A DNA stretch of 55,127 bases from an uncultured Candidatus Actinomarina sp. (GTDB lineage: Bacteria > Actinomycetota > Acidimicrobiia > Actinomarinales > Actinomarinaceae). How positions within the stretch are numbered: the first letter of the stretch is position 1; each line of letters opens with the position of its first letter. A program made the translations under genes and the position numbers. The stretch lies in contig CACODT010000008.1 of assembly GCA_902626065.1 (NCBI GenBank), forward strand, positions 1 to 55,127. The letters are read 5' to 3'. Positions 1-55,127 of this stretch are shown here, piece after piece. A model generated the notes under the pieces. The model saw nothing but the letters and a program-made list of their open reading frames with translations. It was not told the origin of the DNA and did not search any database.

Positions 1-1059
1 GAAGTTTCTCAAAATGAAGAAGAAATAATAGATCACATGACTTTGGTTGATTATCCAGCAAAGCTTTATTTTGCTGGAGATATACCAACCGAGGTTCATG
101 GCCGAGTAGAGTATGCCTTTTCAATAATTCAAGAAAAGCTTGGTAAATATCCAGTAGAAGTTTATTTTGTTGGAACTGATGAGAATGAAAAAGACAATTT
201 ATCTAATCTTTTCTGCACTAATCGAGAAAATGCAGGAAATTTTGATTCAAATGACCTTTATCTAAATTTTCGAGATTTCGACGACTGTATGAATTTTATT
301 GATGAAAGATATTTTTCGGAGTACCTCCGAAGTGGTCTTGAAACCGAACAAAGAGGATTTCAAGCTAGTGGTAATAAAGGTCATAATGGACAATTCGAAC
401 AGAGATACCATTTGCTTGTTTGGTCAAAACCAATCGGGTTCGAAGTTGAAAATGGTGAGGGATACAATCAAGAATTTGGTGGAGTATTTCATGAATATTG
501 GCACGTATTTCAGATGGCACATATGGATTTTTACAATTGTTCGGATAAAGATGTTCGATCAACATGTAAATTTGATTTTGATTCAATTGACTATCTTGTT
601 GGGGGGACCTGGCTTCAAGAGGGAACGGCAGTATTTAAAGAAAAAACGATTTTAGAAGAGCAGTATAAGATCGGTAATCTAAAAAACATACATGGAGATT
701 TATTACAAGAATTAAATAATCAATACTTTGATGGACAAAGAGCAATGGAGCAATGTCCAGGTAAGTCTATAAGAGAGATAACTTATAGAGATCCATGTAG
801 TCAGGCTGTTTATGGATGGGGGGCTTGGGCAGCTGCTTATCTAGCTCATAAAGTAAATGATCCTTATATTTTTGAAAATGTTTATTATCCAGAATTAAAA
901 GTATTGGGTGATCCAGAACTTGTTTTCACTAATACATTTGGTATGACAAAAGATGAATTTTTTGCAGATTTTGATTCATGGATATATCTTTCAGAGGAGG
1001 AAAGAAAAATTGTAGTTCCTACAGCTGAAGACGGAACTGGTAAACTGTACTATCCTTAA
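1..1059 (+). CDS. Exported metallopeptidase-like protein, N-terminus cut by window edge
   Basis: The frame is open from base 1, so the true start lies upstream; the ATG at 37 is internal. Around window residue 164 it has HEYWHVFQ, and about 43 residues later WLQEGTAVFKE. This is the HExxH plus downstream Glu layout of gluzincin zinc peptidases (M1/MA-type), so H, H and E would bind zinc. Many cysteines suggest disulfides and a location outside the cytoplasm. It is a clear paralog of the protein at 2342-3892: both share a G-Y-x-VxVYFVG-like strand before the zinc motif and an FGMTxxEFxxxFxxW tail after it. The next gene on the same strand starts 3 bases after the stop, so the two are probably co-transcribed. 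The substrate is unknown. Confidence 0.7.
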   Translation, partial: EVSQNEEEIIDHMTLVDYPAKLYFAGDIPTEVHGRVEYAFSIIQEKLGKYPVEVYFVGTDENEKDNLSNLFCTNRENAGNFDSNDLYLNFRDFDDCMNFIDERYFSEYLRSGLETEQRGFQASGNKGHNGQFEQRYHLLVWSKPIGFEVENGEGYNQEFGGVFHEYWHVFQMAHMDFYNCSDKDVRSTCKFDFDSIDYLVGGTWLQEGTAVFKEKTILEEQYKIGNLKNIHGDLLQELNNQYFDGQRAMEQCPGKSIREITYRDPCSQAVYGWGAWAAAYLAHKVNDPYIFENVYYPELKVLGDPELVFTNTFGMTKDEFFADFDSWIYLSEEERKIVVPTAEDGTGKLYYP

Positions 1060-1062
1060 ACA

Positions 1063-2340
1063 ATGAAAAAAACAATATTAATAATATTCCTTTCTCTAAC
1101 TCTCTCAGTGTGTGGAGGCAATGAAGAATCAGATAATCAAATAATCACTACCTCTCAGGAAGACAAAATAGAAAATACGGAAACTCAAGTTTCTGAATCA
1201 TCCACTCAGTCAGAAACTAATAATGAAAAATCTGATAAGATTTCTAAACTCAGAGACAAGTGTGAAATATTTGCAAATGCTTCAACGATCGAAGCAGAAG
1301 AATATTTTTTTATTTTAGGTGATGATATTGACATTTTGCAAAGAGAGTCAATTTATAACCATCCATCAGGTGCTCAAAACGGACCATTTCAAACCTGGAC
1401 ATTCAACGAAGCTGTAAAGATATCATCGGAAATAATCCCCGAAGAGTTTGATGTTATCAACCCTTTTGAAAATAATATTGGAATTACATGGGAAAAATTT
1501 GAGGAGTTTGCCGATGCTCTCTGTTTTGCTTATGAAAATGATAAAGGTTTAAGGAATGTAACCATTTTACATGCTGAATTAATGGGTCGAAGTAATGAGT
1601 TACTTGCTTTCGCCTCAAATTGGGAACCTTTTCCTTATATTGAAACTGGACCAGAAGTAATAGAAGCACCTAGTCCCCAAGGATTAGAATTTTATACAAA
1701 ATATACGACAACTTCAGGTGTTATTATTGTCGCCGGACCAGATGTTCCTGATGAGGCAATCTTAGCTGGAAGAAGATCATTAGAGTATCAATTATCTGCA
1801 AGACCAGACTTTCATGAAATTTTAAAAGACAATTTGGTAAGAGTATCATTATTTGGTCCAGATGGCGATAGCTCCGTGCTGCCAGAATATAAAGATCATG
1901 GAGAAATAGGGGGTTTTGCCATGATGAGTACTGATGTCTCTATGACAGCAAATGCCGGATGGTTTTGTTACGAAGGGAATAGAGATGACAGTGGAGATCC
2001 ACTAATCCACGAAATGGCTCACACACTAAACCACATTGTTTTCGAATCAATAAATGAAATATATTTTTATGAAAACATTTACAAATTAGCAGAAGAATCT
2101 ATTGAGAATGGAGACTGGGAAGAAGGAGCCCAAGCTATTGCAGAAGGAGTCCCATTAAGCGATATGATCGGAGAGTTTTTTGCAATAAATACAGAAAATT
2201 TTATTATAAGTAATAATCCTGATCTCAAGTATGGAACCAGAGACAATATAAAAGAATATAATCCAGAAATGTATGAGTTGTATTCAAGATATTATCCAAC
2301 TGAACCTTGGAGTTACTGTAATGATGGAGTTGAAAAATAA
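1063..2340 (+). CDS. Putative lipoprotein with HEMAH metallopeptidase-like motif
   Basis: The 425-residue protein begins with a lipoprotein-type signal, a short lysine n-region and a hydrophobic stretch ending LSVCGG. Val just before the Cys is not canonical for signal peptidase II, although the third gene in this cluster has a similar CGG signature. Residues about 22-65 are a Ser/Thr/Glu/Asn-rich linker. Near residue 316 it has IHEMAH followed by TLNH, an HExxH zinc motif, with a possible third ligand in the acidic stretch EEGAQAIAEG about 45 residues on. It follows the truncated peptidase gene by 3 bases and converges on the gene at 2342-3892. I cannot name a known peptidase family for it. 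Confidence 0.65.
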   Translation: MKKTILIIFLSLTLSVCGGNEESDNQIITTSQEDKIENTETQVSESSTQSETNNEKSDKISKLRDKCEIFANASTIEAEEYFFILGDDIDILQRESIYNHPSGAQNGPFQTWTFNEAVKISSEIIPEEFDVINPFENNIGITWEKFEEFADALCFAYENDKGLRNVTILHAELMGRSNELLAFASNWEPFPYIETGPEVIEAPSPQGLEFYTKYTTTSGVIIVAGPDVPDEAILAGRRSLEYQLSARPDFHEILKDNLVRVSLFGPDGDSSVLPEYKDHGEIGGFAMMSTDVSMTANAGWFCYEGNRDDSGDPLIHEMAHTLNHIVFESINEIYFYENIYKLAEESIENGDWEEGAQAIAEGVPLSDMIGEFFAINTENFIISNNPDLKYGTRDNIKEYNPEMYELYSRYYPTEPWSYCNDGVEK

Positions 2341-2341
2341 A

Positions 2342-3892
2342 TTAATTAGATAGCTGATTTATTTGTTCGTTAAAAGGTAATCGTAAGAAATTCTCATACT
2401 CTTCATAAAACTCTTCAGTGGTCATAGAAAATACCTGATTAAAAGCTTCATACCAACCATACTCAGCAGCTATAGGCCAGAAATCAAAAATTATTGCATC
2501 AGACGATGTTTTTTTTGCTAAAAGTTCAAATGCAATATGACCAAATTCGTACTGAAGACCCCCTAGACACATTTGAAAACAATACTGATTTACTCTTTCA
2601 ACCTGTTCTTCTGAATCGGTGTCACCAATTGATAATCCAGGGAATCTTACTCTATGTTCGGCAATAGTGTTTAAAGATTCTTTAATTCTTTCATTTCTAT
2701 TCACCCATCCATTCTCTTCACCAAGGACGAGTTCAAAAAAGACAGCACTACCCTCACCAACCCATCTAGGTAAATCCCAGCCAAAACCAATCCAGCTTGG
2801 TCTATATAGAACATGGGCTTCTTGATAAACATGAAAATATTCATGAGCGTTAACCATTCTGTCATGATCAAGCTCGTATAAAAACTGGTTATTATCGCCA
2901 GCAGATGGATTATGAACAAATGATTGCACAGGTTTTTCGGTGTGCCATGAATGTTGAGCAAACCCATTTCCTCCTGGATATATATAAGCCATCTCTCTCA
3001 TTCCTTGACCTTGGTCATCTAGACATCGTTCAACAGGTTCATCTGGATAATTAAATTCACAAAAATCTAAAATTAAATCGTCAATAATATCAACATTATT
3101 CCCTATGTAATAAACTCTCATAGGACCATAATGACCAATTTTTTCAATAGCCTTATACATACCATCTTTTGATGCTTCAACAATTTCTGATGGAATGTCT
3201 TCCGCAACTTTAAAAGAAATTTCTATCGTTAATTCTTGATTCCACCCGTACTCTCTCAATCTATTTGCATTTTCTTTTTGCTCTTCTGTTGGTGAAGTTG
3301 GTGTCCTATCAATTTTCAATGGATTAAATGGTTTAAACACCATTTGATAAATACACCCTTCATATTTCCAATTATTTTCCTTTTCTTCCTGGGTAAGGTC
3401 TCGCTTGAAAATATAATTATCTTTACATTCTTTTGAAGCACTCTCTTCCCATCCAGCACAGTACCCATCAGCATCATCACAGAGAATATATTCAGTATTG
3501 AAATCAAATTCTATCCATTCAACTCCCGGGAGCTCCCAAAGTCCAGAATTTAAGCTAAGGTTATCTTGTAAAGTTTCTTCTGTTTTTGGTTTTACTACTG
3601 CTTCTGAACCTTCATCTTCTTTTTTAAATTCATCCTCGCACTCATCTGCTAATGAGTCATACAGTTCACCATCCCATGGCTCATCAAATATTAACTGTAC
3701 TGTATTGTCCATTCCTTCTATTTTTGGAACATTATTCCAACCTTTGGAAATCAAACAAGACACTAGCCTATCAACATCTATTTCATCAGCTTGATAATCA
3801 ATAATATATACATCTGTCTGCTGATTTTCTTGTCCTCCGCAAAGAATGAATATAAGAATAAATAAAAGACTTAATAATAACTTACTTTTCAT
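2342..3892 (-). CDS. Exported metallopeptidase-like lipoprotein (HEYFH)
   Basis: An upstream in-frame ATG exists, but the signal peptide begins at MKSKLLLS, so I place the start at 3892, giving 516 residues. The hydrophobic segment ends ILCGGQ, a lipoprotein-like cysteine with a non-canonical Leu at -1. Near residue 345 it carries HEYFHVYQ, and about 33 residues later WVGEGSAVFFE, matching the HExxH plus Glu zinc-peptidase layout. The C-terminus (FSMTTEEFYEEYENF) parallels the first gene in the window, so these are paralogs. A TAGAAT hexamer lies 7 nt upstream of the chosen ATG. It is divergent from the acyltransferase at 3914, with only 21 bases between the starts. Confidence 0.68.
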   Translation of the reverse strand: MKSKLLLSLLFILIFILCGGQENQQTDVYIIDYQADEIDVDRLVSCLISKGWNNVPKIEGMDNTVQLIFDEPWDGELYDSLADECEDEFKKEDEGSEAVVKPKTEETLQDNLSLNSGLWELPGVEWIEFDFNTEYILCDDADGYCAGWEESASKECKDNYIFKRDLTQEEKENNWKYEGCIYQMVFKPFNPLKIDRTPTSPTEEQKENANRLREYGWNQELTIEISFKVAEDIPSEIVEASKDGMYKAIEKIGHYGPMRVYYIGNNVDIIDDLILDFCEFNYPDEPVERCLDDQGQGMREMAYIYPGGNGFAQHSWHTEKPVQSFVHNPSAGDNNQFLYELDHDRMVNAHEYFHVYQEAHVLYRPSWIGFGWDLPRWVGEGSAVFFELVLGEENGWVNRNERIKESLNTIAEHRVRFPGLSIGDTDSEEQVERVNQYCFQMCLGGLQYEFGHIAFELLAKKTSSDAIIFDFWPIAAEYGWYEAFNQVFSMTTEEFYEEYENFLRLPFNEQINQLSN

Positions 3893-3913
3893 TATTACAA
3901 TTCTAATTAATTT

Positions 3914-4579
3914 ATGAAAGACATAAGAATAACTGAAAATCATCCAGTGAAAAAAAGGTTAATATTAGGACCCTTAGGAAGATTAATTTTAAAACTAATA
4001 AATTGGAATATTGTTGGTGATCTTCCAGATAGTAAAAAAATAATTATTGCCTCAGCTCCACACTCTTCTACTTTTGATAGTATTTACGCATTTTTTGTTT
4101 GTTTAGCCTCTGATCTTAAATTTTATTTTTTAGGATCAATATCTATGTTTACAAGAATCGTTATACCGATCCCATTTAAAAAGAATCCAGATAAGTTAGG
4201 AGTTCCACATCCATTAGGTTCGATACAAAAAAAAATAATGATAAATTTCGGTGGAATACCTGTCTGGAGAACAAAATCTACAGGAGTAACTCAACAAGTA
4301 ATTCAGGAATTAAATACAAAAGATAAATTTATTTTATACCTAACTGTTGAAGGAGAAATGAATACAAACAAAACAATAAAAAGTGGTTTTTATTATATAG
4401 GGAAAGAACTTGATGCAATTATTGTTCCCACAAAAATTGATTATAAAAATAGAAGATTTGAATTAATGGGAGAATATAATCTTACAGATTCCCTTGAAAA
4501 CGATAAAAATGCATTAATGGATATATATCACATGGTTCAGGGAAGAAATAAAACATTTTTAAAACCAGAGAAAGATTAA
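3914..4579 (+). CDS. PlsC-like 1-acylglycerol-phosphate acyltransferase family protein
   Basis: The 221-residue protein has the HX4D catalytic motif of glycerolipid acyltransferases (APHSSTFD, near residue 50), then a region IPVWR that could serve as the second conserved block, and LTVEGEMN in place of the usual FPEGTRS. Family members transfer an acyl chain to lysophosphatidate or related lysolipids at the inner membrane face. The divergent EGT block means the substrate may not be glycerol phosphate. It is probably followed by a 45-codon membrane ORF starting one base after its stop. Confidence 0.72.
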   Translation: MKDIRITENHPVKKRLILGPLGRLILKLINWNIVGDLPDSKKIIIASAPHSSTFDSIYAFFVCLASDLKFYFLGSISMFTRIVIPIPFKKNPDKLGVPHPLGSIQKKIMINFGGIPVWRTKSTGVTQQVIQELNTKDKFILYLTVEGEMNTNKTIKSGFYYIGKELDAIIVPTKIDYKNRRFELMGEYNLTDSLENDKNALMDIYHMVQGRNKTFLKPEKD

Positions 4580-4580
4580 T

Positions 4581-4718
4581 TTGTTAGTAATTTTTTTAGT
4601 AATTATTGGTTCAATTCTATTAATAGGTTGGTTTCCTAACCTATCTATTTTCATAGGTATGATTGGAGCTGTACTGGGAATTAATTGGTTGATAAAAAAT
4701 GATAAATATTATGAATAA
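4581..4718 (+). CDS. Candidate 45-residue two-helix membrane protein
   Basis: The frame opens with TTG one base after the acyltransferase stop and ends at TAA. The translation is almost wholly hydrophobic: one segment of about 16 residues, a WFPNLS turn, a second segment (IFIGMIGAVLGINW) and a charged tail NDKYYE. The close spacing suggests translational coupling with the acyltransferase. A TTG start without a good ribosome site makes it tentative, but no stop interrupts the frame and the two-helix hairpin composition is coherent. Confidence 0.4.
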   Translation: MLVIFLVIIGSILLIGWFPNLSIFIGMIGAVLGINWLIKNDKYYE

Positions 4719-4725
4719 ATAGATC

Positions 4726-4947
4726 TTAACGATATTTATCAAAAAAACCCTTTTTATAAGCGTAATAAGTAACTCCACTTAAAACTATTCCAGAAAAAAA
4801 TGGAGGAATTCTCAATAAAAATAATATAAAAGCTACACCAGCAATTGTATAGTCAACGTATCTCCAAAATTTATTTGATAATTTGGGAAGTAGATTAAAT
4901 AATCTAAGTACAAGAATGACTGCAACAAAGACAATTAGATAATACAT
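4726..4947 (-). CDS. Small membrane protein, unknown function
   Basis: The 73-residue protein has about three hydrophobic segments (residues 1-18, 33-47 and 50-62) joined by short basic loops, and ends KKGFFDKYR. It is divergent from the SDR gene at 4988 and convergent with the small ORF ending at 4718. No family is recognised. Confidence 0.5.
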   Translation of the reverse strand: MYYLIVFVAVILVLRLFNLLPKLSNKFWRYVDYTIAGVAFILFLLRIPPFFSGIVLSGVTYYAYKKGFFDKYR

Positions 4948-4987
4948 AGTATAAATTAAAGCACCTCAGGAATTACAATCAAATTAC

Positions 4988-5833
4988 ATGGATAAGGTTG
5001 TCGTAATCACGGGTGCAAATTCAGGAATTGGATATGCTGCTGCAAAAATATATGAAAGTAAAGGATATTTTGTAGTTTTGGGTTGTAGAGATGAAGAAAA
5101 AGGAATAGCTGCTGAAAAAGAGATTGGCAAAAACTCCAAATTTTTACAAGTAGACATGACCGACTATAAAAGTCTTGATAATTTTTTTAATAAATTAAAA
5201 AATGATTTTACGAACGTTGATATTTTTTACAGTAATGCTGGAATAATGTATGTACCTTTTTCAAAGACTAAAGAAGGACTTGAATCCACCTTGGCTACTA
5301 ACTATTTTGGTTCGACATACTTAACTTTAAAAATGTTGGAACTAATGAAAAATGTAGTGAACTCAAGGATTGTCCAAATTTCAAGTATCGCAATGTATTT
5401 TATTAAAGAAATGAGATATGAAGATTTGGAGGACGAATTAATTTATAGCCCATGGACTTGGTATAACTACTCAAATCTTTACAGAACAATGTTTTCTTTT
5501 GAGCTTGATAAGAAAATCAGTAATCTCGAAACAGACGTTGTAGTTGCTCATCCTGGAGTTACGAGATCAAGACTATATCGAAGAAGTAATCCGAGCCTAA
5601 GCTACAAAATAATTGATAAATTTAAGTCAGATGTATCTACGGGCGTAGCCCCTGTAATTGAAGGAAGTATCACATCAGAATTAAAAAAAGAAAAAGTTTA
5701 TGCACCAAAAATAATCCATCAGTATGGAAAGCCATCAACATATAAAGCAAATAAACTTGCCTACAACCTTGAAGAGAGAGAAAAATTGTGGAATTATACT
5801 TTAGATAAAATAGGCATGAAAGGCATCTTGTGA
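4988..5833 (+). CDS. Short-chain dehydrogenase/reductase lacking the catalytic lysine
   Basis: The 281-residue protein resembles retinol dehydrogenase/protochlorophyllide reductase-type SDRs. The nucleotide-binding motif TGANSGIG is at residues 7-14, SNAGIM follows, and the serine strand ends QISS. At the catalytic YxxxK, however, it reads Tyr159-N-Y-S-Asn163 (codon AAT at 5474-5476): the lysine that lowers the tyrosine pKa and holds the ribose is absent. The enzyme may be a reduced-activity or non-catalytic relative. A TACAAT hexamer lies 8 nt before the ATG. The stop overlaps the cutA start (GTGA), so the two are one transcript. Confidence 0.82.
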   Translation: MDKVVVITGANSGIGYAAAKIYESKGYFVVLGCRDEEKGIAAEKEIGKNSKFLQVDMTDYKSLDNFFNKLKNDFTNVDIFYSNAGIMYVPFSKTKEGLESTLATNYFGSTYLTLKMLELMKNVVNSRIVQISSIAMYFIKEMRYEDLEDELIYSPWTWYNYSNLYRTMFSFELDKKISNLETDVVVAHPGVTRSRLYRRSNPSLSYKIIDKFKSDVSTGVAPVIEGSITSELKKEKVYAPKIIHQYGKPSTYKANKLAYNLEEREKLWNYTLDKIGMKGIL

Positions 5834-6135
5834 TAATCATTCAAACAACAATTGGATCGGAGGAAGATGCACAAGAATTAACTAAATATTTAATAAGTAA
5901 ACAACTTATTGCATGTGGAACCTTTCACAAAGTTAAATCTATCTATAAATGGGATAAAAAGATTCAGCAAGATTTTGAATATGAAATCAGTCTTTACTCT
6001 AAAGAATCGCTACATGAACAGCTTATAGAAACAATAAAAGAGCAACATACTTATGAACTTCCAAAAATTACTACTTTAAAACCAACTTATACGTTGCCGG
6101 AATATGAGAAATGGGTGAATAATGAAACTATTTAA
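5830..6135 (+). CDS. cutA: CutA divalent-cation tolerance protein
   Basis: The 101-residue length and pattern match the CutA1 family of trimeric ferredoxin-like proteins associated with copper and other metal-ion tolerance: QTTIGSEEDAQEL at the start, the core SIYKWDKKI, then HTYELPKITTL (family HPYExPEI) and a C-terminal YxxW. It starts with GTG inside the TGA stop of the SDR gene. Its own TAA stop shares 4 bases with the stop of the convergent DinB gene. Confidence 0.88.
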   Translation: MIIIQTTIGSEEDAQELTKYLISKQLIACGTFHKVKSIYKWDKKIQQDFEYEISLYSKESLHEQLIETIKEQHTYELPKITTLKPTYTLPEYEKWVNNETI

Positions 6136-6614
6136 CTATTTTCGCGAAGATATCCAAATATACTATATTCGTCTAGATTGATACTTCTCTCATCGTTTTT
6201 ATCTAAGGCCGCAACTATTTGAGCTCTATGTTCTGTTGCATGAAATATCATCATTGATAATATGACAGAGATTTTTTCTGATCTTTCACCTTTTGATGTC
6301 TCAAAAGTGACCTCTTTATCATCTTTATAAACTTGTTCAATTAAATCTCTATCAATACTCTCAAGTGCAGAAAGTAGATTATCAATTAAATTTGTATCTT
6401 CTATATCAAATTCGATTTTAGAAAATGGTTTTTCTTGCAGTCTTTGGCTGTATAAATAAGATGCAGTAACAATATGAACCATTATTGTTCTGACGGTCCA
6501 TTCTCTATCAACGACGTAATAATTTAGCACTTCTGGGTCAAGTTTTTTTATCTCTTTGTAGATCTCTTGGTTTGCCCAAGCCATATGTTTTGCTAAAAGT
6601 TCAAGAGAAATCAT
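6132..6614 (-). CDS. DinB-like (DUF664-type) four-helix metal-binding protein
   Basis: The 160-residue protein has three spaced histidines typical of the DinB/YfiT superfamily metal site: LAKHMAWAN near residue 9, IMVHIVTASYLYSQRL near residue 47, and HATEHRAQI near residue 125. Family members include thiol-S-transferases dependent on bacillithiol or mycothiol, but many are uncharacterised, so the reaction cannot be assigned. The ATG overlaps the stop of the upstream membrane-protein gene (ATGA), indicating coupling. Confidence 0.78.
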   Translation of the reverse strand: MISLELLAKHMAWANQEIYKEIKKLDPEVLNYYVVDREWTVRTIMVHIVTASYLYSQRLQEKPFSKIEFDIEDTNLIDNLLSALESIDRDLIEQVYKDDKEVTFETSKGERSEKISVILSMMIFHATEHRAQIVAALDKNDERSINLDEYSIFGYLRENS

Positions 6615-6907
6615 TCTGACTCAAGTCTATTTAATCTTATATGAATATCATCTATTTTTTTAGATAGTTCTTGAATGTCATCAACATTTTTTGCAGACCT
6701 TAGGTAACGATCATTCTGCCATTTTAAACCCCATTTTGTTAAACCGATGCTGAGGGCACCAAGGGGTACAACTACAAAAAGGCCTGAAAGTTCCTGACTA
6801 AATGCTACTCCTAAAAACATGAATCCAAAAAGTAAATACATAAATGTCATAACTACTTTTTCTAGTGTTCTTGTAACTTTTTTTTCTCTTGTTTCTTCAG
6901 AACTCAT
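6611..6907 (-). CDS. Small membrane protein with C-terminal coiled coil
   Basis: The 98-residue protein has a charged N-terminus (EETREKKVTR), two hydrophobic helices (about residues 18-35 and 41-57), then a charged heptad-like tail (IQELSKKIDDIHIRLNRLE) that probably forms a coiled coil. It lies upstream of and overlaps the DinB gene by 4 bases. A TATTCT hexamer ends exactly 6 nt before its ATG, and the divergent arsC has a matching element, so both are likely leaderless. The function is unknown. Confidence 0.55.
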   Translation of the reverse strand: MSSEETREKKVTRTLEKVVMTFMYLLFGFMFLGVAFSQELSGLFVVVPLGALSIGLTKWGLKWQNDRYLRSAKNVDDIQELSKKIDDIHIRLNRLESE

Positions 6908-6913
6908 AATTAA

Positions 6914-6919
6914 AGAATA
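6914..6919 (-). promoter_or_regulatory. -10 element TATTCT, 6 nt before ATG (leaderless)
   Basis: On the minus strand TATTCT ends 6 nt upstream of the ATG at 6907, which places the expected transcription start at the A of ATG. It sits back to back with the arsC promoter. Confidence 0.55.
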
Positions 6920-6928
6920 CCCTTGATT

Positions 6929-6934
6929 TAAAAT
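6929..6934 (+). promoter_or_regulatory. -10 element TAAAAT, 6 nt before ATG (leaderless)
   Basis: TAAAAT ends exactly 6 nt before the arsC ATG at 6941. There is no Shine-Dalgarno sequence between them, so the mRNA should begin at the start codon. Confidence 0.6.
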
Positions 6935-6940
6935 AGAATA

Positions 6941-7354
6941 ATGAAGATTTTAATTCTGTGTACTGGAAATTCATGTAGATCACAGATGGCTGAGGGACTA
7001 ATCAAAAATAAATATCCTGATTTCGAAGTAAGTTCAGCCGGGACTCACCCTGCTGAAACTGTAAATCCATATGCCGTAAAGGTCATGCAAGATATTGGTG
7101 TTGATATAAGTGAAAATTTTCCAAAAAATGTGGAACAGTTCGCTAATGATGAATTTGATTATGTTTTTACAGTATGTGATTCTGCAAAAGAAATTTGTCC
7201 AGTCTTTAATAATGCGAAAAATAAAGTTCACAAGCCATTTGTTGATCCAAAACGAGACTTTTATGACTCAGAAGATCATGCTATCGAAATCTATACAGAA
7301 ACTCGGAACTTAATAGAAGCATGGATAAAAGAATATGAAGATATTTGGAGTTAA
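6941..7354 (+). CDS. arsC: Arsenate reductase ArsC, low-molecular-weight phosphatase fold
   Basis: The 137-residue protein starts with the P-loop CTGNSCRSQMAEG (phosphatase CX5R-type loop, Cys near residue 8) and has the redox pair in VCDSAKEICP (CX6C, near residues 79-86), plus HKPFVDP. A P-loop cysteine combined with two further cysteines is the signature of thioredoxin-coupled arsenate reductases of the S. aureus pI258 type, not plain tyrosine phosphatases. It reduces arsenate to arsenite in the cytoplasm. No arsenite pump or ArsR is adjacent. The nitroreductase gene follows after 8 bases. Confidence 0.87.
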   Translation: MKILILCTGNSCRSQMAEGLIKNKYPDFEVSSAGTHPAETVNPYAVKVMQDIGVDISENFPKNVEQFANDEFDYVFTVCDSAKEICPVFNNAKNKVHKPFVDPKRDFYDSEDHAIEIYTETRNLIEAWIKEYEDIWS

Positions 7355-7362
7355 ATTTTTTA

Positions 7363-7923
7363 ATGAATGAAGTAATTGAAAATATTAAAAGTAGAAGAAA
7401 CACAAAAAATTTTGAAAATAAAGATGTTTCAGTAGAAGATATAAAAACAATTTTAGACGCAGGGACTTGGGCTCCAAATCATAGAGATACCCAACCGTGG
7501 AGATTTGTAGTTATACAAAAAAATGAATCCCTAAGAGAAAAAATAATTAATGGGATTATTGATTTGAAAGAAAAAGATTCAGGCAAAATGCAAACGGATG
7601 AACAAGTTTTGTCTATTAAGAATTCAGTAATGACCAAACCTGTATTAATTTTTGTTTACAGTTTGGTTGATGACAACCCAATTGTTTCGGAAGAAAACTA
7701 TGGAGCTGTGTGTTGCGCAATCCAAAATATATCACTTACTGCAACATCTATAGGGTTAGCAACAGGTTGGTCCACGGGAAAAATTTCCCAGATAGATAAT
7801 TTAAAATCGCTATTTGAATTAGAAGAAAATTTAAGAATTGTTGGTGTATTAACTGTTGGCTACCCTAAACCTCAACCTTCAAAAAAAAGAAAAAAAGTTG
7901 AGGATGTAACGAAATGGATTTAA
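7363..7923 (+). CDS. Nitroreductase-family flavoprotein
   Basis: It carries the family signatures IKSRRNTKNF at the N-terminus (FMN phosphate contact) and GTWAPNHRDTQPWRFVV, followed by GAVCCAIQNISLTATSIGLATGW and a C-terminal VGYPKP. This makes it an FMN-dependent NAD(P)H oxidoreductase. A TTG at 7345 would extend the frame into arsC; I choose the ATG at 7363 because GGAG (7347-7350) precedes it and the family N-terminus begins here. It is probably co-transcribed with arsC. The physiological substrate is unknown. Confidence 0.85.
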   Translation: MNEVIENIKSRRNTKNFENKDVSVEDIKTILDAGTWAPNHRDTQPWRFVVIQKNESLREKIINGIIDLKEKDSGKMQTDEQVLSIKNSVMTKPVLIFVYSLVDDNPIVSEENYGAVCCAIQNISLTATSIGLATGWSTGKISQIDNLKSLFELEENLRIVGVLTVGYPKPQPSKKRKKVEDVTKWI

Positions 7924-7930
7924 TTCATAC

Positions 7931-8899
7931 TTATACTTTATATTTTTCAGTTCTGTAAAGTTTAAAAAATGAATATGTTGCAGCTGAACATAGTAAATGC
8001 CATATCATATGAGCTTGCAACCAAGAATCAGGGTTACACCATGGATGATCAGGAACACCAGTTTCCCAAATTAATAATGCTCCAAAAAAAGAAATAAATC
8101 CTAAAAAGAACCAGGGTGTATATTTAATATCTGATGTTTTCTTAATATTAGGTATTAATGCTGGAACAAAATAAAAAAGCATTTCCCAATTTTCGTTAAA
8201 GTTTTGAAATGACTCAACAACAGGATTTCCAAATAATTGTTGAATTAGCAATACTGATATTCCTGAAGAGAATCTTCCGTAAATGTTTGGAAATTTTACA
8301 ACTATTTCTGTCGCTATCCAAAGACCAATACTTAATTCAAAAAGACTTATCCCAACACCAAACCCGCCTTCCAAAAACCAAGAATCATAAGCGTACCAAC
8401 TGACAAGTATTCCGTAGATGATCAAGTAAGTTTTTGAAGAGAAACCAATTAATTTTTTTAAGTTGTATATCCACAAAATTATTATGTACATAATCATTGA
8501 AAGATTATCCAACCATGAGCCAAACTCTGTATTAGTTCCATGCATTGCCATTGAGCCAGGCCCCAAGAAAGTTGATGCTCCCGCATACAAAATAGCAATA
8601 CTAGAAGATCCAAACATTGTAATTCCTTTTTCAGATGTTGCATCCTGGGAAAGTTTATAAAACATATAAATTCCAACAAAAACAAAGCCAAGATTTCCAA
8701 GAGTATTTGATGGTTCTCTCATGAATCCATCACTTACTCTTTCACACCATCGGGAAACTTCTCCAATTGCATTCTCGTTAGACGCTCTACTGCTCCAACC
8801 ATCTAATCCAAAAATTATATATAAAGTAAAAAAACCAAGGACAGAGGAAACAGCTATTTTGAGTGGAAGAAAATTATTTAGTTTATTTTTTTGATTCAT
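7931..8899 (-). CDS. CREST-superfamily (alkaline ceramidase-like) membrane hydrolase
   Basis: The 322-residue, roughly seven-helix membrane protein carries the ceramidase/CREST pattern: WCERVSDGFMREPSNTLGN in the first extramembrane segment, then SMAMHGTNTEFGSWLDN (Ser, His and Asp), and near the C-terminus LQAHMIWHLLCSA with the two further zinc-binding histidines. Eukaryotic relatives hydrolyse ceramide amide bonds or act as PAQR receptors; bacterial members are largely uncharacterised. Its start overlaps the end of the PLP-enzyme gene by 17 bases, so it belongs to that transcript. Amide hydrolase activity is inferred from the conserved residues only. Confidence 0.75.
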   Translation of the reverse strand: MNQKNKLNNFLPLKIAVSSVLGFFTLYIIFGLDGWSSRASNENAIGEVSRWCERVSDGFMREPSNTLGNLGFVFVGIYMFYKLSQDATSEKGITMFGSSSIAILYAGASTFLGPGSMAMHGTNTEFGSWLDNLSMIMYIIILWIYNLKKLIGFSSKTYLIIYGILVSWYAYDSWFLEGGFGVGISLFELSIGLWIATEIVVKFPNIYGRFSSGISVLLIQQLFGNPVVESFQNFNENWEMLFYFVPALIPNIKKTSDIKYTPWFFLGFISFFGALLIWETGVPDHPWCNPDSWLQAHMIWHLLCSAATYSFFKLYRTEKYKV

Positions 8900-10049
8900 T
8901 TAATGCAGAATCCATGTCTTCAATTAAGTCCTCAATGTTTTCAAGACCGACAGATATTCTAATCAAATCAATTGGAGCACTAGCTTCAGTTCCTTGGGCT
9001 TTATCATGTGTCATTAGATAAGGAAGTTCAATTAGAGACTCAACTCCACCTAAGCTGACTGCAAGCTTGTATAAATCTAGAGATTTCCAAAATTTTTCTT
9101 GATTAATACTTTCATGTAGGTAAAAGCTAAGCATTCCTCCAAAATAATCCATCTGCTTGACTGCAATTTCATGATTTTGATAATTTTCAAGTCCGGGATA
9201 TCTTACTTCTTTAATGAATTCTGAGTTATCAAGATACTCAGCTAACTTATGAGCATTTTCTGAATGAAGTTTTATTCTCGGACCTAATGTATAAAGACCT
9301 CTTTGTACTAAGTAAGAATCGAAAGGAGACATTACTGCTCCACCTTGTCTTTGATAAAGCATAAGTTCTTCGTGTAGTTCACTATCTTTACATACAACAG
9401 CACCACCTAAAGTATCACTATGCCCTCCAATATATTTTGTAGTTGAGTGCATAATAATGTCTACACCATGTTCAAAAGCTCTAGTTATAAATGGTGTTGA
9501 AAACGTACAATCAGCTACTAGGAAAGTTTTGTTCTTGTGAACAATTTCTGATATTTTTTGTAAATCATATAAATTCATTGATGGATTTGACGGTGATTCA
9601 ATCCAGGCGAGTTTTGTTTTCTCATTTAATAATTTCTCAAGTGCTTCATGATCTGAGAAATCGCAAAAATTTACCTCAACTCCACGTTCTCTTATTATCT
9701 TTGAAAAGTAGTTAGTTGTTCCTCCATAAACATCTTTTGTAATTACTACGTTGTCACCAGGCTTTGCTAATTCAGCGATTATGCTTACTGCTGACATCCC
9801 AGATGCCATTGCAAAAGCATGTTGATCTTCATAGTTTTCAATTCCCTCCAGCGAAGCCAAAGTTCTTTCAAATAATTCTCTTGATGGATTGTTAAGTCTT
9901 CCATAGAAATAATCAGACTCACCTGGAATATCGTTCAAATATGTTGTCGATAGGTGGATTGGTGGCATCACATCACCACTGAGTGATTCAAATCTTTTAT
10001 TTGTGTGAAGAGCTCTTGTGTTCATACCGTATTTTTTTGAATCAGCCAT
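8883..10049 (-). CDS. Cys/Met-metabolism PLP enzyme (cystathionine gamma-synthase/lyase type)
   Basis: The 388-residue fold-type I PLP protein has an N-terminal YGRLNNPS, ASGMSAVSI, KDVYGGTTNYF, WIESPSNP, VADCTFSTP and the PLP lysine in HSTTKYIGGHSD (near residue 204). Enzymes of this family interconvert cysteine, cystathionine and homocysteine. Sequence alone does not separate gamma-synthase from gamma-lyase or O-acylhomoserine sulfhydrylase, so no symbol is given. A TAAACT hexamer ends 6 nt before the ATG. The CREST membrane gene overlaps its 3' end. Confidence 0.85.
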   Translation of the reverse strand: MADSKKYGMNTRALHTNKRFESLSGDVMPPIHLSTTYLNDIPGESDYFYGRLNNPSRELFERTLASLEGIENYEDQHAFAMASGMSAVSIIAELAKPGDNVVITKDVYGGTTNYFSKIIRERGVEVNFCDFSDHEALEKLLNEKTKLAWIESPSNPSMNLYDLQKISEIVHKNKTFLVADCTFSTPFITRAFEHGVDIIMHSTTKYIGGHSDTLGGAVVCKDSELHEELMLYQRQGGAVMSPFDSYLVQRGLYTLGPRIKLHSENAHKLAEYLDNSEFIKEVRYPGLENYQNHEIAVKQMDYFGGMLSFYLHESINQEKFWKSLDLYKLAVSLGGVESLIELPYLMTHDKAQGTEASAPIDLIRISVGLENIEDLIEDMDSALNESKK

Positions 10050-10055
10050 GTTTGA

Positions 10056-10061
10056 AGTTTA
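10056..10061 (-). promoter_or_regulatory. -10 element TAAACT, 6 nt before ATG (leaderless)
   Basis: On the minus strand TAAACT ends 6 nt upstream of the ATG at 10049. No Shine-Dalgarno sequence is visible in the interval. Confidence 0.55.
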
Positions 10062-10110
10062 GATACGATTTAAACACTATGCATAATCAATTATTTCTTT
10101 TTAATAAAAA

Positions 10111-11313
10111 TTAGATTGACACATTAATTTTTTTGAATCCTCTTATACCAAAGGCACCTGTTCTCTCTGGGTCACTAATTAAATTAATCTCATTTTTAAA
10201 TAAATTTTCAAGTGATACTTCCAATTCCAATCTTGCCAGATGAGCACCTAAGCAAAAATGAACTCCACCACCAAAGCTGGTATGGTTTAGGTTCTTTCTT
10301 TCAAAATCAATTTTTTCTGGATTTTTAAAAGCAGTTTCGTCTCTGTTTGCAGAACCGAGAAGCATGGCAATTTTGGAGTTTTTAGGTAGTTTGATTCCGG
10401 ATAGTTCAGTGTCTTCTAATACCCATCGTTGAAAGAATTGAAGAGGACTATCCCATCGAATAAGCTCTTCTATGATTTTTTTAATATCAAAATCATGATT
10501 TAAGTTTTTTGTAGAAATATTGTTTAACAAAAGTGCAACAATTGAGTTTCCTATAGTATTAACGGTTGCTTCATGTCCTGCATTTAATAGTAAAATTACG
10601 GTACAAATTATTTGATCCTTAGTTAGTTGTTGGTTATTTTCAGATACTTGAGACAGCCTAGAAATCATATCGTTTTGTGGATTTTTATTTTTCTCATCAA
10701 TTAGATTATTCATATAAATATAGAAATCTTTTGCGGCAGATTCAGCTTCCGCTGCGCTTTCGTCAGAAACTTTTAGATCATACATTTTTACAATTGCGTG
10801 AGACCAATATAGAAACTTATCATAATCTTCTTTCGGTACTCCAAGAAGTTCTCCAATAACAGCTATCGAATAAGGTTGAGCATAATCTGCAAGTAGATCA
10901 AAACTACCACGATTAACTTTATCAAGAAGCTCTTTTGATTTATTCTCCATAAAAGGTCGCAATTCTTGAACTTGTCTATTTAGAAATGCTTTTGCAACTA
11001 AGCCTCTAAGTTCATCGTGTATGTTTCCTTCTAGATTTAATAAGTTAAATTCTTCTGTTTTCCAAAAATAGTCGTAATCTTTTGGATTTATTAATTTTTC
11101 ATCAGCGTCTTTTGTATAATCCTGAGGCTCTGAAGATATAAAATTTTTACTTTTTTGAATATCTTTTACATCTTCAAATTGTGTAATTAAATTCAATCCA
11201 GATGATTTATCATAATGAATTGGATACTCTTCTCTCAATTCTTTTAAATAAGGGTAGGGATTTTTAATGAAATCCTTATCTTCATTAGGAAATGAAATTT
11301 CTGGAATAGTCAT
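10111..11313 (-). CDS. Cytochrome P450
   Basis: The 400-residue soluble bacterial P450 has the I-helix oxygen-activation motif LNAGHEAT (near residue 245), the K-helix ExxR (EELIRW), and the heme-binding loop FGGGVHFCLGAHLARLE with the axial cysteine (near residue 357). There is no membrane anchor, so it probably takes electrons from a separate ferredoxin/reductase, which is not encoded nearby. The substrate cannot be predicted. TAATTT ends 6 nt before the ATG. Confidence 0.93.
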   Translation of the reverse strand: MTIPEISFPNEDKDFIKNPYPYLKELREEYPIHYDKSSGLNLITQFEDVKDIQKSKNFISSEPQDYTKDADEKLINPKDYDYFWKTEEFNLLNLEGNIHDELRGLVAKAFLNRQVQELRPFMENKSKELLDKVNRGSFDLLADYAQPYSIAVIGELLGVPKEDYDKFLYWSHAIVKMYDLKVSDESAAEAESAAKDFYIYMNNLIDEKNKNPQNDMISRLSQVSENNQQLTKDQIICTVILLLNAGHEATVNTIGNSIVALLLNNISTKNLNHDFDIKKIIEELIRWDSPLQFFQRWVLEDTELSGIKLPKNSKIAMLLGSANRDETAFKNPEKIDFERKNLNHTSFGGGVHFCLGAHLARLELEVSLENLFKNEINLISDPERTGAFGIRGFKKINVSI

Positions 11314-11319
11314 ATCATT

Positions 11320-11325
11320 AAATTA
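11320..11325 (-). promoter_or_regulatory. -10 element TAATTT, 6 nt before ATG (leaderless)
   Basis: On the minus strand TAATTT ends 6 nt upstream of the P450 ATG at 11313. Confidence 0.5.
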
Positions 11326-11391
11326 TCAGTTTTATCTGTATTTTCTATAGATTTATAAAAAATTTTTAGTGACCAGCTTCAAATACGTTGA

Positions 11392-11397
11392 TATCAT
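11392..11397 (+). promoter_or_regulatory. -10 element TATCAT, 7 nt before udp ATG
   Basis: TATCAT ends 7 nt before the ATG at 11405. GTGACC (4 of 6 matches to TTGACA) lies at 11369-11374 with a 17-nt spacer. The promoter would sit inside the longer GTG-started reading frame, which argues for the ATG as the real start. Confidence 0.5.
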
Positions 11398-11404
11398 CAA
11401 ACTT

Positions 11405-12169
11405 ATGACAGAAAAAAAATCAATGCTAGATGGAGAAAGGCAATACCACATACAATTAAAAGAAGGTGATGTTGCTGATTTTGTTATTCTTCCAGGTGAT
11501 CCGGGTAGAGTAGATTTTATTGCCGAACATTTTGATGATGCAAAAGAAATAGCATTTAACAGAGAGTATAAAACTGTTACAGGTACCTATAAAGGTAGGC
11601 CTGTAAGTGTGACTTCAACAGGAATAGGATGTCCATCAGCTGCAATAGCAATTGAAGAATTAGCAAATATTGGAGCCAAAACTTTAGTTAGATTAGGAAC
11701 ATCTGGAGCAATGCAAGATCACACAAGAATTGGTGATCTAGTAATAGCAAACGGAGCTGTTCGTCAAGAAGGTACATCACCACAATATATGCCAATTGAG
11801 TTTCCAGCTGTTCCATCTGCGGATATGGTTTCTGCTTTGGAATCAGCTGCAATTGATAGCAAATTAAAATATCATATTGGAGTTGTCCAATCAAAAGATT
11901 CATTTTATGGACAACATGATCCAGACTCAATGCCAGTTTCTCATGAGCTTAATCAAAAATGGGATGCTTGGGTAAGAGGTGGTGTTTTATGCTCGGAAAT
12001 GGAAGTATCAACTCTATTTGTGGTTGGAAGTTATAGAAGAGTCAGAACAGGAGCTTTGCTCGTCGTATATGGAGATCAAAAGAGACAGGAAGCCCTAAAT
12101 AAAGAGGATTATCTGGAATCAGTAAATAAAGCTACAAAAATTATTTTAGAGTCTAGTTTAAAGATATAA
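11405..12169 (+). CDS. udp: Uridine phosphorylase-type nucleoside phosphorylase
   Basis: The 254-residue member of the trimeric/hexameric PNP-UDP family has ILPGDPGRV near the start (phosphate site), VTSTGIGCPSAAIAIEEL, VRLGTSGAMQDHTRIGDLVI and CSEMEVSTLFVVG (ribose/base site). It cleaves uridine or a related pyrimidine nucleoside with phosphate to give ribose 1-phosphate and base in the cytoplasm. A GTG at 11369 would add 12 residues, but a promoter-like pair overlaps that stretch. A ribokinase gene lies close downstream on the opposite strand, so nucleoside and ribose salvage are grouped here. Confidence 0.85.
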   Translation: MTEKKSMLDGERQYHIQLKEGDVADFVILPGDPGRVDFIAEHFDDAKEIAFNREYKTVTGTYKGRPVSVTSTGIGCPSAAIAIEELANIGAKTLVRLGTSGAMQDHTRIGDLVIANGAVRQEGTSPQYMPIEFPAVPSADMVSALESAAIDSKLKYHIGVVQSKDSFYGQHDPDSMPVSHELNQKWDAWVRGGVLCSEMEVSTLFVVGSYRRVRTGALLVVYGDQKRQEALNKEDYLESVNKATKIILESSLKI

Positions 12170-12170
12170 T
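12165..12170 (+). promoter_or_regulatory. Consensus -10 TATAAT, 6 nt before ATG, spanning the udp stop
   Basis: A perfect TATAAT contains the udp stop codon (TAA at 12167-12169) and ends 6 nt before the ATG at 12177. The downstream small gene can therefore be transcribed independently, as a leaderless message. Confidence 0.65.
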
Positions 12171-12176
12171 TTACTC

Positions 12177-12401
12177 ATGGATTCAGGAAATTTAATAGCA
12201 TTTTTGAAAAAATTTAGCTTTGGTAGGTTGATTGCTTGTGGAATAACGCTAAGGGTGGTTATTGCAATTGTTGATGGAGTCTTTGGATTAGAAATAAATG
12301 AATTGGAAAATTTCAATATTTATATATTTATAATTGCTTTAATTTATACGATATTTTGGATGTTTAATAAAAGCTACTCCGATGACGAATACGAAGATTG
12401 A
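12177..12401 (+). CDS. Small two-helix membrane protein, unknown function
   Basis: The 74-residue protein has two hydrophobic segments (about residues 15-32 and 44-61) and an acidic tail ending SDDEYED. It has its own consensus -10 element 6 nt upstream, which supports the start. Its 3' end overlaps the convergent ribokinase gene by 28 bases. No family is recognised. Confidence 0.55.
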   Translation: MDSGNLIAFLKKFSFGRLIACGITLRVVIAIVDGVFGLEINELENFNIYIFIIALIYTIFWMFNKSYSDDEYED

Positions 12402-13249
12402 GTTCCTTTTTTAGTAACAGACAAGCTAGCTTTGTTGATTGCAAAATTAATTGCATCAGAAACTGAATAATTCTCTGATAGAGCAAATGAAAAAGCTCCT
12501 ACAAATGCATCACCAGCACCTGTAGTATCAATGACATCTACATTTGGAGCTTTGAATTCTTCTATTATGTCATCATTTACAAAAATCGCACCCTCTTCAC
12601 CAAGCGTAACTATTAGTTTTGAATTGATTTTATTTGAATATTTCAAAATATTTTCTTTAGTTAAATTGGTATTACTAATTATTTCAAATTCAGTTTCATT
12701 TGGTATTAGCCAGTCAACATTTTCAAGAAATTGCTCATCTAATAATCTTCCTGGAGCTGGATTAAATATGGTTGTAATATTATTTCTTTTTGCGAATTTA
12801 AAAACTTCATAGTTTACCTCCATTGGTATCTCTGCTTGTCCTACGATCAATGAAACATTCCCTATCTCTCCAAGAGATTTAATTGCTTTCTTTGAGTCAA
12901 TCTGATCATTTGCTCCCGATATAACGATAATTCTATTTTGTCCATTACCGTCAACCCAAATTGGAGCTACACCACTCGATCCATCAACTATTTGAATAAA
13001 ATCAGTTTTGACATTTTTTTCTTTAAAATTATCAATCGTCATATCTCTATACACATCAGTCCCAAGACATGCAATCATATAGGTATCTGCACCAAGCAAA
13101 CCTGCCATTACCGCCTGGTTTGCTCCTTTACCACCAAATCCCATTTGATAAGAATCTCCAAAAACCGTTTCTCCATCAAGGGGTACACGTTGTGCATATG
13201 AGATCTGATCAATATTTGCACTTCCTACAACACAAATTTTTGGATTCAT
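12374..13249 (-). CDS. rbsK: Ribokinase (PfkB family)
   Basis: The PfkB-family sugar kinase has an N-terminal VVGSANIDQISYAQRVP, the substrate glycines GFGGKGANQAVMAG, and the catalytic anion-hole loop DTTGAGDAFVGAF near the C-terminus. The NxD and GGKGANQA motifs favour ribokinase over fructokinase or adenosine kinase. It phosphorylates ribose at O5. The start is placed at 13249 rather than at the upstream ATG at 13276 because the family N-terminus begins here and TACTTT ends exactly 6 nt before this ATG. Confidence 0.88.
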   Translation of the reverse strand: MNPKICVVGSANIDQISYAQRVPLDGETVFGDSYQMGFGGKGANQAVMAGLLGADTYMIACLGTDVYRDMTIDNFKEKNVKTDFIQIVDGSSGVAPIWVDGNGQNRIIVISGANDQIDSKKAIKSLGEIGNVSLIVGQAEIPMEVNYEVFKFAKRNNITTIFNPAPGRLLDEQFLENVDWLIPNETEFEIISNTNLTKENILKYSNKINSKLIVTLGEEGAIFVNDDIIEEFKAPNVDVIDTTGAGDAFVGAFSFALSENYSVSDAINFAINKASLSVTKKGTQSSYSSSE

Positions 13250-13255
13250 AATTTC

Positions 13256-13261
13256 AAAGTA
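13256..13261 (-). promoter_or_regulatory. -10 element TACTTT, 6 nt before ATG (leaderless)
   Basis: On the minus strand TACTTT ends 6 nt upstream of the ribokinase ATG at 13249, supporting that start over the one at 13276. Confidence 0.5.
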
Positions 13262-13287
13262 TAAAAAAATTTTCATACAAAAGCCAT

Positions 13288-13293
13288 TAGGAT
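13288..13293 (+). promoter_or_regulatory. -10 element TAGGAT, 6 nt before ATG (leaderless)
   Basis: TAGGAT ends exactly 6 nt before the ATG at 13300. Confidence 0.5.
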
Positions 13294-13299
13294 TTCTCT

Positions 13300-14280
13300 A
13301 TGAATATAAATTGGAATTCTAAAGTCTTATCCTCAATTCAACCAGTAATAGATAACTTGAGATACATTTCAATAGATTTTGAAAAACTAAGTAAAGAGTC
13401 AATAAAATTTGCAGGCTATGACTTTGAAATAAAACAAGATCCAAGTTTATTAGATGATGTGGATAGTTTTATAAGAAAAACGATGCTAATTAATACTCTC
13501 AACTTTGCATTTACTGATTTTGAAACATCAACAAAATATGCTTTAAAAGAGGACAAAAGTACTCTTTCAGATACTGATGCAATGGTACATCAAATTAATT
13601 TAGCGATCTCAAACGGAGTCCCAATTTTAGATGGATACTTTATGGCTGAAATTTCCGATGAAATATTTCAAAATTTGTTTTCAGCGAATATACCAATGCC
13701 CATGATTAAAGAGAAAGTAGATGTACTAAATCAAACTGGAAAAACATTAGTAAAACATTACGAGGGTGACTGGATAAATTTTATTAATGACGGTCCACGA
13801 AAGCTTTACGCAGATGGAGAGGGTCTAATTGAAAGACTAATTGGTAACTTTTCAAGGTTTGATGATTTTTCATTATTTGAGGATAATAAAATTTATTTTC
13901 TGAAACTAGCTCAGCTTGCATTTTGGGGACTGCATAGAGAGCTCTCTGGCTTGCAACTTTTTCATATTGAAGACATGGAGAACATGACTGCATTTGCTGA
14001 TTACATACTTCCAGTTGCACTTGAGCATTTAGAAATAACTAAATATGTACCTGAATTAAAAAAACAAATACAAGATGGTAAATTAATTGAAAAAGATTCA
14101 ATAGAGGAGATAGAATTGAGGGCAACAACTATATTTGTCACCGCAAAAATGTCTGAAATAATAAATGAAAATAGAATCGATGATGAAAAAATTTTAATAC
14201 CTCAATTAGATTTCAAGTTATGGACTGAATATCACGGAGATGAGAAACCTCATCATTTAACTAAAACAATTATGTATTAG
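13300..14280 (+). CDS. Queuosine salvage protein (QNG1/DUF2419-like)
   Basis: The 326-residue protein matches the layout of the queuosine 5'-phosphate N-glycosylase family: a central INLAISNGVPILDGYFM (family: small residue, then GIPI), YFLKLAQLAFWG (family KRAQ, then W-G), and the C-terminal block ADYILPVALEHLEITKYVPEL followed by EEIELRATTIFVTAKM (family ADYRVPQxLxxxGxLxY, then EIEIRAxTI). The enzyme releases queuine from queuosine nucleotide so that the base can be reused in tRNA. No tgt or queuine transporter lies in the window. The assignment rests on motif recall; the stop overlaps msrA by 4 bases. Confidence 0.7.
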   Translation: MNINWNSKVLSSIQPVIDNLRYISIDFEKLSKESIKFAGYDFEIKQDPSLLDDVDSFIRKTMLINTLNFAFTDFETSTKYALKEDKSTLSDTDAMVHQINLAISNGVPILDGYFMAEISDEIFQNLFSANIPMPMIKEKVDVLNQTGKTLVKHYEGDWINFINDGPRKLYADGEGLIERLIGNFSRFDDFSLFEDNKIYFLKLAQLAFWGLHRELSGLQLFHIEDMENMTAFADYILPVALEHLEITKYVPELKKQIQDGKLIEKDSIEEIELRATTIFVTAKMSEIINENRIDDEKILIPQLDFKLWTEYHGDEKPHHLTKTIMY

Positions 14281-14876
14281 TCTTCAGACCAAGTTTCTTC
14301 GAGAAACCCTTTTCTACCACTCGCTTCAGCATAAATTTTATACCGCGCACTTTGTTTCTTATAGAAATCTTGGTGGTATTCCTCTGCGATATAAAAAGTA
14401 GGTGCCTCTGTTATTGCGGTGACAATAGGTTTGTCAAATTTGCCAGAATCCTCAAGCTTTTGTTTTGATGAAAGAGCTTGCTCCATTTGTTCAGCACCCA
14501 CCGTAAAAATTTCAGTTCTATATTGTGAGCCAACGTCAGCAAATTGATAATTAAGTGCTGTTGGATCTATATTTCTCCAAAAAACATCCAATAACTCATC
14601 ATATGTAATTATGTTTGGATCAAACTCTATTTCAACTACCTCTACATGACCGGTGTTACCCATACTTACCTCTTCATATGTAGGATTTTCTGTTTCTCCA
14701 CCCATATAACCAGACGTTGCCTCAATCACACCATCAAGTACTTCAAAAGGAGGTTCCATACACCAAAAACAACCACCTCCAAAATATGCTTTTTCCGTAT
14801 TATTAGACATATTCGAAGTTTCCACATTTATACATGAAAATAATAATACTAGAAACAAAAATTTTAAATTTTTCAT
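14277..14876 (-). CDS. msrA: Peptide methionine sulfoxide reductase MsrA, lipoprotein form
   Basis: The catalytic motif GGGCFWCMEPPF (near residue 32), GYMGG, GHVEVVEIEFDP, PTALNYQFADVGSQYRT and AEEYHQDFYKK are all present; this is a canonical MsrA that reduces methionine S-sulfoxide with thioredoxin-type thiols. Ahead of the domain is a lipoprotein signal, hydrophobic residues ending LLFSC (acceptable lipobox, Cys near residue 15). The enzyme is therefore predicted to be anchored outside the cytoplasmic membrane, where it would repair exported proteins. A TATACT hexamer lies 8 nt before the ATG. Confidence 0.93.
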   Translation of the reverse strand: MKNLKFLFLVLLFSCINVETSNMSNNTEKAYFGGGCFWCMEPPFEVLDGVIEATSGYMGGETENPTYEEVSMGNTGHVEVVEIEFDPNIITYDELLDVFWRNIDPTALNYQFADVGSQYRTEIFTVGAEQMEQALSSKQKLEDSGKFDKPIVTAITEAPTFYIAEEYHQDFYKKQSARYKIYAEASGRKGFLEETWSED

Positions 14877-14911
14877 TATCAGTAAGTATAGGAAATGAAA
14901 AATTTATATTT

Positions 14912-15529
14912 TTATTCCCCAGATGTACTAAAAGCTGAGCTTATCCCCCAAACAAATATTGGGAAAAGTACTACCCCACCAAGTAAAAATACAGGTACAA
15001 ATGCAGCTGCTGGAATTAATCCAAAAACATTTCCAATTTGGACAGCTATTACGAGGTAAGCCGCACCTTGTCCAGAAATTCTACCCCAATTTGGTACAAG
15101 GTTGTTCTCATCTGCACTAATAAGACATAGTGCCCATATTCCGTATAAGATAAACGTCACAAGAGTACCTACACCAGTAACAGCAGTAACTTGATTTGTA
15201 TCTAATACTGTCTCAAAAACGCTGTTTGCATTTCCAGTCGGAGATAGAGACCCGGTTAACTGTATCACCGCAGCGACAAAAAGTATCGCACTTACAATTC
15301 TGAAATAAGGGTTGTTATCTCCAAATAATTTTTGTGTCAGAGATATAGTAAATAAAATTCCAAAAGTTTGAATAAACGAGACTATGTCTACTATTGCTCC
15401 ATATTGTTGACTATAACCCACTTGATCAGGACCAATTAGTAGAGCTTGTACAACAAAAATCACGATGGTTCCTATCGCAGCAATTTTTGCCATTAAACTT
15501 CCAAGTTGAGATTCTTTAGCTGTTAACAA
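14912..15529 (-). CDS. Polytopic membrane protein, unknown function
   Basis: The 205-residue protein has about six hydrophobic segments. The start is TTG (MLTAKESQLG), and it is well supported: AGGAGG lies 6 nt upstream. It is downstream of the tandem-barrel gene on the same strand but separated from it by a strong terminator hairpin. I recognise no family; a DUF4386-like or tetraspan stress protein is possible. Confidence 0.6.
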   Translation of the reverse strand: MLTAKESQLGSLMAKIAAIGTIVIFVVQALLIGPDQVGYSQQYGAIVDIVSFIQTFGILFTISLTQKLFGDNNPYFRIVSAILFVAAVIQLTGSLSPTGNANSVFETVLDTNQVTAVTGVGTLVTFILYGIWALCLISADENNLVPNWGRISGQGAAYLVIAVQIGNVFGLIPAAAFVPVFLLGGVVLFPIFVWGISSAFSTSGE

Positions 15530-15569
15530 GATTTTCCTCCTAAATTTTTACTATTTATTTAATTCTAGA

Positions 15570-15600
15570 AAAAAAAGAGCCCACAAGGGGGCTCTTTTTT
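15570..15600 (-). terminator. Rho-independent terminator of the tandem-barrel gene
   Basis: An inverted repeat GAGCCC (15577-15582) / GGGCTC (15589-15594) with a 6-nt loop is flanked by A-runs and T-runs on both sides, so it would work in either direction. Read on the minus strand it ends in a U-tract just after the stop at 15613. Confidence 0.85.
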
Positions 15601-15612
15601 AATCATTTAAAT

Positions 15613-16248
15613 TTAGGTTGGCGTATCACCTTCATTAAAGTCTATTGATGAAGTAAATGCATACACAGGACCCATGTACGCAACTGTACTCCCATCAAAC
15701 AATTCAGTTTCTGACTCACTATCCAAAGCTGCTTGTAATTTTTCTACAGCACTATCCATTTGTTCTTGGCTATCCCAAAAATTCCAGCTAATAGCACTGC
15801 TTCCATCAAAAATAGCTCCGGTTAATTGAAGACCTTCAGAACTTTCATAAATTGGTTCAACTTTCTCTTTTAGGAAATTAAGGACTGCATCTGTATCTTT
15901 GGCGACACCTACTACAAGTCTCATAAAACTAGGTTTTGTTTCCCCAATAGCTATTGTCTGGTACATTTTACCGTATACTGCTTCACCTTCGTAAATGACA
16001 GGTGGCGCTGACATAAAAGTAGAAGCTTCAGCAAGCGTTGATTGAATTTTTTCAGCAACTGCTTCACTTGCTTCCTTACTATCCCAAGCAGCCATATTTA
16101 TACCAGAAGTATCTCCAGTTAATGCAGCTGTTAAGGATAAAAGACCCGGTGTTCCCGAAAATTCAGGCATGACTTTTTCTTTTACAAAAGAAACAGCCTC
16201 ATCTTTCTTTTCTTCATGAAATGCCGGGATTGTAATTCTAAAATACAT
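15613..16248 (-). CDS. Duplicated dimeric alpha-beta barrel (ABM-like) protein
   Basis: The 211-residue protein consists of two homologous halves of about 100 residues. Both have the order: strand, VSFVKEKVMPEF / LNFLKEKVEPIYE helix, G-L-x-L-T-x-A/G strand, W-D-S-K/Q acidic turn, then an amphipathic helix (AVAEKIQSTLAE / AVEKLQAALDSE). This is the antibiotic-biosynthesis-monooxygenase-type ferredoxin-like fold, which normally dimerises, here fused into one chain. No signal peptide is present. AAGGA before the ATG and a strong terminator after the gene suggest an abundant monocistronic product. Catalytic activity cannot be inferred. Confidence 0.65.
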   Translation of the reverse strand: MYFRITIPAFHEEKKDEAVSFVKEKVMPEFSGTPGLLSLTAALTGDTSGINMAAWDSKEASEAVAEKIQSTLAEASTFMSAPPVIYEGEAVYGKMYQTIAIGETKPSFMRLVVGVAKDTDAVLNFLKEKVEPIYESSEGLQLTGAIFDGSSAISWNFWDSQEQMDSAVEKLQAALDSESETELFDGSTVAYMGPVYAFTSSIDFNEGDTPT

Positions 16249-16398
16249 TTTTTCCTTTCTTCTTTATCTAATAATAAAAATTAAGTTTTCTTCATGTAGT
16301 GGTAATTCATAAATTATTTGATGAACTTAAACTGTTTGTATTAATACTTTTCTTGTATAAAATTAGATTAATCCTTCGACCAAAAGGCGGAGAGAAAA
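16249..16398. promoter_or_regulatory. Divergent intergenic region between barrel gene and panB
   Basis: The 150 AT-rich bases carry the promoters of both flanking genes. A TATAAA (16356-16361) and the panB Shine-Dalgarno GGCGGAGAG just before 16399 are visible. I see no convincing operator or small ORF. Confidence 0.4.
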
Positions 16399-17262
16399 AT
16401 GAAAATAACTGTACCAAAAATTATTAATTTAAAGAATAATCGTATCATATCGATGATGACGGCTTACGACTATCCATCGTCAAAAGCAATATCTGATGCT
16501 GAAATAGATATAATTTTAGTAGGTGATTCTCTTGCCCAGGTTGTTCTCGGTTATGAGGACACACTCTCAGTCACAGTTGACGAGATGCTACACCATGTAA
16601 AAGCTGTTACTAGAGCAAACCCCAATTCACTTGTAGTCGCTGATATGCCATATATGAGTTATCACGTTTCTGAAGAAGAGACAATTAAAAACGCTGCAAG
16701 ATTTATTCAAGAAGGAAAAGCAGATGCTGTGAAAATAGAGGGTGGAAGAAAAAGAGAAAAAATGATCAAGGCCTTAATTAATGCTGAAATTCCTGTTATG
16801 GGACATTTAGGTTTAACCCCACAGTCTAAAAATATTATGGGTGGATATAAAGTTCAAGGAAAAACATTAGAGCTTGCAAAAGAATTACTAGAAGATGCAA
16901 TCCTACTCGATTCGATTGGATGTTTTTCGCTTGTGCTCGAGGGTGTTCCAAAAGTAGTAGCTCAGACTATTACTGAAAAAATCGCCATTCCTACAATTGG
17001 AATTGGAGCAGGCGTACATGTAGATGGTCAAGTACTTGTTTATCATGATTTACTTGGTATGAAATCTAAGGAATATATTGATGCAAAATTTGTAAAAAGA
17101 TATGACAATCAATATGAAAAAGTAGTCAAAACTATGAAAAACTTTAAAAAAGACATAGAAAACAGAGAATTTCCTACAGATGATCACTCTTATGATGCAG
17201 GAGATTCGTTACTAGAAAACCTAAAAGAGTGGAAAAAAGAAGTTAAAAAAATTCTGTCATAA
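16399..17262 (+). CDS. panB: Ketopantoate hydroxymethyltransferase
   Basis: The 287-residue TIM-barrel enzyme has the family motifs MMTAYDYPSSKAISDA, VGDSLAQVVLGYEDT, MLHHVKAVTR, ADMPYMSY, KIEGG, MGHLGLTPQ and IGIGAGVHVDGQVLVYHDL. It transfers the one-carbon unit of 5,10-methylene-THF to ketoisovalerate in pantothenate/CoA synthesis, using an Mg-binding Asp pair and a catalytic Glu. No panC or panD is adjacent. A good Shine-Dalgarno precedes the ATG. Confidence 0.94.
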   Translation: MKITVPKIINLKNNRIISMMTAYDYPSSKAISDAEIDIILVGDSLAQVVLGYEDTLSVTVDEMLHHVKAVTRANPNSLVVADMPYMSYHVSEEETIKNAARFIQEGKADAVKIEGGRKREKMIKALINAEIPVMGHLGLTPQSKNIMGGYKVQGKTLELAKELLEDAILLDSIGCFSLVLEGVPKVVAQTITEKIAIPTIGIGAGVHVDGQVLVYHDLLGMKSKEYIDAKFVKRYDNQYEKVVKTMKNFKKDIENREFPTDDHSYDAGDSLLENLKEWKKEVKKILS

Positions 17263-17287
17263 TCTGTTTCTAGTATTAAATTAATAG

Positions 17288-17314
17288 GTACCTGCTTCGC
17301 AAGAAGCCACGTAC
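17288..17314 (+). promoter_or_regulatory. Structured 5' leader hairpin upstream of rpsF
   Basis: GCTTC (17294-17298) pairs with GAAGC (17303-17307) around a GCAA tetraloop (GNRA type). An outer GTAC/GTAC pairing (17288-17291 with 17311-17314) leaves a small asymmetric internal loop. rpsF leaders in many bacteria carry an S6:S18-binding autoregulatory RNA, so this is a candidate; I did not match it to a published consensus. Confidence 0.4.
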
Positions 17315-17333
17315 AAGTGTCCATAGGAGAAAT

Positions 17334-17621
17334 ATGAACAAATATGATTTAGTCTCAATCGTGAGGCCTACCGCTGAAGATAGCGTAGTAGAAGAACTGC
17401 ACAAAACAATTTCTGAACTTATTAATTCAAATGGTGGAACTGTTTCTGATCAAGGAGTCTGGCAGAAAAGAAAGTTAGCTTACCAAATAGAAACATTCAA
17501 CGAAGGTATTTATACTATCACTTCATTTGAAGGCCCTGGAATTATTCCAGGAGAGTTAGATAGAGTGCTAAAAATATCTGATGATGTCATTAGACACAAA
17601 GTGTTAAAGATGGAAAGCTAG
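17334..17621 (+). CDS. rpsF: Ribosomal protein S6
   Basis: The 95-residue S6 starts YDLVSIVRPTAEDSVVEEL and has WQKRKLAYQIETFNEGIYTI and RVLKISDDVIRHKVLK. It binds 16S rRNA with S18, encoded two genes downstream. AGGAG precedes the ATG at normal spacing. First gene of the rpsF-ssb-rpsR-rplI-dnaB cluster. Confidence 0.96.
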   Translation: MNKYDLVSIVRPTAEDSVVEELHKTISELINSNGGTVSDQGVWQKRKLAYQIETFNEGIYTITSFEGPGIIPGELDRVLKISDDVIRHKVLKMES

Positions 17622-17631
17622 AGGTAGAGAA

Positions 17632-18057
17632 ATGGTAGACAACACAGTAACAATAATTGGAAATTTGACAGCTGATCCAGAAGTAAGAGTTACAGACTCA
17701 GGCGCAACATTAGCTGAAATAAGAATTGCACAAAATAAAAGAAAAAGAAATACTGACGGTTCTTGGGACGAGGGAGAACCAATGTTCTTTCAAGGTACGG
17801 TTTGGAATGATATGGCAGAAAATGCTTCCTCAACTCTTCAAAAAGGAATGAGAGTAATCGTGGTAGGTAGATTAAATTATAGATCTTGGGAGACACAAGA
17901 TGGACAAAACAGATCAGTAGTTGATATAGCTATAGATGAGATAGCACCTAGCTTGAGATGGGCAAGAGCTAATGTAGAAAGAATGTCTGCAGGAGGTAGT
18001 GTTTCCGAGGCACCGAAAGCACGTGATGACTTTCAAGAAAATGAAGCACCATTTTAA
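17632..18057 (+). CDS. ssb: Single-stranded DNA-binding protein
   Basis: The OB-fold SSB (141 residues) starts NTVTIIGNLTADPEVRVTDSG and has FFQGTVWNDMAENA and GMRVIVVGRL. The short linker ends in an acidic tip DDFQENEAPF, the partner-docking tail (usual form DDDIPF). It coats ssDNA in replication and repair. It starts 10 bases after rpsF. Confidence 0.95.
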   Translation: MVDNTVTIIGNLTADPEVRVTDSGATLAEIRIAQNKRKRNTDGSWDEGEPMFFQGTVWNDMAENASSTLQKGMRVIVVGRLNYRSWETQDGQNRSVVDIAIDEIAPSLRWARANVERMSAGGSVSEAPKARDDFQENEAPF

Positions 18058-18065
18058 GGAATAGT

Positions 18066-18350
18066 ATGGGTAAATCAAATAATAGATCAAGCAAACCAAA
18101 ACTTTCAAAGTATGAAGCACCAAAACAAAGAAGAGTAACTAAAGAACAAATTGAAAATGCTACTTACAAAGATGTAAAGCTTTTAGAGAAATTTTTATCT
18201 GATAGGGGAAAAATTCGGTCTAGTCTAATAACTGGAATCACAAAACAAGAGCAAGCAAAAATAGCAAGGCTTGTAAAAATTGGTAGAGAGCTAGCTCTTC
18301 TACCGTATGTGACTACAAGCTCATACAAGCAATCCTACAACAGAAGATGA
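18066..18350 (+). CDS. rpsR: Ribosomal protein S18
   Basis: The 94-residue protein has the S18 core TYKDVKLLEKFLSDRGKI, RSSLITGITKQEQAKIARLVK and IGRELALLPYV, with a basic N-terminal extension. It lies 8 bases after ssb and overlaps rplI by 4 bases (ATGA). It lacks the zinc-binding cysteines found in some S18 proteins. Confidence 0.95.
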   Translation: MGKSNNRSSKPKLSKYEAPKQRRVTKEQIENATYKDVKLLEKFLSDRGKIRSSLITGITKQEQAKIARLVKIGRELALLPYVTTSSYKQSYNRR

Positions 18351-18793
18351 AAATAATTTTAAACCAAGATGTGAAAAAACTTGGTAAAAAAGGTGATGTT
18401 GTTGAAGTTGCTAAAGGCTATGCAAGAAATTACTTATTACCACAAAAATTGGGCATTAAAGCTACCGAGAAAAATATTTTGGTAGCAGAAAAAATGCAAC
18501 AAAAAAGACAGGCATCTATTGAAGAGAACATTGAGCTTGCCAATTCTATAAAAGAAGGTTTAGCTGATGCGAAAATTGTCATTGCTGCAAACTCAACAGA
18601 TGAGGGAACTTTGTATGCTTCAGTTTCAAATGAATCAATAATTGAAGCCATTGAAAAATTTTCAGGTTACAAAATTGCTGAAGATCAGATAGCAGATAAT
18701 TCAATAAAGGAAATTGGATTACATAATGTAACTATAAATCTCAGTGGAGATGTTTCTTTTGAAGTAACCCTTGAAATTGTTCCGGAGACATAA
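18347..18793 (+). CDS. rplI: Ribosomal protein L9
   Basis: The full-length (148-residue) L9 starts MKIILNQDVKKLGKKGDVV, then VAKGYARNYLLPQKLGIKAT, a long connecting helix and a C-terminal domain. Its start overlaps the rpsR stop (ATGA) and dnaB follows after 2 bases. Confidence 0.96.
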   Translation: MKIILNQDVKKLGKKGDVVEVAKGYARNYLLPQKLGIKATEKNILVAEKMQQKRQASIEENIELANSIKEGLADAKIVIAANSTDEGTLYASVSNESIIEAIEKFSGYKIAEDQIADNSIKEIGLHNVTINLSGDVSFEVTLEIVPET

Positions 18794-18795
18794 AA

Positions 18796-20154
18796 ATGGC
18801 AGGACCAGAAGCAGTATCAAGTAGAGATTTAGAAGGACTCCAAAAGTCTCCACCTAACAGTATTGAAGCAGAAGAGGCATTATTAGGAAGCGCCCTCTTA
18901 TCAAGAGATGCTGCAAACAGATTAATGGAGTCAGTAAAGTCCTCTGATTTTTATAGCCCGACAAATCAAACAATATTTGATGCAATGAAAGAGTTATTCG
19001 ATTCGGGAAGACCAATTGATAGTGTCACAGTTTCAGAGACAGTTTTTAAAGATAAAAAAAATACAACAAGCTTAAAGACATCATCAATCGCTAGATTGAT
19101 AGAAAACGTACCAAGTTCTGCAAATTTTGAAAGATATATTGAAATTGTTTTAGAACACTCAAATAGAAGAAAGCTGCTTAAAGCAAGTGGAAGAATTGAA
19201 TTGCTGGCTTATGCGTTAGATAAAGATATTTCGAATGTAATGGATGAAGCAGAACAGTCAATATTCTCTGCTTCAGATGATGCAATAGGCGAAGGACTAA
19301 TTGGAGTATCAGATGTTCTCAATGATGCAATTGAGAGAATTGAAGAAATTGAAAATAGAGGTACTGGACTCTCTGGATTAGCAACTAATTTTGCTGATCT
19401 TGATTCGGTTTTAGCCGGTCTTCAAGAAGGCAATTTAGTTGTAATTGCTGCAAGACCAAGTATGGGTAAATCATCACTTGCACTAAATATTGCAACAAAC
19501 GTATCAAAAGAAAATAAAATAACAGCTTTTTTCTCTCTTGAAATGACCAAAGAGGAGTTAGTTCAAAGAGTATTATTCTCAGAAGCAAAAGTGACATCTG
19601 GTGATGCAAGAAAAGGCCAACTTGGTCCTGAAAAATGGTCTCGTGTTGTCGAAGCTGCATCAAAGGTAAATAATATGCCATTATATTTTGACGATGCATC
19701 TGTGATAACAGTCACAGATATTAGAGCCAAATCAAGAAGATTAAAATCATCCAAAGGTCTAGATCTTATTGTTGTTGACTACCTTCAACTGATGCAAGGT
19801 ATGTCTGGTGATAACAGACAGCAAGAAATCGCTGAAATAAGTAGAAATTTAAAAAATCTTGCTCGAGAATTAAATGTTCCAATTATTGCTTTGTCACAAT
19901 TGAATCGTGCAGCAGAAGCCAGAGAAGATAAAAGACCTAGATTAGGAGATTTAAGAGAATCGGGGGCCATTGAGCAAGATGCTGATATAGTAATGATGCT
20001 TTATAGAGATGATTACTATAACCCAGCTACTGAAACGCCAGGAGTTGCAGAAGTAAATATTGTAAAACATAGATCTGGATCAACAGGAAAAGTCGACTTG
20101 TACTTTAGTAGGGAATATACACAATTTTCTAATTATTCACGACAACAAGATTAG
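18796..20154 (+). CDS. dnaB: Replicative DNA helicase DnaB
   Basis: The 452-residue protein has an N-terminal helical collar domain (SIEAEEALLGSALLS), then the RecA-like motor with Walker A ARPSMGKSSLA (near residue 223), the EMTKEELVQR helix, Walker B LIVVDYLQLM, the QLNRAAEAREDKRPRLGDLRESG region (arginine-finger area) and VKHRSGSTG. The length has no room for an intein. It is the ring helicase that unwinds the fork. The EamA gene starts with GTG on the last base of its stop. Confidence 0.96.
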   Translation: MAGPEAVSSRDLEGLQKSPPNSIEAEEALLGSALLSRDAANRLMESVKSSDFYSPTNQTIFDAMKELFDSGRPIDSVTVSETVFKDKKNTTSLKTSSIARLIENVPSSANFERYIEIVLEHSNRRKLLKASGRIELLAYALDKDISNVMDEAEQSIFSASDDAIGEGLIGVSDVLNDAIERIEEIENRGTGLSGLATNFADLDSVLAGLQEGNLVVIAARPSMGKSSLALNIATNVSKENKITAFFSLEMTKEELVQRVLFSEAKVTSGDARKGQLGPEKWSRVVEAASKVNNMPLYFDDASVITVTDIRAKSRRLKSSKGLDLIVVDYLQLMQGMSGDNRQQEIAEISRNLKNLARELNVPIIALSQLNRAAEAREDKRPRLGDLRESGAIEQDADIVMMLYRDDYYNPATETPGVAEVNIVKHRSGSTGKVDLYFSREYTQFSNYSRQQD

Positions 20155-20996
20155 TGAATAAGACTTTTGGAGCTTATGCTGCGATAACAATTTTGGCTAT
20201 TTCATGGGGCACTATACCTATTATTATCAAAACCACTGAAATTAGCCCTTTAAGTCTTGTTGGAATAAGGACATTCATTGGATCTATTTTCTTGTCATTA
20301 TTTTTTATCAATAAAAAAATAAATTTTAAAGAGTTAATTAAACCTGGATTAATACTTGGGCCATTACTTGCTTTACATTGGGCAACAATGTTCGAATCGA
20401 TTGAGAGAAATAGTGTAGCAGTAGGAATAGGTTTAGTCTTTTCTTATCCCATCTTTGTATTGATAATTGAAAGGCTCCGTGGAAAAAATTTGTCAGTCAT
20501 TCAAATTTTGATAATCCTAATAGGATTTACAGGCTTGATTATTTTGTTAGAAGTAAGAACCATCGAATCAATCAGTGGTCTAATTTTTGGAATATTAAGT
20601 GCAATAAGTTTATCTTTTTTGATAACAATTGGAGAACATTACACAAACAAATTTGGAGGATTAAATATTGCCTTTGCACAATTAATTTCAGCTGGTTTTG
20701 TAATGTTCTACTTTACTACCCAAGGCTTTGAATGGATGATTCAAAATATAGGTGTAAGTCTATTTCTTGGAATTTTTTTAACAGCAATTGGATTAACAAC
20801 ATATTGGTATGTGGTAAAAATAATAAAACCTTTATCTGTTAGTACGATCACTTATCTTGAACCAACATCGGGAGTGATATTGGGAGTTTTATTATTAGAT
20901 GAGATAATTTCGATAAGCCAATTAATTGGATTTATATTAATTCTTTTTGTGGGAATCTCTCAAGTAATCTATGATTCAAGAATTAAATCTGTGTAA
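20154..20996 (+). CDS. EamA/DMT-family transporter
   Basis: The 280-residue protein has ten predicted helices in two five-helix repeats: repeat 1 begins AAITILAISWGTIPI with an LHWATMFESIE helix-4 motif; repeat 2 ends TYLEPTSGVILGVLLLDE, the usual EamA C-terminal signature. Drug/metabolite-type exporters of this family move amino acids, nucleosides or other metabolites. It starts with GTG overlapping the dnaB stop and overlaps the convergent downstream gene by 14 bases. Confidence 0.85.
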   Translation: MNKTFGAYAAITILAISWGTIPIIIKTTEISPLSLVGIRTFIGSIFLSLFFINKKINFKELIKPGLILGPLLALHWATMFESIERNSVAVGIGLVFSYPIFVLIIERLRGKNLSVIQILIILIGFTGLIILLEVRTIESISGLIFGILSAISLSFLITIGEHYTNKFGGLNIAFAQLISAGFVMFYFTTQGFEWMIQNIGVSLFLGIFLTAIGLTTYWYVVKIIKPLSVSTITYLEPTSGVILGVLLLDEIISISQLIGFILILFVGISQVIYDSRIKSV

Positions 20997-21348
20997 TTTT
21001 AAAAGTATGGGTCTCTAGGAATTTAACAAGATTCCATTCTGATTTATTTTCGTTTAAGAAATTTATAAATGTCTCACTTTTTAGATAAAGAGGATAAGTA
21101 AGTTTTTTATAATCATCTCTATTTAAATGTTCAATGATATAGCCATTTGAGATTTTTTTAACTGCGTTTCTTAATTCTTTTGCTGTTACAAGACAGTCAA
21201 AATTTTCAAGTTCTTCAGTGTTAATATTTACTTCAGAATTGTCAGCAAAGTCAGTAATTCTTAAATATTTATTCTCCATTATCCCAAGATTTTCTATATC
21301 TTTTGAAGAAAAATATTTTGTATCAATAATGATTTTTAATATTTCCAT
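20983..21348 (-). CDS. Hypothetical protein
   Basis: I place the start at MEILKIIID (21348), not the longer frame beginning at 21390, because TATCTT lies 7 nt upstream of this ATG. The 121-residue acidic protein starts with a strand, IIIDTKYF, that recalls PIN or toprim-like openings, but I see no conserved acidic set to support a nuclease. It is convergent with the EamA transporter and divergent from ptsI. No family is recognised. Confidence 0.45.
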   Translation of the reverse strand: MEILKIIIDTKYFSSKDIENLGIMENKYLRITDFADNSEVNINTEELENFDCLVTAKELRNAVKKISNGYIIEHLNRDDYKKLTYPLYLKSETFINFLNENKSEWNLVKFLETHTFKITQI

Positions 21349-21384
21349 TAATACAAAGATACAATCTTTAACGAGTAAGAAGTA

Positions 21385-21412
21385 TTGCAATATAAAAATA
21401 TTTCACTAACTT
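21385..21412 (+). promoter_or_regulatory. ptsI promoter TTGCAA-16-TAACTT, 6 nt before ATG
   Basis: The -35-like TTGCAA (21385-21390) is followed by a 16-nt spacer and TAACTT (21407-21412), which ends 6 nt before the ptsI ATG at 21419. There is no Shine-Dalgarno, so a leaderless message is predicted. Confidence 0.55.
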
Positions 21413-21418
21413 TACTCT

Positions 21419-23032
21419 ATGGATACTTACAAAGGATCAGGAGTATCTCCTGGCATTGGCCTTGGGAAATTTTACGTAATAAAAAATGATATCGATTTCT
21501 CTATTCCTAAAAAATTCAGTTTTGAGGAAAGTCAAAAAATATTGGATGAGAGGTATGAAAATTCGATCAACGGATTAAAAAATGATAATAGGGAAGATGA
21601 AGCGGAGGTTCTCAGTGCCTATCGTCTTTTGCTTAATGATCCTGAGATTACTGAAATGATCAATGACGAGCAAAATTTATCTGAAATCTACAAAGTATTT
21701 ACAGAAACATCAGATCAAATGCTTAATTTTGAGGATGAATATTTTAGGCAAAGAGCAGAAGATATAATATCTATTGGTAAAGAAATTATATTTACAATGC
21801 AGGATGTTATCTCTGATAAAAAATTAATCGAAGATGTGATCATATTTGCCGATGATTTAACTCCAAATGACACTTCATCTCTAGACCTTACAAAAGTAAA
21901 CGGTTTTGTAGTTTCTAATGCAGGTCCAACATCTCATGCTGTAATCGTTGCAAAAAATTTAGGCATTCCGTGTGTTATTAATTTCGATATATCAACAATT
22001 GATTTAAACCAAGATAAAAATGTTGTAATAGATGGGGATTCTGGGGAAATATTTATTGATCCTAATCCCGAAGTCCTAGAAAGAGTAGAGGAAGGTTTAG
22101 CAAAAACTAATAAACTTAAAGAAATATATAATCTTGAATCTATTCAAGCTCTAGATATTGATTTGAGAGCAAACATAGGAAGTAACGAAGAAATAAATGC
22201 CTTTAATGATGAACTAATAAAGTCAGTTGGGCTCTTTAGATCAGAATTTGTTTATATTGACAAGTCTTCAAAACCAAATTTAGAGGAACAAATCGAAATA
22301 AATAACAAATTAAGTAGTAAATTTTCTGAGACAATTGTTTTTAGAACGCTGGATATCGGTGGCGACAAACAGGTCCCTTATCTTAATTTGCCTAAAGAAG
22401 AAAATCCTTTTCTTGGTGTAAGGGGTATTAGATATTCTTTAATAGAAGAAAATTTATTCAGAGAGCAGATAGTTTCAATTCTTAATTCGGATTTAAATAA
22501 AAAAGTAAAAATAATGTTTCCAATGGTTTCTATTGTTGATGATTTTCTAGAAGCAAAAAAAATTGTACTTGAAGAATCAGAAAAACTGAATGTCAAAACA
22601 CCTCCCTTAGGAATAATGGTAGAAACACCATCAGTTGCGTTAAATGCAAATCAATATGTTAACCATGTTGATTTCTTCTCTATTGGAACTAATGATTTGA
22701 TTCAATATACATATGCAGCTGATCGTGGTTTAGCATCTTTAAATAAATATCAAGATCCACTCGATACTGGTGTTTTGAAATTGATACGAAACGTCATTGA
22801 AATTGGAATGGAAAATGATATTGAAGTATCGGTATGTGGCGATATGGCATCAGATAGAGATGCTTCAATAATTCTTTATCTTCTTGGTTTAAGAGTTTTC
22901 AGTATTGCACCGTCACAAGGACCAAACATAATAAAATCATTAATTCATGCCAAAGACAATCTATCAAATATAAAAATAGAGGAAATTCTTTCCTCATCAG
23001 ATTCTCAAAGTTTAAGAAAACTCATATCATAA
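21419..23032 (+). CDS. ptsI: PTS enzyme I (phosphoenolpyruvate-protein phosphotransferase)
   Basis: The 537-residue protein starts YKGSGVSPGIGLG, has the phospho-histidine site NAGPTSHAVIVAKNLGIPCV, and the C-terminal PEP-binding barrel with FRSEF, FRTLDIGGDKQVPYL, PMVSIVDDF, GIMVETPSVAL, SIGTNDLIQYTYAADR and SVCGDMASD. It takes phosphate from PEP and passes it to HPr. At 537 residues it is slightly shorter than the usual 570. The HPr gene is 6 kb downstream in the mannitol operon. ispD follows after 7 bases. Confidence 0.94.
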   Translation: MDTYKGSGVSPGIGLGKFYVIKNDIDFSIPKKFSFEESQKILDERYENSINGLKNDNREDEAEVLSAYRLLLNDPEITEMINDEQNLSEIYKVFTETSDQMLNFEDEYFRQRAEDIISIGKEIIFTMQDVISDKKLIEDVIIFADDLTPNDTSSLDLTKVNGFVVSNAGPTSHAVIVAKNLGIPCVINFDISTIDLNQDKNVVIDGDSGEIFIDPNPEVLERVEEGLAKTNKLKEIYNLESIQALDIDLRANIGSNEEINAFNDELIKSVGLFRSEFVYIDKSSKPNLEEQIEINNKLSSKFSETIVFRTLDIGGDKQVPYLNLPKEENPFLGVRGIRYSLIEENLFREQIVSILNSDLNKKVKIMFPMVSIVDDFLEAKKIVLEESEKLNVKTPPLGIMVETPSVALNANQYVNHVDFFSIGTNDLIQYTYAADRGLASLNKYQDPLDTGVLKLIRNVIEIGMENDIEVSVCGDMASDRDASIILYLLGLRVFSIAPSQGPNIIKSLIHAKDNLSNIKIEEILSSSDSQSLRKLIS

Positions 23033-23039
23033 AAATATA

Positions 23040-23717
23040 TTGAAAGTTTTTGGAATACTATTAGCTGCTGGCTTAAGTGAAAGATTTGAATCTGATAAAC
23101 TTTTCGTCACACATGAAGACAAGGAACTTATAAGATTTCCAATTGAAACATTTTTAAATAATGATGAAATTGAATCTTTGGTTGTTGTCTGCAATGAAAA
23201 TAACATTGAAAATATTAAAAATATTTTTAAATCATATGATACTCAAAAAGAAGTTGAAATTATTTATGGAGGAAAGACAAGACATGAAAGTGAAGTTTTT
23301 GGATTAAATACTTTAAAAGAAATGCATGTAGCCAATACTGACTTAGTTGCAATTCATGATTGTGCCAGATCTTTTCTTCCCGAAGAACTGTTAAAAGAAC
23401 TTATTATCGAAGCAAAAAAACATGGAACATGTTCTCCCTTTATAGAGACAAAACTTTTTGATAATTCTAAGAAGGAATTGTCACCAGATAGTTTTGTAGA
23501 GATTCAAACCCCACAGATATTCGAATATGAAGTTTTACAAAAAGCATATCTTAATGATGCAGATGAAGTAATGAACTCCCATGATACTACCCAACAAGTA
23601 TCAAAGATTTTAGGACTTAAATCAAAAGTCATTTTAGGGTCTGACCTTAATTTAAAAATCACATATAAAGAGGATTTAGAGATTTTAAAATTGAAATTAA
23701 GAAAGATTGAGAATTAA
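23040..23717 (+). CDS. ispD: 2-C-methyl-D-erythritol 4-phosphate cytidylyltransferase
   Basis: The 225-residue nucleotidyltransferase starts with TTG (MKVFGILLAAGLSERFESDK, the GxGxRxxxxxxK-type CTP loop). It has YGGKTRHESEVFGL (IspD: GGxxRxxSVxxGL), VAIHDCARSFL (VHDaARP) and VEIQTPQIFEYEVLQKAY (TPQxFxxxxLxxA). This is IspD rather than a general cytidylyltransferase. It makes CDP-methylerythritol in the MEP isoprenoid pathway. It lies 7 bases after ptsI and shares one base with the next gene (TAATG), whose product may supply its substrate. Confidence 0.85.
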   Translation: MKVFGILLAAGLSERFESDKLFVTHEDKELIRFPIETFLNNDEIESLVVVCNENNIENIKNIFKSYDTQKEVEIIYGGKTRHESEVFGLNTLKEMHVANTDLVAIHDCARSFLPEELLKELIIEAKKHGTCSPFIETKLFDNSKKELSPDSFVEIQTPQIFEYEVLQKAYLNDADEVMNSHDTTQQVSKILGLKSKVILGSDLNLKITYKEDLEILKLKLRKIEN

Positions 23718-24925
23718 TGAGTTTACTAAATAGATACACAAACTTTGTGAATGAAAGGGGTAAAAAAACTAAAGTTGCACTTGTTGGAGCAGGACAAATG
23801 GGTCAAGGGATAGTGACTCAAATAAATAAAATGCCCGATACAGATTTAGTATTAATAGTCGATAAAAATGAAGAAAAGCTTGACTCAGCAAAAAGTAAAT
23901 ATGAAAAAAATAAAGATATTTCACTTTCAACAAACCTTGATTCATTAGATGATCAAGAATTAGACATTGTTATAGAAGCTACAGGTACCCCTTCTGCAGG
24001 TGCTGAAGTTGCATTTAAAGTTTTAAATAGGAAGATAAATCTGATCCTATTAAATGTAGAAACCGAAGCAACCATTGGTCTTGCTTTGAATAATGAAGCC
24101 AAAAAAAATGATTGTATTGTAACAGTTGGGGACGGAGATGAACCAGTTGCTGCAGTAGAATTATACAATTTTGCAAAAGAAATTTCACTAGATGTAATCG
24201 CAATAGGAAAAGGTAAAAACAATCCTTTTGACGTGTTTAAGACACCAAAAGATCTTGAAAAAGAAGCAAAAGTGAAGAAAATGAATCCATATATGTTAAC
24301 AAGCTTTGTTGATGGAAGTAAAACAATGATAGAGATGGCAGCATTAGCAAATTATCTCGATTTCAATATCGATATTGACGGAATGCATGGCCCAAGTTCA
24401 ACATATGAGGAACTTAACTCTATTTTTGTACCGAAATCATCAGGGGGAATCCTTGAAAATACAAATGTTGTAGACTTTGCATTTGGAATTGCACCAGGTG
24501 TCTTTGCGATAGTATTTTCTGAAGATGATTATGTAAATTATGAAATGGAATATTTAAAAATGGGAAAAGGTCCTTTCTGGACACTTTATAGGCCCTACCA
24601 CTTAACAAGTTTAGAAATTCCAAGAACAATCATGAAGTTAATGGTTGAAAAGGAAACACAGTTAAGTGCGAAAAAATGGAATGTTGATGTAATTGCACAT
24701 TCAAAAAAAGACTTAAAGGCTGGAACAAATCTTGGCTCTATTGGTGGAGATAATATTTATGGAAAAGCCATGAAAGTTGAAAACTCCAAAAATCTTGCAC
24801 CACTCGGTATATCTGAAAATAATGTTCTTAATTCTGATGTAAAAAAAGGCGATCCTATATCTATAGACAATCTTGATATTACTGATAATCAACTTTATAA
24901 ATATTGGGTGTCACAAAATAACTGA
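23717..24925 (+). CDS. NAD(P)-dependent SAF-domain oxidoreductase, probable DXR-II (DRL)
   Basis: The 402-residue protein has a Rossmann start KVALVGAGQMGQGIVTQI (about residues 19-36), a homoserine-dehydrogenase-like domain (IVIEATGTPSAGAEVA, VGDGDEPVAAVELYNFAKE) and a C-terminal SAF-like segment (KKDLKAGTNLGSIGG to VKKGDPIS). This architecture is that of DRL/DXR-II, the second class of 1-deoxy-D-xylulose 5-phosphate reductoisomerase described from Brucella. Its coupling to ispD, the next step of the MEP pathway, supports that role. Other members of the superfamily act in sugar-acid catabolism, so the assignment depends on context. No classical dxr is seen here. Confidence 0.6.
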   Translation: MSLLNRYTNFVNERGKKTKVALVGAGQMGQGIVTQINKMPDTDLVLIVDKNEEKLDSAKSKYEKNKDISLSTNLDSLDDQELDIVIEATGTPSAGAEVAFKVLNRKINLILLNVETEATIGLALNNEAKKNDCIVTVGDGDEPVAAVELYNFAKEISLDVIAIGKGKNNPFDVFKTPKDLEKEAKVKKMNPYMLTSFVDGSKTMIEMAALANYLDFNIDIDGMHGPSSTYEELNSIFVPKSSGGILENTNVVDFAFGIAPGVFAIVFSEDDYVNYEMEYLKMGKGPFWTLYRPYHLTSLEIPRTIMKLMVEKETQLSAKKWNVDVIAHSKKDLKAGTNLGSIGGDNIYGKAMKVENSKNLAPLGISENNVLNSDVKKGDPISIDNLDITDNQLYKYWVSQNN

Positions 24926-24975
24926 ATAAATATTCATTAAATTTTTAAATTGTTATTATAAAATTTGAGTTTACT

Positions 24976-25500
24976 ATGAAAAAACCTAATCAAAGAGTTG
25001 GAGCAGATGTCGTAAAGACTGATTTAGTCGAACTTCACAAGTCCTCATCTAACAAATCTGTAACATACGCTTTACATTTTGATACGCAAGAGACAAACCA
25101 ATTTTGTGACTTTACCGAAAAAATTCAAAAGTTGGTTTCAGGATCAAAGATAGCTCATGGTTCTGTAACATTATCAACTCCTCACACGACAACAGCAATA
25201 ATTATTAATGAATCAGAAACAGGTTACATAAATGACTTCAAAAGAAAGTTAGAAGACATTGTTCCATCAGATTCATATTTTGAGCATGACGATTGGGAAT
25301 TAAGAACTGAGAACATGCAAGAAGATGAAAATGTAAACGGACGATCTCATGTTAGAGGCTCAATTATTGGTTCAACATCTGTTTCATTACCTGTTGTAGA
25401 TGGAGAAATTATTCTAGGAAGGTGGCAACGTCTCTTTTTTATTGAACTTGATTGTGGACGTTCTCGAAGACTCTTTGCACAAATTCAAGATTTAGATTAG
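24976..25500 (+). CDS. YjbQ/UPF0047 family protein
   Basis: The 174-residue protein has the family signatures HGSVTLSTPHTTTAIIINE, HDDWELRTEN, NGRSHVRGSIIGSTSVSLPV, ILGRWQRLFFIELD and CGRSRR. UPF0047 proteins are small trimers reported to have weak thiamine-phosphate synthase activity; the true role is unsettled. The stop overlaps that of the convergent redoxin gene by 4 bases. Confidence 0.85.
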   Translation: MKKPNQRVGADVVKTDLVELHKSSSNKSVTYALHFDTQETNQFCDFTEKIQKLVSGSKIAHGSVTLSTPHTTTAIIINESETGYINDFKRKLEDIVPSDSYFEHDDWELRTENMQEDENVNGRSHVRGSIIGSTSVSLPVVDGEIILGRWQRLFFIELDCGRSRRLFAQIQDLD

Positions 25501-26090
25501 TTTTTTAAGTTTAAAAAATAATCTGGCTCTTCTCCAATTTTCCATTTGATGTTGCAACCCATACTTGGAAGTTGATCTGAAATCGGTCCTTCATTTTCTA
25601 ATAATGATTTGATAGCTTTCCTAAGACTTTCACCATTTGTAGGAATGTCATTTCCAGGTCTCGAGCCATCTAATTGTCCTCTATAAATAAGATTTTGATC
25701 ACTATCAAAAAGGAAGAAATCGGGTGTACATTGTGCAGTAAAATTTTTTGCAACTGATTGATCTTCATCAACAACATAAGGAAATTCATAGCCTAGGGCA
25801 TCTGAGTACTCCCTCATCTTATCAATGCTATCTTCTGCATACTTTTCTTGAGAACTATCGTTTGAATTTATTCCAATTACTCCAATATCCTGTTCCATGA
25901 TTTCATTGCTTAAGTTAACAATCTCTTCGTTTACATGTTTCACAAAAGGGCAGTGATTACAAATAAACATAACAAGAGCCCCTTTTTTGTTATCAAACAT
26001 TTCATTTGTATAATTTTTCTCATCAATACCTAAAAGATTAAACATTGGCATTTTTGTACCAAGCGCCAACATTGTTGATTCTACATCCAT
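25497..26090 (-). CDS. Peroxiredoxin-like/thioredoxin-family protein
   Basis: The 197-residue AhpC/TSA-type protein starts MDVESTMLALGTKMPMFNL, then FICNHCPFVKHVNEEI with a single active-site cysteine (NHCP), VIGINSND, and AQCTPDFFLFD with the cis-proline, followed by GQLDGSRPGN. It belongs to the PRX-like branch and probably acts as a thiol oxidoreductase. The frame continues upstream to 26192 through a hydrophobic stretch, but I choose the ATG at 26090 because AGGAGG lies just upstream and the family N-terminus starts there; TATAAT (26112-26117) gives a short leader. Confidence 0.8.
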   Translation of the reverse strand: MDVESTMLALGTKMPMFNLLGIDEKNYTNEMFDNKKGALVMFICNHCPFVKHVNEEIVNLSNEIMEQDIGVIGINSNDSSQEKYAEDSIDKMREYSDALGYEFPYVVDEDQSVAKNFTAQCTPDFFLFDSDQNLIYRGQLDGSRPGNDIPTNGESLRKAIKSLLENEGPISDQLPSMGCNIKWKIGEEPDYFLNLKN

Positions 26091-26111
26091 TAAACCTCCT
26101 GTTTCATTTAA

Positions 26112-26117
26112 ATTATA
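26112..26117 (-). promoter_or_regulatory. -10 TATAAT for the redoxin gene
   Basis: On the minus strand TATAAT lies about 21 nt upstream of the ATG at 26090, followed by AGGAGG. Together they define a short-leader transcript that begins inside the longer reading frame and so argue against the start at 26192. Confidence 0.5.
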
Positions 26118-26269
26118 AGCAAAAACATGGACTATATGACTGCCAAGTATCCCCAAAGTTACAAATTTAAATAAAAAAATTTTTGAAGACATGTGAAACG
26201 CGTAGTTTTATTTTTTATAATTAAAGTATGTGATATTACCAATATTGCATATTTGTTACAAAGAGTGAC

Positions 26270-26283
26270 AGATTGATCAATCT
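26270..26283. promoter_or_regulatory. Perfect 14-bp palindrome in the mtlA leader (operator candidate)
   Basis: AGATTGATCAATCT is a perfect inverted repeat directly before the EIIC Shine-Dalgarno (AAAGGGGG) and downstream of promoter-like AT-rich sequence. Its position suits a dimeric repressor of the mannitol operon. No regulator gene is adjacent. Confidence 0.45.
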
Positions 26284-26302
26284 AAAGGGGGATTGAAAAA
26301 AT

Positions 26303-27370
26303 ATGAAAGAATTCATACAACGCGTTGGTGGTGCTGCGTCAGGAATGGTTATTCCTAACATTGGTGCCTTCATCGCTTGGGGATTAATCACATCCCTATA
26401 CATTGGACCTGGATGGGCACCAAATGAAGATTTGGCAAACATGGTAGGACCAATGATTGTAAACCTTCTCCCGTTATTAATCGGTTATACCGGTGGAAAA
26501 ATGATATATGGCCACAGAGGTGGAGTTATCGGTGCAGTTGTTACTATGGCAGCTGTAGTTGGTACAGACAGTCCACAATTCTTGGGTGCCATGTTAGTTG
26601 GACCCGGAGCAGCTAAAGTTCTAAAAGAACTTGATGCAAGACTCCGTGATAATGTACCGGAAGGTTTTGAGATGTTATATGACAACTTCTCATCAGGTAT
26701 TCTTGGTTGGGGACTTGCAGTATTTGTTTATTCATTTCTTGCAAACATTCTCCAAGCAGTCGCTGACGGATTAGGAAACTTTGCTGGCGGATTAGTTGAA
26801 GCTGGTTTAGTTCCTCTTGCAGATATACCAATTGAAGTTGCAAAAGTGTTGTTCCTTAACAACGCGGTGAACCATGGTGTGTTGACACCTCTTGGAGCAG
26901 CTCAAGCAGCTGAAGAAGGAAAGTCAATATATTACATGCTTGAATCAAATCCTGGACCAGGTCTAGGATTGCTTATTGCATACTACATTGCAGGAACTGG
27001 AATGTGGAAACAATCAGCACCAGGTTCAATTATCATTCACTTCTTCGGTGGAATTCACGAAATTTATTTCCCATACGTGTTAGGTCATCCAATTATGATC
27101 GTAGCAATGTGGGCAGGTGGAATTTCTGCTGATCTATGGTGGCAAGCTACAGGCGCTGGTCTTGTAGGTCCTCCATCTCCAGGTAGTATTTTTGCTTACT
27201 TAGCAATGTTGCCTAAAGATGGCCCTGCAAATGTATTGATTGGTGTAGCTATTGGAGCTGTTGCAGCTGCAGTAGTTGGAACTATCATATTGAGAGCTCG
27301 ACCAATTCAAGAAACTGACGCTGGTGTAGACGAAGCTATTGATACTTCAATTCCAGGAGTTGATGTATAA
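26303..27370 (+). CDS. mtlA: Mannitol-type PTS permease, EIIC component
   Basis: The 355-residue polytopic protein starts with the amphipathic KEFIQRVGGAASGMVIPNIGAFIAWG, as in MtlA. It has the periplasmic/loop motif LFLNNAVNHGVLTPLG and the hallmark GGIHEIYFPYVL. It transports mannitol while EIIB phosphorylates it. The EIIB and EIIA domains, often fused to MtlA, are separate genes downstream. A strong hairpin terminator lies between this gene and EIIB. Confidence 0.93.
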   Translation: MKEFIQRVGGAASGMVIPNIGAFIAWGLITSLYIGPGWAPNEDLANMVGPMIVNLLPLLIGYTGGKMIYGHRGGVIGAVVTMAAVVGTDSPQFLGAMLVGPGAAKVLKELDARLRDNVPEGFEMLYDNFSSGILGWGLAVFVYSFLANILQAVADGLGNFAGGLVEAGLVPLADIPIEVAKVLFLNNAVNHGVLTPLGAAQAAEEGKSIYYMLESNPGPGLGLLIAYYIAGTGMWKQSAPGSIIIHFFGGIHEIYFPYVLGHPIMIVAMWAGGISADLWWQATGAGLVGPPSPGSIFAYLAMLPKDGPANVLIGVAIGAVAAAVVGTIILRARPIQETDAGVDEAIDTSIPGVDV

Positions 27371-27391
27371 GAACTAACAAAAATTAGTTAT

Positions 27392-27430
27392 AATTGACTT
27401 GGGAGGAAACTCCCAAGTCAATTTTTTTTT
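27392..27430 (+). terminator. Strong intra-operon terminator after EIIC
   Basis: A perfect 14-bp stem (27392-27405 with 27410-27423) closes on a GAAA tetraloop and runs into a T-tract to 27430. It should end most transcripts after EIIC, with readthrough, or a promoter not seen by me, serving EIIB onward. The EIIB Shine-Dalgarno (GAAAGGA) follows immediately. Confidence 0.88.
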
Positions 27431-27442
27431 GAAAGGAATATT

Positions 27443-27763
27443 ATGAGCTCAATAGAAGCAGCAGATGTTAAAAAGATATGTTTAGCTTGTGAAGCTGGGG
27501 CGGGATCAAGCCTAATGGTCAAGAACAGTCTAATTAAAAAAGCAAAAAAAGCGGGTGTAGAAGTTGAAATTGTACATTCACCAGCAACGCAAATTCCGGC
27601 AGATAGTGATATTGTTGTAACTCATCAGGGACTAGCAGGTGTTGCAAAACAGTCTGCTCCAGACAATGCTGTTGTGATTCAATATATTATGTTTATGAAT
27701 GATCCATCTTTAAACAAATTAATTAAAGATTTGGCAGAAGGTAATACCATAACCTCTACATGA
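27443..27763 (+). CDS. Mannitol-type PTS EIIB component
   Basis: The 106-residue protein has the P-loop ICLACEAGAGSSLMVKNSL with the phosphorylated cysteine (family CDAGMGSSAM), then VEIVHSPATQIP and VVTHQGLAG. It relays phosphate from EIIA to the sugar bound in EIIC. It is free-standing rather than fused to EIIC and overlaps the EIIA gene by 4 bases (ATGA). Confidence 0.9.
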   Translation: MSSIEAADVKKICLACEAGAGSSLMVKNSLIKKAKKAGVEVEIVHSPATQIPADSDIVVTHQGLAGVAKQSAPDNAVVIQYIMFMNDPSLNKLIKDLAEGNTITST

Positions 27764-28200
27764 CAACTAAACCAGTCTTAATAAAAGAAGCTATATTGGT
27801 TGATCAAAATATAACTGATCTCAACCAAAGTATTGATTTAGCTGGTAAATTGTTACTTGATAATGGATATATTGATGAAGAATATATCGAATCAATGAAA
27901 GAAAAAGTATTGGAGCACCCATATACTACTTATTTACCAGGTGCTGGAGTTGCAATACCACACGGAATGTCTGATGGTTTTAAATATATTAAACACACTG
28001 GGATTAGTGTTTTACAAATTCCAAATGGCTTAAATTGGCTTGATGAAAAAGTTTACATAATAATTGCGATAGCTGCCAACAGTGATGAGCACATGAATGT
28101 TTTAGCTTCATTAAGTGACGCTCTTGAATCTGAAGAGGATGCACAAAAACTTTGGACAACAAATTCTGTAGATAAATTATTTGAAATATTAAGTAGTTAA
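27760..28200 (+). CDS. mtlF: Mannitol/fructose-type PTS EIIA component
   Basis: The 146-residue PTS EIIA type-2 protein has YTTYLPGAGVAIPHGMSDGFKYI with the phospho-histidine (IPHG, near residue 68), and ISVLQIPNGLNWLDEKVYIIIAIAANSDEHM, as in MtlF. It accepts phosphate from HPr and donates it to EIIB. It is coupled to EIIB by ATGA and is followed after one base by mtlD. Confidence 0.93.
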   Translation: MTTKPVLIKEAILVDQNITDLNQSIDLAGKLLLDNGYIDEEYIESMKEKVLEHPYTTYLPGAGVAIPHGMSDGFKYIKHTGISVLQIPNGLNWLDEKVYIIIAIAANSDEHMNVLASLSDALESEEDAQKLWTTNSVDKLFEILSS

Positions 28201-28201
28201 G

Positions 28202-29281
28202 ATGCCAAAATTTGCTTTACATTTTGGTGCTGGAAACATCGGTAGAGGCTTTATAGCTCCTGTGCTTCAAGAAAATGATTATGAAGTAATATTCGTTGAT
28301 GTAAATTCTGAACTTGTAGAAAAATTAAATAATAAAAAAAAATATAAAATAAACTTTATTGGATCCAGCAAGGAAAGTATCGAGGTTTCAAATTTCCGAG
28401 CTTTAGATCTAAACAGCTTAGATGAATTAGGTCCTTTAATATCTGAAATTGAAATCATATCAACTTCTGTCGGACCTCAGTATTTAAACAATGTTGTTGA
28501 AATAATTTCAAAAATTAATTTTGATAAAGGTATAGATTTTATTGCTTTTGAAAATAAATATAGGGCTTCAACTAATGCAAAAAATGAATCAAATATTCAG
28601 CAAGATCATATCAAATTTATAGATGTGGTCATTGATAAGATTGTTCCTTTGCAGTCCAAGAATAATTTAGATGTTTTTGTCGAGGAATACGGTTCGATTG
28701 TTTTTGATAGTAATCAGACTATTCCTCTCAAGCTCTCAAACATCATTAAGCAAGGTAATTATGATTATGAATTTAAAAAAAAGTTATGGATGTTGAATGG
28801 ACTTCACTTATGTCTTGCATACTATGGTTTATCTAAACATTTTGAATATATCCACGAATTATATGAAGATAATGAAGCAAAAGAATTTGTAGATCTTATA
28901 TCAAAAGAAATTCTAGAAAGCGTATTTTTACTTGATGGGGATGAATATAAATTGTTAGAAAAGTACAAAGACACAATAAATAATCGTTTTGCAAACAGTG
29001 AAATAGAAGATCAATTATTAAGAGTTGCAAGGAATCCAAATCTTAAATTTTCATACAGAGAGAGATTTCATGAGCCACTTGATATTTTGATTGAAAATGA
29101 TAAAAGTATAATTGGATTTAAGAAAATTTTAGATATTGTGTTTGAATTTTCTTTTTCTGAAGTAGATGGTTTCGACGACTTTAAAAATGAAGTGTTAAAC
29201 TTAGGAAGATCAAATTTATATAAAAATTTTTGGATGCAAGATAAAAAGTATAATAATTATTTAACCAAATTAGGAGATTGA
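28202..29281 (+). CDS. mtlD: Mannitol-1-phosphate 5-dehydrogenase
   Basis: The 359-residue protein has the N-terminal NAD site ALHFGAGNIGRGFIAPVL, STSVGPQYL and, near residue 200, the KKLWMLNGLHLCLAYYG region that holds the family's catalytic Lys/Asn/His positions. It oxidises mannitol 1-phosphate to fructose 6-phosphate. It sits between EIIA and HPr in the operon, which settles the substrate of the PTS as mannitol or a close hexitol. Confidence 0.94.
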   Translation: MPKFALHFGAGNIGRGFIAPVLQENDYEVIFVDVNSELVEKLNNKKKYKINFIGSSKESIEVSNFRALDLNSLDELGPLISEIEIISTSVGPQYLNNVVEIISKINFDKGIDFIAFENKYRASTNAKNESNIQQDHIKFIDVVIDKIVPLQSKNNLDVFVEEYGSIVFDSNQTIPLKLSNIIKQGNYDYEFKKKLWMLNGLHLCLAYYGLSKHFEYIHELYEDNEAKEFVDLISKEILESVFLLDGDEYKLLEKYKDTINNRFANSEIEDQLLRVARNPNLKFSYRERFHEPLDILIENDKSIIGFKKILDIVFEFSFSEVDGFDDFKNEVLNLGRSNLYKNFWMQDKKYNNYLTKLGD

Positions 29282-29282
29282 A

Positions 29283-29618
29283 ATGCCTGTTTCAAAAAAA
29301 CTAAAAATATTAATATACCCAGGATTACATGCAAGACCAGGAAGTGAATTCGTAAAGTTTTGTCAACAGTTTGAAAGTGATGTTGAGATTAATGTTGGTG
29401 ATAAATCAGCAAATGGAAAAAGTTTACTAAGTTTATTTAAAATAGAGCCTAAACAATTTTCAGTAATTGATCTCAAAATTAGCGGAAATGATGAAGATCA
29501 ATTGATGAATAATCTTATAGAATGGAAAACTGAAGCATACGGTAGTAAAGAAGACTTTGATAACGAAAATATTGAAGAAGAAAGTTTACAGGTATTTGAG
29601 TTGATACAAGATGAGTAG
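29283..29618 (+). CDS. ptsH: HPr phosphocarrier protein with acidic C-terminal extension
   Basis: The HPr core spans residues 1-85 with the active His in PGLHARPGSEFVKF and the regulatory-Ser region NGKSLLSLF. It shuttles phosphate from EI to EIIA. At 111 residues it is about 25 longer than usual: the extra tail (EDFDNENIEEESLQVFELIQDE region) is strongly acidic. It follows mtlD by one base and overlaps the next small gene by 8 bases. No HPr kinase is in the window. Confidence 0.9.
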   Translation: MPVSKKLKILIYPGLHARPGSEFVKFCQQFESDVEINVGDKSANGKSLLSLFKIEPKQFSVIDLKISGNDEDQLMNNLIEWKTEAYGSKEDFDNENIEEESLQVFELIQDE

Positions 29619-29886
29619 TTTAAAAGATAATTTATTAAAATCTGGAAAAGTAAAATCTTCAGAAGAATGGGATGGTATCTATGATGAATTACCAGTTGTT
29701 ATAGCTGAAGATACATCATCACTTACAGAGGCACTGCAAAGGCTTGATACTGTTGGTGGCTATGGCTATCTTGCAATTTGGAAAAAAAATCTATTTCTTT
29801 TTAATACAAAGCTCTTATCTAAAAGGTGTGGAGTCATTGATGAAAATGGTAATTTACTCAAAGCTGCTCGAGTACCTAAAAATTAA
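29611..29886 (+). CDS. Hypothetical protein at the end of the mannitol PTS operon
   Basis: The 91-residue soluble protein begins inside the HPr gene (8-base overlap), so it is translated in coupling with HPr. The core has LTEALQRLDTVGGYGYLAIWKKNLFLF in two parts, then KRCGVIDENGNLLKAARVP. No signal peptide or helix-rich membrane segment is present. I recognise no family. Its location suggests a PTS-associated role, which is inference. The stop overlaps that of the convergent gene by 4 bases. Confidence 0.55.
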   Translation: MSSLKDNLLKSGKVKSSEEWDGIYDELPVVIAEDTSSLTEALQRLDTVGGYGYLAIWKKNLFLFNTKLLSKRCGVIDENGNLLKAARVPKN

Positions 29887-30161
29887 GTTTGCTGGCCTCT
29901 TTTTTTAATAAATCCCAGTCTGTGAATAACATTTAAACTCCCAATTGTAAGCAATAATTTAATAACTTCCCTCATCCACCATAAATTTGAAGGTATATCC
30001 ATAAATGAACCAAGTTGTCCTCCAACGTATCCACCTATCATGCCTGCAAAAATTAGTTTAAGACCGTCTCTACTGCCAACGCCTTTTACGAATATGGAAG
30101 CAATTAACCCATAAACTAGCCACACAGCTAGTAAAGAAATCATTGCCCATAATGCACCCAT
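29883..30161 (-). CDS. Small membrane protein, unknown
   Basis: The 92-residue protein has two or three hydrophobic segments, with a glycine-rich pair FAGMIGGYVGGQLGSFM in the middle that loosely recalls GlsB/YeaQ-type proteins, and a basic tail. TAAAGT ends exactly 6 nt before its ATG, which supports the start and a leaderless message. Confidence 0.5.
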   Translation of the reverse strand: MGALWAMISLLAVWLVYGLIASIFVKGVGSRDGLKLIFAGMIGGYVGGQLGSFMDIPSNLWWMREVIKLLLTIGSLNVIHRLGFIKKRGQQT

Positions 30162-30167
30162 ATTTAT

Positions 30168-30173
30168 ACTTTA
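30168..30173 (-). promoter_or_regulatory. -10 element TAAAGT, 6 nt before ATG (leaderless)
   Basis: On the minus strand TAAAGT ends 6 nt upstream of the ATG at 30161. Confidence 0.5.
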
Positions 30174-30188
30174 GTAAAAAGAATTTGA

Positions 30189-31436
30189 TTATTTCTTAGC
30201 AATTTTTTTAACAATAACTGAATCAATTCTTCTATTATCAATCTCCATCACAGTTATTTCTAAACCATCAAGAGTTATTTTTTCACCGATTGAAGGAAGT
30301 TGTTCCGAGTGACTCAAGAACAAACCACCTACAGTAGCTATATCTTTATCATTAGGCTCTAGTCCAAAAAATTCTTCAAAATCATCTATATCAGTTTTAC
30401 CCTCAATAGTCCATTGACCTGGTCCAAGTCTTCTTATTCCTAAAAATCTTTGATCATGTTCATCAGGAAGATCGCCTACAAACTCAGACAATACATCTTT
30501 GATAGTTATTACTCCTTCAATCCCACCATTCTCATCAATAACACAGGCAAAACTAGATTTGTTTTCTCGTAAAATATTCAAGGCTGATAGAACAGTTGTG
30601 TATTCAGGTAAATAGATAACATCTTTTACTAAATTTTCTATTTCTACTGATTTAGAGCTTGCTTTCATATTAAATAAATCTTTTACATATACAATTCCAA
30701 AAGTGTCATCAAGAGATTCTGATCTTGAAACAGGCATTCTTGATATTCTTTTATCCTCAACTAAAGTTTTTACATCAGCAATATTCATAGGTAATGATAG
30801 AAATAAAACATCAACTCTAGGTGTCATAATTTCTTTTATAGGTCTATCAGAAAAATCAAGTAAGGAATTAATTATTTCTCTTTCAGCTGGTAAAATTTGT
30901 CCTTCTATTTCACCAAGTGCCGTCAATGCTTGAATGTCTGCTTCGGTAACTTCCGCATCGTCTTCATCTGATGTTTTTGCAAATTTCATAATTAATTTAG
31001 TTATTCCCTCGGTAAAGGGAGCAAAAATTTTTGAAAGTATTTCAACCAAAAAAGTTGTTCTAGATAGAAATGCTATTGGTAGTTTTGTTGCCAATGTTTT
31101 TGGAGTAATATCACCAAATATCAAAACTATTATTGTGGTAAATATCGTTGCTATAGCGCTGCCGGCACTTTCTCCAAATCTTCTTACAAAAATTAACGTC
31201 GCAACAGAGGCCATTAATATGTTTACAAAATTATTACCGACTAAAATTCCGCCAATTGTTTTTTCTATATTCTCTTTGGCTCTTTTAATTCTATTATTTT
31301 TTTTAGTATCATCTAGCTGATGGACTTTCTGTTTAGGTATAGAGGTTATTGCTGTTTCAGAACCAGACAACATTCCAGATAGAATTAGACAGATAAAAAA
31401 TACTATGTATAAAACGAAGTCAAAATTAATACTCAA
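30189..31436 (-). CDS. CNNM/CorC (HlyC) family protein: DUF21-CBS pair-CorC_HlyC
   Basis: In the 415-residue protein, residues about 1-190 form the DUF21/CNNM membrane domain (LSGMLSGSETAITSIPKQK; GDITPKTLATKLP). Then come two CBS domains (IMTPRVDVLFLSLPMNIAD; FACVIDENGGIEGVITIKDVL) and a C-terminal CorC_HlyC domain (GLEPNDKDIATVGGLFL). Members take part in Mg/Co efflux or ion homeostasis. The start codon is TTG. It is upstream of the small membrane protein on the same strand. Confidence 0.9.
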   Translation of the reverse strand: MSINFDFVLYIVFFICLILSGMLSGSETAITSIPKQKVHQLDDTKKNNRIKRAKENIEKTIGGILVGNNFVNILMASVATLIFVRRFGESAGSAIATIFTTIIVLIFGDITPKTLATKLPIAFLSRTTFLVEILSKIFAPFTEGITKLIMKFAKTSDEDDAEVTEADIQALTALGEIEGQILPAEREIINSLLDFSDRPIKEIMTPRVDVLFLSLPMNIADVKTLVEDKRISRMPVSRSESLDDTFGIVYVKDLFNMKASSKSVEIENLVKDVIYLPEYTTVLSALNILRENKSSFACVIDENGGIEGVITIKDVLSEFVGDLPDEHDQRFLGIRRLGPGQWTIEGKTDIDDFEEFFGLEPNDKDIATVGGLFLSHSEQLPSIGEKITLDGLEITVMEIDNRRIDSVIVKKIAKK

Positions 31437-31461
31437 TTTGTATATATGATTCTAGAGGATT

Positions 31462-31791
31462 TTAATTTAAATTAAAGAATTTATTTAATTTAGTTTTTGA
31501 TACAGGTTTAACGACAAAAAAATCGGCACCAACTCTTTTTGCTTGAAATTCATCTGCTTCTCTATCCGCAACAAGCGCTATTGGAATATTTTTTGTTATT
31601 TTTTCTCTTTTTAGCTCTCTAATTATTGATGGACCACCATTGTTTTTAACTTGCATATCAACAAAAATGTAATCTACTCGATAATTTAATTCAGTTAATT
31701 CAACATTTTCAAGCAGTTCATAATCAAAATTGATATATTTTTCAATAGATTCAATAACCCATGGATTGTCACTATAAATTAAAATTTTCAC
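31462..31791 (-). CDS. Stand-alone response-regulator receiver domain
   Basis: The 109-residue CheY-like protein starts with GTG. It shows the beta1 SDNPWV acidic turn, the phosphoacceptor-type strand VDYIFVDMQVKNNGG (Asp near residue 46), ALVAD in place of the usual A-L/T-A, and the conserved lysine in FFVVKPVSKTKL. With no output domain it would act by protein contact. No histidine kinase is encoded nearby. It is divergent from the NfeD gene. Confidence 0.7.
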   Translation of the reverse strand: MKILIYSDNPWVIESIEKYINFDYELLENVELTELNYRVDYIFVDMQVKNNGGPSIIRELKREKITKNIPIALVADREADEFQAKRVGADFFVVKPVSKTKLNKFFNLN

Positions 31792-31829
31792 AGTTTTAAA
31801 AGCATACTATTCTGTAATTTTAAATAATA

Positions 31830-32948
31830 ATGACATATTTAATTTCTACGATAATTTTTGCAGTGGTTGGATCTGCACAACTTAACATTTTTGAAATTGA
31901 AGGAATATTTTCCAGTGCACATGTAAATGCTCTAGAAGATCATATTGATCAAAATGAATATAACGATGAAGACTTACTAATTCTTCAATATAGCTCAAAA
32001 GAGGGAAGCAGTGAAAGTGAGATAGATTTAAATAGATTGTTATCAAGCCATGATTTTCCAATTGGAGTTTGGTTTGGACCATATGAAATTGCTATCAATT
32101 ACGAACTACTTAAAAATTTTGAATTCATAGGATTTTCTCCTGGTGTAGAGATCTATAATGTGAATTTTGAAAAGTCAATTGAGGATAAATTTTGTGAAAT
32201 AAATCTTTGTAATTTCAACGAAAACAAAATAGTTATTTCAGAATTCGAAGGTGTGTACGATGGTTATTTAATAGTCGGGACTTTAGGTTCATTTATTGAA
32301 AACATAGATTTTAATATATCTGAACAGTCGATTGAGTTTTTTAAACCATCATTATTCGAACGATTTTATATTTCTATTTCAAATCCAATTTTTACGTACT
32401 TGTTTTTTGTTTTGGGATTTGCATTAATTGGCTTGGAGCTATTTGCAATCGGCCCTGGTTTAATGGCAGTCGTAGGTTCACTTTTAGTAATATCTTCCAC
32501 TCTGCCTTTTCAAGAATTTGGTATAAATTACTTTGGAATCTTAATATTTGTATTTTCATTTCTTATGTATATAAAAATACTTTCAAGAGGATACTTTTCT
32601 CTTCTAGGGGTAATAGCTTTCATAGTTCTTTTTATCTCTTCTTTTGTAATGTTTAGCAATTATGTAATAACTGTGAATACATTTCTTTTATTTTTTGTAT
32701 CCGTAGCTTTAGCTTTATTTTATTTTGTAGCAATACCTACTGTGATTAGGTCTCGTCTAACAACTGACACCAGTGGTGGTACTTCCTTGGTGGGTAAAAA
32801 TTGTGAATTAATTGAGAAATTAGATGCAGATACTGGTCTAATAAAGTTCAAAGATCTGAAATTAAAAGTTGGTTTAGAAGTTAACAGTGTTTACAAAGAA
32901 GGAGAAGAGTATACCTTTTTTGAAAAAGATGGAAACCTATATATCTAA
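31830..32948 (+). CDS. NfeD-like membrane protein with degenerate protease-like N-terminus
   Basis: The 372-residue protein has the NfeD layout: an N-terminal about 185-residue extracytoplasmic domain (FEIEGIFSSAHVNAL, as in ClpP-class NfeD proteases), 4-6 membrane helices beginning YLFFVLGFALIGLELFAIGPG, and a C-terminal OB-like NfeD domain (LVGKNCELIEKLDADTGLIKF to GEEYTFFEKDG). The catalytic Ser/Lys motifs of NfeD1b are not evident, so the protease part is probably inactive. No stomatin/SPFH partner gene is adjacent, which is unusual for this family. Confidence 0.72.
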   Translation: MTYLISTIIFAVVGSAQLNIFEIEGIFSSAHVNALEDHIDQNEYNDEDLLILQYSSKEGSSESEIDLNRLLSSHDFPIGVWFGPYEIAINYELLKNFEFIGFSPGVEIYNVNFEKSIEDKFCEINLCNFNENKIVISEFEGVYDGYLIVGTLGSFIENIDFNISEQSIEFFKPSLFERFYISISNPIFTYLFFVLGFALIGLELFAIGPGLMAVVGSLLVISSTLPFQEFGINYFGILIFVFSFLMYIKILSRGYFSLLGVIAFIVLFISSFVMFSNYVITVNTFLLFFVSVALALFYFVAIPTVIRSRLTTDTSGGTSLVGKNCELIEKLDADTGLIKFKDLKLKVGLEVNSVYKEGEEYTFFEKDGNLYI

Positions 32949-32979
32949 AAAACCAATAAAACTTCGCGAAAAAAACCTT

Positions 32980-33007
32980 TTGCCATTTATTTTTTTTGAA
33001 ATAATGT
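32980..33007 (+). promoter_or_regulatory. WhiB promoter TTGCCA-16-TAATGT, 6 nt before ATG
   Basis: TTGCCA (32980-32985), a 16-nt spacer and TAATGT (33002-33007) end 6 nt before the ATG at 33014. The region has no Shine-Dalgarno sequence, so a leaderless transcript is predicted. Confidence 0.55.
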
Positions 33008-33013
33008 TCCAAT

Positions 33014-33268
33014 ATGTTAGAAATAAAAATTTCAACCTGGCAATACAATGCTCTCTGTCGACAACATAGTACTAATCTTTTCTTCCCTCCCGCAACATTT
33101 GAAAAAAAAGAAGAAAGAGAAAAAAGAGAAGCAAAAGCCAAAGCAGTTTGTAATGGATGTCCGGTTAAAGTTAACTGTTTGGAAGAAGCCGAAGAAATTG
33201 AAGAACCATTTGGAATATGGGGAGGACTTAACGAAGTTGAGAGAAAAAGAAATTTAGTTTTTTCCTAA
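33014..33268 (+). CDS. WhiB-family iron-sulfur transcription regulator
   Basis: The 84-residue protein has the four cluster-binding cysteines of WhiB proteins: Cys15 (ALCRQ), then VCNGCPVKVNC (CxxCx5C), and the turn FGIWGGL followed by the basic NEVERKRN stretch. FFPP after the first Cys is also typical. The family is essentially restricted to Actinobacteria and their phages, so it is the best lineage marker here. It binds a [4Fe-4S] cluster and works with the primary sigma factor. The stop overlaps the selB stop by 4 bases. Confidence 0.92.
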   Translation: MLEIKISTWQYNALCRQHSTNLFFPPATFEKKEEREKREAKAKAVCNGCPVKVNCLEEAEEIEEPFGIWGGLNEVERKRNLVFS

Positions 33269-34944
33269 ATTTTTTTTCTAGTTCCAGATTTATCAATCTT
33301 TGTAGTAACACCTAGTTTGTCTAATAACTCAAGATAAGGGACTGTATATTTTCTAGAGAGTTTTGATACTTCTTTAAAATCTTTAATTTTAAATTCACTT
33401 GGCAAACTTTCGATGAGTTTGATTAGTTTATTCAAGTGTTTGTCTGAAATAATTATTTTAGAATTAACTCTGTAAATACTTTTAATTAAGAAAAGCTCTT
33501 TCAAGTCATCTCTATTGAAATCTTTTGTATCAATGATATTGACTTCGAGTGTATGTCCAAGAAGTTCACATATCTTTTTATATTGAGAATTTAAATTTTC
33601 ATGGCTATCCATTTTTTTTAATAATTGATTATTTGAGACAGACAAATTTTCAATTTTATTAATAATTTCTTTGATTACTTCAATAGTTACTTGATATTTG
33701 CTTCTGAAGTATTCTTCAACACCTAATTTATTAATTAAATCAATATCTCCATTTAAACTGGTGTTGATTTCTTCAAAAATGTTTTCATTTATATAACAAC
33801 CTTTAATTTTTCTAAAATTTTGGCCCGCATCGATAAATTTTTCATCAACAATATTAAAAATATCAAGAAGAGAAAAAACTCTATCTAAGTTTTTTAATTT
33901 TTTGTTTAATTCTTTAATTTGATTTTTTGCGAGAAAAAATAAAAATACACCACCCTTAAAAATATTTTTATCAACGTTTTGGATAAGTAAATTTTCAAAA
34001 TCTGGGATTGGGACAACTTTAGAAATATTTAAATATGCATAAATGTTGTTTTCTGAATAAATAATTTTAATTTTTTTAATATGTGCATTATCTGTTCCAA
34101 AAAAAATTCTTAAAGTTCCTTTTAAAAAAGATTCCTTTATATCAATGTCATTTAATTCAATGAATAAATCTTCTGAAAAAGAAATTGGTTTATTGGTAAG
34201 TAGATCGCCCCTTCTTGGAAATAATTTGTTTGTTTTCTTTAGAGATAATGCGATTCTTTTTTGTGTAATCTCATCATTATTTTTTTTATGCTTACTCTGA
34301 ACCTCCTTAATTTGAAGTTTTTCGTTGTGTAAATTGTAGATTACATTTTCATAATCAAAACCTTTATTCGCTGTACCAGTGATTACTTTCCCAGTACCGT
34401 CAATTGTAAAACTACGATCAACCCACAATGAAGGTATTTTCTTAGGAAAAGTACAAGATTGAATAAATTCATGAATTTGTTTACGCATCTTTTCTCTGTC
34501 TGAGGTTTTTTTGTTGAACTTTAAAATCATGTAGTTCATATTTTTATAATTTTCGATTTTATGTTGTAAAATTTCTTGGTTCACTTCAGTTTCTAAAAGA
34601 TCAATTTTTGTGAATACAAAAATAAAATTCGATTTATTTAAAGATATAAGGGATTGAAAGTGTTGTTCTGATTGTTCTGACCAGTTCTGCACTGAATCAA
34701 TGATAAATAGAACAACATCTACATTGGAAAATCCAGATATAGTATTTTTAAAAAAATCTTTATGTCCTGGTACATCGATAATTGAGTATGTATTTTTTTC
34801 GTAAGAAAAATGTGTGTATCCTAAATTAATTGTAAGGCCACGTTTTTTTTCTTCAGGAAGCCTGTCCGTTTGCTGTTCAGTTAAGAAATTAACAAACGTA
34901 GATTTCCCATGGTCGACATGTCCAGCAGTGGCAATTACCGTCAT
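33265..34944 (-). CDS. selB: Selenocysteine-specific elongation factor SelB
   Basis: The 559-residue protein starts with G1 ATAGHVDHGKSTFV and has RGLTINLGYTHF (G2 area), DVPGHKDFFKNTI (G3) and TKIDLLE (G4), matching SelB rather than EF-Tu. Beta domains follow, and the C-terminal half has winged-helix repeats that bind the SECIS hairpin. It delivers Sec-tRNA to in-frame UGA codons. It overlaps selA by 4 bases (ATGA), forming one transcript. Confidence 0.93.
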   Translation of the reverse strand: MTVIATAGHVDHGKSTFVNFLTEQQTDRLPEEKKRGLTINLGYTHFSYEKNTYSIIDVPGHKDFFKNTISGFSNVDVVLFIIDSVQNWSEQSEQHFQSLISLNKSNFIFVFTKIDLLETEVNQEILQHKIENYKNMNYMILKFNKKTSDREKMRKQIHEFIQSCTFPKKIPSLWVDRSFTIDGTGKVITGTANKGFDYENVIYNLHNEKLQIKEVQSKHKKNNDEITQKRIALSLKKTNKLFPRRGDLLTNKPISFSEDLFIELNDIDIKESFLKGTLRIFFGTDNAHIKKIKIIYSENNIYAYLNISKVVPIPDFENLLIQNVDKNIFKGGVFLFFLAKNQIKELNKKLKNLDRVFSLLDIFNIVDEKFIDAGQNFRKIKGCYINENIFEEINTSLNGDIDLINKLGVEEYFRSKYQVTIEVIKEIINKIENLSVSNNQLLKKMDSHENLNSQYKKICELLGHTLEVNIIDTKDFNRDDLKELFLIKSIYRVNSKIIISDKHLNKLIKLIESLPSEFKIKDFKEVSKLSRKYTVPYLELLDKLGVTTKIDKSGTRKKI

Positions 34945-36236
34945 ACTGATTCAAAAAATTCCAAAAGTACATTATCATTTTTTTCACTTGTACTTCTCAG
35001 ATCAATAATTATATTATCTTTATTGATTCTCGGTATTATTGGAATTGAATTTTCAAGAAACTTATTCATTAGATTTTCATTTTCTAATCTGTTGATTTTT
35101 AACACCGGAGATGATATCGATTTGTCTGGTAATGTTCCACCACCCATTAAAGAATAATCATTTTCTATAGTGTGTTTTAATTTAATTTTGTCTGATAAAT
35201 TCTCAAGCCTCTTTTCAAGTTGCTCATAACTCATAGAGATCATTTCCCATAAAGGAATCTCTTTTTCATTTTTTGATATATATTTTTTAACGGTTTCTTG
35301 AAGTTCAAAAAGTGTTAGTGGTGAACAGCGATAAGTTCTAAATAAAGGTGCATTTTTAATGGAATTAACCAGAGTATTATTTCCGGCGATTATCCCGGAT
35401 TGAACGGATCCAAATAATTTATCTCCGGAAAACATAACCAAGTCGGCACCAGACTCTAAAGATTCTTGAACAGTTGGTTCATTATCAAGAATCTCAATAT
35501 TTTCTTTTTTTAAAAATTTTCTACTTGCGACTAAACCGCTTCCAAGATCATGTATCAAAATACTATTCTTTTCATCTGAAAGAATTTTTAAATCTTTTAA
35601 ATCTACTTCTTCCACGAAACCATTAATGGAAAAGTTTGAACGATGAACTTTTAATATTAAACTTTTCTTATTTTGGTTAAGGGCTTTTCTATAATCGTTC
35701 AATCTTGTTTTATTTGTTGTCCCAACCTCAATCATTTTTAGGCCAGTCTCCTGTATAATTTCCGGAAGCCTATAAGAACCTCCAATTTCAATTATTTCTC
35801 CTCTTGAAATTATTACTGAATCTACCTCGAATTCATCTTTGAGCGTTTTAAGTGTAATAAATAGTGAGGATGCATTATTGTTGACAAAACATACATTTTC
35901 CGAACCTAAAAGTAAATTCATTGATTCTTTTAAAAAAAGATTTCTTTCCCCTCTTTTGTTTTTTAATATGTCATATTCAATATTCGTACTTTCACCACTG
36001 AAACCTATATCGACTTGAGCTCTACCTAGGTTTGTATGAAGTAAAGTCCCCGTACAATTTATTACTTTTTTTTGAACTTTTAATGAAAATTCGTATGTTT
36101 CTCTCTTAAAATTTTCAATTGCCTCATTCTTATTACTATTATCTTCAAGAATATTTTGAGCTAAGAAGATCAAAAATTCTCTTGGTAGATCCGAATTTAC
36201 AGTATCTATAAGGTTATTTACTGATATATTTTCCAT
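34941..36236 (-). CDS. selA: L-seryl-tRNA(Sec) selenium transferase SelA
   Basis: The PLP enzyme of 431 residues has INCTGTLLHTNLGRAQ, ENVCFVNNNASSLFITL, SRGEIIEIGGSYRLPEI, EVGTTNKTRLNDY, and the PLP-lysine motif MFSGDKLFGSVQSGII. It converts Ser-tRNA(Sec) to Sec-tRNA(Sec) with selenophosphate. A TTG at 36239 would add one residue; the ATG at 36236 is preferred. selB follows by overlap. tRNA-Sec and selD are not in this window. Confidence 0.93.
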   Translation of the reverse strand: MENISVNNLIDTVNSDLPREFLIFLAQNILEDNSNKNEAIENFKRETYEFSLKVQKKVINCTGTLLHTNLGRAQVDIGFSGESTNIEYDILKNKRGERNLFLKESMNLLLGSENVCFVNNNASSLFITLKTLKDEFEVDSVIISRGEIIEIGGSYRLPEIIQETGLKMIEVGTTNKTRLNDYRKALNQNKKSLILKVHRSNFSINGFVEEVDLKDLKILSDEKNSILIHDLGSGLVASRKFLKKENIEILDNEPTVQESLESGADLVMFSGDKLFGSVQSGIIAGNNTLVNSIKNAPLFRTYRCSPLTLFELQETVKKYISKNEKEIPLWEMISMSYEQLEKRLENLSDKIKLKHTIENDYSLMGGGTLPDKSISSPVLKINRLENENLMNKFLENSIPIIPRINKDNIIIDLRSTSEKNDNVLLEFFESV

Positions 36237-36331
36237 CAATTTCTGCTTTTTTTGATTTAAAACTCATGTATACATCTTAAAGAAAAATGATTTGATGTAA
36301 TAATAAATTTTTTGAATAATTTAATATGCGA

Positions 36332-36337
36332 TATAAT
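36332..36337 (+). promoter_or_regulatory. Consensus -10 TATAAT, 6 nt before ATG (leaderless)
   Basis: A perfect TATAAT ends 6 nt before the ATG at 36344. It overlaps the upstream in-frame ATG at 36326, which therefore cannot be the start. Confidence 0.65.
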
Positions 36338-36343
36338 AAGCAT

Positions 36344-36691
36344 ATGGACATACAAATTAAATCATCAAGATCTGTTCTTGCGACAGATAGTGCCGTTAAA
36401 AAACTTATTGAACTCAAAGCTGCAGAATCAAATGAAAATAGTTTTCTAAGAATGGGTGTTAAGCCTGGTGGGTGTTCTGGCCTTTCTTACGAAATGTTTT
36501 TTGATACTGAAAGATTTGAAAATGATATATTCGAATCTTACGATGGTGTTGAAATTGGAATTGATTCACAGAGTCTCGAACATATTAAAGGTTCAACTTT
36601 AGATTATAAAGAAGGTTTAATGGAGACAGGATTTTCCATTGATAATCCAAATGTTTCAAGAACCTGTGGTTGCGGAAATAGCTTTAGTTAA
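36344..36691 (+). CDS. HesB/IscA/ErpA-type iron-sulfur carrier
   Basis: The A-type carrier of 115 residues has three conserved cysteines: VKPGGCSGLSYEM near residue 43, and the C-terminal RTCGCGNSF pair. It binds an Fe-S cluster and passes it to apo-proteins. The start at 36344 is chosen over 36326 from the TATAAT position. It overlaps the convergent GlnR-like gene by 8 bases. Other Suf/Isc genes are not in the window. Confidence 0.92.
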   Translation: MDIQIKSSRSVLATDSAVKKLIELKAAESNENSFLRMGVKPGGCSGLSYEMFFDTERFENDIFESYDGVEIGIDSQSLEHIKGSTLDYKEGLMETGFSIDNPNVSRTCGCGNSFS

Positions 36692-37313
36692 ATTTGTATC
36701 CAACAGAATGAACTGTTTTTATCCATTCTGATCTAGTTTCACCAAGTTTTGATCTAAGTCTCCTAACGTGGACATCTACTGTTCTAGCACCACCAAAATA
36801 ATCGTATCCCCAAACCTTCTCTAATAATTCCTCTCTTGACCATGCATTTTCTTGGTTCTCAACAAAAAATTTGAGCAGTTCGTATTCCATAAATGTTAAA
36901 TCTAATAATTGGTCATCAACCCGTGCTTCGTAAGTTTTTAAATTTATAATAAGATCATTAAATTCAATTTTTTCAGATGAACTATTCCCAAGTAATGCCA
37001 TGAACCTAGCTTTCACTTCATTTTCATTACTAGTATTTGAAATTACCTGAATTTTGGGATTTTTAATAAGATCAATGCTTTGTTCAAATTCTTCTTCATT
37101 GGCAATAATTAACTCGGGTATAGGTTTTGATGCTGACTCAATATCGGATAAATTTTTCTTAGTCTCACCGTATCTTGAAAATGATGTACAAACTAGACTT
37201 ACCTCATTTTGTGTAGCTATTTTTGACAAATCAATAGCATTTAATTCAAGAGAATATAGGCATGAAATTACATTTTCATGCTCTTTTTCAACGTTAATAT
37301 AAGTATTTACCAT
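36684..37313 (-). CDS. glnR: GlnR-like OmpR-family nitrogen regulator
   Basis: The C-terminal winged helix (residues about 112-209) has LTFMEYELLKFFVENQ, SREELLEKVWGYDYFGGARTV and DVHVRRLRSKLG, the last two nearly identical to actinobacterial GlnR. The N-terminal receiver is degenerate: the expected phospho-Asp strand reads VSLVCTSF, so aspartyl phosphorylation is unlikely, as in orphan GlnR proteins. It is divergent from glutamine synthetase with 94 bases between starts, the expected target arrangement. GAAAC and GTAAC elements occur there but not with the classical 11-bp spacing. Confidence 0.78.
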   Translation of the reverse strand: MVNTYINVEKEHENVISCLYSLELNAIDLSKIATQNEVSLVCTSFSRYGETKKNLSDIESASKPIPELIIANEEEFEQSIDLIKNPKIQVISNTSNENEVKARFMALLGNSSSEKIEFNDLIINLKTYEARVDDQLLDLTFMEYELLKFFVENQENAWSREELLEKVWGYDYFGGARTVDVHVRRLRSKLGETRSEWIKTVHSVGYKFN

Positions 37314-37407
37314 AATCTCGAAACAAATATTTAATAATATTTAGTAACCAATATTTAAAATAGATACTACATTATTAACAATAATATTAAAAGAGGTATT
37401 AAAAACA

Positions 37408-38436
37408 ATGAAAATCAAAGCTGAATATATATGGATAGATGGCCAAACACCTACCGCTAAATTAAGAAGTAAAACAAAGATAATGGATCAAGGAACTGAA
37501 CCTCCTATTTGGGGATTCGATGGTTCAAGTACTGATCAAGCCACTGGCGATCAGTCTGACTGTGTTTTAAAACCAGTTGCTACTTTTGCAGATCCAATTA
37601 GAGGTGGAGACAACATTCTTGTGATGTGTGAAGTTTTAAATGTTGACATGACCCCACATGCATCAAATACTAGAGCTGCTTGTGTTACTTCTGCCGAAAA
37701 TTTTGCAGAGTTTGAACCATTGTTTGGTTTAGAACAAGAGTATACATTTTATGAACAGTCTTATGACTCATTAAAATATGGACAGCCTCTTGGATTTCCC
37801 CCATCTGGATATCCTGCACCGCAGGGAGGATATTATTGTGGGGTTGGAGCAGATGAAGTGTACGGTAGAGCTATCTCTGAAGATCATGCAACTGCTTGTA
37901 TGGAAGCAGGACTCAATATATCAGGAACAAACGCAGAAGTTATGCCTGGTCAATGGGAATTTCAAATAGGACCTGTTGGAGCACCTAATATTGGAGATGA
38001 GATCTGGATTGCGAGATGGCTATTATATAGAATTGCTGAAGACTATAATATTTCCGCAACATTAACACCTAAACCAGTAAAAGGTGATTGGAATGGTGCC
38101 GGCATGCATACAAACTTCTCAACTAAACAAATGAGAGAAGACGGAGGATACGATGCAATAGTTGCTGGGTGTGAGGCACTTAAAAAAAATGCTGAATTTC
38201 ATGTTCAAAATTATGGAGACGGAATCGAAGATAGACTAACTGGCGATCATGAAACTCAGAAATTTGATACTTTTTCCTATGGTGTTAGTGACAGAGGTGC
38301 ATCAGTAAGAATACCTTGGCAAGTTGAAGCTGACAAAAAAGGCTATCTCGAAGACAGAAGACCAAATGCAAATGCAGATCCCTATGTAATTGCTACTGTA
38401 ATGATTGATACTATTTGCTCTTCAGCTTCTAGCTAA
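37408..38436 (+). CDS. glnII: Glutamine synthetase type II
   Basis: At 342 residues, with AEYIWIDGQTPTAKLRSKTK, WGFDGSSTDQATGDQSDC, FGLEQEYTFY, GQWEFQIGP, GDWNGAGMHTNFSTK and the late DRGASVRIP plus YLEDRRPNANADPY, this is the short GSII class shared with eukaryotes, rhizobia and actinomycetes, not GSI-type GlnA. It makes glutamine from glutamate, ammonia and ATP. AAGAGG lies 11 nt before the ATG. The adjacent GlnR-like gene suggests nitrogen control. The gene ends in an 18-bp palindrome shared with the convergent gene. Confidence 0.95.
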   Translation: MKIKAEYIWIDGQTPTAKLRSKTKIMDQGTEPPIWGFDGSSTDQATGDQSDCVLKPVATFADPIRGGDNILVMCEVLNVDMTPHASNTRAACVTSAENFAEFEPLFGLEQEYTFYEQSYDSLKYGQPLGFPPSGYPAPQGGYYCGVGADEVYGRAISEDHATACMEAGLNISGTNAEVMPGQWEFQIGPVGAPNIGDEIWIARWLLYRIAEDYNISATLTPKPVKGDWNGAGMHTNFSTKQMREDGGYDAIVAGCEALKKNAEFHVQNYGDGIEDRLTGDHETQKFDTFSYGVSDRGASVRIPWQVEADKKGYLEDRRPNANADPYVIATVMIDTICSSASS

Positions 38437-38445
38437 TTAGCTAGA
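38428..38445. repeat. 18-bp perfect palindrome across two convergent stop codons
   Basis: TCTAGCTAA followed by TTAGCTAGA: each half encodes Ser-Ser-stop on its own strand, so glnII and the convergent gene end with the same nine bases facing each other. It can form a hairpin in either transcript but lacks a long U-tract. Confidence 0.75.
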
Positions 38446-39048
38446 GGTGTTTGTAGCAACAATTTCTTCAATTTTTTGCTGAAACTGATTTATATTATTG
38501 TTAAAAGATTCTAATGCTGCAGCTCTACGCTCTCCTGTATCAGAGGAAGTCAATCCCTCCAAAAGTTCTTGAGAATCAGCGTATATAAGTTGAACTAAAG
38601 CTTTTAGTTCTTCATGGCTTTTTACCAATCCAGCAAATGTTGAGGGAGGCCCAGGCTCATTAACTGTAGATACAAATTGCTCTGCATCTTCAATAAAGCT
38701 TGCAAATTCATCTTTTGCTTCTTGATAAGTTACTTCTTCGTTGTCCCACCTATCATTTGCTTCTAAAACTTTCGTAGCCAAATCAATTGATTGTATTTTT
38801 TCTGATGAGATTTCTTCAAGATAAGTTACAACCTCGTCTGGCAATGTAGTTGTAGTTGTAGTGGTTGTTTCTTCTTCAACAGGTTCAGTTTCAATTGGTT
38901 CAATAACTTCTTCCATAACAGGCTCCAATTCTAAGTTGTTGTTAGTTGCAACTCTATTAATAAAAGTGTAAGTTGTAGCAATCATCCCAATAAGTACTAA
39001 AGGAAGAACAAGTCTACCGGGTTTTGGATCTTCGTTAAATGTTTCCAT
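38437..39048 (-). CDS. Membrane-anchored extracytoplasmic protein with Thr-rich linker
   Basis: The 203-residue protein has a short cytoplasmic N-terminus, one hydrophobic helix (RLVLPLVLIGMIATTYTFI, about residues 12-30), then an acidic segment (EPVMEEVIEPIETEPVEEE), a run of nine-odd threonines, and a helical C-terminal domain of about 130 residues with TGERRAAALESFNNNINQFQQK. The topology suggests an anchored domain held off the membrane by a Thr/Glu spacer. TAAACT ends 6 nt before its ATG, inside the preceding gene. The function is unknown. Confidence 0.6.
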   Translation of the reverse strand: METFNEDPKPGRLVLPLVLIGMIATTYTFINRVATNNNLELEPVMEEVIEPIETEPVEEETTTTTTTTLPDEVVTYLEEISSEKIQSIDLATKVLEANDRWDNEEVTYQEAKDEFASFIEDAEQFVSTVNEPGPPSTFAGLVKSHEELKALVQLIYADSQELLEGLTSSDTGERRAAALESFNNNINQFQQKIEEIVATNTSS

Positions 39049-39050
39049 GA

Positions 39051-39254
39051 TTACAGTTTATCAAATATGCTACTAATATCTTGAGTTATTCTATCCCACT
39101 CTTTATCTTCTGATTTTGTTATCGTAATAAAACCAGGACCAAAAAATACAGATAGCACTCCATCTACTGAATTTAATTTATCTGCAAGATCATTTTCATT
39201 AAATTCTGTATCTATTTTTTTTGCATTTGGATTTGGTGTATCAATTAATTCCAT
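39051..39254 (-). CDS. Stand-alone Nfu N-terminal domain protein
   Basis: The start is placed at MELIDTPNPNAKKI (39254); the longer frame to 39317 adds an unrelated hydrophobic lead. The 67 residues match the Nfu_N domain: TPNPNAxK at the start, then DKLNSVDGVLSVFFGPGFITITK, with a W later. In Nfu scaffolds this domain is followed by a CxxC NifU domain, which is missing here, so only the accessory half is present. TAACCT lies 5 nt before the ATG. An IscA-type carrier is 2.5 kb away. Confidence 0.72.
   Translation of the reverse strand: MELIDTPNPNAKKIDTEFNENDLADKLNSVDGVLSVFFGPGFITITKSEDKEWDRITQDISSIFDKL
39055..39060 (-). promoter_or_regulatory. -10 element TAAACT, 6 nt before ATG, inside the upstream gene
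   Basis: On the minus strand TAAACT ends 6 nt upstream of the ATG at 39048 and lies in the last codons of the Nfu-type gene. Confidence 0.5.
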
Positions 39255-39298
39255 AATTAAGGTTAATTTTAATATAAATTTTATTAATATATGACAGT

Positions 39299-39841
39299 AT
39301 GAATTATCAAAATCCAAATAATCGATTAACTAATTTCTCATTTGAAAAAAAATATTTTTTGAGTATTTTCGGACTTTATCTATTTTCTTTTGGCTCCCTT
39401 GTTCTTGGTTACTCTGTTTATTTATTGCTTGAATCCACTGGCCTCGTTGAAAGAAATATAATTACATGGAATGCACAAGGTTTGTTTTGGTTTTTAATAC
39501 TTTTTTGTATAGCTTTATTTATTTTATTTATACCTGTCGAATTTCTTAATACTTTTAAAATTTATAATATTTCGTTTAAGGATCTATTAACAAATGTAAT
39601 TTTAGTTATATTTACATCACTTTTATTTTTAGTTTTTTTTCAATTTTTTTTAAGCCCTTCAAATCAAATTTTAAGTGATTTTATTGATTTGGGTAAGGCT
39701 ACATCATTCTCTGGTTTTATTACAGTGCCATTGATATTGTTTCTACAGCATAATTTAACAAGATCATTTGGTTTCTCGGAGAAATTTTCATTCAGTCTTA
39801 CTTTATTTGTTTGGGTAATGTCTTCTCAAATATTTTTATAA
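39299..39841 (+). CDS. Polytopic membrane protein, unknown
   Basis: The 180-residue, Phe/Leu-rich protein has about five hydrophobic helices. A short polar N-terminus precedes the first helix. It is divergent from the Nfu_N gene and convergent with argS (3 bases between stops). I see no family motif; a CPBP-type membrane protein is possible, but its Glu/His motifs are absent. Confidence 0.5.
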   Translation: MNYQNPNNRLTNFSFEKKYFLSIFGLYLFSFGSLVLGYSVYLLLESTGLVERNIITWNAQGLFWFLILFCIALFILFIPVEFLNTFKIYNISFKDLLTNVILVIFTSLLFLVFFQFFLSPSNQILSDFIDLGKATSFSGFITVPLILFLQHNLTRSFGFSEKFSFSLTLFVWVMSSQIFL

Positions 39842-39844
39842 TTT

Positions 39845-41488
39845 TTACATTTTTTTAACAGGTAATATTCCGAGGCATTCCATAAGTAAACTCGAGTATA
39901 TAAGAAAAAACTTTGTATTAATTAACTTATTGTGCTTTAAGTCACTATCTGGATTTTCTAGAATATTAACTCCTTGATACATTGCATTAAACTGTCTCGA
40001 TAATTCATACAAATAATCAGCTAGATGATGAGGCTCATTATTTTGTATTGCTTGTTGAAAATAAAACTCAAATTTTATATAGGATTTAAGTAGATTCTTA
40101 TCACTATCGTCCAGCTTTGAGATTTTAATTGAAAAATCTGATGTATCCAATAATGAATCAGTTATTAATTTATTAGCTCTCACATTTGCATATTGGACAT
40201 AGATTCCAGTTTTTCCGTTAACATTTGTAAATTTTTCGAGGTCAAATTTATAATCTGTATTTCTATTCGTGATTAAATCACTATAAGTTAGTACAGTATT
40301 TGTAAGTATGTGTTTAGAGTTTTCATCCAATTTCTCATTTATTTTTTCGATGTAATTGTATGTCTCATCAAAAAGATCAATTAATTTTTTTGTCCCACCT
40401 TCTCTGGTTTTAAATGGGTTACCTTCAGAGTCATTTAAAGTTCCAAAAGAGATATGTGCATATTCTTTATCTGGAAAATCAAAGTATTTTAATGAGGAAA
40501 ACAGTTGTTCAAAATGTAACTTCTGCCTTTTATCAACAACATAAAAAGTTTTATCGAACATAGTATTTTTTAATCTATCTAATACCGTGGCCAAATCTGT
40601 TGTCAGGTAAAGATAACTACCATCAGATTTTGTAATTAATATCTTAGGATCTGTTTCTAAATTAGATATGTAAGCTCCGTCATCTAGAGAAATTTTATTA
40701 TTTTCTTTAAGGCTTTCTAACATTGGTGGTATCAAACTATTCACATCGCTTTCTCCTTTCCATAAATCAAAATCGTGATAGAGTTTCTCCAGTGTTGATT
40801 TAAGAGATTTTAAAGAGACACTTTTGATATTTTTCCAAATGTTAATTAAATCTTTATTGTTGTCATTCAAATTTTTATTTACACTTTGTGCCGATTCCAT
40901 AAACTGACTATTTTTCAAATATAAATCTGATGCAGATGGATAGATTTCCTCTAATTCTTCAATAGTAATTTTTTTAAAATCAATTTTATTTTCGATTCCA
41001 TATTGAATAATTTGTGCGATAGGCATTCCCCAGTCACCCAAATGAATATCGCTAAATACTTTATTACCTGCTAGTTTATTAATATTATATAAGCTTCTAC
41101 CTATGTTTAATGACCTCAAATGTCCAACATGCAATGGTTTCCCAATATTTGGTCCTCCATAATCAAAAATAATTGATTGAGGGTTATGAACTTTTATAAA
41201 GTTACGAATATTTTCTAATGAATTTACAAATTCATGTAAGTTAACTTCAATATTTATAAAATTTTTATTTCCAATTGAATATTCTTCAATAAATGATTCG
41301 TTTCCCAACTCATTTTTGAATCTTTTTAGAATTTCATTAATTTTGGGATGTTTTTGGTATTTTACAAGATTGTTTATTTGTAAATCATATGATTCATCTT
41401 TTGATAACCGGATGTCAATTTTTTCTGAGATATTAAATTCTAATAACAGAGATTCTAAATTATTTTCTAATTTTGTAAGTTGGTACAT
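39845..41488 (-). CDS. argS: Arginyl-tRNA synthetase
   Basis: The 547-residue class I synthetase has the HIGH-type motif in GGPNIGKPLHVGHLRSLNIG, SDIHLGDWGMPIAQII, LYLTTDLAT, VVDKRQKLHF, and the C-terminal anticodon-binding helical domain (YVQYANVRANKL; LYELSRQFNAMYQGVNIL). It charges tRNA-Arg; a tRNA-Arg(UCG) gene happens to lie 0.8 kb away. The ATG immediately follows the stop of the glycosyltransferase gene, so the two are co-transcribed. Confidence 0.95.
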   Translation of the reverse strand: MYQLTKLENNLESLLLEFNISEKIDIRLSKDESYDLQINNLVKYQKHPKINEILKRFKNELGNESFIEEYSIGNKNFINIEVNLHEFVNSLENIRNFIKVHNPQSIIFDYGGPNIGKPLHVGHLRSLNIGRSLYNINKLAGNKVFSDIHLGDWGMPIAQIIQYGIENKIDFKKITIEELEEIYPSASDLYLKNSQFMESAQSVNKNLNDNNKDLINIWKNIKSVSLKSLKSTLEKLYHDFDLWKGESDVNSLIPPMLESLKENNKISLDDGAYISNLETDPKILITKSDGSYLYLTTDLATVLDRLKNTMFDKTFYVVDKRQKLHFEQLFSSLKYFDFPDKEYAHISFGTLNDSEGNPFKTREGGTKKLIDLFDETYNYIEKINEKLDENSKHILTNTVLTYSDLITNRNTDYKFDLEKFTNVNGKTGIYVQYANVRANKLITDSLLDTSDFSIKISKLDDSDKNLLKSYIKFEFYFQQAIQNNEPHHLADYLYELSRQFNAMYQGVNILENPDSDLKHNKLINTKFFLIYSSLLMECLGILPVKKM

Positions 41489-42223
41489 TTATTTTTTAAT
41501 ATATTGTTTTATAAAATAGATTATAAATAAAAAATTATCTACAAAATAACGTCTTAATAATCTTTTTGGCTCTTGAACAAGTCTTAATACCCACTCAAAT
41601 CCAATATTTGCAACCCATTCAGGAGCTTTTAATTTTGTTCCTGCAACCCATTCAAAAACTGCGCCAATTCCTACCATGTTTATTTGAAGTTCATTATTTT
41701 TTCTTATCAGGTTGATAAATTTTTCTTGTTTAGGGAAACCCAAGGAAACCCAAAGTATGTCAGGTTTTTTTATCATTATGTCGCTTATAAATTTTTGTTT
41801 AGCTAGTTCTTTATAATCTGAGAGAGGTGGACATGTAAAACCTTTTATATTTACTTCAGGATGTCTTAATTTGATATTATCTATCATCTTCAAAACAACT
41901 GTTTCTGAATTACCAAAGAAATAGTGAGAAACATCATGCTCCAAGCCTTTTTCAATAGTTTTTAAAAATAATTTATAACCATCAACTCTTTTTTGGTTAT
42001 TTTTGTAAAGTATTTTAGAAGCCTTAGCTACAGGAAAGCCATCTGTACATTTTATATCAAATGAATTAATTATTTTGTTAAGTCTAATATTTTTGTAACA
42101 CCTTACTAAAGTATTCGCATTACAAATTGCTACTGAGTAATTTTGTTTTGAAAGTAATTTTTGAGCTACATCATCAATGTTAGTGACCGACATTTCTGTT
42201 TTTAATATTCGAACACTATCCAT
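41489..42223 (-). CDS. WecG/TagA/CpsF-family glycosyltransferase
   Basis: The 244-residue GT26 protein has ICNANTLVRCYKN, CTDGFPVAKASKIL (the T-DG-P active-site signature), YFFGNSETV, LWVSLGFPKQEKFI, and GVGAVFEWVAG-like (GIGAVFEWVAGTKLKAPEW) followed by LVQEPKRLLRRYF. GT26 enzymes add ManNAc-uronate or related sugars to a polyprenyl-linked acceptor in surface polysaccharide. A TATAAT lies 10 nt upstream of the ATG on the minus strand. It is in one transcript with argS. Confidence 0.88.
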   Translation of the reverse strand: MDSVRILKTEMSVTNIDDVAQKLLSKQNYSVAICNANTLVRCYKNIRLNKIINSFDIKCTDGFPVAKASKILYKNNQKRVDGYKLFLKTIEKGLEHDVSHYFFGNSETVVLKMIDNIKLRHPEVNIKGFTCPPLSDYKELAKQKFISDIMIKKPDILWVSLGFPKQEKFINLIRKNNELQINMVGIGAVFEWVAGTKLKAPEWVANIGFEWVLRLVQEPKRLLRRYFVDNFLFIIYFIKQYIKK

Positions 42224-42281
42224 TATTGAAACTATTATATAAATAAAAATATGTTTAAATATATTTTTTCAAACTATTTAT

Positions 42282-42355
42282 GCGCCTGTAGCTTAACTGG
42301 ATAGAGCATCTGACTTCGGATCAGAGGGTTGGGGGTTCGAATCCCTCCAGGCGTG
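42282..42355 (+). tRNA. tRNA-Arg (anticodon UCG)
   Basis: The cloverleaf has acceptor GCGCCTG/CAGGCGT, D-arm with GG, anticodon stem TCTGA/TCAGA around CTTCGGA (anticodon TCG), and T-arm GGGGG TTCGAAT CCCTC. Discriminator G is followed by CTA, so CCA is not encoded, unlike the other three tRNAs here. The stop codon of the opposite glycosyltransferase abuts its 3' end. Confidence 0.95.
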
Positions 42356-43459
42356 CTAAAAAAATAACTTGATTATTTCTTTAACTCTCTTGTCAATCGT
42401 TATCTCTTTTAAATAAATATCATCTCTGTCAATATTTGAGGTATTTAAAATTGCCTCTGAAAGACTGCGTTTTTGATTTAAATCAAAGAAAGAAATTTTC
42501 TCGTTGTAAGGCAGACTTCTATGAGATGGAAAATCTGAAGCTATAATATTTAATCCTCCATATAAGTATTCAAAATATTTTAAGGGTGATGTAAATTGAG
42601 TAGAATGTTCATTTTCATCTGTGTTTATGAGTAAACCAATAGAGCAACTTTCAATTATTTCAATAGATTTTTTTCTTTGCAAGTAGCCATGAAATATTAC
42701 ATGGTCATTGATTTTTAAATTTACGACAAGAGATTCTAATTCCTCAATTTCTTTTTGATTTCCCCCTACTATCTCAAAAATATAATCTTTATAAACTTTT
42801 TCTTCGCTATACGTTCTCAAAAAATTTGGAAGTCCACGTGAAGTACTAAATCGACTTAAATTTCCTACAAAAACTATTGATTTTCTTTTATTTAGATTTT
42901 TATTTTTAAATAGTTCATGGTCGACTCCATTTTGCAAAACATAAGAATTGTTTAATTCAGGATAAAGACTCTTTAAATTATCATTTAAAAAAATAATATT
43001 TACATTACTAAATGTTCCAATTTTTTTAATTACAAAATCTCTTACTTTAGATCTCTGATGACACTCAAAAATAATTTGATGTCCCTTTTTTGCTCCAAAA
43101 AATGCAATCCAATCGGAACGAGTAAAAATTAATTTTTCATTATCAACATTAAAGTACTTATTTATTGTTTTTTGGGCCCAAAGATAATGGCTTATGTGAA
43201 ATGCATATTTTTTAAAAATTTTTATCCTTCCATGTGGAAGCTTATGATCTAGCCCATGAACCTCAAAAGTTTCATTAATTTGATAAAATTCTTGTATATC
43301 ATCAAGTTTGTTCGAACTTGTAATTTCTCTCATTGGGAAATAAAGATTTACTTTGTAACCATTTTTTACAAAGTATTTAATGTTTGAAATAGTCTGAATA
43401 CTATTTGCAGTTTTTGCAGGAAACGTCTGATAAGTTACGTAATTAATTTCTGATTTCAT
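42356..43459 (-). CDS. GT4-type glycosyltransferase
   Basis: The 367-residue GT-B protein has an N-terminal acceptor domain, a mid-chain SIVFVGNLSRFSTSRGLPNFL (start of the donor domain), and NDHVIFHGYLQRKKSIEII, SIGLLINTDE, and SPLKYFEYLYGGLNIIASDFP, the ExxxxxxP/A-type nucleotide-sugar motif. It transfers a sugar to a surface-glycan intermediate; the sugar is unknown. TATTTT lies 5 nt before the ATG. Confidence 0.85.
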   Translation of the reverse strand: MKSEINYVTYQTFPAKTANSIQTISNIKYFVKNGYKVNLYFPMREITSSNKLDDIQEFYQINETFEVHGLDHKLPHGRIKIFKKYAFHISHYLWAQKTINKYFNVDNEKLIFTRSDWIAFFGAKKGHQIIFECHQRSKVRDFVIKKIGTFSNVNIIFLNDNLKSLYPELNNSYVLQNGVDHELFKNKNLNKRKSIVFVGNLSRFSTSRGLPNFLRTYSEEKVYKDYIFEIVGGNQKEIEELESLVVNLKINDHVIFHGYLQRKKSIEIIESCSIGLLINTDENEHSTQFTSPLKYFEYLYGGLNIIASDFPSHRSLPYNEKISFFDLNQKRSLSEAILNTSNIDRDDIYLKEITIDKRVKEIIKLFF

Positions 43460-43525
43460 GATCCAAAATAATTATATATTTTGTAAGTTATTAAAAAATT
43501 AATTTTTAATTAAGTATGCGATTGA

Positions 43526-43531
43526 TAAAAT
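43526..43531 (+). promoter_or_regulatory. -10 element TAAAAT, 6 nt before ATG (leaderless)
   Basis: TAAAAT ends exactly 6 nt before the ATG at 43538, favouring that ATG over the TTG two codons earlier. Confidence 0.6.
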
Positions 43532-43537
43532 TTGTAT

Positions 43538-44380
43538 ATGAGTGGAGATCCAGGATATTTTGGTCCAGAATCAATGATGTGGAAAGTTAATAAAGAAATT
43601 ACAGTGCTTTTTGGAGGGGCAAGAGCATTATTAATGCACGCAGCCCATCCATTAATTGCCGCAGGAGCAAGGCAGACATCTTTTTATCAAAGAGATCCCT
43701 GGAAAAGATTAATTAGAACGTTATCTTTACAGAACTCAGTTACATTTGGAACAAAAGAAGAAGCTAATGAAAGTGCCACAAGGATAAATCGTCTACATGA
43801 AGTTATAAAGGGAGAAGATGAGGTTACCGGAGATATTTATGATGCTCTTGACCATGAGCAGTTACTCTGGGTTCATGCATGCCTTCAATTATCTTCAATT
43901 TATTTTTATGAACAAACTGTAAGAAAATTAAGTGAAGAAGAAAAAAATCAATATCATCAAGAAAATATGTTGTCTGCAAAACTTGTACTTATTGATATTG
44001 AAAGTATGCCTAGTACACACAAAGAACTAAAAGAATGGGTAAAAAACAAGAGTAAAGAAAAAAATTACTTATTGATGACAGATGTTGCTAAAGACGTACA
44101 GGATATAATATCTGGGGGACCTGTACCAAAACATATCAAACCAATCTGGCCTTTTATTTCATTCATTGCTTTTCATACACTTCCAGAAGAATTTAAGAGT
44201 ATATATGGAATAAAAATGACGAAATTAAAGTGGTTAGTACTCAAATTCAACTTAAATTTTTTAAAAATTACAAGACCTTTTCTACCACCATTTTTTAGAT
44301 TAATACCACCAGCTAGATGGGCAAACCAAAGAATTACTAAAAATCCAAGTTTAAAATTTAATGATAAAGCAAATATATAA
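43538..44380 (+). CDS. DUF2236/MpaB-type oxygenase family protein
   Basis: In the 280-residue protein the N-terminal VLFGGARALLMHAAHPLIAAG is the DUF2236 hallmark (His near residues 33-36), followed by RLIRTLSLQNSVTFGTKEEA, RINRLHEVIKGEDEVTGDIYDALDHEQLLWVHACL and a late FLPPFFRLIPPARW. DUF2236 includes latex-clearing protein and MpaB, heme-containing oxygenases; the conserved histidines are kept, so heme binding is plausible. The actual substrate is unknown. TAAAAT 6 nt upstream sets the start. Confidence 0.8.
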   Translation: MSGDPGYFGPESMMWKVNKEITVLFGGARALLMHAAHPLIAAGARQTSFYQRDPWKRLIRTLSLQNSVTFGTKEEANESATRINRLHEVIKGEDEVTGDIYDALDHEQLLWVHACLQLSSIYFYEQTVRKLSEEEKNQYHQENMLSAKLVLIDIESMPSTHKELKEWVKNKSKEKNYLLMTDVAKDVQDIISGGPVPKHIKPIWPFISFIAFHTLPEEFKSIYGIKMTKLKWLVLKFNLNFLKITRPFLPPFFRLIPPARWANQRITKNPSLKFNDKANI

Positions 44381-44392
44381 TTTTTAAATAAT

Positions 44393-44590
44393 ATGAATGA
44401 TATTAATAATCTTGAACAAAATTTTGATGAAAACGTTAATGAAATTAAAATTCTTTTTGAAAAAATGATTAATGAGTTAAACCAAAAACTTGAAACTTCT
44501 GAGGAGTCTGAAGAGTTATTTGAAATTTTAGATAGTTATAAATCTAAAATTCAAAATTTAACGAATTCGGAAGCAAATGAAGAAGAATGA
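44393..44590 (+). CDS. Small acidic coiled-coil protein, unknown
   Basis: The 65-residue acidic protein is almost entirely predicted helix with heptad spacing (LFEKMINELNQKLETSEESEELFEIL). It begins 12 bases after the DUF2236 stop. TATAAT (44376-44381) overlaps that stop region, 11 nt before the ATG. Its function is unknown. Confidence 0.5.
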   Translation: MNDINNLEQNFDENVNEIKILFEKMINELNQKLETSEESEELFEILDSYKSKIQNLTNSEANEEE

Positions 44591-44628
44591 CTTAGTTTTA
44601 ATTTTAAATAATGTAATATTATGTATCA

Positions 44629-44704
44629 GGGTCGGTAGCTCAATCGGCAGAGCAGGAGCCTTTTAAGCTCAAGGTCGTGGGTTCGATTCCCACCCGACCC
44701 ACCA
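44629..44704 (+). tRNA. tRNA-Lys (anticodon UUU)
   Basis: Acceptor GGGTCGG/CCGACCC, D-arm GCTC/GAGC, anticodon loop CTTTTAA (anticodon TTT), T-arm GTGGG TTCGATT CCCAC, discriminator A and an encoded CCA. The bottom anticodon-stem pair is a G-A mismatch. The sugar-transferase stop lies 3 bases beyond, on the other strand. Confidence 0.95.
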
Positions 44705-44707
44705 TTA

Positions 44708-46147
44708 CTACAAACCTCTAATTTTCTTTGAAAACAATGCAAATGGGGTTTTTAAAATTATTTTAAAATCAAGAAACAACGTCCAATTATCAATGTATTC
44801 AATGTCATATTTGTACCAAGTTTCAAATTCACCTGTATTTCTCTCATTTATTTGTAACAAACCTGTAATACCAGGCATAACATTTAGTCTTCTCATATAC
44901 TTTGATTCAAACAATTGAGTATCATCATCAAAAAGAGGTCTTGGCCCAACAACCGACATATCACCTTTCACAACATTAAAAAATTGTAAAAGTTCATCTA
45001 AACTATATTTTCTTACAAAATTTAATCTACTGAGAATTCTTGGATCATTCTCTATTTTGAATAATGGCCCATCTGATTTATTGAGAGAATCTAATTTTTC
45101 CCGCAACTCATGAGAATTTTTTTTCATTGTCCTAAATTTATACATATTGAATATTTCACCATGAAGACCAACCCTTCGTTGTTTTACATGAAAAGGAAAG
45201 CCATCGAGGACGACAATATAAATGCCCAACAAAAGCATAATTGGTGAAAAGAAGACTATACCAAATATACTTAGAACAATATCCAATCCTCTTTTAATGA
45301 TATATTTTGATCCATATTGGATGTCATTGTTAAAGTAAGTAAAAAATTGATTTTCTAAAATTTCTTGTCTGTATATAAATTTTGTATGAAATTCAGGTTT
45401 ATTTTCACTAATTAATAAGACTTTTTTATTGGTTTCAATTAGATATTTTTCAAGAGCAGGTTCAACCTTATTAACCTTTTTTAAATTAATTATGATTAAA
45501 TTAACTTTGCTTAATTTGTTTACCTCATCTATATCTTGAATTATTTTATTTGAATCATTTAAATTTTCTTGATAAATATCTCCTAAATTTTTTCTAAATG
45601 TAATTATTCTCAAATTTCTAAAGTTTGAATTTTCATCTAGATTTATTGTCAAATAATTTTCATTTGTTACAGATCTGCCAAGCAAAGAAGATAGAAATTC
45701 TGGATTTCTAAAAATTAGTAAAATTATTGGTACTATAAAAGTTAAAATAAAGGTATATCCTCTTGAAACATTTTCAAATCTAAATATGTAAAAAATACCA
45801 AAAAGATAACTAGACCAAAGTAAGTATATTTGAAAAAATTCATCTAGCAGATTTCTATTTAGTGAAAAAGTTAATTCATTTACATATGTATAAAATTTAG
45901 TTGAATAAAGAATTATTAAAAAAATGAATATCATTATTGATAGAAAAAGATCTACTGTAATAATCTCAACATTAAAGAATGGTAAAAACCTCTCAACATC
46001 TTCAACTAAGTTGAGATAAATCAATTCTTTAAATTCTGTATTTGATATAAGATACTTATCAAAATAAAAAATTATTAATATTGTCAAGACTCCCTGCAAT
46101 GTAACAAATCTTAAAAAATATTTTAAAATACTTATAATATTCATCAT
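44708..46147 (-). CDS. Polyprenyl-phosphate sugar-1-phosphate transferase (WcaJ/WbaP type)
   Basis: The 479-residue protein has an N-terminal half with about four membrane helices and a CoA-binding-like domain. The C-terminal catalytic domain starts KRGLDIVLSIFGIVFFSPI and carries KQRRVGLHGEIFNMYKFRTM, RKYSLDELLQFFNVVKGDMSVVGPRP and PGITGLLQINER. It starts surface-glycan repeat-unit assembly by moving a sugar phosphate from UDP-sugar to undecaprenyl phosphate. Two tandem ATGs occur; the second (46144) is 7 nt from TACAAT and may be the real one. Confidence 0.92.
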   Translation of the reverse strand: MMNIISILKYFLRFVTLQGVLTILIIFYFDKYLISNTEFKELIYLNLVEDVERFLPFFNVEIITVDLFLSIMIFIFLIILYSTKFYTYVNELTFSLNRNLLDEFFQIYLLWSSYLFGIFYIFRFENVSRGYTFILTFIVPIILLIFRNPEFLSSLLGRSVTNENYLTINLDENSNFRNLRIITFRKNLGDIYQENLNDSNKIIQDIDEVNKLSKVNLIIINLKKVNKVEPALEKYLIETNKKVLLISENKPEFHTKFIYRQEILENQFFTYFNNDIQYGSKYIIKRGLDIVLSIFGIVFFSPIMLLLGIYIVVLDGFPFHVKQRRVGLHGEIFNMYKFRTMKKNSHELREKLDSLNKSDGPLFKIENDPRILSRLNFVRKYSLDELLQFFNVVKGDMSVVGPRPLFDDDTQLFESKYMRRLNVMPGITGLLQINERNTGEFETWYKYDIEYIDNWTLFLDFKIILKTPFALFSKKIRGL

Positions 46148-46215
46148 TTATATTGTATTGATTAAATTTCCATTACGAAGAAATTTTTTTTAGATTATAA
46201 TTTATTTATCAATAT

Positions 46216-46293
46216 GGGGGCGTGGTAAAGTCTGGAGTTTACGCCTGCCTGTCACGCAGGAGGTCGCGGGTTCGAATCCCGTCGTCCCCGCCA
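46216..46293 (+). tRNA. tRNA-Asp (anticodon GUC)
   Basis: Acceptor GGGGGCG/CGTCCCC (one G-U pair), anticodon stem CCTGC/GCAGG around CTGTCAC (anticodon GTC), T-arm GCGGG TTCGAAT CCCGT, discriminator G and an encoded CCA. The D-stem is the unusual GTAA/TTAC rather than GCTC/GAGC. Three bases separate it from tRNA-Phe. Confidence 0.93.
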
Positions 46294-46296
46294 ATT

Positions 46297-46372
46297 GGCC
46301 AGATAGCTCAGTCGGTAGAGCACTTGTCTGAAAAACAAGGGGTCGGCAGTTCGATTCTGCCTCTGGCCACCA
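46297..46372 (+). tRNA. tRNA-Phe (anticodon GAA)
   Basis: Acceptor GGCCAGA/TCTGGCC, D-arm GCTC/GAGC, anticodon stem CTTGT/ACAAG around CTGAAAA (anticodon GAA), T-arm GGCAG TTCGATT CTGCC, discriminator A and an encoded CCA. Confidence 0.95.
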
Positions 46373-46374
46373 AT

Positions 46375-46391
46375 AACCATAAGGGTTTTTT
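46375..46391 (+). terminator. Weak terminator after the tRNA pair
   Basis: AACC / GGTT (46375-46378 with 46384-46387) forms a short stem running into six T residues. The stem is only 4 bp, so this is tentative. Confidence 0.35.
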
Positions 46392-46525
46392 CAAAGAGCA
46401 TTAGTGAAAATACAAAATCGGTTAGGTAATCGGTTGACTTATATTAAAAAATAATTTCTATTTTTAAATTAAAAAAGATAACAAAATCGATGAAGTTAGA
46501 ATTGCCTTATGAAAAAATTAGATAA

Positions 46526-48289
46526 ATGATTGATAAAAATAGAAGTGCACTCAACTTTCTTGTTCTTATTTTATTGTTCTCAACCTGTTCAAATAATGAT
46601 TCATCAGAACTTTCATTGGCTGAAATATCATCTGATAATGAAATAATACTTCAAGACACTACAACCACAACACTTCAAGACTCTACAACCACAACACTTC
46701 AAGACACTACAACCACAACACTTCAAGACACTACACCTATAGATTTTTCTGAGTTTAGTGATAGCTCTGACTGCAATAATTATTTTCACCATGACAAAGA
46801 GAGAAATATTGAGTACTGGGGTGGTCTTAGGGCTCAGGTTAGAGATGTTTCGTGTTATCCAGAATATCAAATACAAGAAAACGTAGGTTTTAGTAAAGTT
46901 ATAGAAAATTTTGAAAACGATAGATGCATTTATGAAACTCAATCAATTGAATATTTTCACCCAGCACCTGTAAAAGCAAAAGCAGCTTATAGATATGGAA
47001 ATATTGCAGTTATTCCTCTAACTTTCGCTGATACTCCTCAATCTGTTAAAGATATGTTTCCTACACAACAGGATATAAACGACATGATCTTTGGTTCCGG
47101 GAATAAGATTACAGAGTATTTTAATTATATGAGTAATGGATTATACAAATACGAGGGTCATGTGTTTCCAACAATAAACCTTGAACAAGATATGGTATTT
47201 GATGAATATGGAATGCCTGATTTGAATGCATTCTTGGTCAAGAAAAAATATTCTTATGATGGAAGTGAGCCAAATAATGAAAATGTAGTCAATTTCATTA
47301 TTGAAGATTTTTTTGAATCACCACTTGTTTATGATGTCATAATATTTATCCCGATATATCACGATTTTACATATGGAGGATGGGCTAATTCATCTAAATA
47401 TTCAACTCCAACAATTAATGGAGTTGAAATTAAGGATGATCATACATGGGTTATAAGTTTACCGCTTATTATAAATGAAGGTGATGAAAACAATCCACCA
47501 AGAACATTTACTGATACTTGGTCGTGGTTTCCACTTCCTTATTTTGATGAGTATGGAAATCAAGCTGAAGGTAACGAAGACCAATACCTTAATCCACTAG
47601 AAAGAACTCTTATACATGAGTTGATTCATACTTTTGGAATTGGTACTCATGCAAATTCAATGATAAGTGATGGTATTCCTTATTATCAGGAAAAAGATGT
47701 CTCTAGCAATGAATTTTTCTTTTCTAGTTATGGCGACCTTTTTGATGTAATGGGAAGAGCATCATACTCTCAAAATCTAAATGCTGCATTTCGAGCTGAA
47801 ATTGGATGGTTAAATTCATTGATGGTTAGTGATTACGAATTAAGGTCTGTTGTTCTTGGTGACAACCTGAGCATTGATTCAAACAATATTCAAGCTATCC
47901 ATTTAAATTTACCTGGTCAATATTTTAGAGAGCAAGAATTCGACATTAACGTTACGTCATGCATGTTCAATAAAGGTTATTTTATTGAATATATATCGTC
48001 TAACTCGCCTTACGCAAACCGAATTAATACTGAGTGGTTAAAAAACAATAAAGAAGGAGTGTTTGTTAGATACTTTGATGGTGGCACTTCTCAATTACTT
48101 GATATGTCTCCTAGTAAATTTGTTGATTTAAATGGTTATATATTTTATGACATAACAGATGTAGTTTTAAAACCTGGAGAGGTATTTGAAGATGGATATG
48201 TATACATCCATAACAAGGGTAGAAACGCTGATGGAACATATAATATTGAAGTAAAAATTAAAGAAAATAAAAATCCGTGGGGATGGTAA
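46526..48289 (+). CDS. Metzincin (M11/M6-like) metallopeptidase lipoprotein
   Basis: The 587-residue protein has a lipoprotein-type signal (hydrophobic to LLFSTCSNN, Cys near residue 21), a Thr-rich linker built from 24-bp repeats (residues about 42-71), and a catalytic domain with HELIHTFGIGTH near residue 364. That is a full metzincin HExxHxxGxxH-type site (H, H and H bind zinc), followed about 40 residues later by YGDLFDVMGRAS, the expected Met-turn region seen in gametolysin-like M11 and M6 peptidases. It should be an active cell-surface protease. No immunity or partner gene is obvious. Confidence 0.75.
   Translation: MIDKNRSALNFLVLILLFSTCSNNDSSELSLAEISSDNEIILQDTTTTTLQDSTTTTLQDTTTTTLQDTTPIDFSEFSDSSDCNNYFHHDKERNIEYWGGLRAQVRDVSCYPEYQIQENVGFSKVIENFENDRCIYETQSIEYFHPAPVKAKAAYRYGNIAVIPLTFADTPQSVKDMFPTQQDINDMIFGSGNKITEYFNYMSNGLYKYEGHVFPTINLEQDMVFDEYGMPDLNAFLVKKKYSYDGSEPNNENVVNFIIEDFFESPLVYDVIIFIPIYHDFTYGGWANSSKYSTPTINGVEIKDDHTWVISLPLIINEGDENNPPRTFTDTWSWFPLPYFDEYGNQAEGNEDQYLNPLERTLIHELIHTFGIGTHANSMISDGIPYYQEKDVSSNEFFFSSYGDLFDVMGRASYSQNLNAAFRAEIGWLNSLMVSDYELRSVVLGDNLSIDSNNIQAIHLNLPGQYFREQEFDINVTSCMFNKGYFIEYISSNSPYANRINTEWLKNNKEGVFVRYFDGGTSQLLDMSPSKFVDLNGYIFYDITDVVLKPGEVFEDGYVYIHNKGRNADGTYNIEVKIKENKNPWGW
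46649..46738 (+). repeat. 24-bp tandem repeat encoding LQDTTTTT units
   Basis: Three full 24-bp copies (46649-46672, 46673-46696, 46697-46720) and a partial fourth (to about 46738) lie in frame in the peptidase gene. Copies differ by one visible base (CACT versus CTCT). Each unit adds eight residues to the linker, so copy number can change linker length without a frameshift. Confidence 0.9.
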
Positions 48290-48340
48290 ATTTTCATCTC
48301 TTTTTAATAATTTAAATGTAAATAACTGTAATTGAATTTC

Positions 48341-48346
48341 TATAAT
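48341..48346 (+). promoter_or_regulatory. Consensus -10 TATAAT, 6 nt before ATG (leaderless)
   Basis: A perfect TATAAT ends 6 nt before the ATG at 48353. Confidence 0.65.
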
Positions 48347-48352
48347 TGAATA

Positions 48353-48601
48353 ATGAATCTTTTTGAACTTATTTATGCTTTCATTAAAAAAAATTTCAAA
48401 ACTGTTCAAGAAACAGAAGATCCAAATGAAAAAAGAAAAAAATTGCTTCAGATATTTTTTGGAGTTGCACTTGCTTTAGGGTACGCCGTTCTTCATGTAC
48501 CCCCAGATGTAAGTATTAGAGAAATTATTTATGCTTTTGGAGTTCTTTTTATAACTTTGTATTTCGCATTCCGTACTTTAAAATACTTTAAACTCATTTA
48601 A
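48353..48601 (+). CDS. Small membrane protein, tandem copy 1
   Basis: The 82-residue protein has a charged N-terminal half (KNFKTVQETEDPNEKRKK), two hydrophobic helices and a C-terminus FRTLKYFKLI. The next gene encodes a protein of the same topology and ending (FRVLRVLKII), so the two are probably diverged tandem duplicates. It has its own consensus -10 element. The function is unknown. Confidence 0.55.
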   Translation: MNLFELIYAFIKKNFKTVQETEDPNEKRKKLLQIFFGVALALGYAVLHVPPDVSIREIIYAFGVLFITLYFAFRTLKYFKLI

Positions 48602-48607
48602 AATAAT

Positions 48608-48613
48608 TAAGAT
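48608..48613 (+). promoter_or_regulatory. -10 element TAAGAT, 6 nt before ATG (leaderless)
   Basis: TAAGAT ends exactly 6 nt before the ATG at 48620. Confidence 0.5.
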
Positions 48614-48619
48614 ACATAT

Positions 48620-48832
48620 ATGTTTCATAGATTTAAAAACTTAGATAAAAAACAAAAATTAGAACTTTATAAAGTACTTGGCTATTCCATTTGTGCTCTT
48701 ATTGGAGGTGCAGGTAGCGCAAAGCAGATAGGTGTAGACGCTGATTTGGGAGATATAATATTGGGTTGGGCTATTGTTCTTGTAATAATCTTTGTAGTCT
48801 TTAGAGTACTTAGAGTTCTTAAAATAATTTAG
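48620..48832 (+). CDS. Small membrane protein, tandem copy 2
   Basis: The 70-residue protein has a basic N-terminus (RFKNLDKKQK), two hydrophobic helices separated by QIGVDADLGD, and the end FRVLRVLKII, matching its upstream neighbour in plan. It has a separate -10-like element. The function is unknown. Confidence 0.55.
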   Translation: MFHRFKNLDKKQKLELYKVLGYSICALIGGAGSAKQIGVDADLGDIILGWAIVLVIIFVVFRVLRVLKII

Positions 48833-48837
48833 ATTTA

Positions 48838-48843
48838 TAAAAT
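48838..48843 (+). promoter_or_regulatory. -10 element TAAAAT, 6 nt before ATG (leaderless)
   Basis: TAAAAT ends exactly 6 nt before the glycosylase ATG at 48850. Confidence 0.55.
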
Positions 48844-48849
48844 TCTCTA

Positions 48850-49443
48850 ATGAGATTTTCAAAAGAAGAAGAATATTTACGTCAGAAAGATAAGAAACTA
48901 AAAAAAATAATTGATATCAATGATCATATAGAATTTAACCCAAATAAAAAAAATCAATTTGATACGCTTGTAGGCATCGTTATCTCTCAATTTATATCCA
49001 CAAAAGCAGCTGATTCTATTTTTAAAAATATTAGAGAAAATTTTAATGCAGACTATTTAAATGAAAAACACTTTCAAAATTTGAATATAGAAGAAATTAA
49101 AAAGTTGGGTTTAAGTAGAAATAAAGCAAAAACAATTAAACAGATTTCTGACCTTTACTTAAATGAAAATATTAAAGATTTATTAGATTTAAATGATAAA
49201 CAGCTTAATCAAACCTTGTTATCAATTTTTGGAATTGGGCCATGGTCATTGAACATGTTTGAAATATTTTGTATTGGTAAATTAGATGTATTCTCTTCAA
49301 AAGATGCAGGACTTAGGTTAGCGATGAATAATGCTTCTATGGTAAAACCTGAAAGTGACTGGAAAAAATATGATGAATATGTTGAGAAGTGGTCACCTTA
49401 TAAAACGATAGCTTCTTTACATCTTTGGAAAACTGTTGATTGA
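48850..49443 (+). CDS. HhH-GPD DNA glycosylase (AlkA-like, 3-methyladenine glycosylase II)
   Basis: The 197-residue protein has FDTLVGIVISQFISTKAAD (first helices), IEEIKKLGLSRNKAKTI, and the helix-hairpin-helix LLSIFGIGPWSLNMFEIF with the downstream catalytic Asp in SSKDAGLRLA. There is no Fe-S cysteine loop, so it fits the AlkA/MagIII side rather than Nth. It excises alkylated bases. It is shorter than E. coli AlkA because the N-terminal domain is missing. Confidence 0.87.
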   Translation: MRFSKEEEYLRQKDKKLKKIIDINDHIEFNPNKKNQFDTLVGIVISQFISTKAADSIFKNIRENFNADYLNEKHFQNLNIEEIKKLGLSRNKAKTIKQISDLYLNENIKDLLDLNDKQLNQTLLSIFGIGPWSLNMFEIFCIGKLDVFSSKDAGLRLAMNNASMVKPESDWKKYDEYVEKWSPYKTIASLHLWKTVD

Positions 49444-49513
49444 ATAAAGCCTCTGGTAAGTAGCGATATTTAAACTAAATAAGAATATATACTTAAAGTG
49501 ATTGGATTTTTAA

Positions 49514-49834
49514 TTGTCAAATGGCTTAAAAACAATTTGTTTTGATATAGATGGAACAATTTGTTCCATAAATTTAGATGATTACTCAAATGCACAACCT
49601 TTTGAGGAAACTATAAAAAAAATTAACATGTTATATGATTTAGGACACAAGATAATTTTTAATACTGCACGTGGATTTTTAAGCGGAAAAGACTGGGAAA
49701 AAACTACAAAAGATCAATTGAAAATATGGGGAGTAAAATATCATGAATTATATTTTAATAAACCCGCAGCTGATTATTACATTGACGACAAAGCCTTAGA
49801 ACTTAAAAATTGGGAAGATATACTAATAAAATGA
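49514..49834 (+). CDS. Small HAD-family phosphatase of the glycan cluster
   Basis: The 106-residue protein has the HAD motif I DIDGTICS near residue 12, motif II IIFNTARG, a lysine in FNKPAADYYIDD and the late acidic motif YIDDKALE. It resembles the short capsule-biosynthesis phosphatases (EcbF/BcbF-like). It starts with TTG and overlaps the NeuB-type gene (ATGA), which suggests it dephosphorylates a substrate or product of that enzyme. Confidence 0.82.
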   Translation: MSNGLKTICFDIDGTICSINLDDYSNAQPFEETIKKINMLYDLGHKIIFNTARGFLSGKDWEKTTKDQLKIWGVKYHELYFNKPAADYYIDDKALELKNWEDILIK

Positions 49835-51336
49835 TGAATTTTGAAAAACCATTTATTGTACTTGAAATGGCAAACAATCATAATGGAGATATTGAACATG
49901 GATTCGAAATAGTTAAAAATTTCTCAGATGTTTGTAAAAGATATTCACACAAATTTGAATTCGCGATTAAGTTTCAATATAGAAATTTAGAAAATTTTAT
50001 TCATAAAGATTTTGTTGACCAAGATATTAAGTATGTCAGAAGGTTTTTAGACACACAATTAACAGAAGAAGAGTGGAAGTCTTTATTAGATTTTTCAAAA
50101 CTAAATAATTTTAAATTAATGTGTACTCCATTTGATGAAGATTCTGTTGAAAAAGTTGTGAAAGATAATTTTGATATTTTAAAAATTGCAAGTGCTTCAA
50201 TGGATGATTGGCCACTTTTAGAAACAGTTGTAAAAACAAACCTACCAATAATCGCATCAGTAGGTGGTGCATCAATAGAAAAAATAAAGCGTTTTTATTA
50301 CTTTATGAAGAACAGAGACAAGTCTTTTGCTTTGAATTATTGTGTAAGCACCTATCCAACAAAAATAGAAAACTTAAATCTTGAATACATTGAATATATG
50401 AGGAATCTATTTCCTGATATTAATATTGGTTTTTCAACACATGAAGGTAATGAATCAGCTTTGACCGGAGCACTTGCTTATTCAAAGGGTGCAAGAATAT
50501 TTGAAAAACATATTGCTCTTAATAATGAAGATAAAAATTTCAAAATAAATGACTATTCATCAACTCCAAACGATCTGGATGTTTGGTTACAAAACTTGTT
50601 ATTAAGTACAAAAATTGTAGGAACTATTGAAGGTAGAAAGAACTATCTTTCAGAAGAAGACGTTGCATTAAAAAGTTTAAAAAGAGGAATGTATGCCAAA
50701 AATAATATTTCAAAAGGAAAAATATTTACTAAAGAAGATATTTACTTTGCTATTCCGACATCAAGCGATCAGTATGTAGCAAATGATTTTTCAAAATTTA
50801 ATATACTTACTTCTACTAAAGATATTGAGCCCGGTAGTCCAATAACATTCTCAAATACGGACATCGTCGACAACAAACTAAGTCTTGAATCAATTAGGGA
50901 CGAGGTCAAAGAATTACTTAAAAAATCAAATGTATATCATTTTAAGGATAGCGTACTAGAAATTTCTCATCATTATGGCATTAAACAATTTAAAAAATGT
51001 GGCTGTACTTTAATAACACTAATTAATAAACAATATTGTAAAAAAGTAATTATTTTATTACCGGGACAAGAAAATCCAGAGCACTACCATAAGAAAAAAG
51101 AAGAATCTTTTTTAATGATATCTGGAAAACTAGATGTTAAATTAGATAACAAAACACATATTTTAGAACCTGGAGATATTTTGCATATTCCAGTTTTAAG
51201 TAAACATAGTTTTTCTACTAAAGATGGTGCAGTTTTTGAAGAAATTTCAACAACGCATCATACAGATGATTCTTTTTACACTGATGACAAGATAAATTTA
51301 AATACTGAAAGAAAATCATTCATACCACTCTCTTAA
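49831..51336 (+). CDS. NeuB/SpsE-type synthase with SAF and C-terminal cupin domains
   Basis: The start at 49831 (MMNFEKPF) overlaps the phosphatase stop. Residues 1-270 form the sialic-acid-synthase barrel (VLEMANNHNGDIEHG, KFQYR, KIASASMDDWPLLE, SVGGASIEKI, IGFSTHEGNESALTGA, FEKHIAL). Residues about 285-345 are the SAF antifreeze-like domain (LKRGMYAKNNISKGKIFTKED). The last 130 residues are a cupin (PGQENPEHYHKKKEESFLMISG; LEPGDILHIPVLSKHSFS). It condenses a sugar or its phosphate with PEP. The cupin fusion is unusual and may bind or isomerise the product. Confidence 0.88.
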   Translation: MMNFEKPFIVLEMANNHNGDIEHGFEIVKNFSDVCKRYSHKFEFAIKFQYRNLENFIHKDFVDQDIKYVRRFLDTQLTEEEWKSLLDFSKLNNFKLMCTPFDEDSVEKVVKDNFDILKIASASMDDWPLLETVVKTNLPIIASVGGASIEKIKRFYYFMKNRDKSFALNYCVSTYPTKIENLNLEYIEYMRNLFPDINIGFSTHEGNESALTGALAYSKGARIFEKHIALNNEDKNFKINDYSSTPNDLDVWLQNLLLSTKIVGTIEGRKNYLSEEDVALKSLKRGMYAKNNISKGKIFTKEDIYFAIPTSSDQYVANDFSKFNILTSTKDIEPGSPITFSNTDIVDNKLSLESIRDEVKELLKKSNVYHFKDSVLEISHHYGIKQFKKCGCTLITLINKQYCKKVIILLPGQENPEHYHKKKEESFLMISGKLDVKLDNKTHILEPGDILHIPVLSKHSFSTKDGAVFEEISTTHHTDDSFYTDDKINLNTERKSFIPLS

Positions 51337-51385
51337 TTTACATTTTTTATTTAATTTTCTAAAAGCTAAGTTAAAGTACATGCTC

Positions 51386-51391
51386 TAAAGT
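51386..51391 (+). promoter_or_regulatory. -10 element TAAAGT, 6 nt before GTG (leaderless)
   Basis: TAAAGT ends 6 nt before the GTG start at 51398, the only GTG start in the strict 6-nt set. Confidence 0.5.
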
Positions 51392-51397
51392 AATAAA

Positions 51398-52291
51398 GTG
51401 GTTGAAAATAATGGTTTAAGGTTTAAAAAATATTATTGTTTTAGTTGTTATTCAAATAATTCTACCGATACAAAATACTTTAAAAAAGCATTCGAACACC
51501 AATTTAAAATTTTAAAGTGTAAAACTTGTTTTACCCAGTATATTGACAAAATTCCCGAAGATATAAAAACATACACACATATTTATGATCATGGTGGTAG
51601 AGATAGCAAAGTTGACTTGAATTCAATCTTTACTAAATTAAGGATATATAAAGCAAAAAGGTATATTGCTAAACACTGTTCGGAATATTTATTTGATGGA
51701 AAAAAAATTTTAGATTATGGTTCTGGAGATGGTTACTTATCATATACTTTCAAACTGGTTAATCAAAATTTAAAGGTATATGCAACCGATTATTTATACT
51801 ACGAAAATGAATTTTACAGAAATGTCCAATTTATAAACTTGGATGACATTTATAGTAAAGACGAAAAATATGATTTGATTGTTCTTAGGCATGTGTTGGA
51901 ACATACTGAAGATCCTTTTAGAATAATAAAAAAATTACTGACTTTACTTGAACCTGAAGGATGCATTATGGTAGAGGTTCCCAATCATGATATAAAAACA
52001 AATACTTTATTAAAAATTTTTGGTACTCATTATTCTCAAATTGGTATGCCGTGGCATTTTAATCATTTTAACTCAGCTGATTTTGAAAAAAATCTTACGC
52101 AAAATAGATTAAAATTTTCAAAAAATTCAATACCTGTCTTGGGCCAATCAATAAGTATGGTATTGTTTCAAGATAAAATATTTTTTGACAATACTGGGTT
52201 GCTTGCATTGTTGTTTTATCCTTTTCAAGTATTAATAGACTCAGTAACCTCCTCATTCACAGCTTTAGTAGTTAAAATATACAATAAATAA
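51398..52291 (+). CDS. SAM-dependent methyltransferase with zinc-ribbon N-terminus
   Basis: In the 297-residue protein, residues about 9-45 have two CxxC pairs (YCFSC and KCKTC), a rubredoxin-like zinc ribbon. Residues about 95-210 are a class I methyltransferase with ILDYGSGDGYLSYTF (motif I), YDLIVLRHVLEHTEDPF (motif II/post) and IMVEVPNH. It is common in O-antigen/exopolysaccharide loci as a sugar methyltransferase. GTG start with TAAAGT 6 nt upstream. Confidence 0.85.
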   Translation: MVENNGLRFKKYYCFSCYSNNSTDTKYFKKAFEHQFKILKCKTCFTQYIDKIPEDIKTYTHIYDHGGRDSKVDLNSIFTKLRIYKAKRYIAKHCSEYLFDGKKILDYGSGDGYLSYTFKLVNQNLKVYATDYLYYENEFYRNVQFINLDDIYSKDEKYDLIVLRHVLEHTEDPFRIIKKLLTLLEPEGCIMVEVPNHDIKTNTLLKIFGTHYSQIGMPWHFNHFNSADFEKNLTQNRLKFSKNSIPVLGQSISMVLFQDKIFFDNTGLLALLFYPFQVLIDSVTSSFTALVVKIYNK

Positions 52292-52294
52292 GAG

Positions 52295-54070
52295 TTAAGA
52301 ATTTTTAATTGCCAAGATATTTTTCATTTCTTCATCATCAATGTATGGATGCATGTCATATAAATTTGAACTTACAATGTTTCCCTTAGAATCTGTCCTA
52401 GATTTAACCCTTGGTTGAAAATTAATATTATTATCAATTTTAAGTTCTACAACTAATGGTAATTTAATTTTGTTAAAATCATGTAGAAACTTTTTATAGT
52501 TGTAATTATCAACTTTTAAATAGTCCAATTTATGTGCTTGAGAAATTGATTTTAAATCTGGAAATGATAGTCCTGTTGTGGAGTCAATGCCTATTAAATT
52601 GTCTGAAAAATAATTGTTTTGAGTTTGTCTTATTGAATGGTAACCATTGTTTGAGATAACAAATAACAAAATATTTAGATCATATTCGGCAATTGTTGCA
52701 AGTTCTTGAATATTCATTTGAAGGCTTCCGTCACCTTCAAAACATATGATTCGTTTATTTTTACTCGATATTGCAGAACCAATTGCTGCAGGAAGGCCAT
52801 ATCCCATCGACCCGGAGGTTGAGTTAGTAAAAAAACGTTGATTTTTTTTTAAAAGTAATGCCTGATTTGGCACTATTGCTGCAGTAGCATTAGCAGTTAC
52901 AAAAATATCATTCTCTTTAGTATGCTCGGATAACTCTAAACAAAAGATATAAGGATTTAATTCCTTTGTATCGATATAGCCTTCATTTTTTATTGAGTAT
53001 TCGGTTTTAATTGTTTTTGCCCACTCTTTAAACTCTTTGTGATTTTCTTTATTTACCAGTTCACAATTAAATTCATTAAAAAATTTATTGAGATCAGTGT
53101 TAATGGATAGATCAACATTATTAGCTATAGTTTTTTTTACTAATTCTGATTTATCGATATCAACATAGCAAAAAAATTTATCTTTTCCAAAATTATCAAA
53201 ATTATAACCTATTTGCCTAATGTTTAGACTTGAACCAAGAACAAGAATTAAATCAGAACATTCAAGTATTAAGTTACCGCTTCTATCTCCTAAAGTTCCT
53301 GCTCTACCGTAAAAATTTTCATGGTTTTCCCACATTAAATCATGACCATTAAATGCAGTTAATACAGGAAGATCTGTTTTCTTAATAAATTTTCTAAAAT
53401 TTTCTACAGAATTAGAAGACCACACACCTCCACCAGCTAATACAACTGGTCTTTTTGATTCATTTATCTTTTTTGAAAGTGTAATTAATTTTGAATTTAT
53501 ATTTTTATTGTTTTCATTAAGAATGAAATTATTAGATTTATTTTTTTCAATGTATTCATCTCCTTGAACATCAATTGGTATATCTATCCATACAGGCCCT
53601 TTTCTTCCACTATTCATTATTTTTAATGCTTTGTTGAGTTCAAAACTAATATCATCTTTTTTAGTAATAGTTTTAGAATATTTAGTTATTTTTTTAACCA
53701 TATCTACTATTGGTGCTTCCTGATCTCCAAGTTGTCTAAGATTACTATCAAAATTGAGGGTTTCAGTCCTAACCTGTCCTGATAAAATTAACATTGGAAT
53801 CGAGTCTCCATACGCACCAAAAACACCGTTTAGGGTATTAATTCCACCAGGACCTGCAGTAACACAAATTACACTTACCTTACCACTTGCTTTCGAGTAA
53901 CCATCTGCAGCCATAGCACATGACTGTTCATGATGAAAAAATGTTGCATTTAAGTTTGTGTTTCTTGAAAGAGAATCATTTAGATGCATTGCAGCTCCGC
54001 CTGTAACCATAAAAATGTCTTTAATATTATTTTCGACAAGAATTTGAGCAACTTTATCAGAATTTTTCAT
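52295..54070 (-). CDS. Thiamine-diphosphate-dependent enzyme, acetolactate-synthase-like
   Basis: The 591-residue protein has the full POX/ALS fold. The N-terminal Pyr domain has GGAAMHLND and the activating Glu in FFHHEQSCAMAADGYSKAS; a central domain has VVLAGGGVWSS; the PP domain has the TPP loop FEGDGSLQMNIQELATI and SNNGY. It lies in a glycan cluster rather than with ilvC/ilvN, so a role in building a branched sugar (compare YerE) or another glycan precursor is more likely than valine synthesis. That role is inference. Confidence 0.85.
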   Translation of the reverse strand: MKNSDKVAQILVENNIKDIFMVTGGAAMHLNDSLSRNTNLNATFFHHEQSCAMAADGYSKASGKVSVICVTAGPGGINTLNGVFGAYGDSIPMLILSGQVRTETLNFDSNLRQLGDQEAPIVDMVKKITKYSKTITKKDDISFELNKALKIMNSGRKGPVWIDIPIDVQGDEYIEKNKSNNFILNENNKNINSKLITLSKKINESKRPVVLAGGGVWSSNSVENFRKFIKKTDLPVLTAFNGHDLMWENHENFYGRAGTLGDRSGNLILECSDLILVLGSSLNIRQIGYNFDNFGKDKFFCYVDIDKSELVKKTIANNVDLSINTDLNKFFNEFNCELVNKENHKEFKEWAKTIKTEYSIKNEGYIDTKELNPYIFCLELSEHTKENDIFVTANATAAIVPNQALLLKKNQRFFTNSTSGSMGYGLPAAIGSAISSKNKRIICFEGDGSLQMNIQELATIAEYDLNILLFVISNNGYHSIRQTQNNYFSDNLIGIDSTTGLSFPDLKSISQAHKLDYLKVDNYNYKKFLHDFNKIKLPLVVELKIDNNINFQPRVKSRTDSKGNIVSSNLYDMHPYIDDEEMKNILAIKNS

Positions 54071-54109
54071 AATAATAAATAAGTTTAAAAGATTATAATA
54101 AAAATAGAT

Positions 54110-54982
54110 TTGAAAAAATGTCTAATTTTTGGTGCCACAGGATGGTTAGGTAAAGCAACTATTGCAAAAATTATCGACGACTACCCCCAAAATGAATTAA
54201 CACTTATATCTTCAAAAAGTAAAAAAATTGAATATAAAAATAAGTTATATGAAGTAGGTTCTTTCAATGATTTTTTGAATATTAAAAACAACACATTTGA
54301 TTATTTTTATTGTTATGCATTTTTAACTGGTAATAACATTGAGAGCAAAGGAAAAGAACATTTTTTAAATGAAACTAATAAAATAATAGATGCAACTTCA
54401 ACATTTTTATCTCAAAACACAATTAAAAAAGGACTTCTCAGTTCTTCAGGAGCAGTTTATTGGTCAGAAACAAAGAAAGAAAACCTGTATTCAAGTCAAA
54501 AAAAGAGACAAGAAATAGAATTTTTAAAATCTTTTGAAAATAATCAATCACTCTATCATATAGCAAGAATATTCTCAGTCATTGCTCGAGATTATAATGT
54601 CGAATTTAATTATGCATTTAATTCTTTTGTTTCCCAAGCTAAGAAAAATAAAAAAATAGTTATTACTTCTAAGAAAAAAGTTGAAAGGTCGTATTTAATA
54701 TTTGAAAATATGATAGATTATTTCCAAAAAAGTAAGGAATCAAAAATTTATGATGCTGCTAATTTTGATATAGATCTTGTTGAACTTGCTGAAATTATTT
54801 CAGAAATATTTGATTGCAATATCGAATACCCTAAATCATACAATAATTCTTCACAAAAAGATTTATACAAAAGCAAAGATAAGTCATTCCGAAATAATTT
54901 TAAAGAAAAAAAAGGTTTAAAACAGGAGATTCTTAAGGTGATAAATCAAACTAAAGAGCATCCTATGAAAGTTATAAATTAA
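54110..54982 (+). CDS. NAD-dependent epimerase/dehydratase family protein
   Basis: The 290-residue extended SDR starts with TTG: KKCLIFGATGWLGKATIAKI is the NAD site, then LLSSSGAVYW (catalytic Ser strand) and YSSQKKRQEIEFL (YxxxK with Tyr and Lys present). It probably modifies a nucleotide-linked sugar. It is divergent from the TPP-enzyme gene; TATAAT (54094-54099) lies 10 nt upstream. Confidence 0.8.
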   Translation: MKKCLIFGATGWLGKATIAKIIDDYPQNELTLISSKSKKIEYKNKLYEVGSFNDFLNIKNNTFDYFYCYAFLTGNNIESKGKEHFLNETNKIIDATSTFLSQNTIKKGLLSSSGAVYWSETKKENLYSSQKKRQEIEFLKSFENNQSLYHIARIFSVIARDYNVEFNYAFNSFVSQAKKNKKIVITSKKKVERSYLIFENMIDYFQKSKESKIYDAANFDIDLVELAEIISEIFDCNIEYPKSYNNSSQKDLYKSKDKSFRNNFKEKKGLKQEILKVINQTKEHPMKVIN

Positions 54983-55022
54983 TTTATTTAAGAAATAGTT
55001 AATTAAACTATTTTCCTAAATA

Positions 55023-55028
55023 TAAAAT
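55023..55028 (+). promoter_or_regulatory. -10 element TAAAAT, 6 nt before ATG (leaderless)
   Basis: TAAAAT ends exactly 6 nt before the ATG at 55035. Confidence 0.55.
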
Positions 55029-55034
55029 AGCTCT

Positions 55035-55127
55035 ATGAAAAAAATAAGCATTATTGCGACAGCGTTCAATGAAGAATCAAACGTATTAGAACTTTATAAA
55101 CAACTTAATGAAGTAACATCTAAAGTT
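55035..55127 (+). CDS. GT2-family glycosyltransferase, C-terminus beyond window
   Basis: The 31 residues visible start KKISIIATAFNEESNVLELYKQL, the opening strand and helix of GT2 transferases of the DPM/ArnC type (family: SVVIPAYNEEENI). The catalytic DxD lies past the window edge. It fits the surrounding glycan genes. Confidence 0.72.
   Translation, partial: MKKISIIATAFNEESNVLELYKQLNEVTSKV

Follow-up and report, generated by a model that had tools for sequence, protein, structure and literature searches.

TAnnnT elements peaking 6 nt upstream of ATG and GTG start codons suggest -10-only promoters of leaderless genes in an uncultured Candidatus Actinomarina

Introduction

Leaderless mRNAs were already known in Actinobacteria, as an earlier note on the DNA studied here had pointed out. 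Zheng et al. (2011) interpreted a TA-like signal located ~10 bp upstream of the start codon as a leaderless promoter, which was found for ~20% of actinobacterial genes (PMC3160421), and Cortes et al. (2013) demonstrated leaderless mRNAs in Mycobacterium tuberculosis by mapping transcription start sites (TSSs), with such mRNAs accounting for 26% of the genes with a mapped primary TSS (PMC3898074). Candidatus Actinomarinales, which belong to the class Acidimicrobiia in GTDB, possess genomes of ~1.1 Mb with ca. 32.5% GC and two sigma factors (PMC7771536). Our literature search, whose coverage is incomplete, found neither a report linking Actinomarina with leaderless transcription nor a promoter or TSS map for the lineage, and the one remark on Actinomarina in a marine TSS-map paper is that it may have been lost at the filtering step (PMC5069720).

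The window analyzed in the present study, a stretch of 55,127 nucleotides, is one whole contig of a 20-contig, 1.02-Mb assembly of an uncultured Candidatus Actinomarina sp. (completeness 89%, GC ~32%). The genome encodes two sigma factors, and the genomes of its genus-mates are all ~0.6–1.1 Mb in size. In size, GC content, and number of sigma factors it agrees with Candidatus Actinomarinales, and the best named hit of its RpoC, in a scan from which near records were excluded, was an Acidimicrobiia MAG at 64%. From this window alone, the earlier note had proposed that a TAnnnT hexamer ends exactly 6 nt before the ATG or GTG of 18 genes and acts as a -10 element, so that the start codon itself would provide the first transcribed base (+1).

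Results

The hexamer is present at the claimed distance at 18 of 18 positions. The sites are given below, with the site at 13249 represented by the better of two overlapping hexamers and with relatives denoted by their handles.

6914..6919, minus strand: putative -10 box TATTCT, 6 nt to ATG 6907; divergent from 6941; kept in G011
6929..6934, plus strand: putative -10 box TAAAAT, 6 nt to ATG 6941; member of the low molecular weight phosphatase family (PF01451); G011 also has the box at 6 nt
10056..10061, minus strand: putative -10 box TAAACT, 6 nt to ATG 10049; Cys/Met metabolism PLP enzyme; TAAAAT at 6 nt in G011
11320..11325, minus strand: putative -10 box TAATTT, 6 nt to ATG 11313; cytochrome P450; kept in G011
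12165..12170, plus strand: putative -10 box TATAAT, 6 nt to ATG 12177; 74-aa conserved small protein; kept in G011 and L165
13258..13263, minus strand: putative -10 box TATACT, 8 nt to ATG 13249; PfkB-type kinase; TATACT at 6 nt in relatives
13288..13293, plus strand: putative -10 box TAGGAT, 6 nt to ATG 13300; queuosine salvage protein
21407..21412, plus strand: putative -10 box TAACTT, 6 nt to ATG 21419; PEP-utilising enzyme; kept in G011
30168..30173, minus strand: putative -10 box TAAAGT, 6 nt to ATG 30161; TAGAAT at 6 nt in G011, protein 51% identical
33002..33007, plus strand: putative -10 box TAATGT, 6 nt to ATG 33014; WhiB transcription factor; TAACGT at 6 nt in G011
36332..36337, plus strand: putative -10 box TATAAT, 6 nt to ATG 36344; Fe-S cluster biosynthesis protein
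39055..39060, minus strand: putative -10 box TAAACT, 6 nt to ATG 39048; located at the end of the preceding gene on the same strand (2-nt gap); kept in G011
43526..43531, plus strand: TAAAAT, 6 nt to ATG 43538; the weakest of the list; not conserved in G011
48341..48346, plus strand: putative -10 box TATAAT, 6 nt to ATG 48353; 82-aa protein; at 6 nt in L157, at 7 nt in L159 and L160, missing in L158
48608..48613, plus strand: putative -10 box TAAGAT, 6 nt to ATG 48620; 70-aa small protein; kept in L157 and L158
48838..48843, plus strand: putative -10 box TAAAAT, 6 nt to ATG 48850; HhH-GPD DNA repair protein
51386..51391, plus strand: TAAAGT, 6 nt to GTG 51398; methyltransferase; no ortholog in the sequences available for comparison
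55023..55028, plus strand: TAAAAT, 6 nt to ATG 55035; gene truncated by the contig end

Because the starts had originally been picked with the motif in view, genes were re-called over nearly the whole genome by a home-made codon-based model that is blind to upstream motifs, which yielded 1010 genes at a coding density of 0.94; start errors of this caller blur the spacing peak, and the genome scan left out the masked contig C20 and 265 bases of C2. For counting, genes were classed as divergent (n = 268), preceded by a same-strand gap of at least 40 nt (n = 181), or operon-like (n = 542). TAnnnT ended 6 nt before the motif-blind start in 62 of the 268 divergent genes against a background of 14.3 (binomial p = 9.7e-23), in 27/181 gap genes against 8.0 (p = 3.4e-8), and in 45/542 operon-like genes against 14.6 (p = 5.4e-11); such genes, 134 genome-wide, are hereafter called TA6 genes. 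A flat genome-wide distribution, which had been named beforehand as the refuting outcome, is thus excluded by a sharp peak at 6 nt. The "strict" 6-nt rule itself holds only as the mode of the distribution, because true enrichment was also found at 7 and 8 nt, and for the divergent class at 9 nt as well, whereas 4 and 5 nt were depleted. For the same reason, eight more genes that had been listed with the hexamer at 5, 7 or 8 nt mix signal with noise: 7 and 8 nt are enriched, but 5 nt is depleted.

Chance combined with selection might produce a list of this kind, given that TAnnnT is frequent in a genome of 69% A+T and that fitting starts can be picked. The background of 4–5% per position in upstream DNA lends some weight to such an origin; it was 4.4–5.3% per site in the real upstream DNA of first-in-transcript genes, which makes the earlier estimate of ~4% about right. 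Background alone would account for ~37 of the 134 TA6 genes, so some of the listed sites are chance; the 13249 start and the 43538 site appear to belong to this group. The motif-blind peak in divergent genes (62 versus 14) argues against chance, as do the lack of a peak at internal in-frame ATGs (TAnnnT at 6 nt in 62/4839, i.e. 1.3%), at TTG, and in Escherichia coli analyzed by the same procedure (0/105). The same 6-nt peak moreover recurs in the relatives G011 and G007, and also in G014, a member of the class Acidimicrobiia with 55% GC, where the box lies at 6 nt in 24/244 genes versus a background of 1.9. Chance is therefore refuted for the whole set, if not for a few single sites, and as a general explanation we consider it hardly credible.

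In the window, the motif-blind starts gave a box at 6 nt in 13 of 62 called genes, where ~2–3 would be expected from a background of 2.7–5.3% per site. The blind caller missed or shifted six of the listed starts (6941, 12177, 13249, 33014, 48353, and 48620), most of which are supported by orthologs. At 13249, a TACTTT (13256-13261) does exist at 6 nt, but the overlapping TATACT at 8 nt is the better reading, and the former is probably by-catch, judging from the relatives, where TATACT itself lies at 6 nt. Elements within upstream genes or across their ends, another feature claimed earlier, were confirmed in 22 of the 45 operon-like TA6 genes.

The share of genes with the box at 6 nt, 23% of divergent versus 8% of operon-like genes, bears on a further alternative, that is, that the box is not a promoter but an AT-rich, translation-related element in the mRNA leader, as in Bacteroidetes. 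AT-rich upstream translation signals do occur in some AT-rich lineages, and the StartLink paper describes AT-rich ribosome-binding sites in the FCB group (PMC9581028). A translation signal, on the other hand, should not depend on the position of a gene in its transcript, as the box does. The exclusion of TTG starts, the 6-nt register together with a T at -1, which match RNA polymerase geometry, and the consensus TA(A/T)AAT also speak against a translational role, and we judge it very improbable.

The nature of the start codon was examined by scanning all in-frame codons in the vicinity of gene starts, irrespective of which of them served as the start. The box occurred 6 nt before ATG in 10.4% of cases versus 2.8% at control distances and before GTG in 9.9% versus 3.6%, and these were the only two enriched among all codons (Fisher 1.6e-13). 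TTG was not enriched, with 1.5% at 6 nt versus 2.4% at control distances; it otherwise serves as a start, in 84 called genes, of which two have a box. This restriction to codons beginning with a purine is what transcription starting on the RTG itself predicts, and a leadered promoter would not give rise to it. In addition, T occupied position -1 in 70% of first-in-transcript TA6 genes versus 40% of other first genes (p = 8e-7), which fits a pyrimidine/purine initiator and agrees with a start on the codon. The 16S rRNA ends with the anti-Shine-Dalgarno sequence CCTCC, and a Shine-Dalgarno (SD) tetramer was found in 6/134 TA6 genes versus 199/857 others, an exclusion that is partly mechanical because the two motifs compete for the same bases; these counts bear out the separate class of SD genes described before.

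These observations also help to decide whether the boxes, as real promoters, mostly produce very short leaders of 1–5 nt instead of initiating exactly on the codon. The shoulder at 7–9 nt favors short leaders, and the spacing there is conserved, with the box kept in 52/58 genes in G011 and 23/30 in G007. The mode at 6 nt with a sharp lower edge and depletion at 5 nt, as well as the ATG/GTG restriction and the T at -1 of the 6-nt sites, instead point to initiation on the codon, and short leaders as the prevailing arrangement appear unlikely.

Conservation was assessed with orthologs defined as reciprocal-best proteins, whose median identity was 89% for G011. The box at exactly 6 nt was kept in 45/47 genes in G011, compared with 64% at control distances (p = 1e-6), and in 23/24 in G007, compared with 41% (p = 7e-8), although both genomes are close relatives, also of each other, so that individual sites are weakly tested. 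In orthologs, box and spacing are retained while the six spacer bases drift. The site at 36344 illustrates this pattern: of 30 genomes from the genus, its own included, 29 carry TAnnnT at 6 nt, and the remaining one has TATAAT at 5 nt; over the 30 genomes the box is 87–93% identical, compared with only 31–52% for the spacer bases from -6 to -2. At 13300, TAAGAT or TAGGAT is found at 6 nt in relatives despite proteins that are only ~59% identical, the box being placed at 6 nt in the closest seven of the relatives listed and at 7 nt in some others. The box at 48850 is kept only in L157, the closest relative, and is absent in L158, L159, and G011. Among the 16 window sites with an available ortholog, that at 43538 alone lacks any relative carrying the box at 6 nt; the hexamer is present in the window as claimed, but is not conserved in G011, the sole relative checked.

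The consensus of the box is TA(A/T)AAT, with A at position -8 in 69%. A TTGACA -35 element (at least 5/6 matches, spacing of 15–20 nt) was found in 1/89 cases versus 3.5 in shuffled sequences, which means that it is rarer than by chance, and when the first 20 kb were scanned for both boxes together, nothing above shuffles was obtained. The near absence of -35 boxes reported before therefore holds insofar as no TTGACA consensus exists, but a faint TT at -35/-34 remains (34% versus 18%). A TGn extension, with TG at -15/-14, was enriched (13% versus a background of 4%), yet it is limited to a minority and does not define an extended -10 class. Because both TT and TGn are enriched, RNA polymerase may keep weak upstream contacts. 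As a separate observation, the block 36306-36318 upstream of the putative promoter of 36344 (approximately -38 to -26) is partly as conserved as the -10 box over the 30 genomes; it may serve as an operator, provide a contact upstream in the promoter, or represent the divergent gene's own promoter.

Two loci with small proteins deserve mention. The frame at 12177-12401 on the plus strand encodes a 74-aa protein that is 95% identical in G011, has a conserved TATAAT at 6 nt, and belongs to no Pfam family; it overlaps the end of a convergent gene by 28 nt, was missed by the blind gene caller, and is likely an overlooked small gene. At 48353-48832, also on the plus strand, proteins of 82 and 70 aa lie in tandem, each with its own candidate -10 box and neither in a Pfam family, and the 70-aa protein at 48620 has homologs in only 5/42 genomes of the genus.

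RbpA is a helper of mycobacterial promoters and is often regarded as common to Actinobacteria in general. The RbpA family (PF13397) was detected in 0/20 Acidimicrobiia genomes, with a positive Corynebacterium control, though a negative result with a single Pfam model does not prove absence, whereas the CarD/TRCF domain (PF02559) was matched in 19/20 Acidimicrobiia. The match in the genome studied here (G000:C5:22670-22870, minus strand) lies in a CarD-sized frame of 196 aa.

Discussion

We propose, with a probability of about 0.92, that the boxes are -10-only promoters of leaderless genes, used by the housekeeping sigma factor. The earlier claim of a -10 element placing +1 on the start codon is supported by the codon restriction, the T at -1, the conservation, and the paucity of SD motifs; the transcript 5′ ends, the acting sigma factor, and leaderless translation are inferred. 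According to this proposal, region 2 of sigma would recognize TAnnnT, which tends to be TATAAT-like in the AT-rich genome, and the 6-nt spacer, or discriminator, would make transcription begin with the A or G of ATG/GTG, while spacers of 7–9 nt would place +1 up to ~3 nt before the start codon. The ribosome would then start on the 5′-terminal AUG or GUG without SD contact, and a second class of genes would possess ordinary leaders with SD sites.

The excess over background at 6–9 nt amounts to 31% in the divergent, 18% in the gap, and 7% in the operon-like class. This corresponds to ~26% for first-in-transcript genes and ~15% for the entire gene set, which are lower bounds. An EM mixture model assigned 46% of first genes to the leaderless class; with simulated and with shifted data, the weights came out at 0.23–0.56 and the likelihood gain was much lower, and the excess over background was adopted because of this instability of the null fits.

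A more speculative idea, which we think has a fairly small chance of being right, is that in the apparently RbpA-lacking Acidimicrobiia, above all streamlined Actinomarina, a polymerase with sigma and CarD reads almost solely the -10 box, and that initiation on the codon has helped to pare intergenic DNA. With equal reserve, the same reading could be extended to promoters placed back to back within ~30 bp, each having its upstream region inside the neighboring gene, as might be the case at 6907 and 6941, which are separated by only 33 bp and whose boxes are both kept in G011. Shorter divergent gaps on TA-led sides (median 70 versus 126 for SD) had been considered as a sign of streamlining, but the candidate was rejected because a control distance of 20–23 nt gave 71.5.

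The rule of TAnnnT, 6–9 nt, and ATG/GTG can be used to correct starts, such as 6941, 12177, and 33014, and to expose small genes that callers miss, and its predictions of 5′ ends are exact to the nucleotide. On the evidence of sequence, the present results widen the leaderless architecture to an abundant, uncultured, AT-rich ocean lineage, and add to the described systems a low-GC streamlined case, a corrected spacing distribution, and codon-blind and conservation tests.

The closest described counterparts are the TA-led genes of Zheng et al., where the same signal stands beside an SD-led class, as it does here (PMC3160421). Their actinobacteria are high-GC organisms with TAnnnT, whereas the signal in the present genome of 32% GC is more TATAAT-like, as the same authors reported for low-GC Firmicutes (PMC3160421). 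M. tuberculosis (PMC3898074) and Mycobacterium smegmatis (PMC6448022) likewise share with it a TANNNT -10 element, the lack of a -35 consensus, a purine at +1 after a pyrimidine, and ATG/GTG starts. The mycobacterial features come from TSS mapping and include a preference for C at -1; those described here were read from DNA, with T at -1. Since RbpA was not found, the mycobacterial mechanism is not transferable as a whole, and, if confirmed, -10-only leaderless promoters would work here without RbpA. The share of putative leaderless genes estimated above as a lower bound may fall within the range for Actinobacteria (PMC3160421) and M. tuberculosis (PMC3898074). The architecture is thus of an already known kind, and since G014, an Acidimicrobiia member with 55% GC, shares the peak, it is not an invention of Actinomarina.

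Follow-up and report, generated by a model that had tools for sequence, protein, structure and literature searches.

The window, a 55,127-nucleotide stretch of DNA from an uncultured Candidatus Actinomarina sp. (contig CACODT010000008.1), carries on its forward strand a gene cluster built around a 402-amino acid open reading frame at 23717..24925, which begins with ATG and exists as the original prediction described it. The frame encodes a putative DXR-II, or DRL, the reductoisomerase that forms MEP. Upstream lie ptsI (21419..23032; PTS enzyme I; TIGR01417, 397 bits), the first gene of the probable transcript, and ispD (23040..23717; PF01128, 104 bits), which encodes the next pathway step. The nearest solved structures of the ispD product are the IspD structures 1vpa and 5ddt, and an order-wide search identifies the gene as the only full-length ispD of its genome. 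Against TIGR00453 the product scores 133, below the cut-off of 181, and the DRL-linked IspD proteins of other actinobacteria also stay below it (156). Seven bases separate ptsI from ispD, and the TAA of ispD overlaps the ATG of the DRL gene by one base (TAATG). A gene for a YjbQ/UPF0047 protein (24976..25500; PF01894, 98 bits) follows after 50 bases, and mannitol-type PTS genes (IIC, IIB and IIA) with an mtlD-like dehydrogenase gene, assigned by PF02378 for IIC and by synteny, occupy 26303..29281 on the same strand. Because of the TAATG overlap and the short distance from ptsI to ispD, co-transcription of ptsI, ispD and the DRL gene is very likely.

Promoter and terminator signals near the operon are uninformative and show no excess: the 27 promoter-like sites compare with 28.8 in shuffled sequences, and the forward strand has no terminator there. 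A foreign base composition of the DRL gene was also ruled out, since its GC3 of 20.6% falls inside the 18-25% range of its neighbors. Elsewhere in the window, on the reverse strand, adjoining SelB-like (559 amino acids) and SelA-like (432 amino acids) frames at 33265-36239, judged by eye, probably represent the selenocysteine machinery of a streamlined genome. Also judged by eye, an acetolactate-synthase-like thiamine diphosphate enzyme is encoded at 52295-54070 (reverse strand) within an apparent surface-polysaccharide island that includes a NeuB-like frame at 49810.

The predicted protein combines an NAD(P)-binding Rossmann domain of the homoserine dehydrogenase-like type (residues 24-136, 23786..24124; PF03447 NAD_binding_3, 35.9 bits) with a more C-terminal DRL catalytic domain (residues 140-301, 24134..24619). 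The latter matches positions 1-164 of the 164-position Pfam profile PF21135 DRL_cat at 201 bits (1.4e-59; cut-off 27), and Pfam gives no match to PF02670, the DXR-I (IspC) family, in the protein. In a phmmer search of the PDB, the best solved relative is Brucella DRL (3upl/3upy), which aligns with residues 13-385 at about 1e-73. An AlphaFold2 model, made from an alignment of 24 window and locus sequences and reaching a pLDDT of 94.9, superposes on 3upl over the whole length with a TM score of 0.95 and an rmsd of 1.9; the next fold family reaches about 0.46 or less. The homoserine dehydrogenase-like half of the layout originally predicted is thus confirmed together with DRL_cat. Its SAF half was not detected by Pfam in the C-terminal third (E ≤ 0.001), yet the model follows Brucella DRL throughout. 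Membership of the predicted full-length protein in the DXR-II/DRL family is firm.

The active-site motifs of the window protein, GKGKNN (K165 and K167), DGSKTM (T203), GMHGP (H224) and RPYHL (R292 and Y294), correspond to K191, K193, T229, H250, R320 and Y322 of the Brucella enzyme. In the published analysis of the family, K191, K193, T229, R320, Y322, E174 and F178 are substrate, fosmidomycin or dimer residues, and G121 and H250 are clade markers (PMC3847144). All of these residues are kept, and the sole change among the Brucella-mapped positions examined is V351 to N. Position 229 is T in DXR-II and hydrophobic or P, S or A in the DXR-II-like groups DLO1 and DLO2 (PMC3847144); the window protein has T and therefore lacks the DLO pattern. 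In the six DLO-type plasmid proteins, position 229 is S, P or I, position 320 is K or T, and the lysine pair contains R or L; the window protein has none of these substitutions. In a quick maximum-likelihood tree of 99 rows, whose one anchor known from experiment is Brucella, the window protein groups with Brucella DRL and other DXR-II-like proteins, and four DLO-type proteins fall outside with a support of 100. Two DLO-like rows (L157 and L160) are placed within the DXR-II part of this tree on very long branches, which we treat as a long-branch artefact. Clustering with the sugar-acid SAF oxidoreductases, named in the original prediction as an outcome that would speak against it, was thus not observed in residues or tree. 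The stem of the clade that contains the window protein (type B, below) is long, with 1.68 changes per site.

Cells cannot do without isoprenoid synthesis, and the MEP pathway is considered to be entered and controlled at DXS. Family searches for the pathway genes covered 42 genomes of the order, which in the collection used is a single genus (Ca. Actinomarina) of 42 species; the genome of the window is 1.02 Mb in size and 89% complete. DRL occurs in 33 of the 42 genomes, including all eight that are at least 90% complete, a frequency that fits a universal gene at the typical completeness of about 80%. Classical DXR (DXR-I, PF02670) was found in none of the 42, the window's own genome included, and the same search finds it above the cut-off in 10 of 14 control genomes; a normal dxr elsewhere was the other outcome named as speaking against the original prediction. 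Together with the DXR-II residues and fold, these counts support in silico the central claim of the original prediction, that DRL may replace DXR. What that prediction overlooked is that DXS, too, is missing order-wide. No genome of the 42 has a match over the TIGR00204 cut-off (best match, 74 bits versus 466), the same search finds DXS over the cut-off in 10 control genomes, and incompleteness at the typical level cannot produce such a result. A divergent DXS in the window's genome was considered and rejected, as its two DXS-like matches are a transketolase and a 668-amino acid fused E1 alpha-beta protein beside E2. The later pathway steps are represented by full-length IspD in 32, IspF in 40 and IspH in 30 of the 42 genomes, and by IspG in the window's own genome, the one genome searched for it. 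The 2020 description of the order lists PTSs for sorbitol and for mannitol and is silent on how isoprenoid precursors are made (PMC7771536).

DRL lies in one of two cassettes at a single chromosomal site, which were typed from the gene neighborhoods in all but a few genomes and from the DRL sequence in the remainder. Type B, found in 18 genomes including that of the window, has the order (ptsI)-ispD-DRL-yjbQ, and type A, found in 14 genomes, has the order ptsI-ispD-GutM-glucitol IIC-IIBC-IIA-DRL-E1alpha-E1beta-free lipoyl domain. All 14 type-A genomes, and no others among the 42, have the glucitol IIC family, yjbQ follows DRL in type B only and is absent beside it in type A, and neither a Gut PTS nor a split E1 pair was found in the window's own genome or in any of the 18 type-B genomes. 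Mannitol-type PTS and mtlD-like genes form the right-hand flank of the site in both types. In two genomes (G035 and G010), ptsI and the mannitol genes are missing at the locus and ispD-DRL-yjbQ is kept; this loss separates type-B DRL from sugar import and argues for a biosynthetic role here. The two cassettes can be inspected at loci L045-L064 and L181-L192, and in type A a free-standing lipoyl domain of 90 amino acids, not accompanied by the other parts of an E2, comes right after E1beta (L047:12242-12514).

The cassettes do not share the history of the genomes that carry them. The ptsI, ispD and DRL trees each separate type A cleanly from type B, but the tree of the neighboring gene dnaB requires three A/B changes and rejects a single type-B clade (p-AU 2.7e-7), and the fused-E1 tree interleaves the two types in agreement with dnaB. 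This pattern reflects either the exchange of cassettes among species or the parallel loss of old paralogues. Genome G029 (L181, which is G029:C2, and L034) combines type-B-like core genes with a DRL identical to the one in G007; its DRL contig is most likely contamination, and we do not treat this genome as an exception.

Outside the order, the family is common: a scan of GTDB genomes confirmed at least 563 DRL relatives, which contradicts the statement that DRL is rare. The best 80 of these at least 563 relatives were taken for locus reading and plasmid records were added; the 86 DRL-family loci outside Actinomarina include six DLO-type plasmid loci and a few short ones. Glucitol-PTS genes lie within about 11 kb of DRL in 50 of the 86 loci, E1alpha and E1beta lie near DRL in 50, both sets are found in 42, E1-E1-E2 in 45 and IspD in 29. 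Most of these distant loci, which span several phyla, thus look catabolic, a feature that the original prediction also overlooked. One Lentibacillus locus has regulator-GutM-IIC-IIBC-IIA-DRL-E1a-E1b-E2-E3 in one row, Sinorhizobium and Rhizobium plasmids have DRL-E1a-E1b-E2-E3 adjoining a sugar ABC transporter, in Nitratireductor GutM and glucitol IIC lie close to DRL-E1a-E1b-E2, and Ligilactobacillus has DRL with a glucitol PTS, fructose-6-phosphate aldolase and transketolase. Actinomarina type A groups with Nitriliruptoraceae in both the E1beta and the DRL tree, as expected of a module inherited as a unit. PTS-type DRL coexists with DXS and DXR-I in six genomes (Nocardia, Salinibacterium, Cryobacterium, Ktedonosporobacter, Aquiluna and Planococcus). 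Seven genomes, several of them with DRL beside ispD and without PTS, have DXS and lack DXR-I, and three actinobacterial MAGs with PTS-DRL and IspD have neither, although incompleteness may account for this. Given the catabolic-looking loci and the presence of DXS and DXR-I in several such genomes, membership in the DRL family alone is no proof of an isoprenoid role. Published DXR-II activities include those of Finegoldia, in which both isoprenoid pathways are missing, and of Chloroflexus, a mevalonate user (PMC3847144).

Several other genes recur near DRL. A small protein of about 105 amino acids that carries two CxxC pairs and matches no Pfam family is found beside DRL or IspD in actinobacteria and Bacilli (L079:13304-13615, L109:11968-12303, L129:11293-11661, L133:2535-2873 and others). 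In freshwater actinobacterial MAGs, a second, weakly IspD-like protein adjoins the DRL-linked IspD (reverse strand; L109:12291-12941, with 48 bits and beside CarD, L095:10959-11747 and L147:11971-12594). In Tissierellia and Clostridium (L104, L134, L137 and L142), DRL is located beside an HI0933-like flavoprotein with no PTS, and three of the four loci have lipoate-protein ligase, which gives the family a different setting there.

We propose that the window gene probably encodes a genuine DXR-II enzyme that substitutes for DXR-I in Ca. Actinomarina and feeds the coupled IspD, a proposal drawn from residues, predicted fold and gene context. DRL would interconvert DXP and MEP with NADPH, and MEP would pass to the translationally coupled IspD and then to IspF, IspG and IspH. 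We infer from these data the production of MEP by the enzyme in vivo, the direction of its reaction and the supply of its substrate. With DXS missing, DXP has to come from another enzyme, or a precursor has to be imported, as DRL cannot run forward without DXP. The first candidate for a DXS substitute would be a pyruvate dehydrogenase-type E1 that carboligates pyruvate and glyceraldehyde 3-phosphate: E. coli aceE mutants rescue the loss of dxs, and the paper that shows this also cites pyruvate and acetoin dehydrogenases as forming 1-deoxyketoses (PMC3424233). The type-B genome of the window may use such a non-DXS source of DXP, with its fused E1 as the first candidate, or a scavenged precursor. 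A biosynthetic type-B DRL that feeds IspD is the simplest reading, and the type-B cassette, which either lost the PTS and E1 or never had them, keeps only the isoprenoid-facing ispD-DRL-yjbQ. For type-A relatives, the preferred reading, too, has the PTS probably importing 2-C-methylerythritol as MEP and DRL running from MEP to DXP, by the route set out next.

The strongest alternative, though less likely than not to be right, is that the DRL of Actinomarina is catabolic, as in most of its relatives. Glucitol-type PTSs phosphorylate alditols, MEP is a methyl-branched alditol phosphate, and E1 enzymes of the pyruvate dehydrogenase/acetoin type act on methyl-ketone acyloins. Chained with DXR-II chemistry, these activities give a route from methylerythritol through MEP and DXP to acetyl-CoA and GAP, which we infer from gene content and chemistry. 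In type A, the glucitol-type PTS would probably import 2-C-methylerythritol and phosphorylate it to MEP, DRL would oxidise MEP to DXP, cleavage of DXP by E1 and the lipoyl proteins, or by E1-E2-E3 elsewhere, would yield acetyl-CoA and GAP, and IspD would tap MEP for isoprenoids; with MEP siphoned off the imported pool, DXS could be lost. The 14 type-A cassettes, the PTS and E1 genes at the outside loci, the complete E1-E2-E3 sets beside DRL in Lentibacillus and the rhizobial plasmids, the six genomes that also carry DXS and DXR-I, and the activity reported from Finegoldia and Chloroflexus, which do not use the MEP pathway, all favor this alternative. However, it fits type B poorly, where the Gut PTS and the split E1 pair are absent and two genomes lack ptsI at the locus, and 2-C-methylerythritol as the substrate is derived only from enzyme chemistry, with no report found in literature searches. 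Searches for a methylerythritol catabolic operon likewise gave nothing relevant. More broadly, we tentatively suggest, as a model that could well prove wrong, that DXR-II chiefly serves as the core of a widespread but undescribed catabolism of 2-C-methylerythritol, a module that became wired to IspD in Actinomarina. Isoprenoids would then be made without DXS, from imported methylerythritol in type A and from non-DXS DXP or a scavenged precursor in type B.

A drift of the window protein to another substrate, with loss of its function as a DXP reductoisomerase, is unlikely. The long type-B stem makes a shifted substrate possible, and the V351 to N change and the lack of a recognised DXP source in the genome point the same way, but the substrate-, fosmidomycin- and dimer-site residues examined are all kept, the gene overlaps the only full-length ispD, and type-B genomes have retained IspD, IspF and IspH without another DXR. 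Very improbable, too, is a sugar-acid SAF oxidoreductase of the DLO kind, which would resemble DXR-II but lack DXR activity: the Rossmann and DRL_cat architecture is common to both and DLO-type proteins come up in the same search, but the plasmid DLO-type proteins differ at key positions where the window protein does not, and four DLO-type proteins lie outside the DXR-II clade. The effect on the fosmidomycin response expected in the original prediction needs a correction: resistance does not follow from the use of DRL, because fosmidomycin binds and inhibits this enzyme as well (PMC3847144, PMC3424233).

Of greater interest than DRL itself are the lack of DXS throughout the order and the module that joins PTS, DRL and E1. 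An order of abundant surface-ocean bacteria that has IspD, IspF, IspG and IspH and lacks DXS and DXR-I would either possess a new enzyme that forms DXP or depend on a precursor from outside. A PTS-DRL-E1-E2-E3 operon would also explain the published puzzle of DXR-II in bacteria without the MEP pathway or alongside an intact DXR-I.

Among known systems, the standard MEP pathway shares IspD, IspF and IspH with the order, and IspG with the window's own genome, and differs in DXS (0/42). DXR-I (IspC) would catalyze the same expected reaction, DXP to MEP with NADPH, but belongs to another sequence family (0/42). DLO1 and DLO2, which are non-functional as DXR (Carretero-Paulet 2013), have family ancestry and domain layout in common with the window protein and differ from it in diagnostic residues and tree position. 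The DXR-II of Brucella abortus (3upl, 3upy) resembles it in sequence (35% identity), three-part fold, active-site residues and the replacement of a missing DXR-I. Unlike Actinomarina, where DXS is absent order-wide, Brucella is described with all other MEP enzymes; the window gene is further set apart by its translational coupling to ispD and by a C-terminal part with no Pfam SAF match. The literature searched describes no pathway of PTS-DRL-E1 composition. Acetoin/pyruvate dehydrogenase and glucitol PTS (gut/srl) operons supply the component families found beside DRL in type A and in most distant loci, but there the two are joined around DRL in one operon.
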